This document shows positions 1 through 21,413 of a stretch of 21,413 nucleotides of DNA, piece by piece (within the stretch, counting starts at the first letter, position 1; the number at the start of each line of letters is the position of its first letter). Below the pieces are notes generated by a model. That model had not been told where the DNA came from, did not search any database, and worked only from the letters and a program-made list of their open reading frames with translations. The DNA comes from a virus. The stretch is taken from positions 1 through 21,413 of the IMG/VR virus record IMGVR_UViG_3300017613_001770; one strand, written 5' to 3'. The position numbers and the translations under genes are program-made.

Positions 1-880
1 ATATTACTTTGTTCATAGCATCAATTTCACTAGTCAATTGATCAGTTTTAGGTTTGGTGTGAGTTTCCCTTGGCTGAGGTCCTACTCCCTGGAGTCTAGG
101 AGCCTTCCGCTCAGGCCTGTTAACATCTCTATAAAGCTCAAGCCTTTTGCGAGATTCCTTTTCCACATCAGGAAGTAGTTCATCATACCTCTTATCAGGA
201 TTAGCTGCGCCTAATTCTTCGAACACAGCAGCGACTACCTTCTTAAATGGTTTGAGGTCTTCATTGTCAGTATAAAACTTATCACTCATCTCTTTCAACC
301 CAACCACAGTTTCCACAGTGTTCTTTACTGTACCTGGGATTGAGCGAAGGATCTCTTCACCAAGGACCTCCCTTGACGCATTTCCTTGTGCAAAGACCTT
401 GTTTAAAAGCTTGTTAAGTGCTGCAGGATCACGAGTTATTTCATCAACATCTGCATCACCGATGAAGTCTATTTCCTCTACCGGCTTTGGAGCAGGTTCG
501 GCCGGAGGCGTTGGAGCAGGAGCAGGTTCAACTGGTTCAACCGGCTCAACTGGCTTAGGGCCTGCCATTTCCTCTATTGTCCCACGGAGTGATTCATTCT
601 CCCTTTTCAGTTTAGCAAGCTCGTCTTCAGGCTCCACTGGAGGTTCCTCTGCTGGTGGCTCTGCAGGAGGCTCCTCAACAGGAGGCTCAGCCGGTGGTTC
701 TTCAACCGGAGGCTCCTCAGCTGGAGGTTCCTCCTTAGGAGGTTCCTCGACTGGTGGTTCTTCCACAGGCGGTTCCTCTACCGGTGGTTCAGGTTCAGGT
801 TCAGGTTCTTCAACTCCGACCTTCAACATATCATCTATCTGATCCAACACTGATTTTGGTTCTTCTTCCGCATTTGCCAT
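1..880 (-). CDS. Scaffold-like acidic phage protein with Glu/Pro stalk (partial, runs off left edge)
   Basis: An open frame reads from ATG at 880 to the window edge, giving at least 293 residues without a stop. GGAGG lies 6 nt upstream and dyad copy 1 (897-921) just before it. The N-terminus (MANAEEEPKSVLDQIDDM) is followed at about residues 32-90 by a run of EEPP/AEPP units, then a short coiled-coil-like stretch (DELAKLKRENESLRGTIEEM), a second Pro/Ala/Glu linker, and a mixed helical part ending at the edge in a charged region (SEIDAMNKV). An acidic, low-complexity, helix-rich protein following the portal is what internal scaffold proteins of phage heads look like; the major capsid protein would be expected beyond the left edge. 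The assignment comes from position and composition, not from a catalytic motif. A tail or virion-internal protein is the main alternative. Confidence 0.6.
   Translation of the reverse strand, partial: MANAEEEPKSVLDQIDDMLKVGVEEPEPEPEPPVEEPPVEEPPVEEPPKEEPPAEEPPVEEPPAEPPVEEPPAEPPAEEPPVEPEDELAKLKRENESLRGTIEEMAGPKPVEPVEPVEPAPAPTPPAEPAPKPVEEIDFIGDADVDEITRDPAALNKLLNKVFAQGNASREVLGEEILRSIPGTVKNTVETVVGLKEMSDKFYTDNEDLKPFKKVVAAVFEELGAANPDKRYDELLPDVEKESRKRLELYRDVNRPERKAPRLQGVGPQPRETHTKPKTDQLTSEIDAMNKVI
620..790 (-). repeat. EEPP codon repeat in the scaffold-like gene
   Basis: About a dozen tandem units of four or five codons encode V/A-E-E-P-P or A-E-P-P. Synonymous codons vary (GAA/GAG, CCA/CCT/CCG), so the array is held at the protein level and is not a young DNA slippage product. 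It probably forms an extended, negatively charged stalk. Confidence 0.85.
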
Positions 881-896
881 AACTAACCTCCATTAA

Positions 897-921
897 AGTC
901 TGTTCAATAATTGAACAATCT
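897..921. repeat. Intercistronic dyad, copy 1
   Basis: A 25-bp element with perfect core GTTCAAT-A-ATTGAAC at 902-916 on the + strand. On the coding (minus) strand it begins AGATT, overlapping the TAG stop of the 155-aa gene by two bases, and ends AGACT. It is followed by GGAGG and the start of the scaffold-like gene at 880. Four further copies occur at 4163, 7723, 15245 and 20513. Confidence 0.9.
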
Positions 922-1387
922 ATACATTTGCTGCACGATCAACTTCTCTCCAATACCCATCTGTTCCAGCACCATCCCCTCCTATGTTAACAAGTGTGAT
1001 AACATCATCTTGTGCAGGACTATAATCCCCTAACGCAGGAGCCTCGTTTAGATGGAATGTGCCGTTTGCCTTAGTGTTACTGTCAGTAAGGTCAATGTTA
1101 GTATCTTGGAACACAAGCCTCTTTGTCTGTCCTTGTATCCCACCTAGAAAGGCAGTCAGTGCACAGGCACCGCCAGTGTTTGAGATAGCTACTGTTTCAA
1201 GCCCTTCATTACTTAGCTCAGTCCCAATAGTCAATGTCGTAGCACCTGCTATATCAAGGGATTGAGCACCAACTGCACCGGTTCCAGATAGACTTATAGT
1301 ATTCATCTCAGCCCTATCGGCTCTTATATACCCAGGTAGTTCACTGACAAGAACACTATCTTCAGGTTTAGTCGCGTCTATCGTCAT
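920..1387 (-). CDS. Small phage structural-type protein (155 aa), unknown function
   Basis: Starts at ATG 1387 with GGAGGA about 10 nt upstream, overlapping the end of the preceding gene by 20 bp. Its stop lies at the edge of dyad copy 1. The sequence has no signal peptide, membrane segment or catalytic motif. It is beta-rich, with Thr/Ser/Gly-rich strands in the first half (around LSGTGAVGAQ, ATTLTIGTELS) and a second half with VFQDTNIDLTDSNTKANGTF and a terminal GDGAGTDGYWREV. This composition and its place after the portal resemble small head-decoration or fibre proteins of environmental phages. I recognise the general style rather than a named family, so the function is left open. Confidence 0.75.
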   Translation of the reverse strand: MTIDATKPEDSVLVSELPGYIRADRAEMNTISLSGTGAVGAQSLDIAGATTLTIGTELSNEGLETVAISNTGGACALTAFLGGIQGQTKRLVFQDTNIDLTDSNTKANGTFHLNEAPALGDYSPAQDDVITLVNIGGDGAGTDGYWREVDRAANV

Positions 1388-1673
1388 TTTCTTGATCCTC
1401 CAGTATTTGTATAAGAATGTCAGGGATACTTAGAAAATAATTAACAGCTTTTCTTCTACCCTTTATATCCCCTAAGTGGATTAACGTTTCAGATGAATTA
1501 GGTATTAGCTTAAACCCTTCATCATCGATATGAGGTTCACCGACTAAGTCGTATTCAACTTGTGCACTTTTAGATAGTTTATTTATCTCATCAATCATGT
1601 CCTTCCAGATGAAAGACTTTTTGAATTCTTCTAACTGAACCTTAGTTGCACGAACTGTTATTTCATCTTGCAT
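1368..1673 (-). CDS. Small portal-adjacent phage protein (101 aa), unknown function
   Basis: Starts at ATG 1673, sharing one base with the portal stop (TAATG), so it is probably translated by coupling from the portal. The product is charged and helical. The N-terminal part (VQLEEFKKSFIWKDMIDEIN) looks like an amphipathic helix, and the C-terminal part contains HLGDIKGRRKAVNYFLSIP followed by an acidic tail (LEDQENDD). No catalytic residues, signal peptide or membrane segment are visible. Small helical proteins of this kind directly after the portal are common in uncultured-phage genomes without an assigned role; an assembly or connector-associated role is an inference from position only. Confidence 0.75.
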   Translation of the reverse strand: MQDEITVRATKVQLEEFKKSFIWKDMIDEINKLSKSAQVEYDLVGEPHIDDEGFKLIPNSSETLIHLGDIKGRRKAVNYFLSIPDILIQILEDQENDDRRD

Positions 1674-3625
1674 TACACTTCTCCCATCGGGACTAAGTTC
1701 CCAGCCTGCGCTTCCCTCTCGACTGTCTCATCAGGCATCGTCTGTCCTTGTACTCTATTCACATTCCTACGAAAGTCTTCCACATTCTTCGCACCAAGCT
1801 GTCCTGCTATGTACATGAAGATCCTTGATACATCGAATTCTTGTCTTAACACTTCATCAGTCGAGATAACCTTAAACATCTCCATCCAAGCTTCTGAGAA
1901 GTTACCTCCAGGAATAGAACCATCCCTTACGATCAAGTCGTAGTTGACTGCAAGGTCATAGGGGGACACGGAAGTCCTCTGTGCATTAGGCCCGAACATC
2001 TTTCTTAATTGATCTCTGTTTCTTCCGACTATTGATACGAAGGTGTCTTGTGACAAGTATTGTTGCGTATGAACTGCAAACATAGATCCTATATCCTGCA
2101 TGAACTGCATACCTATGATCATAGCAATTCGTTGAAGTCGAGAAATTGCAGATCCCCGTGTGCCTTGGAACTCGCCTTTCGTTAACCTCTCAGGACCGCC
2201 CGTGCGAAGTGCGCCCTGCATAGATTGATCCGCCCCACTTATCCGATCCATCCACTGGGTTATGTAGCTTGAATCACCTATGTTATTCCTCGTTATATCA
2301 TTCACTTGCAACTGCTGCACTACCTTATCAACTCCACGTCCCCAAGCAGGTCGACGAAGTCTGATCAACTTACCTGGTTCTGGATTCTTCAAGTCATTTA
2401 TATTTACAAGATAAGGATCAACTATAAGCATATCGTTAATAGCCTTCCTTACATTACTTATGTGCGAATTGAAGAGGAAGTCAAGAGTCTTCTGTAGGCC
2501 TGATAAGACTTCCATCCGCCCAATAGGTGTAATTGAGTATCCATCAAACTCAGGTGAGGCAACTGCTGTAGGATACATCCCATGGTTGTGGTCTGCCTTC
2601 TCACACTGCGTGATTACATCATCTGCGGATAGGGCAAAGAACCACTTCTCTGGATATTCACTTGTTCCTAACTCCCAGTCTTTTGGGATCAAGTTAATAT
2701 ACATCTTAATCGTATCAACTCGGTTTGTCGAAGAAGACAAGTTCTGCTTAGCATCACTTGCTCCACCGAATTTAATTTTACGTTCTGATTGATCAATTGA
2801 GAGGGAAGATTTCTTATTATGTCTTGCATGTAAGTACTTAACATTAAACATTCCAGAGTCTTCTTGAGCTTCGGCTGAAAGAAGATTCATTAGGTTATCA
2901 CGTTCTATCCATCCATTGAACTCACCACTTTGAATGTCACTGGAGGCCACAGATGGATCTGGCAACCACATATAAGGGTCTATGTTGCTTAAGCTATTCC
3001 CTTCAAACAACAAAGATTCGACAAACTGCACTTGTGATTCAGTCTGCATACCTAACTCGGACCTTGTAGTTACTTGTGATTTAATCGCCTTCTTACCATA
3101 AAACCTTTTCCATCCAGGAACTCCAATACCCACTCCATAACACAAGGCGTCACGTAAAACTGTATGGATGAACAGAGGGACTTTAGTCTTAATGCAATGA
3201 ACTTTAATCACCAACTCCATTAACATCGCGCCTATTGTATCATCATCTTCAACCCCTTCATACTGGAATATAGGGTCTTGGAAAAAGGCCATTGAGAGAT
3301 AAGTTAACAGCGCTTCAAGCATTGAGTATGAATATGGGAAGACTATCGAAACAGGCTTTGCTGTGTCCTTCTGCTCAAGCTGCTTTTCCTTATCTTTTAA
3401 AGGAATATAAACAGTCATTTTCTTATCTATCTCATTCCACCCTGAGAACCTTTTCTGGATCTCATTCCTTGATGCTCGAGCACGGCTCCAGATTTTATTA
3501 CGCAAGTTTTTGTGGAAGTCAGAGTCAGGTTTCAGATCAAGCCTATTTGGATATTTATAGTTATAATCCTTCTCTGAATAATCTACCTTCTGACTGTCCG
3601 ATTCACCTGTTACAATGTAAGGCAT
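1673..3625 (-). CDS. Portal protein
   Basis: A 650-residue protein starting at ATG 3625 with AGGAGA 6 nt upstream; the upstream gene's TAG overlaps the ribosome-binding region. The length and layout fit a large portal: basic N-terminal helices (residues 38-70), a mixed core with the helix PLFIHTVLRDALCYGVG (about 150-166), a beta-rich wing region with IDPYMWLPDP (215-224), and a C-terminal helical part carrying GALRTGGPERLTKGEF (471-486), followed by a long helix and an acidic end. The Gly/Arg-rich motif before a long helix is typical of portals of uncultured podovirus- or siphovirus-like phages. A portal forms the dodecameric ring at the capsid vertex through which TerL pumps DNA. Here TerL is encoded twelve kilobases away, which is unusual. 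Confidence 0.8.
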   Translation of the reverse strand: MPYIVTGESDSQKVDYSEKDYNYKYPNRLDLKPDSDFHKNLRNKIWSRARASRNEIQKRFSGWNEIDKKMTVYIPLKDKEKQLEQKDTAKPVSIVFPYSYSMLEALLTYLSMAFFQDPIFQYEGVEDDDTIGAMLMELVIKVHCIKTKVPLFIHTVLRDALCYGVGIGVPGWKRFYGKKAIKSQVTTRSELGMQTESQVQFVESLLFEGNSLSNIDPYMWLPDPSVASSDIQSGEFNGWIERDNLMNLLSAEAQEDSGMFNVKYLHARHNKKSSLSIDQSERKIKFGGASDAKQNLSSSTNRVDTIKMYINLIPKDWELGTSEYPEKWFFALSADDVITQCEKADHNHGMYPTAVASPEFDGYSITPIGRMEVLSGLQKTLDFLFNSHISNVRKAINDMLIVDPYLVNINDLKNPEPGKLIRLRRPAWGRGVDKVVQQLQVNDITRNNIGDSSYITQWMDRISGADQSMQGALRTGGPERLTKGEFQGTRGSAISRLQRIAMIIGMQFMQDIGSMFAVHTQQYLSQDTFVSIVGRNRDQLRKMFGPNAQRTSVSPYDLAVNYDLIVRDGSIPGGNFSEAWMEMFKVISTDEVLRQEFDVSRIFMYIAGQLGAKNVEDFRRNVNRVQGQTMPDETVEREAQAGNLVPMGEV

Positions 3626-3634
3626 TTAAATCTC

Positions 3635-4156
3635 CTATACCAAAAGTCCATAGATGTCCATAGTGACAGTACAAGCTACTGTTGTACCAGTATTTACATA
3701 GACACCAAATACAGAAGCCGCAGCTTCTTCTGAATACTTAGTTACATCAGCACCTCTTACAATCATAAAATCAGTGTTAGGAGTAGTCATAGATGAAAAA
3801 TCAATAGTCTGTCTCCATGTAGTACAAAGTGCTCCAGAACCAAAATCGTAGTCAGTCCCACCAGCCATTGAGGCTGATGGATCTCTAACAACAACAGCTG
3901 TAGGATAAAAAGTCTTACCTGCAGGAACTGTGTAAAGATTAGTCTTAGCTGCAGCTGTCTGCATATCAATACCAGTGACAGTTGCAACTTTAGTTGCAGT
4001 TATTCCTGGAGAATCGTCTAATCTAATTACATCCTCTGGATCAACTGGGGTTCCGGCCTTTATTGGAGCTGAAGTTTCAACAGCAGAATCATAGTCTACA
4101 TCATCATACTGTATGATATCCTCTGCGCTACCTATTCTTATTGTTTGAAGTACCAT
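3635..4156 (-). CDS. Phage structural-type protein (173 aa), unknown function
   Basis: Starts at ATG 4156, only 11 nt after the core of dyad copy 2 (4163-4187). The ribosome-binding site is weak (GGA about 9-11 nt upstream), unlike the GGAGG seen after the other four copies. The N-terminal third (IRIGSAEDIIQYDDVDYDSA) is acidic. The rest is beta-rich: LYTVPAGKTFYPTAVVVRDPS near the middle, and a C-terminal VYVNTGTTVACTVTMDIYG. That second half reads like a jelly-roll or Ig-like virion decoration domain. There is no signal peptide. A head- or tail-decoration role before the portal is plausible but unproven. Confidence 0.75.
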   Translation of the reverse strand: MVLQTIRIGSAEDIIQYDDVDYDSAVETSAPIKAGTPVDPEDVIRLDDSPGITATKVATVTGIDMQTAAAKTNLYTVPAGKTFYPTAVVVRDPSASMAGGTDYDFGSGALCTTWRQTIDFSSMTTPNTDFMIVRGADVTKYSEEAAASVFGVYVNTGTTVACTVTMDIYGLLV

Positions 4157-4162
4157 TGGTTT

Positions 4163-4187
4163 AGTCCGTTCAATTATTGAACAATCT
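4163..4187. repeat. Intercistronic dyad, copy 2
   Basis: Perfect core GTTCAAT-T-ATTGAAC at 4168-4182. The TAA stop of the 1041-aa gene (4174-4176) lies inside the core, so that protein's last residues KIVQ are read from the element. Flanks match the other copies (AGATT before, GGACT after, on the minus strand). This copy has the shortest gap to the next ATG and no strong Shine-Dalgarno sequence. Confidence 0.9.
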
Positions 4188-7100
4188 TGTTTGATAAATC
4201 TTCTATTGATATACCAAGTACATTAGTACCTTGGTTTGGTTCATAACATACTGGAACATATTCAGAACTTCCACCGGTGTCTGTAAAGCCGCCGGTAAAT
4301 CTTAAACATCGTATATCACAGTCTGATCCTGTTACTTCTCCAGTCCCTATTATAAGACTATACTTACCATACCCACTCATAGTAACATTATCGGCTGAAA
4401 TGACTACATCGTCCGTAAATCCCCCTGGCATAACCCAGAAGGTGTCACCATCAAGGTCATACGCTAAATCATGGAATCCCGTTGAGCCATTAGACCAGAG
4501 AGGTACATCACCGTTTGTGCCAATGGTGAATGTTCCTGGAACAGCCAGAACCGTAGTGTTTGTAATGGCTCCGGCATCTGGCAGGGTTAGGGTTACGGCT
4601 ACATCGTCGTCTGTCACCATAGTGCAACCAGACGGCAAAGTGATACTCTCATCTTTCCAAACAAGGTCTGTTGTTCTCATGCCAGCGGTTAGGGTTAGCA
4701 CATATGTTTGAGTACTATCAGTTCTGCCAGTGTAATAAGCTATACCATCTGTAACCCCACTTTCAACTGTTCCGTATGGTGTCCCATTTTCAACCGTGAA
4801 CCGTGAGCTTGTAGTTAATGTAATCGTAACCGTTTGCCCGACCGTATCATACGTTGTTGCTGGAGCTGTAGAATTTGTAAAGGTTCCAACACCTGCCTCA
4901 CTTGCAACCCTTGCCTCATCCATTTCCGCAACAGTCAGCGTCCTGTCATAACCCACAAAGTAATCCACGAGAACATCAGCCAAACCAGTTGTAATGGCCC
5001 AAGCACCAACATACAAATTTCCGGTTTTGGTGTGTCCGGTCATAGTGTTGGAAGAATCCGTAGTATAATTATCCCCTAACTGAGCGCTTGCATCATCGCT
5101 GTAAATATAGATTAAATTAGATTTGTCGCTAACATGATGCGCCCAACAGACCCAGTACCATTTGTCTGCTTCCAAGTTGTTCCCCGTTGATATTGTTTCC
5201 CAAGTGTCACTATCTACACCATAACCGATTCCCGCTGTTACCTCACCAGTTGTTTGTAGAACCCGAATAAAATAAGCCGCTTCATCATCTACTTCGTAAC
5301 CTTTCACAAGGACAGGTGAGCCAGTTGTTAAATCAGTTGGTCTTATCCAAGCACATATAGTAAATTCCCCATTTGTGCCTATACCAAAATCGTCTGTCGT
5401 ACCGTCCCTTGATAACCAATCCCCTGGGTCAGTGTCTTCTAATACTGCACTGGTCGGTCCCTGCATCCGTGTCTCTGAAGTTGTAGCGTTGTTATTAGTC
5501 CAAAAGGTATCGTTATCGCTAATTTCATCTCTAAGCCAATTTACTGTGGTATCAAATTTACATAGTATTGTCATGTTTGGAGGGTTGTCACCCTCTTCTT
5601 GGTACACAAAAGCCCCTAATTCCCATCCGCTGCCATAATCTGACTGTAATAACGTCGCAACAGCACTGGGCCAAACACTCGTAATATCAAGGCCCGTCTG
5701 GTAATCATTGCCAAGGGTCTGCCCAGCGTCAACAGTGCCACCCCCTTCAGTCCCCCAAAAATCACCACCAGCCACATCACTAAGATCCGGGTTATCAAAC
5801 ACAGCGTTTGCATGACCAGCGGTGATCCATGCAGCCTGTTGGGCCTCGGTATAAGTCGTGGCACCCCACTCAATTATATTTTGATCTCCACCTGTCGCAT
5901 TGTAATAGATGTTAGCATTAACGGTCGTATTTCCATATACTCTATCTAAAATTAAATCACCCGAATCTGTCTGATAAAAAACATTATTTCGGAAGGTAGA
6001 ATTTGAATAGTCTAAATACAAGATGCGCGACATTCCAGCCCGATTTACAAATGTGTTATTATAAATAACATTCCCTGTGCCATTATTATTTTCTCTAAAT
6101 GAAGCTGCTGTGCAATCAACAATTACATTACTGAAAATAGCTGTGTTATTAACAGCATTATTTGCTCCGGCACCACCTGTCACATAAATGCCGTAATTGC
6201 AATTTTCAATCCAATTAAGATATATATTATGGCCAGTTGACTCATCAGGAACGCCGTAAGCCCCTGTGAATAACAAATTTATACCATAGGAAGCATTGTT
6301 ATATATATAATTCTCATATATAGAAATATTTTCAGATTTTGCATTACCAAGCCCAGAACCCTCCTTAGTAGTTAATACTTGAACCAATGGATAAGTGCTA
6401 CCGCCAACACCACCCTTACCAGTGAAATCCCCATCTCGATAGAAGCTATTGTTATAAATAGATATATTATGACACGATTTCAAATCAATAGCATTCTCGC
6501 CACAGTTATACCACGTATTATCATATATAGTAAATTGGTCAACACCAGCAACTTGAGGTATCTGAATTTTACGAGCCTGAAAAGCATCTGCATTAATATC
6601 ATTAATTGTAGTGTCATGAATAGTTACGGTTCCAGAATCCTTGTAAGTAAGATATATAGCATAGACATCCTTACCGCCATCTGTAGGAATTGTTTCAGGG
6701 CCAAGGTTTTGTATTGTGCAATCTTTAATTTCGATATCACCTGAGCCATACCATATGGTAAAACCGTCGCTGCCATATCCTGTGTAATCTTCACCGCCAT
6801 CTCCATTGACATCAACACTGTCAATAGTGATATTACTCACATAAGAGAGCTTCATCATAGCGTATCTTGCTGCGTTTAACTGTTGTCCTTCAAACTGTAT
6901 ATCTTTGATCGTGAGCGTGGTTATAGCATCTCCATCCGCTCCGCTATCAACAGAAATTCCATGAACATTACCTAAGGCATCAACATCAATCTTAGGTTTT
7001 CCGTTACCTACTATTGTCTTACCATCCCCATCAAGACCTTGAATCGTAAGTGTTTTACCAGTACCCGTAATGTAGGTTGACGAGAGGTTTATCCTTTCGC

Positions 7101-7299
7101 TAAATGTATCCCCCGGCCTAAGATTAATTGTGTCACCACTGGCAAGATTAGTTTGATTTAATGACCATATTTTATTATATGCAGTAGCCCAACTGAGGCC
7201 ATCAGAATCGTCACCTCCGGCGCTGAAATAATAAGTCGTTCCCCATGCCGGAGCGCACAGGACGAAGATTAGTAGGATTGTTATAACTATGTTTTTCAT
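4174..7299 (-). CDS. Exported right-handed beta-helix protein with LamG-like domain (1041 aa)
   Basis: Starts at ATG 7299 with AAGGA 7 nt upstream; the preceding gene's stop overlaps that site. Residues 1-20 are a Sec signal peptide (Lys/Asn start, hydrophobic core, CAPAWG cleavage region). Residues about 22-565 form a parallel beta-helix, opening with YYFSAGGDDSDGLSWATAY and LASGDTINLRPGDTF, then many Asn-rich rungs such as NISIYNNSFYRDG and ENISIYENYIYNN. This is the pattern of polysaccharide lyases and of NosD/PbH1 proteins. Residues about 575-800 look like a LamG/concanavalin-type domain (FTICAWIRP, ADKWYWVCWAHH, NLYVGAW, VDYFVGYDRTLT). The last 240 residues are beta-rich with further Cys. 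A carbohydrate-binding or depolymerising surface protein or spike is likely. No lyase catalytic set could be fixed by eye. The C-terminal KIVQ is encoded by dyad copy 2. Confidence 0.8.
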   Translation of the reverse strand: MKNIVITILLIFVLCAPAWGTTYYFSAGGDDSDGLSWATAYNKIWSLNQTNLASGDTINLRPGDTFSERINLSSTYITGTGKTLTIQGLDGDGKTIVGNGKPKIDVDALGNVHGISVDSGADGDAITTLTIKDIQFEGQQLNAARYAMMKLSYVSNITIDSVDVNGDGGEDYTGYGSDGFTIWYGSGDIEIKDCTIQNLGPETIPTDGGKDVYAIYLTYKDSGTVTIHDTTINDINADAFQARKIQIPQVAGVDQFTIYDNTWYNCGENAIDLKSCHNISIYNNSFYRDGDFTGKGGVGGSTYPLVQVLTTKEGSGLGNAKSENISIYENYIYNNASYGINLLFTGAYGVPDESTGHNIYLNWIENCNYGIYVTGGAGANNAVNNTAIFSNVIVDCTAASFRENNNGTGNVIYNNTFVNRAGMSRILYLDYSNSTFRNNVFYQTDSGDLILDRVYGNTTVNANIYYNATGGDQNIIEWGATTYTEAQQAAWITAGHANAVFDNPDLSDVAGGDFWGTEGGGTVDAGQTLGNDYQTGLDITSVWPSAVATLLQSDYGSGWELGAFVYQEEGDNPPNMTILCKFDTTVNWLRDEISDNDTFWTNNNATTSETRMQGPTSAVLEDTDPGDWLSRDGTTDDFGIGTNGEFTICAWIRPTDLTTGSPVLVKGYEVDDEAAYFIRVLQTTGEVTAGIGYGVDSDTWETISTGNNLEADKWYWVCWAHHVSDKSNLIYIYSDDASAQLGDNYTTDSSNTMTGHTKTGNLYVGAWAITTGLADVLVDYFVGYDRTLTVAEMDEARVASEAGVGTFTNSTAPATTYDTVGQTVTITLTTSSRFTVENGTPYGTVESGVTDGIAYYTGRTDSTQTYVLTLTAGMRTTDLVWKDESITLPSGCTMVTDDDVAVTLTLPDAGAITNTTVLAVPGTFTIGTNGDVPLWSNGSTGFHDLAYDLDGDTFWVMPGGFTDDVVISADNVTMSGYGKYSLIIGTGEVTGSDCDIRCLRFTGGFTDTGGSSEYVPVCYEPNQGTNVLGISIEDLSNKIVQ

Positions 7300-7308
7300 A
7301 ATTATTCC

Positions 7309-7707
7309 TTATCTATCAAACTCAGCAGTTATCTGAATTTTTGCAGGAGTACCTGCAGCTTCACTTATGAATCTAAACGATCTTATCCAATCTCCATTTA
7401 CAATTCTTATGCTGTAAGTCTCATATAATATATGTCCAAGACCTACTGTCGGTAAAGATTCCTGAACAGGATCAACTCCACCTACAGTCCATCTTATATC
7501 TGCAGTCTCACAAGTTATATAAACAGCTACTGCCCTGTTTGTTCCGGTAGTAGCTATTACATTAGCAGGGAGACTCTGGGCTTCATCTGTAGAGTAAGCA
7601 TACTGAGTTGCAGTAAACACAGATCCTTGGGTTGAGACTACTTTATCAGTAGCATAAGAAACTGATGAGAATGATAAGAGAAGTAATACTATTAGAACAC
7701 GTAACAT
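7309..7707 (-). CDS. Small exported beta-rich phage protein (132 aa)
   Basis: I place the start at ATG 7707 (MLRVLIVLLLLSFSS), with GGAGG 6 nt upstream and dyad copy 3 directly before it. The frame extends further upstream, but that would read through the dyad and the end of the previous gene. Residues 1-19 are a signal peptide with a cleavage region around SVSYA-TD. The mature part, about 113 residues, is beta-rich, with TGTNRAVAVYITCETADIRWT in the middle and a C-terminal GDWIRSFRFISEA...KIQITAEFD. This resembles small decoration or receptor-binding proteins seen beside tail-fibre genes in environmental phages, but with an export signal added. Partner and role are unknown. It sits in a two-gene block with the downstream beta-helix protein. 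Confidence 0.75.
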   Translation of the reverse strand: MLRVLIVLLLLSFSSVSYATDKVVSTQGSVFTATQYAYSTDEAQSLPANVIATTGTNRAVAVYITCETADIRWTVGGVDPVQESLPTVGLGHILYETYSIRIVNGDWIRSFRFISEAAGTPAKIQITAEFDR

Positions 7708-7722
7708 CTTTTTCCTCCAATT

Positions 7723-7747
7723 AGTTCGTTCAATTTTTGAACAATCT
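7723..7747. repeat. Intercistronic dyad, copy 3
   Basis: Core at 7728-7742 reads GTTCAA-TTT-TTGAAC, so the six-base arms are intact and only the three-base centre differs from the other copies. It lies one base after the TAA stop of the 94-aa gene and just before the GGAGG of the 132-aa gene. The variable centre fits either a hairpin loop or an operator spacer. Confidence 0.9.
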
Positions 7748-7748
7748 A

Positions 7749-8033
7749 TTAACAAATCGGAGCGTAGACCTTCAGCTCCGCCCACTTGCCGTGAAGTCTT
7801 ACATCGCCAGGAAATTCTACAAATGCTTGAAGTCTCCAGGTCCCACGTAAGTCCAGTGCGTCAGTATCTGTATTATACTCCATAGATTCTGTACTACCAG
7901 CTGGAATCACAGGAGTCCAATAGCCAGTTGACCCATCTGGTTTTTCATATTTTATTTGTATCTCAGCATGCCCTGTCAAGTCAATACCAGTGCTAAGCGT
8001 TATCTTTACACTATCACCAATAAATGTTTTCAT
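7749..8033 (-). CDS. Small Ig-like phage tail/baseplate-type protein (94 aa)
   Basis: Starts at ATG 8033 with AAGGA about 8 nt upstream. It opens with MKTFIGDSVKITLSTGIDLTG and continues with IQIKYEKPDGSTGYWTP, RGTWRLQAFVEFPGD and LHGKWAELKVY. This is a run of alternating strands typical of a single immunoglobulin-like domain, and it resembles the N-terminal domain of baseplate upper-protein-like and small tail proteins of environmental phages. It has no signal peptide, unlike most of its neighbours, so it should remain cytoplasmic until assembled. It may be a partner or adaptor for the repeat protein encoded just upstream, though this is only inferred from adjacency. The stop codon is followed one base later by dyad copy 3. 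Confidence 0.75.
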   Translation of the reverse strand: MKTFIGDSVKITLSTGIDLTGHAEIQIKYEKPDGSTGYWTPVIPAGSTESMEYNTDTDALDLRGTWRLQAFVEFPGDVRLHGKWAELKVYAPIC

Positions 8034-8048
8034 TGAGGTAGTCCTTTA

Positions 8049-9530
8049 TCAACTATAGCTATAAATCAAACTGCCAAGACCTATGTCCCTAGATATTAGT
8101 GAATCCAGTTCGGAGACAGATATCATTCCAGAAACTTCCTTTAACTCTTCTATCATTAGCGAATTAAGATATACTTCATACACTAATTCAATTGGGTGTA
8201 CTAATACGGCCTCCGCTGCATAGCCTAAAACAATTAAATCATCATACTCGGCTAAAATATTGTTATCGACACTGAGATGAGCTAAGTAAGTTGCAAGCGC
8301 TAACGAGTCTACAGAGGTAGTTATAGCATGCCCAACAATTGACGAGTGTTCTGAAACAACTAAGGTATCATACCCAGCCGAAACACTAGTTGCAGCATTA
8401 ACTTGTGCAGAGAATGTCGTAATTGCTAAGGTATCTACAAAAGCAGTAAAGCTAATACCAGCTGCAATATCTGCTGTATTTCCAGTAAGTGCTAATGAAT
8501 CAACTACGGTAGTAATACTTGTCTCAGCACTTATAGCTGCAGTATATTCTACTAGTGTTAAAGCAGCTACGGCTGCAAAGATATGTACTTCTTCAGCAAT
8601 CTCTACATTTGCTATATATGTAGAGATAACCAACGTATCTAGACTAGCACTAACGACTGTATCCGCTTTAATTCCTGCAGTATTTGATACAAGAGTTAAT
8701 GCAGCCGTAGTTGCGTTAACCTGGAAAGACTCCCAGTGAAAATCACCTTCATCCAACCAATTAAAGCCATCTTCATCTAAGAAACTAAACAGACCAATGT
8801 TAATCGAAGCTGTATTTTCGGACAAAGTTAATACATGAACACTTGCTGAAACAGCACACTCCGCATTTATTATAGCTCCATATGTAGTTATGCTAACCAC
8901 GCCAAGATTAGCAGCTATATTTACTTCTAACACTACTATTGCAGCATTTTCAGTAAGTGTTAATGAAATGAAGCCTGTAAAGATGTCTATTGACTCTCTT
9001 ACCCAAACATCGTCGGAGGTATCAACCCACTGGTCATCAGATGTATCTATCCAAGCATCACTGAGGTGATAAGCTACTACTGTTGATGTGTAAGTAGTTA
9101 TTACAAGGGTATCTATGCCAGTTGACAGACTTGTGTCCGCCTTTACACTTGCAGTCTTTTCATCAACAACTAGAGTATCTACTCCAGTCTCAACATATAT
9201 TTGTGCATTAACTGTAGCAGCGTTTTCACTAATCGTTAATGCAACTATAGCTGCAGATACAGTAATACCAAGATTGACAGCTGCTAAATTTTCAGCTATG
9301 GCCAAGACGCCAGTCGATGCAAGTAGATTTGTGTCAACTTTTATTGTAGCGCTATTTTCAGCTACAACAAGTGTGTCAACACTAACATCAACATTAGTTG
9401 TAGCGTTGACAGTGGCTGTATATGTAGCAATCGTCAATGCAGCGGTGGTTGTAATAACCTCTACACCAGCCCAAATATCATCAGCAGTATCTACCCACTG
9501 ATCGTCAACAGTATCTATCCAGTTTGCCAC
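8049..9530 (-). CDS. 22-residue-repeat protein with tryptophan motifs (493 aa)
   Basis: The start is GTG at 9530, immediately after the upstream stop (TAAGTG), with GAGGA a few bases upstream. There is no signal peptide. The protein is almost wholly repeats. About 17 tandem units of 22 residues follow the pattern L-[TVA]-[IVL]-x-x-[NY]-x-A-x-[VI] (examples LTISENAATVNAQ, LVVDEKTASVKAD, LVITTYTSTV). Three tryptophan motifs punctuate them: WIDTVDDQWVDTADDIW at residues 4-20, a near copy at 160-176, and the shorter WLDEGDFHW at 258-266. This divides the repeats into blocks of about 6, 3 and 8. The last 40 residues are non-repeat (ELKEVSGMISVSELDSLIS). Regular 22-residue beta units suggest a solenoid or fibrous shaft, so a tail-fibre shaft is likely. 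I do not recognise a named family. Confidence 0.8.
   Translation of the reverse strand: MANWIDTVDDQWVDTADDIWAGVEVITTTAALTIATYTATVNATTNVDVSVDTLVVAENSATIKVDTNLLASTGVLAIAENLAAVNLGITVSAAIVALTISENAATVNAQIYVETGVDTLVVDEKTASVKADTSLSTGIDTLVITTYTSTVVAYHLSDAWIDTSDDQWVDTSDDVWVRESIDIFTGFISLTLTENAAIVVLEVNIAANLGVVSITTYGAIINAECAVSASVHVLTLSENTASINIGLFSFLDEDGFNWLDEGDFHWESFQVNATTAALTLVSNTAGIKADTVVSASLDTLVISTYIANVEIAEEVHIFAAVAALTLVEYTAAISAETSITTVVDSLALTGNTADIAAGISFTAFVDTLAITTFSAQVNAATSVSAGYDTLVVSEHSSIVGHAITTSVDSLALATYLAHLSVDNNILAEYDDLIVLGYAAEAVLVHPIELVYEVYLNSLMIEELKEVSGMISVSELDSLISRDIGLGSLIYSYS
8172..9437 (-). repeat. Array of about 17 degenerate 66-bp (22-codon) repeats
   Basis: The repeat lies in the protein: successive units begin at Leu residues 32, 54, 76, 98, 120 and 142, then 190 and 212, and continue from residue 278 to about 453, mostly at exactly 22 residues. 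The nucleotide copies are diverged, so the period is kept by selection on the protein and not by recent duplication. Confidence 0.85.
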
Positions 9531-10247
9531 TTAATCCTCAGTTGTCCAAGTACCTATATAACCACCAGTATAAATATCATATGTCCCGTCATCTCCCTTG
9601 AGACACATAACCTTGACAGCAGATCCTATAACTTGATCAGCGTCGATATATTCTCCGTCTTCACCAGGAGAAAAATCAACTATTGAATTACTCCCATTTG
9701 GAATAACGCGCAAGTCATATGTAGTGTCCATATTATAAATAACTACATTCCAACCTTCTGCACTTTCGTCACATAATGGACACGTAAATGTCATAAGTTC
9801 TCCTGCACCTGCATTCGTGAATACCTTACCTGAATCTTCTATTGTTAATACATAAGGGGATGTTTTATGTTCTATATTATGATAAAAGTTAAAGTCTACA
9901 CGATGCCAGCAATCTGTTGGCCCTGTACCATCTATTCGCTGTATTCCATCTGCAGCAGGAGAACAATCAGCACCATCATCATAAGTATAAAAGTAAACAT
10001 CTGAATCGGCACCATCTTCTTCAATCACTATAACCCAATCGCCATCAGACATGCCAGCGATTTCATCTACATTGCTTGAGCCCTGAGTAGTACGGCCATC
10101 ACGCCAGCGAGCATCTGCTCCTGCTAATTCAGTTAATGCAGTAGGCGCACTTATTTTTTCTAACCTTGTAACTCTTTCTTCAAGACCCGTATAATGCACG
10201 CAAGCTGAAAGAACTATGCAACAGAAACCCAAACCCAACTTTTTCAT
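9531..10247 (-). CDS. Phage-encoded lipoprotein with fibre-type domain (238 aa)
   Basis: Starts at ATG 10247 with AAGGGG about 8 nt upstream. The N-terminus MKKLGLGFCCIVLSAC has a lipobox (LSAC, modified Cys at residue 16), which predicts export and lipid anchoring. A short coiled-coil-like stretch follows (TGLEERVTRLEKI). After that come a beta-rich domain with DARWRDGRTTQGSSNVDEI and SDGDWVIVIEED, and a C-terminal domain with SPYVLTIEDSGKVFTN and EGWNVVIYNMDTTYDLRVIP. The last domain matches the style of knob or head domains of marine phage tail fibres. Cys occurs in pairs (CPLC; DC...DC), consistent with disulfides after export. It is the first base of a stop-start junction with the GTG of the 22-residue-repeat gene. 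Whether it ends up in the virion or on the host envelope cannot be told from sequence. Confidence 0.75.
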   Translation of the reverse strand: MKKLGLGFCCIVLSACVHYTGLEERVTRLEKISAPTALTELAGADARWRDGRTTQGSSNVDEIAGMSDGDWVIVIEEDGADSDVYFYTYDDGADCSPAADGIQRIDGTGPTDCWHRVDFNFYHNIEHKTSPYVLTIEDSGKVFTNAGAGELMTFTCPLCDESAEGWNVVIYNMDTTYDLRVIPNGSNSIVDFSPGEDGEYIDADQVIGSAVKVMCLKGDDGTYDIYTGGYIGTWTTED

Positions 10248-10251
10248 TTTT

Positions 10252-10380
10252 TTACCCCTTTTGCGGACAACTTACATTGATACTTATGATATTAGGAGGA
10301 TCAATGTTTTTCGGTTTACAACTATCTATCGATGTACATGAAAATAGGATAGCCAATAAACCCACTAATATAATTTTTAT
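10252..10380 (-). CDS. Micro-lipoprotein (42 aa) lacking a normal start codon
   Basis: The frame encodes (M)KIILVGLLAILFSCTSIDSC followed by KPKNIDPPNIISINVSC-PQKG. It has a short hydrophobic core and a lipobox-like LFSC, and its stop at 10252-10254 precedes the next gene by a few bases. There is no ATG. At the expected place (10380-10378) the codon is ATA, overlapping the upstream TAA as ATAA, exactly where ATGA would give the usual 4-bp start/stop overlap. A single G-to-A change explains both. The alternatives are a GTG at 10365, which leaves only a short signal, or initiation at ATA/ATT. It may be a real tiny lysis-type or exclusion-type lipoprotein, or a gene recently silenced. The C-terminal motif IDPPN...CP is shared with the upstream gene. 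Confidence 0.45.
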   Translation of the reverse strand: MKIILVGLLAILFSCTSIDSCKPKNIDPPNIISINVSCPQKG

Positions 10381-10742
10381 GGACAAGTCACTGTCCCATT
10401 TGTAATATCAGGCGGATCAATGTCTGCCGGTATATCACAAGCCACTGTCTGATTAAACGGTGCTGACCAGTTGATTTTCTGTAAAACTGTCGGATCAGAA
10501 CCAAGTGTATATTCCTGTACCGCACCTACACGATAAGTATAATCGCCATCTACCCTATTCATTAGCTGTATTTCCGTACATCCTGGCTCACAAGTCTGGG
10601 TTAAGACGTTTCCGTTCTCTTCCACTGCATAGAAATCGACTAAGGCATCGTCAGTTGACGGAACTATGGTTAATGTCACTGTCCCTGCAAAAGCAAAAAC
10701 AGGGATTAAGATTGCCGCTAAAATCATTACTAATGTTTTCAT
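10377..10742 (-). CDS. Small exported beta-rich protein (121 aa)
   Basis: Starts at ATG 10742 with GGAG about 7 nt upstream. Residues 1-19 are a signal peptide (MKTLVMILAAILIPVFAFAG). The mature part has TVTLTIVPSTDDALVDFYAV, CEPGCTEIQL and VDGDYTYRVGAVQEY, which read like the strands of one fibronectin-III or Ig-like domain. It has four Cys in the mature protein (CEPGC, CD, CP), plausible for two disulfides in an oxidising compartment. It ends with DIDPPDITNGTVTCP, a motif echoed by the micro-lipoprotein that follows. It may be a single adhesion domain or a partner of the larger exported ConA-like protein encoded 10 bp upstream. No enzyme signature is seen. Confidence 0.7.
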   Translation of the reverse strand: MKTLVMILAAILIPVFAFAGTVTLTIVPSTDDALVDFYAVEENGNVLTQTCEPGCTEIQLMNRVDGDYTYRVGAVQEYTLGSDPTVLQKINWSAPFNQTVACDIPADIDPPDITNGTVTCP

Positions 10743-10752
10743 GTTTTTCTCC

Positions 10753-11913
10753 TTAATAAATTATACAGATTCCAACAAATACTGCGCTATTGTTTGTAAC
10801 AGAATCGCTCACTATGGCTGCAAGGTCATTGCCCGCCTCATCTTCCTCCGAGTCTGTATCTCCATTGAAATCAATATTAACCGTATCGTTTCTGTCAATA
10901 TCTTGGTCAATAGTATATATATGGGATGTCGTGCCATCACCCGATGAATAGGTAATACCTATTCCATCTCCTGCTTTGGTACAATCAAGATCCCAATCAG
11001 AATCATTATATCCGCTGCCCTGTGTTACCGCTTCGTCAAATACAAGGGTCAGGGTATTACCATCCGCAGCGATTGTGGCAGACGAGAGTTCGGGTGGGTC
11101 TTCATCGCCGCCATCCTCTATAAACGAATCTGAAATTATAATATCATCGTAGTACATAACTTCATTATTATCAAAACCATGATTTCTATATCCCCAATAC
11201 CACGTTGAATTCCAGTTTGCTCCAGTGTCATATAAATTACCTGTATAATGATATGATGGGCTTCCTTCTGTATCATTATTTTCCCATATTTTGAGATAAT
11301 CGTTGTCACCATTTTCATACATAGCAAATTGAAAATGATACCATGTATTTGTTGCTATTGGATTAGCAAGTCCATCACCATCCTCCGCAACAATGGAATG
11401 ACCGGCTGCTATAATAGCAGCTCTTCCTCCTGAAGTTTTTGGGGGAAATGTTCGAGGTGAAAGGTATATAACAATCACACCATGTGTGCTATCGCCCTCA
11501 GCTGTATTATGTTTTACTATAACTCTGTCATCTCCTGCATAAATATCAGGGAATTTGTATTCATGCCCCCACCCAGAACAAGAATTGCTCCATGTGTAGG
11601 TATTTCCAGAATCCCCATATTTAATCCAAAAACTATGATAGACTGGATTTCCAACCCCTATAGAGGCTGTTTGCCACCCGATATATGTTTGTTCGCAGCA
11701 CGTTCCAGAACCAGAAGAATTAAGAGTATCTTTCCATACCCATCCTCTATCGCCACCTTCATTGAACCTCACTCCAGGAGCACAGGTTTCTGTAGCTCTT
11801 TTGGATATATCATACGATGTATCCTCAAAATCTTCATCTTTAAGAACAGCAGAAAACGCAATAGTAGGAACAAAAACCAATAAAGCTATTATTTTACTCA
11901 CATGTCGCATCAT
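10753..11913 (-). CDS. Exported ConA-like (polysaccharide-lyase-fold) protein with C-terminal Ig-like domain (386 aa)
   Basis: Starts at ATG 11913, overlapping the end of the preceding gene by 20 bp; AAGGTG lies 10 nt upstream, a longer spacing than usual. Residues 1-21 are a signal peptide (KIIALLVFVPTIAFS). Residues about 24-265 have the pattern of a concanavalin-type jelly roll used by polysaccharide lyases and heparinase-like enzymes: VYHSFWIKYGD, WGHEYKFPDIYAGDD, TNTWYHFQFAMYENG, MYYDDIIISDS. Residues about 271-370 resemble a SwmB-type Ig-like adhesion domain (PPELSSATIAADGNTLTLVFDEAVT, then DWDLDCTKAGDGIGITY). Many Cys are paired. A carbohydrate-binding or depolymerising secreted protein is likely. 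I cannot identify catalytic residues with certainty. Confidence 0.75.
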   Translation of the reverse strand: MMRHVSKIIALLVFVPTIAFSAVLKDEDFEDTSYDISKRATETCAPGVRFNEGGDRGWVWKDTLNSSGSGTCCEQTYIGWQTASIGVGNPVYHSFWIKYGDSGNTYTWSNSCSGWGHEYKFPDIYAGDDRVIVKHNTAEGDSTHGVIVIYLSPRTFPPKTSGGRAAIIAAGHSIVAEDGDGLANPIATNTWYHFQFAMYENGDNDYLKIWENNDTEGSPSYHYTGNLYDTGANWNSTWYWGYRNHGFDNNEVMYYDDIIISDSFIEDGGDEDPPELSSATIAADGNTLTLVFDEAVTQGSGYNDSDWDLDCTKAGDGIGITYSSGDGTTSHIYTIDQDIDRNDTVNIDFNGDTDSEEDEAGNDLAAIVSDSVTNNSAVFVGICIIY

Positions 11914-12709
11914 AAGTTGAATACACCTTTATATAAGTAATATGAAACTCATCCGTCATATCTAAACCATACTCAAACTCACCTGCCGTTAATGTATCAA
12001 CAGCAGTAGAAAAAGGAGTAAGTGTATCTCCTGTGTCCTCTGTGCAGTCAGTAGGGTTTGCATCTGTACCTAAGCATATTTTGTGATTATCGTTGGTATC
12101 ATCCCATGTATATTTTAAGGTTGTCCATGTTGATGTCGATATTGGCCCAGCCTCAGTAACATTTTCCCCAGAACCATTACCTCTATAAAGACCCCTAACT
12201 CTTCCATCAGATAATATATATATTGATGCTACATTAGAAGAATTAAAAGAAAATTCTACAATTTGAGTGTTACCTGTTAAGGCTTGCATTTCACAGCGAA
12301 CACATATAGTACCTACAGTATCATCAAGAAGGTCGTCAGTAGCGACAACCCACCGATAACCCTCATCAGCCGCATTTATTTGTATACCAATATCACCGCC
12401 GCCTTCTCCATAATCTGTGCCAACACCGAATGTACCATTTGAGCTACCGTCTTTTTGTGATGCTTGAGAATTATAGCATATCTTATCGGTATCACTTGGA
12501 TAATTACCGCCCCAGGCTGACAAATAACTTGACCCTGATGGACAGTCGCTACCCCCACTCGCAATTGTAACCCCAACCGCCTCATCAATACTTTCAACCC
12601 CCACAAACGTGTCAATACTCTCAATCCCCACAAACGTGTCTATCTCAGCATTGGCAGGAGTTGAGCATAGTAATAAAACACTTAATATTAACCATTTGAG
12701 ATACTTCAT
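11894..12709 (-). CDS. Exported ConA/LamG-like protein with N-terminal 9-residue repeats (271 aa)
   Basis: The frame is open further upstream, but I choose ATG 12709. It gives a clean signal peptide (MKYLKWLILSVLLLCSTPANA), has GGAG 7 nt upstream, and follows the preceding TGA directly. After cleavage at ANA, residues 23-49 hold three 9-residue units (IDTFVGIES, IDTFVGVES, IDEAVGVTI). A beta-sandwich follows, with GYRWVVATDDLLDDTVGTICV, NTQIVEFSFNSSNVASIYIL, TWTTLKYTWDDTNDNHKICLG and a terminal FHITYIKVY, the strand order expected of a LamG/ConA lectin domain. It is Cys-rich (CPSG, IC, CVRC, IC, DC, TCE). It is probably a surface glycan-binding protein and could work with the next, also ConA-like, gene. 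Confidence 0.75.
   Translation of the reverse strand: MKYLKWLILSVLLLCSTPANAEIDTFVGIESIDTFVGVESIDEAVGVTIASGGSDCPSGSSYLSAWGGNYPSDTDKICYNSQASQKDGSSNGTFGVGTDYGEGGGDIGIQINAADEGYRWVVATDDLLDDTVGTICVRCEMQALTGNTQIVEFSFNSSNVASIYILSDGRVRGLYRGNGSGENVTEAGPISTSTWTTLKYTWDDTNDNHKICLGTDANPTDCTEDTGDTLTPFSTAVDTLTAGEFEYGLDMTDEFHITYIKVYSTYDATCE
12563..12643 (-). repeat. Three tandem 27-bp (9-codon) repeats
   Basis: Units encode IDTFVGIES, IDTFVGVES and IDEAVGVTI. The first two are nearly identical in DNA as well, with CACAAACGTGTC recurring on the + strand, so this array is younger than the other coding repeats in the window. Confidence 0.8.
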
Positions 12710-12710
12710 A

Positions 12711-14312
12711 TCAACTCCCATCGTCTGTAAAGAATGTTGGTGCAGGAAAGACCACAATATCTTCTTCTTGCATAACGCCAACCGCTGTCCAATAGTCGCC
12801 GTCCTCAAGGTCGATTTCATCTGCCGGGTCAAATAGGCCGTCAGTACCGCCAGCATCCACGACATAGACAATCTCGCCAGCCGTGTGTCCTGTCCACCCA
12901 TCATTTCTGATTACTCCACCAGATCCCAATAGACACACACCGACCAGATCTGTTTCTGCTGTGGCAGGCCAGGTATCGTTGGTTTCTACCGCATATCCAA
13001 TAGGCACACCAGTTGCATTCGCTTGGTCCACATAGCCATCGGTTTGCATCATGACCAGATCGAACTGAGCCACCGCATCACCTACCATAAACCAAACAAC
13101 CATACCACAAGAATAGGTATCATCAGCATCTGGGGTTCCATCAGCCTGCATACTCACAGTGTCACCACCATCTCCGACCGTAGTCGGACCTTCAAAAGTA
13201 TGTGTACCAGTATGAGTGTCTCCATCTGCCTCAGCAAAATCAGCTACATCTGCAATCTGGGCTTCAAGCTCGCTTTTAGCGTCAACCTCTGCTGTGCTGC
13301 CTCCCGATATGGCTATGAGGCCACTATAGGCATTTACGTCTGCTTCTAATCCACCTGCTTCGTGTGTAATCTGTGTGCCTGGGGAGGCATTAATGATAGC
13401 AATAATTTCATCGTCTGTGTCAACTAACGCCGCTACTGCATTAAGTTCAGCTTGGCTTGCTAAATCTGTCTCGCCATCCAAAAGATTTAACTCCGCAAAG
13501 CCTAATGTTTCAGCTACTCCTCCAAGCAAAGCCCACTGATTAGCAGATATTGTAGTTGCGTCTATAGCTTCAAGTTCCTGAAATTCAGTTAAGGTAACAG
13601 ACGCTCCATCCAGTGGGGTATTAATCTCTGATGCTGTAGCTGAAAGTCCTAGCGTAACTAACTGTGCTACATTGTTTGCATCGTCCCATAAGGCTATCCC
13701 CGCTGTAGTTGCACCACCTAAACCTGTCCACTGAGCCGCACTTATTGTTGTTGCGTCTATAGTTTCCAACTCTTGAAACTCGGTAAGCGTAACAGATGCA
13801 CCGTCAAGGGGAGTGTCTATTTCCGATTCTGTAGCGTTAACACCAAGTGCTATCAAGGCATTGGCGGGACTTGTGGGATTGTAGTTAGTTCCATCGGCCA
13901 CCCAAAAGTAGTTTGCTGTATTGGTCGCAGCAAAAATATCATCGCCTAAGATATGCAGGTCCATGCCGTAGAGATCAAGCAGCTTCCATCTTAAATCGCC
14001 TGCCTCATCTGGATCAATAATAGTCGGTTCAGACTCACCATCTCCTGAGTCGTCAGCGACATAAGGCATAAACGCATCGCCATAAGTTCCATCAGCTTCA
14101 AACATTCCGATCGCAGTGTCTTTTGCTACAACACCTGTGATCTTATCCAACTTTCCAGTTGTACCTCCTAACAGACCACCAGAAAAAGGATAAAACGAAG
14201 CTTCAGCTTCTTCTGTTCTAGTAGTTATCGGCTGCTCTGGTTTCCGCAGACTATCAACAGTTACACAGTTGGCAAACAATAGGACAAATGCTAATAGAAT
14301 AAACTTTTTCAT
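12711..14312 (-). CDS. Tail-fibre-type repeat protein with a lipoprotein signal (533 aa)
   Basis: Starts at ATG 14312, with AAGG about 10 nt upstream overlapping the previous stop. The N-terminus MKKFILLAFVLLFANC carries a lipobox (modified Cys at residue 16). A linker and a fibre-like domain follow (GDLRWKLLDLYG, GDDIFAATNTANYFWVADG). Then come two 65-residue repeats at about 156-220 and 221-285, each containing TPLDGASVTLTEFQELE and IDATTISAxQW; a partial third unit (ETLGFAELNLLDG) follows. This repeat type is familiar from the shafts of trimeric tail fibres of environmental phages. The C-terminal 200 residues include THTGTHTFEGPTTVGDGGD and a capsid-decoration-like beta domain (PIGYAVETND, GEIVYVVDAGG). 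The combination of lipobox and fibre is very unusual: virion fibres are normally cytoplasmic until assembly. Confidence 0.8.
   Translation of the reverse strand: MKKFILLAFVLLFANCVTVDSLRKPEQPITTRTEEAEASFYPFSGGLLGGTTGKLDKITGVVAKDTAIGMFEADGTYGDAFMPYVADDSGDGESEPTIIDPDEAGDLRWKLLDLYGMDLHILGDDIFAATNTANYFWVADGTNYNPTSPANALIALGVNATESEIDTPLDGASVTLTEFQELETIDATTISAAQWTGLGGATTAGIALWDDANNVAQLVTLGLSATASEINTPLDGASVTLTEFQELEAIDATTISANQWALLGGVAETLGFAELNLLDGETDLASQAELNAVAALVDTDDEIIAIINASPGTQITHEAGGLEADVNAYSGLIAISGGSTAEVDAKSELEAQIADVADFAEADGDTHTGTHTFEGPTTVGDGGDTVSMQADGTPDADDTYSCGMVVWFMVGDAVAQFDLVMMQTDGYVDQANATGVPIGYAVETNDTWPATAETDLVGVCLLGSGGVIRNDGWTGHTAGEIVYVVDAGGTDGLFDPADEIDLEDGDYWTAVGVMQEEDIVVFPAPTFFTDDGS
13458..13847 (-). 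repeat. Two 195-bp (65-codon) repeats in the fibre gene
   Basis: The best-conserved 28 residues, from TPLDGASV to ISAxQW, differ at only two positions between copies. About half of the codons for identical residues differ synonymously, for example ACT/ACC, CTT/TTA, GAG/GAA and AGT/TCT. The duplication is old and is kept by selection on the protein. Confidence 0.85.
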
Positions 14313-14324
14313 TGTCTTAACCTT

Positions 14325-14771
14325 TTATGCAAAGTTAATTTTTAAAGGATGATCATTCTCGGCTGTAGCTTTCCAGTAACGCCTTTCCATAGGCGTGCTG
14401 TCAGCAATATAAATACCCTCTGGACAGCCGAACAAATTCCCCTTATGATTCTTACTCATACCGCGCCATTTAGTCCCCCAAAGAAGCGAAATCGCCACTG
14501 GATATCTCTCTTCTCTAGGCAGGTTACCATTCTTCCAAGACAGATACCGCTTACGCCTCGTTTCAGCCTGAAACTGAAGTGCGTAGTTGTCACAGTCATT
14601 GAACTCACGTATGAAGTCCATTTCTGGAATCATTGACTTTTCAAGCAGCAGGCCAATCTGTGCCTCTGGTATTAGCCAGTATTTTTGATCCCAGAAAATT
14701 AGATCATCTGATTTTAGATAGGGCCAAATTTTAAGTATCTCCGTCCTGAGATACGCAGTATCTACTATCAT
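14325..14771 (-). CDS. DCD-motif phage protein, possible cysteine-peptidase-like fold (148 aa)
   Basis: I prefer ATG 14771 (MIVDTAYLRTEI), which has GGTGA about 6 nt upstream. An ATG at 14783 in the same frame would add four residues but lacks a ribosome-binding site. The protein has WPYLKSDDLIFWDQKYWLIP early, then FNDCDNYALQFQAETRRKR (Asp59-Cys60-Asp61), an aromatic segment AISLLWGTKWRG, SKNHKGNLF with His109, and IADSTPMERRYW with Asp124. A DCD-A motif followed by a conserved His and Asp recalls transglutaminase-like cysteine peptidases and related small phage proteins found near terminase genes. That comparison is only from motif order and spacing. It has no signal peptide. It is the first cytoplasmic-looking gene before the exported cassette. 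Confidence 0.65.
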   Translation of the reverse strand: MIVDTAYLRTEILKIWPYLKSDDLIFWDQKYWLIPEAQIGLLLEKSMIPEMDFIREFNDCDNYALQFQAETRRKRYLSWKNGNLPREERYPVAISLLWGTKWRGMSKNHKGNLFGCPEGIYIADSTPMERRYWKATAENDHPLKINFA

Positions 14772-14791
14772 TTTAGTCACCATTCATGAGT

Positions 14792-15229
14792 TTAGGTTAT
14801 AGTAAAGATTCCAGATGCATTCCACGTAATAGTTAGATCACCAGCAGTCATGTCTACTGGGCCATCAAGGTCTACAAAAGCTATTGCATCCTTTCCAGCA
14901 TCTGTGTAATTGTAGATAATTCCCCAATAGGCGTCCACATCATTGGCAGCATCCTGTGCCCAAGTCGGATTTGTAGCCGAGTCAAAGGTCATTACACCAG
15001 CTGCCTCAGATACCAACGCAGATAATGCACCAAGATCTGTACCATTATCTATGTAAGTCCCACCATCCCCAACTTGAGTAAAATCACCAATCACAGGTGT
15101 TGCCGTGCCTGCTGCTGGGGCTGCTGTGTTATCACAGATTGCACAGTAAAAATGGTCTGTGCTAGCCCAGTCACCGTCAAGCATCTTCGCTTTTGCCTCA
15201 TCAAATACTGTCACATCACCTCTTGCCAT
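14792..15229 (-). CDS. Phage structural-type protein (145 aa), unknown function
   Basis: I place the start at ATG 15229 (MARGDVTVFDEAKAKMLDGDW), with GGAGG 8 nt upstream and dyad copy 4 before it. The open frame upstream would read across the ribosome-binding site. The sequence has FYCAICDNTAAPAAGTATP, GGTYIDNGTDLGAL, WAQDAANDVDAYWGIIYNYTDAGKDAIAFVDL and GDLTITWNASGIFTIT. This beta-rich pattern, beginning MARG-VTVFDEAK and ending in TWNASGIF, is very frequent among uncultured phages next to structural genes. I recognise the family as a recurring phage structural-type protein of unknown function. It has no signal peptide or catalytic motif. Confidence 0.8.
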   Translation of the reverse strand: MARGDVTVFDEAKAKMLDGDWASTDHFYCAICDNTAAPAAGTATPVIGDFTQVGDGGTYIDNGTDLGALSALVSEAAGVMTFDSATNPTWAQDAANDVDAYWGIIYNYTDAGKDAIAFVDLDGPVDMTAGDLTITWNASGIFTIT

Positions 15230-15244
15230 CTTAATTACCTCCAA

Positions 15245-15269
15245 AGTTCGTTCAATTATTGAACAATCT
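15245..15269. repeat. Intercistronic dyad, copy 4
   Basis: Perfect core GTTCAAT-T-ATTGAAC at 15250-15264. The TAA stop of the membrane/coiled-coil gene (15256-15258) lies in the core, so its last residues KIVQ come from the element, as with copy 2. A GGAGG follows at once on the minus strand. Confidence 0.9.
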
Positions 15270-15648
15270 TATTCGTTTTAATCTCTTCAAGACTTTCAAG
15301 AATTTTTTTGTTTACTTCTTTTTGCTCCAACTTAAATTCACTTAAGTTCCCATCTATATTTTCCAACTGCATCTCAATAACCATTCGCTGAGCGTCTATT
15401 GTAGATACTCTTTCTCTATTATGCTCAACCCTATGTTCAATAGCCTCCAACTCACCTTCTCGTCTATCTCGACCATCTGAGTAGGAATCGTGGACAAGTG
15501 TTGCAATACCTACACCTGCAGCTACTATTATACCTAAAGAAATTCCAAGGTAAGACTTGGATACCTTTGTACTTAAACATCTGTTTATTGATAACCTGCA
15601 ATCTGGATCAGGACATTTAAGATGATTATTGTTATTTTCATGGCTCAT
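15256..15648 (-). CDS. Membrane-anchored coiled-coil protein (130 aa), inner-spanin-like topology
   Basis: The start is ATG 15648 (MSHENNNN), giving a 4-bp ATGA overlap with TerL and GGAGG 5 nt upstream; a longer frame from 15660 is less likely. The N-terminus is Asn/His-rich with three Cys (CPDPDC...C at residues 12, 17 and 24). One membrane helix follows (SYLGISLGIIVAAGVGIATLV, about 33-53). A charged helical part with heptad-like spacing comes next (GELEAIEHRVEHNRERVSTI, IEMQLENIDGNLSEFKLEQ, NKKILESLEEI). A short N-terminal cytoplasmic part, one membrane helix and a periplasmic coiled coil are the layout of inner-membrane spanins and of some small TerL-adjacent membrane proteins of unknown role. 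It is not next to the lysis genes, which weakens the spanin idea. The last residues KIVQ are encoded by dyad copy 4. Confidence 0.7.
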   Translation of the reverse strand: MSHENNNNHLKCPDPDCRLSINRCLSTKVSKSYLGISLGIIVAAGVGIATLVHDSYSDGRDRREGELEAIEHRVEHNRERVSTIDAQRMVIEMQLENIDGNLSEFKLEQKEVNKKILESLEEIKTNKIVQ

Positions 15649-17174
15649 GCAAACCTCCAATTTTCAAGTTCAGGCTCATAGTCAAGTTCAGCATATTCAG
15701 CTTCTATGTCTGCGGGGTCATCTTTGGGTGAAAAGTAGCGTTCGCCGAGTTCAAGCATCTCAATTATATATGCAAGGCAATCCATTAAATCCCAGAGCTT
15801 TGAGCGAGGAAACATTAGAAGCTGTTGTTCAAGCTTCTTGACTGTTGGACAAGCTGCATTGTGATAGATGTAGCCTTGTCGATAATAAGGTACAAGTTCC
15901 TTCACACGCAATTCCTTCTTCATCCCACCACGAGCCTTGAGCCAAACGAGTTCGAAGAACTTCCCACGCTTAAACATCTCGTTTTTGATAGGTTGGCGAA
16001 TGAACTCATTGAGGGAAGTTTCCTCAATCCCAAGTACTTTTGCATCTAACCTTATGCCCATTCCAAACAACTCATCATAAATCTCATCGGGGTACATCTT
16101 TTCCGAAACTGCATCACGCACGTAGATTTTTGCACTTGCAAGGTCAATCCCTACACCAATGATTGCAGTTTCCGCTGAGTGGATCTTGACAGTTTTTGCA
16201 GGATCCATTAGGACTACAGTTTCTATGTTCTTATCCTCTTGGATCTCTGCGTCTGTCTTCTTCATATCCATGTCGTTCTTTATGTTCTCAGCAGGAAGAC
16301 CGTAATAGTGGAAGTAATCCCTTTGAAATGCTGCATCCTTGGAGGAAATAGGAAGGTTTCTGAGTTCCCTGAAAAACACGTCTGTCTGACCTGAGTCACA
16401 GTGCTCCTGCCATTCCTTTTGAATGTCTTCGTCGGACATGAAGATAGGTGCTGTAGAATGGAAGTCGTCGTCGCAAGCCTCAAGGCGTACAGACTCCCAC
16501 TCGTTCGAGTCGAGGAGCTTCTGCAACGTAGCGTCTTCGTGCTTCAAGGTGTCTATGTAGACTATTTTCCAATTCCTATGAAGTCGAGGAACTGCTTTGA
16601 TTACGTCTGCGTAAAGCCACTCATACCAGGCTTTACGAATCTCATCATTCATTATCTTCTGCGGGTCTTCTAGGTCATCTATTATTATTAGGCCTGGCCG
16701 GTCATTCTTGAACAGCACACCTCGAACCTGCTGTCCTGCACCACGTGGCCAGATGAGTGTGTTATAGGCGACCCAGGCCTTCTTGGAGAAGACTTCCTCG
16801 AAATCAGTGCTGTTCTGGTCAATTTTAAAGCTACCAAAGAAGTGTTTAATCATTCTGTTGGTAACAAGCTCACGTCTAAGATTCTCAGTTTGGAGTGAAG
16901 CTGCGTCATGGGACTTGTTGATGTAACAGATAAACCCTGTGTGGCGGAACAAGATGTATCTAGCCATAAGGGCGAGCCCAACAATAGATGTTTTTCCCCA
17001 TCCACGAGGGGCGGCGATGGCCACTTTATTTGCAGGTCCATCAATGAGATCAAAGATCTTTCCATGAATCTGCTCCGCAAAAGGAACATAGAAACGTTCT
17101 GGGAAGAAGGTTTTCGCAGTCATTTCGGTGGAAACTGAACATGCTGCAAGGATTTGTTCTAATTCTTTATCCAT
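15645..17174 (-). CDS. Terminase large subunit (TerL), packaging ATPase/nuclease
   Basis: 509 residues, starting at ATG 17174, which shares one base with the upstream TAA (TAATG). The ATPase domain has Walker A APRGWGKT (residues 55-62), an adenine-region FICYINKSHDAASLQT (81-96) and Walker B LIIIDDLED (162-170, acidic pair 166/167). The nuclease domain has VLMDPAKT (Asp324), GIEET (Glu384/385) and a C-terminal DLMDCLAYI (Asp462 or 465), the acidic set expected of an RNase H-like nuclease. The length is normal for the family. TerL docks on the portal, drives DNA into the head and cuts the concatemer. Here TerL lies three to four kilobases downstream of the TerS-like gene and twelve kilobases upstream of the portal, with a spike gene directly before it. 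No frameshift or missing motif is seen. Confidence 0.95.
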   Translation of the reverse strand: MDKELEQILAACSVSTEMTAKTFFPERFYVPFAEQIHGKIFDLIDGPANKVAIAAPRGWGKTSIVGLALMARYILFRHTGFICYINKSHDAASLQTENLRRELVTNRMIKHFFGSFKIDQNSTDFEEVFSKKAWVAYNTLIWPRGAGQQVRGVLFKNDRPGLIIIDDLEDPQKIMNDEIRKAWYEWLYADVIKAVPRLHRNWKIVYIDTLKHEDATLQKLLDSNEWESVRLEACDDDFHSTAPIFMSDEDIQKEWQEHCDSGQTDVFFRELRNLPISSKDAAFQRDYFHYYGLPAENIKNDMDMKKTDAEIQEDKNIETVVLMDPAKTVKIHSAETAIIGVGIDLASAKIYVRDAVSEKMYPDEIYDELFGMGIRLDAKVLGIEETSLNEFIRQPIKNEMFKRGKFFELVWLKARGGMKKELRVKELVPYYRQGYIYHNAACPTVKKLEQQLLMFPRSKLWDLMDCLAYIIEMLELGERYFSPKDDPADIEAEYAELDYEPELENWRFA

Positions 17175-19750
17175 TAATGTACCATAGAGATCACATCTGG
17201 ATCAGCTCCAGACCTGTATAAATTCCCTGCACTTAACCCACCTGCTATTGCAGCAGCATTATTAGCATAGACAGGTATATGAGGTATGTTAATACTTGTA
17301 GCAGGATCTAGTTCTAACCAAGGAAGAGCTACCCAAGTTCCTGGTGCACCAGCTACAGTACACACCCACATTAGGATACCACTAAGAGGATTCCAATTCC
17401 AGACAATATCTCCTAATGCGTATGTCCCAGCTACTGGAGCAGCTGCAGCTGAAAAATGTCTGGATAATCCAACATATGTAGCAGCACCATAAATTAAATC
17501 ACCCCAAGGAGGAATATTCCCAGTTACATAATCATTAGTATAATCAGATATATTCCATATGACAGTAAACGCATTTAAGGGATCACGAATCTCATTGTCG
17601 ATGATAGTTACATTATCTACATATCGTACCCATAGGCCATAAGAAGTTGGAGCTGAGTCTTCGTTACCTCTTATTACTTTATTTCCTGCTATCCACAGTC
17701 CATCAATGTCTCGAGTAACTAAACCAGTTGCCTGAATACCTGAAGAGCCAGTAGTCCTGATTACATTATTAGTTATGCGAACATCATGTACGAATACATA
17801 GGCTAGTGATGTACCATCATCTAACAAAGGATCAGTCCATAGAGCCAAATAATCACCAGCCTGCTCAAGTCCAGAGACCCATATTCCAGGATTCTCATCA
17901 GTTCCGACATCAGATAGTTCATTACCATCAATGATAATGTCTACATTAGAATTACCTAGACTTATACCGGCACCGTAGGTATTACTTATTACATTTTTAG
18001 ATATAATTATATGTCTTCCATTAAATACTGATATACCTTCAGTAGTCCCTCCTGCTCCAGGATTAAGTCCAGTATTTTGGATAGTATTGCCAATAATAGT
18101 TAGACGTCCGACCATAGATGAACCTTCAGCAACTGAGTAAAATGCAGCTATTCGAATACCAGATAGTCGAGTGTCCCTTATGGTATTTCCTATTGCTGTT
18201 ACACTAATAACTCCAATTAGCCCAAGTCCACCACCTGAAGTAGTTGCCTTACCATCACCAAGGACATTGCCAGTAACAGTTCCATCTTGGACAGTTCCAT
18301 AAGTGTCATAGTCATGACTTACAAGACCTATAGCATCATCTCCAACATCTGTTACTGTGTTGTTAGAGATAGTAAAATTACTAGAGCCACGCTGAATGTG
18401 AACTCCATCAGCCCAGGTATCATGGATGTAGTTATTAGAAATAGTGAAATTGTGAGAATTCATCATATGAATGCCTACACCATCAGATCCAGTTATCTCA
18501 CATCCATCTATTGTTGTATTATACCTAGCTGCAGCAACTCCATCTACTGTAATTAATCCATAAGTGCCAGTATTAGATGCTCCATTTGAGGTAATCTTTA
18601 AATCACGAACAGTTGTCCCACTTGCCTCTATTTCCAGTCTAGCATTTTCAGCTGCTCCATTAGTAGGGAAGTCTAAAGTTCCAGGTCCAGTAATTATTAA
18701 GTTAGCATCAGATATAGTGAGAATAGCTGTAGACGTATATACACCATCTGAGAAGTAAATTGTAGTACCACTTCCAGCATTTAAAGCAGCTTGAATGGCA
18801 GCCGAGTCATCTACCGCATCATCTGTTATAGCCCCAAACCAATCTGGATAAACAGTCCCTCCACCAGATGTAAATACAACTGTACCTGCACCTGTAAATA
18901 ATAGTTGAGTAGGCGTAGCTATAACATTCCCTGGTGAGTATATAGTTAAAGTATCTCCACCAGTTATAGTTACAATGCATCCTTTCAAGACCTCTAAACC
19001 TTGATACTCATCAAGAGTTACATCAAAGTCTATGGTTTCAGGTTGGTCAACGAGGATAGTTAGATCTACATCTTCATCTGCAGTAAACTCGATTACATCA
19101 TTTAGGTCTTGGAACCAACATGAACGGACTACTGAACCAGCAAGGAAGTCGAAGTCATTTGCAGCTGCACCGGAGAAGATTTGGTAAGTGCCGGCCTCGA
19201 TCTTCTTGAGATTTGTTAAGTTGAATCCGCCTGAAGTGAGGATAAGAGGAGATTCCCAACGGAGGGTTACATCGTCTCCAACAACTGCATCTGCAGTCAG
19301 AGTCTCAGCACGTGAGATTGCCATAGTTAAGGTATCATCACTTGTGACGTCTAGGGCTTCGTCCAAGTCGTCGAACCAGGCAGAGCGGACTACAGCACCA
19401 ACAGGAAAGTCAATATCCCCAGCTCCGGAGAAGATTTCCCGATCACCTGCATCAATGTCGTAGGTTTCAAGGGTGAGTTGAGTAGCAACTGCAAGGGAGC
19501 CTGCAGACATGAACTTAAGACGAACGTTGATAGGGATTGTTAAAGTTCCTACGGCCTCTTCTCCAGTGATAATAACTATGCGCTCGCTGCCTCCAATTGC
19601 AGTAATTGCTGCATCTAAGTCTGCATATGCACGAGTGTCAATCCACTTACCATCAGTGCCTGTGACGATTACTGTAGGGAAGAATTCGGCAAGTGCAACT
19701 ACTGCAACTACAAGGACTGCAAGAAGGACTGAAAAGATAATCTTTTTCAT
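17174..19750 (-). CDS. Exported right-handed beta-helix spike / pectate-lyase-like protein (858 aa)
   Basis: Starts at ATG 19750, directly after the holin-candidate stop, with GGAG 9 nt upstream. Residues 1-21 are a strongly hydrophobic signal peptide or anchor (KKIIFSVLLAVLVVAVVALA). Residues about 95-310 contain three versions of a roughly 90-residue unit with IFSGAG...F..G.VVRS.WF; the third ends YPDWFGAITDDAVDDSAAIQ, the familiar entry into a phage pectate-lyase-type beta-helix. The helix (about 310-720) shows PbH1-type rungs such as NFTISNNYIHDTWADGVHI and NVDIIIDGNELSDVG. The C-terminal 97 residues hold GTYALGDIVWNW..., WVCTVAG, and the terminal motif PVYANNAAAIAGGLSAGNLY seen at the ends of many phage tail proteins. 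It is most likely a receptor-binding or depolymerising spike. The signal peptide is unexpected for a virion spike. Confidence 0.8.
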   Translation of the reverse strand: MKKIIFSVLLAVLVVAVVALAEFFPTVIVTGTDGKWIDTRAYADLDAAITAIGGSERIVIITGEEAVGTLTIPINVRLKFMSAGSLAVATQLTLETYDIDAGDREIFSGAGDIDFPVGAVVRSAWFDDLDEALDVTSDDTLTMAISRAETLTADAVVGDDVTLRWESPLILTSGGFNLTNLKKIEAGTYQIFSGAAANDFDFLAGSVVRSCWFQDLNDVIEFTADEDVDLTILVDQPETIDFDVTLDEYQGLEVLKGCIVTITGGDTLTIYSPGNVIATPTQLLFTGAGTVVFTSGGGTVYPDWFGAITDDAVDDSAAIQAALNAGSGTTIYFSDGVYTSTAILTISDANLIITGPGTLDFPTNGAAENARLEIEASGTTVRDLKITSNGASNTGTYGLITVDGVAAARYNTTIDGCEITGSDGVGIHMMNSHNFTISNNYIHDTWADGVHIQRGSSNFTISNNTVTDVGDDAIGLVSHDYDTYGTVQDGTVTGNVLGDGKATTSGGGLGLIGVISVTAIGNTIRDTRLSGIRIAAFYSVAEGSSMVGRLTIIGNTIQNTGLNPGAGGTTEGISVFNGRHIIISKNVISNTYGAGISLGNSNVDIIIDGNELSDVGTDENPGIWVSGLEQAGDYLALWTDPLLDDGTSLAYVFVHDVRITNNVIRTTGSSGIQATGLVTRDIDGLWIAGNKVIRGNEDSAPTSYGLWVRYVDNVTIIDNEIRDPLNAFTVIWNISDYTNDYVTGNIPPWGDLIYGAATYVGLSRHFSAAAAPVAGTYALGDIVWNWNPLSGILMWVCTVAGAPGTWVALPWLELDPATSINIPHIPVYANNAAAIAGGLSAGNLYRSGADPDVISMVH

Positions 19751-19963
19751 TTAAGGAATCTCCGTTTTCTCCGCTGGAAGAGGAGACTGTTTTAGGTACA
19801 TAGCAGCTGCAACTATTGCACTTACAAGGGCTACCATTCCAAGTTTGCCAGCGCCTTCTTGCATATTAAAGCCAATAGGATCAACTATCATTACTGTAAT
19901 TGAATTAGCTGCTCCACCAATGATTGCACTTATTAGACCTTTAGTCCACTTATTCCATTTCAT
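19751..19963 (-). CDS. Holin candidate, two membrane helices (70 aa)
   Basis: Starts at ATG 19963 in a 4-bp ATGA overlap with the 53-aa gene. The N-terminus is short and basic (MKWNKWTKG). Two hydrophobic segments follow: GLISAIIGGAANSITVMIV (about 9-27) and LGMVALVSAIVAAAMYL (about 41-57), with a polar tail (KQSPLPAEKTEIP). Two membrane helices, small size, a charged N-terminus and a position in an endolysin-lipoprotein cluster fit a class II holin, which makes lethal lesions in the inner membrane at lysis. The linker between the helices contains DPIGFN, as in small membrane proteins often called holins in uncultured phages. The assignment rests on topology and neighbours only, since holins share no catalytic signature. 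Confidence 0.65.
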   Translation of the reverse strand: MKWNKWTKGLISAIIGGAANSITVMIVDPIGFNMQEGAGKLGMVALVSAIVAAAMYLKQSPLPAEKTEIP

Positions 19964-20121
19964 TTGAAGTACTCCACTGCAGATTTATCGATGAAAAGAG
20001 CTTCGATCTCCTCGACCGTAGGCTCACCTTTGTCAAAAGCATTTGAGATAGTTATTACTGCTGTAGGGCCGTAACGTAAGATGGCCTGGACGATTGCGAT
20101 AGTTAGTGCTGCATTAGCCAT
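19960..20121 (-). CDS. 53-aa helical protein between lipoprotein and holin candidate
   Basis: This small gene starts at ATG 20121, directly after the lipoprotein stop (TAAATG), with GGAGG 8 nt upstream. It ends in a TGA overlapping the holin candidate's ATG. The product begins MANAALTIAIVQAILRYGPT, continues AVITISNAFDKGEPTVEEIE and ends ALFIDKSAVEYFK. The first half is moderately hydrophobic, perhaps a surface-seeking helix rather than a true membrane span; the second is an amphipathic acidic helix. Tight translational coupling on both sides and a good ribosome-binding site argue that it is real. It may be an antiholin or another lysis accessory protein, or a leftover regulator. No family name comes to mind. 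Confidence 0.75.
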   Translation of the reverse strand: MANAALTIAIVQAILRYGPTAVITISNAFDKGEPTVEEIEALFIDKSAVEYFK

Positions 20122-20499
20122 TTACTTATCCTCCTTTTTAAGAATGAAAGGCTTCATGTACTCAATGAGCATTGAGAGTCTTGCAGAAACATTTGACATT
20201 GAGTGTAGGTATTTTTCTTTATCAGAGCTTGCTCCGGAGGTTTTGTAAGCCAAGAGGGCACTTACAGATTCGTTATGAACTTGACGATAAAGATCACCAT
20301 ACCTAACAGCTTCATTCTTTTGCGCTTCAGACATAAGACCTTGTTTGTAAAGATCTCCGGCAATTGAAAGAGTTGACTCGTAAGTTGCTTTGCTAACTGA
20401 GAGGGTATCGAATGAGTTCTTTACAAACCCAGATGCACAAGCAACTAAGGTTAACAAAAAGATTAATGACACTGAAACTTTTACTGCTTTGTAAGTCAT
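20122..20499 (-). CDS. Lysis-cluster lipoprotein, outer-spanin candidate (125 aa)
   Basis: Starts at ATG 20499 with GGAGG 6 nt upstream, and dyad copy 5 lies just before it. The signal peptide MTYKAVKVSVSLIFLLTLVAC ends in a lipobox (LVAC, Cys21), predicting an outer-membrane lipoprotein. The mature part is helical and charged (ATYESTLSIAGDLYKQGLMS, YGDLYRQVHNESVSALLAY, a basic C-terminus KPFILKKEDK). A lipoprotein directly after the endolysin and before a holin candidate fits an outer-membrane spanin component, the protein that fuses the two membranes in the last step of Gram-negative lysis. It is longer than many outer spanins. The alternative is an exclusion lipoprotein. A partner inner spanin could be the membrane coiled-coil protein encoded at 15256-15648. 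Confidence 0.65.
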   Translation of the reverse strand: MTYKAVKVSVSLIFLLTLVACASGFVKNSFDTLSVSKATYESTLSIAGDLYKQGLMSEAQKNEAVRYGDLYRQVHNESVSALLAYKTSGASSDKEKYLHSMSNVSARLSMLIEYMKPFILKKEDK

Positions 20500-20512
20500 A
20501 GTCTACCTCCTT

Positions 20513-20537
20513 AGTTTGTTCAATTATTGAACGGTCT
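20513..20537. repeat. Intercistronic dyad, copy 5
   Basis: Perfect core GTTCAAT-T-ATTGAAC at 20518-20532. The TAA stop of the M15 peptidase (20524-20526) lies in the core. This is the most diverged copy in its flank: on the minus strand AGACC in place of AGATT. It is followed by GGAGG and the lipoprotein start 18 nt after the core. Confidence 0.9.
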
Positions 20538-20850
20538 CATTTTCGCCAAGTGAGTAATGATTCCCATCTTGATTACCAAAGTCTCCTCCCCAGGAACCTC
20601 CAAGTGATTTCCAGAACTCTCCTAATTGTGCGTGAGATTCGGTCGAGCTAAGGTATTTTCCATCTTTGAAAAGGTTTAAGTCAATTGCAAGGCGCTTGTA
20701 GTGAAAACTGTCCGAGATGTGACGCCCGTCCTCAGGGTATGCGAAGGCTTCGCCGAAAGTGAGTTCATACCCTCTTTCGAATGCAAAGAGAATTAACAAG
20801 CCAACCATGTGTGCGAATTTAGACTGCTTCTGTCTTAATGTCAGAGACAT
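20524..20850 (-). CDS. M15-family peptidoglycan peptidase (endolysin)
   Basis: The true start is most likely ATG 20850 (MSLTLRQKQSKFAHMV), overlapping the TerS-like gene by 32 bp in another frame. The frame stays open further upstream, but that part is an out-of-frame reading of the TerS tail. The 108 residues match a short VanY/M15 endopeptidase or D-alanyl-D-alanine carboxypeptidase: GYELTFGEAFAYPE, then SFHYKRLAIDLNLF with zinc ligands His50 and Asp57, and DGNHYSL with His98. The enzyme should cut the peptide cross-link of peptidoglycan. It has no signal peptide and so needs a holin for access. The last residues TVQ come from dyad copy 5. The upstream GAGG and GGTGA give an adequate ribosome-binding region. 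Confidence 0.88.
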   Translation of the reverse strand: MSLTLRQKQSKFAHMVGLLILFAFERGYELTFGEAFAYPEDGRHISDSFHYKRLAIDLNLFKDGKYLSSTESHAQLGEFWKSLGGSWGGDFGNQDGNHYSLGENETVQ

Positions 20851-21413
20851 CTTCACCATCCTCACTACTCTCACACTGATCCTCACACTGACCATCATCA
20901 TGCCTGCAACGAGAGTTGTTGCCTGTCTCCTCCACACCTTCATAAGGCACACCTTCATGCCTGCGATGGGAACCCTCGCCTGTTTCCTCTTCAGGCAGCT
21001 CCACAAGCATCCCTGCATCTTGCATAGCCTGCTTTCCACGTTCTTTGAGTTCCTCGATCTCTTTCAACGTAGCTGTACTATGAACCGAGTGAGCTTGGAT
21101 CTTTGTAGGCACCCTAAGGCCTGAAAGCTCAAGTACAACGGTATCTGCGGCCTTCTTCTGCAATTCAATGTTAGCTTGGCCATCTTCATTTTCAAAGATC
21201 TGTTCATACACGTCTAAGGCCTGCTCAGCTAAGAGGGTAATCCTGTCTTGCTTCTGCACAGCATCTTCATCCCTAGTCCTCCGCATAACTGAAAGCTTGC
21301 GTTTTCCTAGTTCACTATTAAGTGTGTTTGAGACAGTTTGAGGAGTAATGTCTAAGATTTCCGCAATATCAGTTTGCTTCATCCCTCGTACAGCGAGCGC
21401 AAGTATTTCATGG
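20819..21413 (-). CDS. Terminase small-subunit-like HTH protein (5' end outside window)
   Basis: The reading frame is open to the window edge with no stop. The Met at 21382 lies inside a helix-turn-helix (ILALAVRGMKQTDIAEILD, then ITPQTVSNTLNSELG), so the real start is beyond 21413. After the HTH come a basic stretch (KRKLSVMRRTRDED) and a helical region (RITLLAEQALDVYEQIFEN, IELQKKAADTVVLELSGLRV) that resembles the oligomerisation part of phage small terminases. The C-terminal 55 residues are acidic and His-rich, with CRHDDGQCEDQCESSEDGED. TerS binds the packaging start site and guides TerL. It is three to four kilobases upstream of TerL, with lysis genes and a spike between. A transcriptional regulator is the main alternative. 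Confidence 0.7.
   Translation of the reverse strand, partial: HEILALAVRGMKQTDIAEILDITPQTVSNTLNSELGKRKLSVMRRTRDEDAVQKQDRITLLAEQALDVYEQIFENEDGQANIELQKKAADTVVLELSGLRVPTKIQAHSVHSTATLKEIEELKERGKQAMQDAGMLVELPEEETGEGSHRRHEGVPYEGVEETGNNSRCRHDDGQCEDQCESSEDGEDVSDIKTEAV

What the first reader, a model, noticed from the sequence alone, without database searches (positions are those of the whole stretch)
897..20537. Five near-identical 25-bp dyads punctuate the operon at gene junctions
Seen: the core GTTCAA-N3-TTGAAC occurs at 902, 4168, 7728, 15250 and 20518, and I found no copy inside a gene body. On the transcribed strand each has AGAYY before and RRACT after, giving partly complementary outer arms. 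All five lie between one gene's stop and the next gene's start region, dividing 25 genes into six blocks. With 12 fixed bases and equal base use, one match is expected about 0.001 times in 21 kb. Only the three central bases and wobble-compatible flank bases vary, as expected of an RNA hairpin or a protein-binding dyad. Possible roles: mRNA processing or stabilising hairpin, a stoperator-like repressor site, a phage RNA polymerase promoter, or a gene-shuffling boundary. A standard sigma70 promoter is unlikely given the distance of only 11-21 nt to the ATG.
Basis: partly seen in the sequence, partly recalled or inferred. Interest (0 to 1): 0.85.

Follow-up and report, generated by a model that had tools for sequence, protein, structure and literature searches.

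The report
Evenly spaced phage ParB-methyltransferase loading sites
The five repeats are copies of a 25-base protein-docking site that recurs at even intervals across the genomes of a whole family of phages, and its sequence changes in step with a phage protein that joins a DNA-clamp (ParB) to a DNA-methylating enzyme, which gives those poorly understood fusion proteins a likely, testable target.

Summary
Confirmed: five GTTCAA-N3-TTGAAC dyads (shuffled expectation 0.002). The conserved unit is a symmetric 25-bp site, AGWYYGTTYAA-N3-TTRAACRRWCT, without conserved flanks. Near-complete relatives carry 10-24 copies, so it is family-wide. It is not an RNA hairpin: C-A mispairs are common and complementary pairing is not enriched within genomes. 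It is not a promoter: about a quarter of the copies lie inside genes, others at convergent junctions. In all 24 genomes tested, sites are more evenly spaced than random. Related phages use different versions of the site. These track the first residues of the recognition helix in a phage ParB-DNA methyltransferase fusion: Q149 goes with A, R/H149 with G at site position 7. That is the code measured for ParB R173 and Noc Q158 (PMC7383237). CTP-binding and catalytic motifs are intact in essentially all 81 proteins. Best reading: parS-like loading sites for a ParB clamp that carries a methyltransferase, spaced so that sliding clamps can cover the genome. Recognition by ParB is strongly supported. 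Sliding and methylation are inferred. The window is a late-gene fragment, so its own ParB gene was not seen.

The parts
897..921 (.). 25-bp dyad, site 1: AGTCTGTTCAATAATTGAACAATCT (+ strand)
   Evidence: 21 nt upstream of the start of ORF 2-880(-)
4163..4187 (.). 25-bp dyad, site 2: AGTCCGTTCAATTATTGAACAATCT; its centre is the stop codon of ORF 4174-7299(-)
7723..7747 (.). 25-bp dyad, site 3: AGTTCGTTCAATTTTTGAACAATCT, directly after the stop of ORF 7749-8033(-)
15245..15269 (.). 25-bp dyad, site 4: AGTTCGTTCAATTATTGAACAATCT; its centre is the stop codon of ORF 15256-15660(-)
20513..20537 (.). 25-bp dyad, site 5: AGTTTGTTCAATTATTGAACGGTCT; its centre is the stop codon of ORF 20524-21039(-)
15645..17174 (-). 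terminase large subunit, used to find the relatives
   Evidence: phrog_38 E 2.6e-58; 59 related loci
1673..3625 (-). portal protein (SU10-type podovirus portal)
   Evidence: PF23899 E 6.9e-14

Best explanation
The dyads are parS-like loading sites for a phage-encoded fusion of a ParB-type CTPase clamp (N-terminal ParB fold plus helix-turn-helix) to a beta-class N6/N4 DNA methyltransferase. Two subunits each read one 11-bp half-site with the helix-turn-helix. Binding there lets the N-domains close a CTP clamp that slides off the site along the phage DNA and carries the methyltransferase with it. Because sites recur every 2-9 kb, mostly tucked into gene junctions where they cost no coding sequence, sliding clamps can cover the whole genome and methylate phage DNA rather than host DNA, probably as protection from restriction or nucleases. 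Supported computationally: sites, symmetry, even spacing, and co-variation with the ParB recognition helix. Inferred: physical binding, CTP clamp closure, sliding, methylation and the protective role. Rough confidence: about 0.9 that this protein reads the sites, about 0.55 for the sliding-methylation step.
For: Near-complete relatives carry 10-24 copies in their own versions; de novo scores are 116-528 against at most 52 in shuffles. The motif is a sharp-edged symmetric 25-mer with no flanking signal. Spacing CV is 0.35-0.68 against about 0.9 for random placement in all 24 genomes (combined p 8e-25 uniform, 2e-29 junction null), and 17 of 20 giant genes contain internal copies. Out of 399 ParB and 76 RHH-protein columns, ParB 149 ranks first for site position 7 and ParB 148 first for position 9. 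The model places them at the start of the recognition helix (149-164). Q149 goes with A7 (four of four deduplicated; L185 also) and R/H149 with G7; 7 of 8 non-T7 versions match, none of 48 others carries Q/R/H, and 5 of 5 independent tree pairs go the same way. Residue 149 corresponds by the GKS-R motif to Caulobacter ParB R173 / Noc Q158, shown to read G versus A (PMC7383237). Sequence and fold searches hit Noc, ParB and KorB at the N-terminus and CcrM / M1.HpyAVI at the C-terminus. CTP motifs GxRR (79/79) and ENxxR, and DPPY (80/81), are intact. A cultured Microcystis phage with a distant ParB-methyltransferase has six dyads 7.2-9.6 kb apart (spacing p 0.0004).
Against: The window is a 21-kb late-gene fragment, so its own ParB-methyltransferase was not seen. 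The nearest ParB-bearing contig (G012) shares the all-GTTCAA version, but its link to this phage is not proven. No binding, CTPase or methylation data exist for this subfamily, and none of the phage N6N4-methyltransferase fusions in PMC12704722 is named among the CTP binders in the passages read. Column ranking is not corrected for ancestry: an RHH-protein column (36) has the highest z for site positions 5 and 6 (with about half the information of ParB 149), and positions 1-4 correlate with columns scattered over both proteins. The residue classes in the tree test were chosen after seeing the table, and its sign test has only five pairs (p 0.06). Even spacing could also serve compaction or regulation. 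Site positions are partly conserved between genomes (272 shared junctions against 127 expected), which could reflect gene-specific roles.
Confidence: 0.72

Rival explanations
1. Same ParB-methyltransferase reader, but the sites act as long-range transcription control (KorB-like): clamps slide from a dyad to nearby promoters and silence or time the operons.
For: Most sites lie 14-28 nt upstream of a start codon in codirectional junctions. RK2 KorB, a ParB-family CTPase clamp, slides up to 1.5 kb to silence promoters (PMC11790492). Positions are partly conserved between genomes.
Against: About a quarter of the copies are inside genes and 27 of 393 at convergent junctions. Spacing is even regardless of operon structure. 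No conserved promoter element flanks the dyads. The methyltransferase would have no role, yet its catalytic motifs are kept.
Confidence: 0.13
2. Same reader, but the function is structural: ParB clamps coat, bridge or condense phage DNA, or shield it, with methylation secondary.
For: Even spacing around the genome. Canonical ParB-CTP can bridge and condense DNA (as cited in PMC11790492).
Against: [quoted passage not shown] No ParA partner was found in G001's early genes. The methyltransferase motifs are intact.
Confidence: 0.07
3. The dyads are operators or stoperators of another phage DNA-binding protein, such as the conserved 84-aa ribbon-helix-helix-like protein encoded next to the ParB-methyltransferase.
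For: The gene is next to ParB-methyltransferase and was found in 78 of 81 loci. Dispersed junction sites resemble L5 stoperators. One of its columns (36) tops the z ranking for site positions 5 and 6.
Against: Its predicted DNA-facing strand (PRFSFEI) stays nearly constant while the site changes. For positions 7 and 9 the leading columns are ParB 149 and 148. No repressor or integrase was found in G001's early region, and the genome-collection scan returned only six hits, four of them on 45-48 kb contigs of phage-genome size.
Confidence: 0.05
4. Phage or host RNA-polymerase promoters (T7-like, N4-type hairpin promoter, or sigma-dependent).
For: 6-bp stem with 3-nt loop and position just upstream of gene starts resemble N4 hairpin promoters or T7-like late promoters.
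Against: Symmetric with no conserved directional flank, copies inside genes and at convergent junctions, no RNA polymerase found in searches (the search had no positive control), no excess of sigma-70-like sites.
Confidence: 0.02
5. mRNA hairpins for processing or stability.
For: The five window copies have a perfect 6-bp core stem.
Against: In relatives C-A mispairs are about as common as U-G pairs at position 9/17 (17 vs 24) and commoner than C-G at 5/21 (57 vs 50). Within-genome complementarity is at or below chance. No Rfam match.
Confidence: 0.01

Closest known systems
Noc and its dispersed NBS sites (Bacillus subtilis)
   Same: ParB-family CTPase with N-terminal fold and HTH; short palindromic sites scattered over a chromosome; same recognition-helix position sets site specificity (Q reads A).
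   Different: Noc sites are 16 bp on a bacterial chromosome and Noc tethers DNA to the membrane; here the sites are 25 bp, on a phage, and the clamp carries a methyltransferase.
KorB and its OB operators (plasmid RK2)
   Same: ParB-family CTPase clamp using operators on a mobile element and sliding from them.
   Different: KorB works with KorA as a transcription repressor and has no enzyme domain; even spacing of its sites was not compared here.
Phage ParB-CTPase / N6_N4 methyltransferase fusions (PMC12704722)
   Same: Same domain combination (PF02195 + PF01555), noted as enriched in phages.
   Different: That survey reports no cognate DNA site or function for them in the passages read; here a site, its versions and its genome-wide layout are proposed.
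Mycobacteriophage L5-type stoperators
   Same: Many copies across a phage genome (from general knowledge, largely in short intergenic gaps).
   Different: Asymmetric sites read by a monomeric repressor in temperate phages (PMC9283540 title and abstract); here palindromic, in phages without a detected repressor or integrase.
ParABS partition systems with parS
   Same: ParB fold, HTH and palindromic site with a GTT-type half-site.
   Different: No ParA found, sites spread over the whole genome rather than clustered, and a methyltransferase in place of the usual C-terminal dimerisation domain.

Membership tests
ParB/Noc/KorB CTPase-clamp family (reader protein) | N-terminal ParB CTPase fold | tested here: met
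   PF02195 above cut-off; PDB profile hits to Noc, ParB, KorB; Foldseek hits
ParB/Noc/KorB CTPase-clamp family (reader protein) | CTP-binding boxes (GxRR, ENxxR) | tested here: met
   79 of 79 proteins with the region keep G61, R63, R64; E97 and N98 in 80 of 80
ParB/Noc/KorB CTPase-clamp family (reader protein) | HTH that reads a palindromic site, with the R/Q specificity position | tested here: met
   Helix 138-145, recognition helix 149-164; residues 148/149 co-vary with the site; R-G and Q-A match PMC7383237. Met by co-variation only; physical binding not tested
ParB/Noc/KorB CTPase-clamp family (reader protein) | CTP-dependent clamp closure and sliding from the site | not testable with these tools
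   needs biochemistry
ParABS partition system | ParA ATPase partner | tested here: not met
   No ParA-type family among all Pfam hits to 25 early proteins of G001
ParABS partition system | clustered centromere rather than dispersed sites | tested here: not met
   Sites dispersed and evenly spaced in 24 of 24 genomes
ParABS partition system | ParB C-terminal dimerisation domain | tested here: not met
   C-terminus is an N6_N4 methyltransferase
Stoperators (L5-type) | asymmetric site | tested here: not met
   Symmetric 25-bp motif
Stoperators (L5-type) | temperate phage with immunity repressor | tested here: inconclusive
   No repressor or integrase family in G001's early proteins; only six genome-collection hits, four on phage-sized contigs
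T7-like phage promoters | single-subunit RNA polymerase gene | tested here: inconclusive
   PF00940 0 of 7 genomes, but the control also rang nowhere; none in Pfam scan
T7-like or N4 hairpin promoters | directional sites upstream of transcripts | tested here: not met
   Symmetric, no directional flank, inside genes and at convergent junctions
RNA processing hairpin | compensatory pairing of the two arms | tested here: not met

The most novel reading that the evidence does not exclude
A self-marking DNA modification system: an enzyme carried on a sliding CTP clamp is loaded at evenly spaced phage-specific sites, so that methylation is restricted to, and spread over, the phage's own genome. The loading code diverges rapidly between phages, giving each its own 'address'.
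Probability: 0.5. Interest if true: 0.92.

Novelty: new variant of a known kind. Interest (0 to 1): 0.8.

Why it matters
ParB-methyltransferase fusions are common in phages but lack a known target or function. This gives them a concrete DNA site, a readable recognition code with many natural versions, and a layout (even spacing over the genome) that suggests how they work. If sliding delivery of a methyltransferase is right, it is a new way to modify one DNA molecule selectively and a candidate anti-restriction strategy. The isolate Microcystis phage Mel-JY34 offers a direct test. The natural variants are also a rich data set for how ParB-family specificity evolves.

Tried and rejected
RNA hairpin (pair tests against it). 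T7-like RNA polymerase promoter (PF00940 search empty, though its control rang nowhere, so weak). N4-type virion RNA polymerase in the giant 1.5-2.4k-aa protein (no Pfam hit; only unknown-function PHROGs). Sigma-70 promoters and terminators (no excess, none at the dyads). Rfam (none). Reversed-sequence control is invalid for palindromes and was replaced by dinucleotide shuffles. One distant temperate gut phage with a ParB-methyltransferase (PV036432) shows no clear dispersed dyad. The structure model is moderate (pLDDT 72), so only the secondary-structure boundary and fold hits are used.
Full report
OBSERVATION. Three of the five have the upstream gene's TAA stop in the centre. The window is a 21.4-kb virus record, a linear fragment, of a podovirus with an SU10-type portal and a phrog_38 terminase; all genes called here are on the minus strand.

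THE REAL UNIT. Fifty-nine related loci were found with the terminase and near-complete relatives were read in full. GTTYAA-N3-TTRAAC occurs up to 21 times per genome, with no hits for the reversed pattern in these relatives (the one reversed hit is in G020, which was brought in by the pattern alone). The full motif is 25 bp, AGWYYGTTYAA-N3-TTRAACRRWCT, with information dropping to background at once on both sides. Relatives that seemed to lack it carry it in degenerate form or another version.

NOT RNA. In sense orientation, positions 5/21 are C-A in 57 and C-G in 50 of 146 codirectional sites; positions 9/17 are T-G in 24 and C-A in 17. Shuffling right halves among sites of the same genome shows that complementary pairs are not enriched and are somewhat depleted (position 3/23: 101 against 121 expected). 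The two half-sites vary independently, as for a dimeric DNA-binding protein.

LAYOUT. In 24 genomes the sites are more even than random: CV 0.35-0.68 against roughly 0.9, Fisher p 8e-25 for uniform placement and 2e-29 when sites are drawn from gene junctions (genomes share ancestry, so these p-values are optimistic). Of 393 sites, 250 are in codirectional junctions, 97 inside genes, 27 convergent and 15 divergent. Seventeen of 20 giant genes hold internal copies. Junction use is partly conserved: over all genome pairs, both have a site at 272 shared junctions and only one has it at 469 (127 shared expected by chance). Even spacing is therefore kept despite turnover.

THE READER PROTEIN. The near-complete relatives examined encode a protein with a ParB N-domain, an HTH and an N6/N4 methyltransferase domain (in G006 the contig ends inside the gene). 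A scan with it brought 80 contigs whose dyads differ: GTTYAA, ATTAAAT, MATTAA, WATAAAT, GAATAA, GGTTRA and others. I compared each site position with every variable column of this protein and of its conserved RHH-like neighbour (399 + 76 columns). ParB 149 leads for position 7 (z 6.9, next 3.7) and ParB 148 for position 9 (z 18). For positions 5 and 6 an RHH column has the highest z, but ParB 149 carries about twice the information. Positions 1-4 follow the deep split of the tree and are not informative. Lysine at 149 goes with G6-T7, aspartate with A6-T7, glutamine with A7, arginine and histidine with G7. On a tree built without the HTH, non-T7 sites and Q/R/H149 coincide in 7 of 8 rows, with none among the other 48, and 5 of 5 independent pairs agree (p 0.06 because of the small number). 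In Caulobacter ParB, R173 in the same GKS-R motif contacts guanine 1 of parS, and Noc's Q at that place reads adenine 1 of NBS (PMC7383237). The equivalence rests on the shared motif and the modelled start of the recognition helix, not on a solved structure.

MECHANISM. CTP boxes and methyltransferase motifs are conserved essentially throughout. No ParA, integrase or repressor family was seen in the early proteins of G001. Only six loci were found in 84,980 genomes, four of them on 45-48 kb contigs, about the size of a whole phage genome. ParB, Noc and KorB load at their sites as CTP clamps and slide (PMC8429893, PMC11790492). With a methyltransferase in place of the usual C-terminal domain, dispersed loading sites at 2-9 kb would let the enzyme scan the whole phage genome. 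That step is inference, and no CTP binding has been shown for N6N4-methyltransferase fusions in the passages read of PMC12704722.

GENERALITY. The Desulfofustis phage OP947158 has nine dyads of its own version, CTATGTCCCAA-N-TTGGGACATAG, mostly 4-8 kb apart. The isolate Microcystis phage Mel-JY34, with a 23%-identical ParB-methyltransferase, has six dyads 7.2-9.6 kb apart (CV 0.11, p 0.0004; motif score 104 against at most 46 in shuffles). Weaker candidates exist in a Manatee Spring phage and a Vibrio phage.

LIMITS. The window's own ParB-methyltransferase has not been seen. The closest ParB-bearing contig, G012, uses the same all-GTTCAA version, but L030, not G012, is the contig that matches the window at 99.9%. 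Gene calls in relatives come from a simple caller, so the fraction inside genes is approximate. Nothing here is a binding or methylation measurement.

Noticed in passing
L088:9557-9808 (+) and homologues in 78 of 81 loci: An 84-aa ribbon-helix-helix-like protein of unknown family is encoded beside the ParB-methyltransferase in nearly all relatives; possibly a partner or clamp regulator.
   Followed up: partly
L088:5618-5908 (+): A 97-aa protein of unknown function (phrog_5888) is among the best-conserved early proteins of the family (62-77% identity in metagenomic relatives).
   Followed up: partly
L088:11524-14028 (+): DNA polymerase A carries an N-terminal uracil-DNA-glycosylase-type domain (PF03167).
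   Followed up: no
dyad positions 3/23 and 12/14 across 16 genomes: Perfect left-right complementarity is rarer than expected within genomes, as if fully perfect palindromes were avoided.
   Followed up: partly
L128:10342-11634 (+): The Desulfofustis phage enzyme has DFPY instead of DPPY in methyltransferase motif IV, the only exception among 81; its activity may differ.
   Followed up: no
L249 (PP438425) 1679, 9142, 16385, 25812, 35381, 44040: Six evenly spaced dyads in the isolate Microcystis phage Mel-JY34, not annotated in the record.
   Followed up: yes
L257 (MW202489) 470, 7758, 10266, 18878, 23994, 31474, 36641, 38789: GGTTTAC-N6-GTAAACC dyads, fairly evenly spaced, in a phage with a distant ParB-methyltransferase.
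   Followed up: partly
L088-L090 (G001) 15423-21374 and homologues: A giant 1,500-2,400-aa late protein of unknown function at the convergent junction of the two arms; no RNA polymerase match.
   Followed up: partly
window 4174-7299 and 17174-19750: Two large right-handed beta-helix proteins, probably tail spikes.
   Followed up: no
ends of G001, G003, G005, G007, G010, G019: Terminal overlaps of about 114-225 bp, consistent with complete or circularly permuted genomes or assembly overlaps.
   Followed up: no
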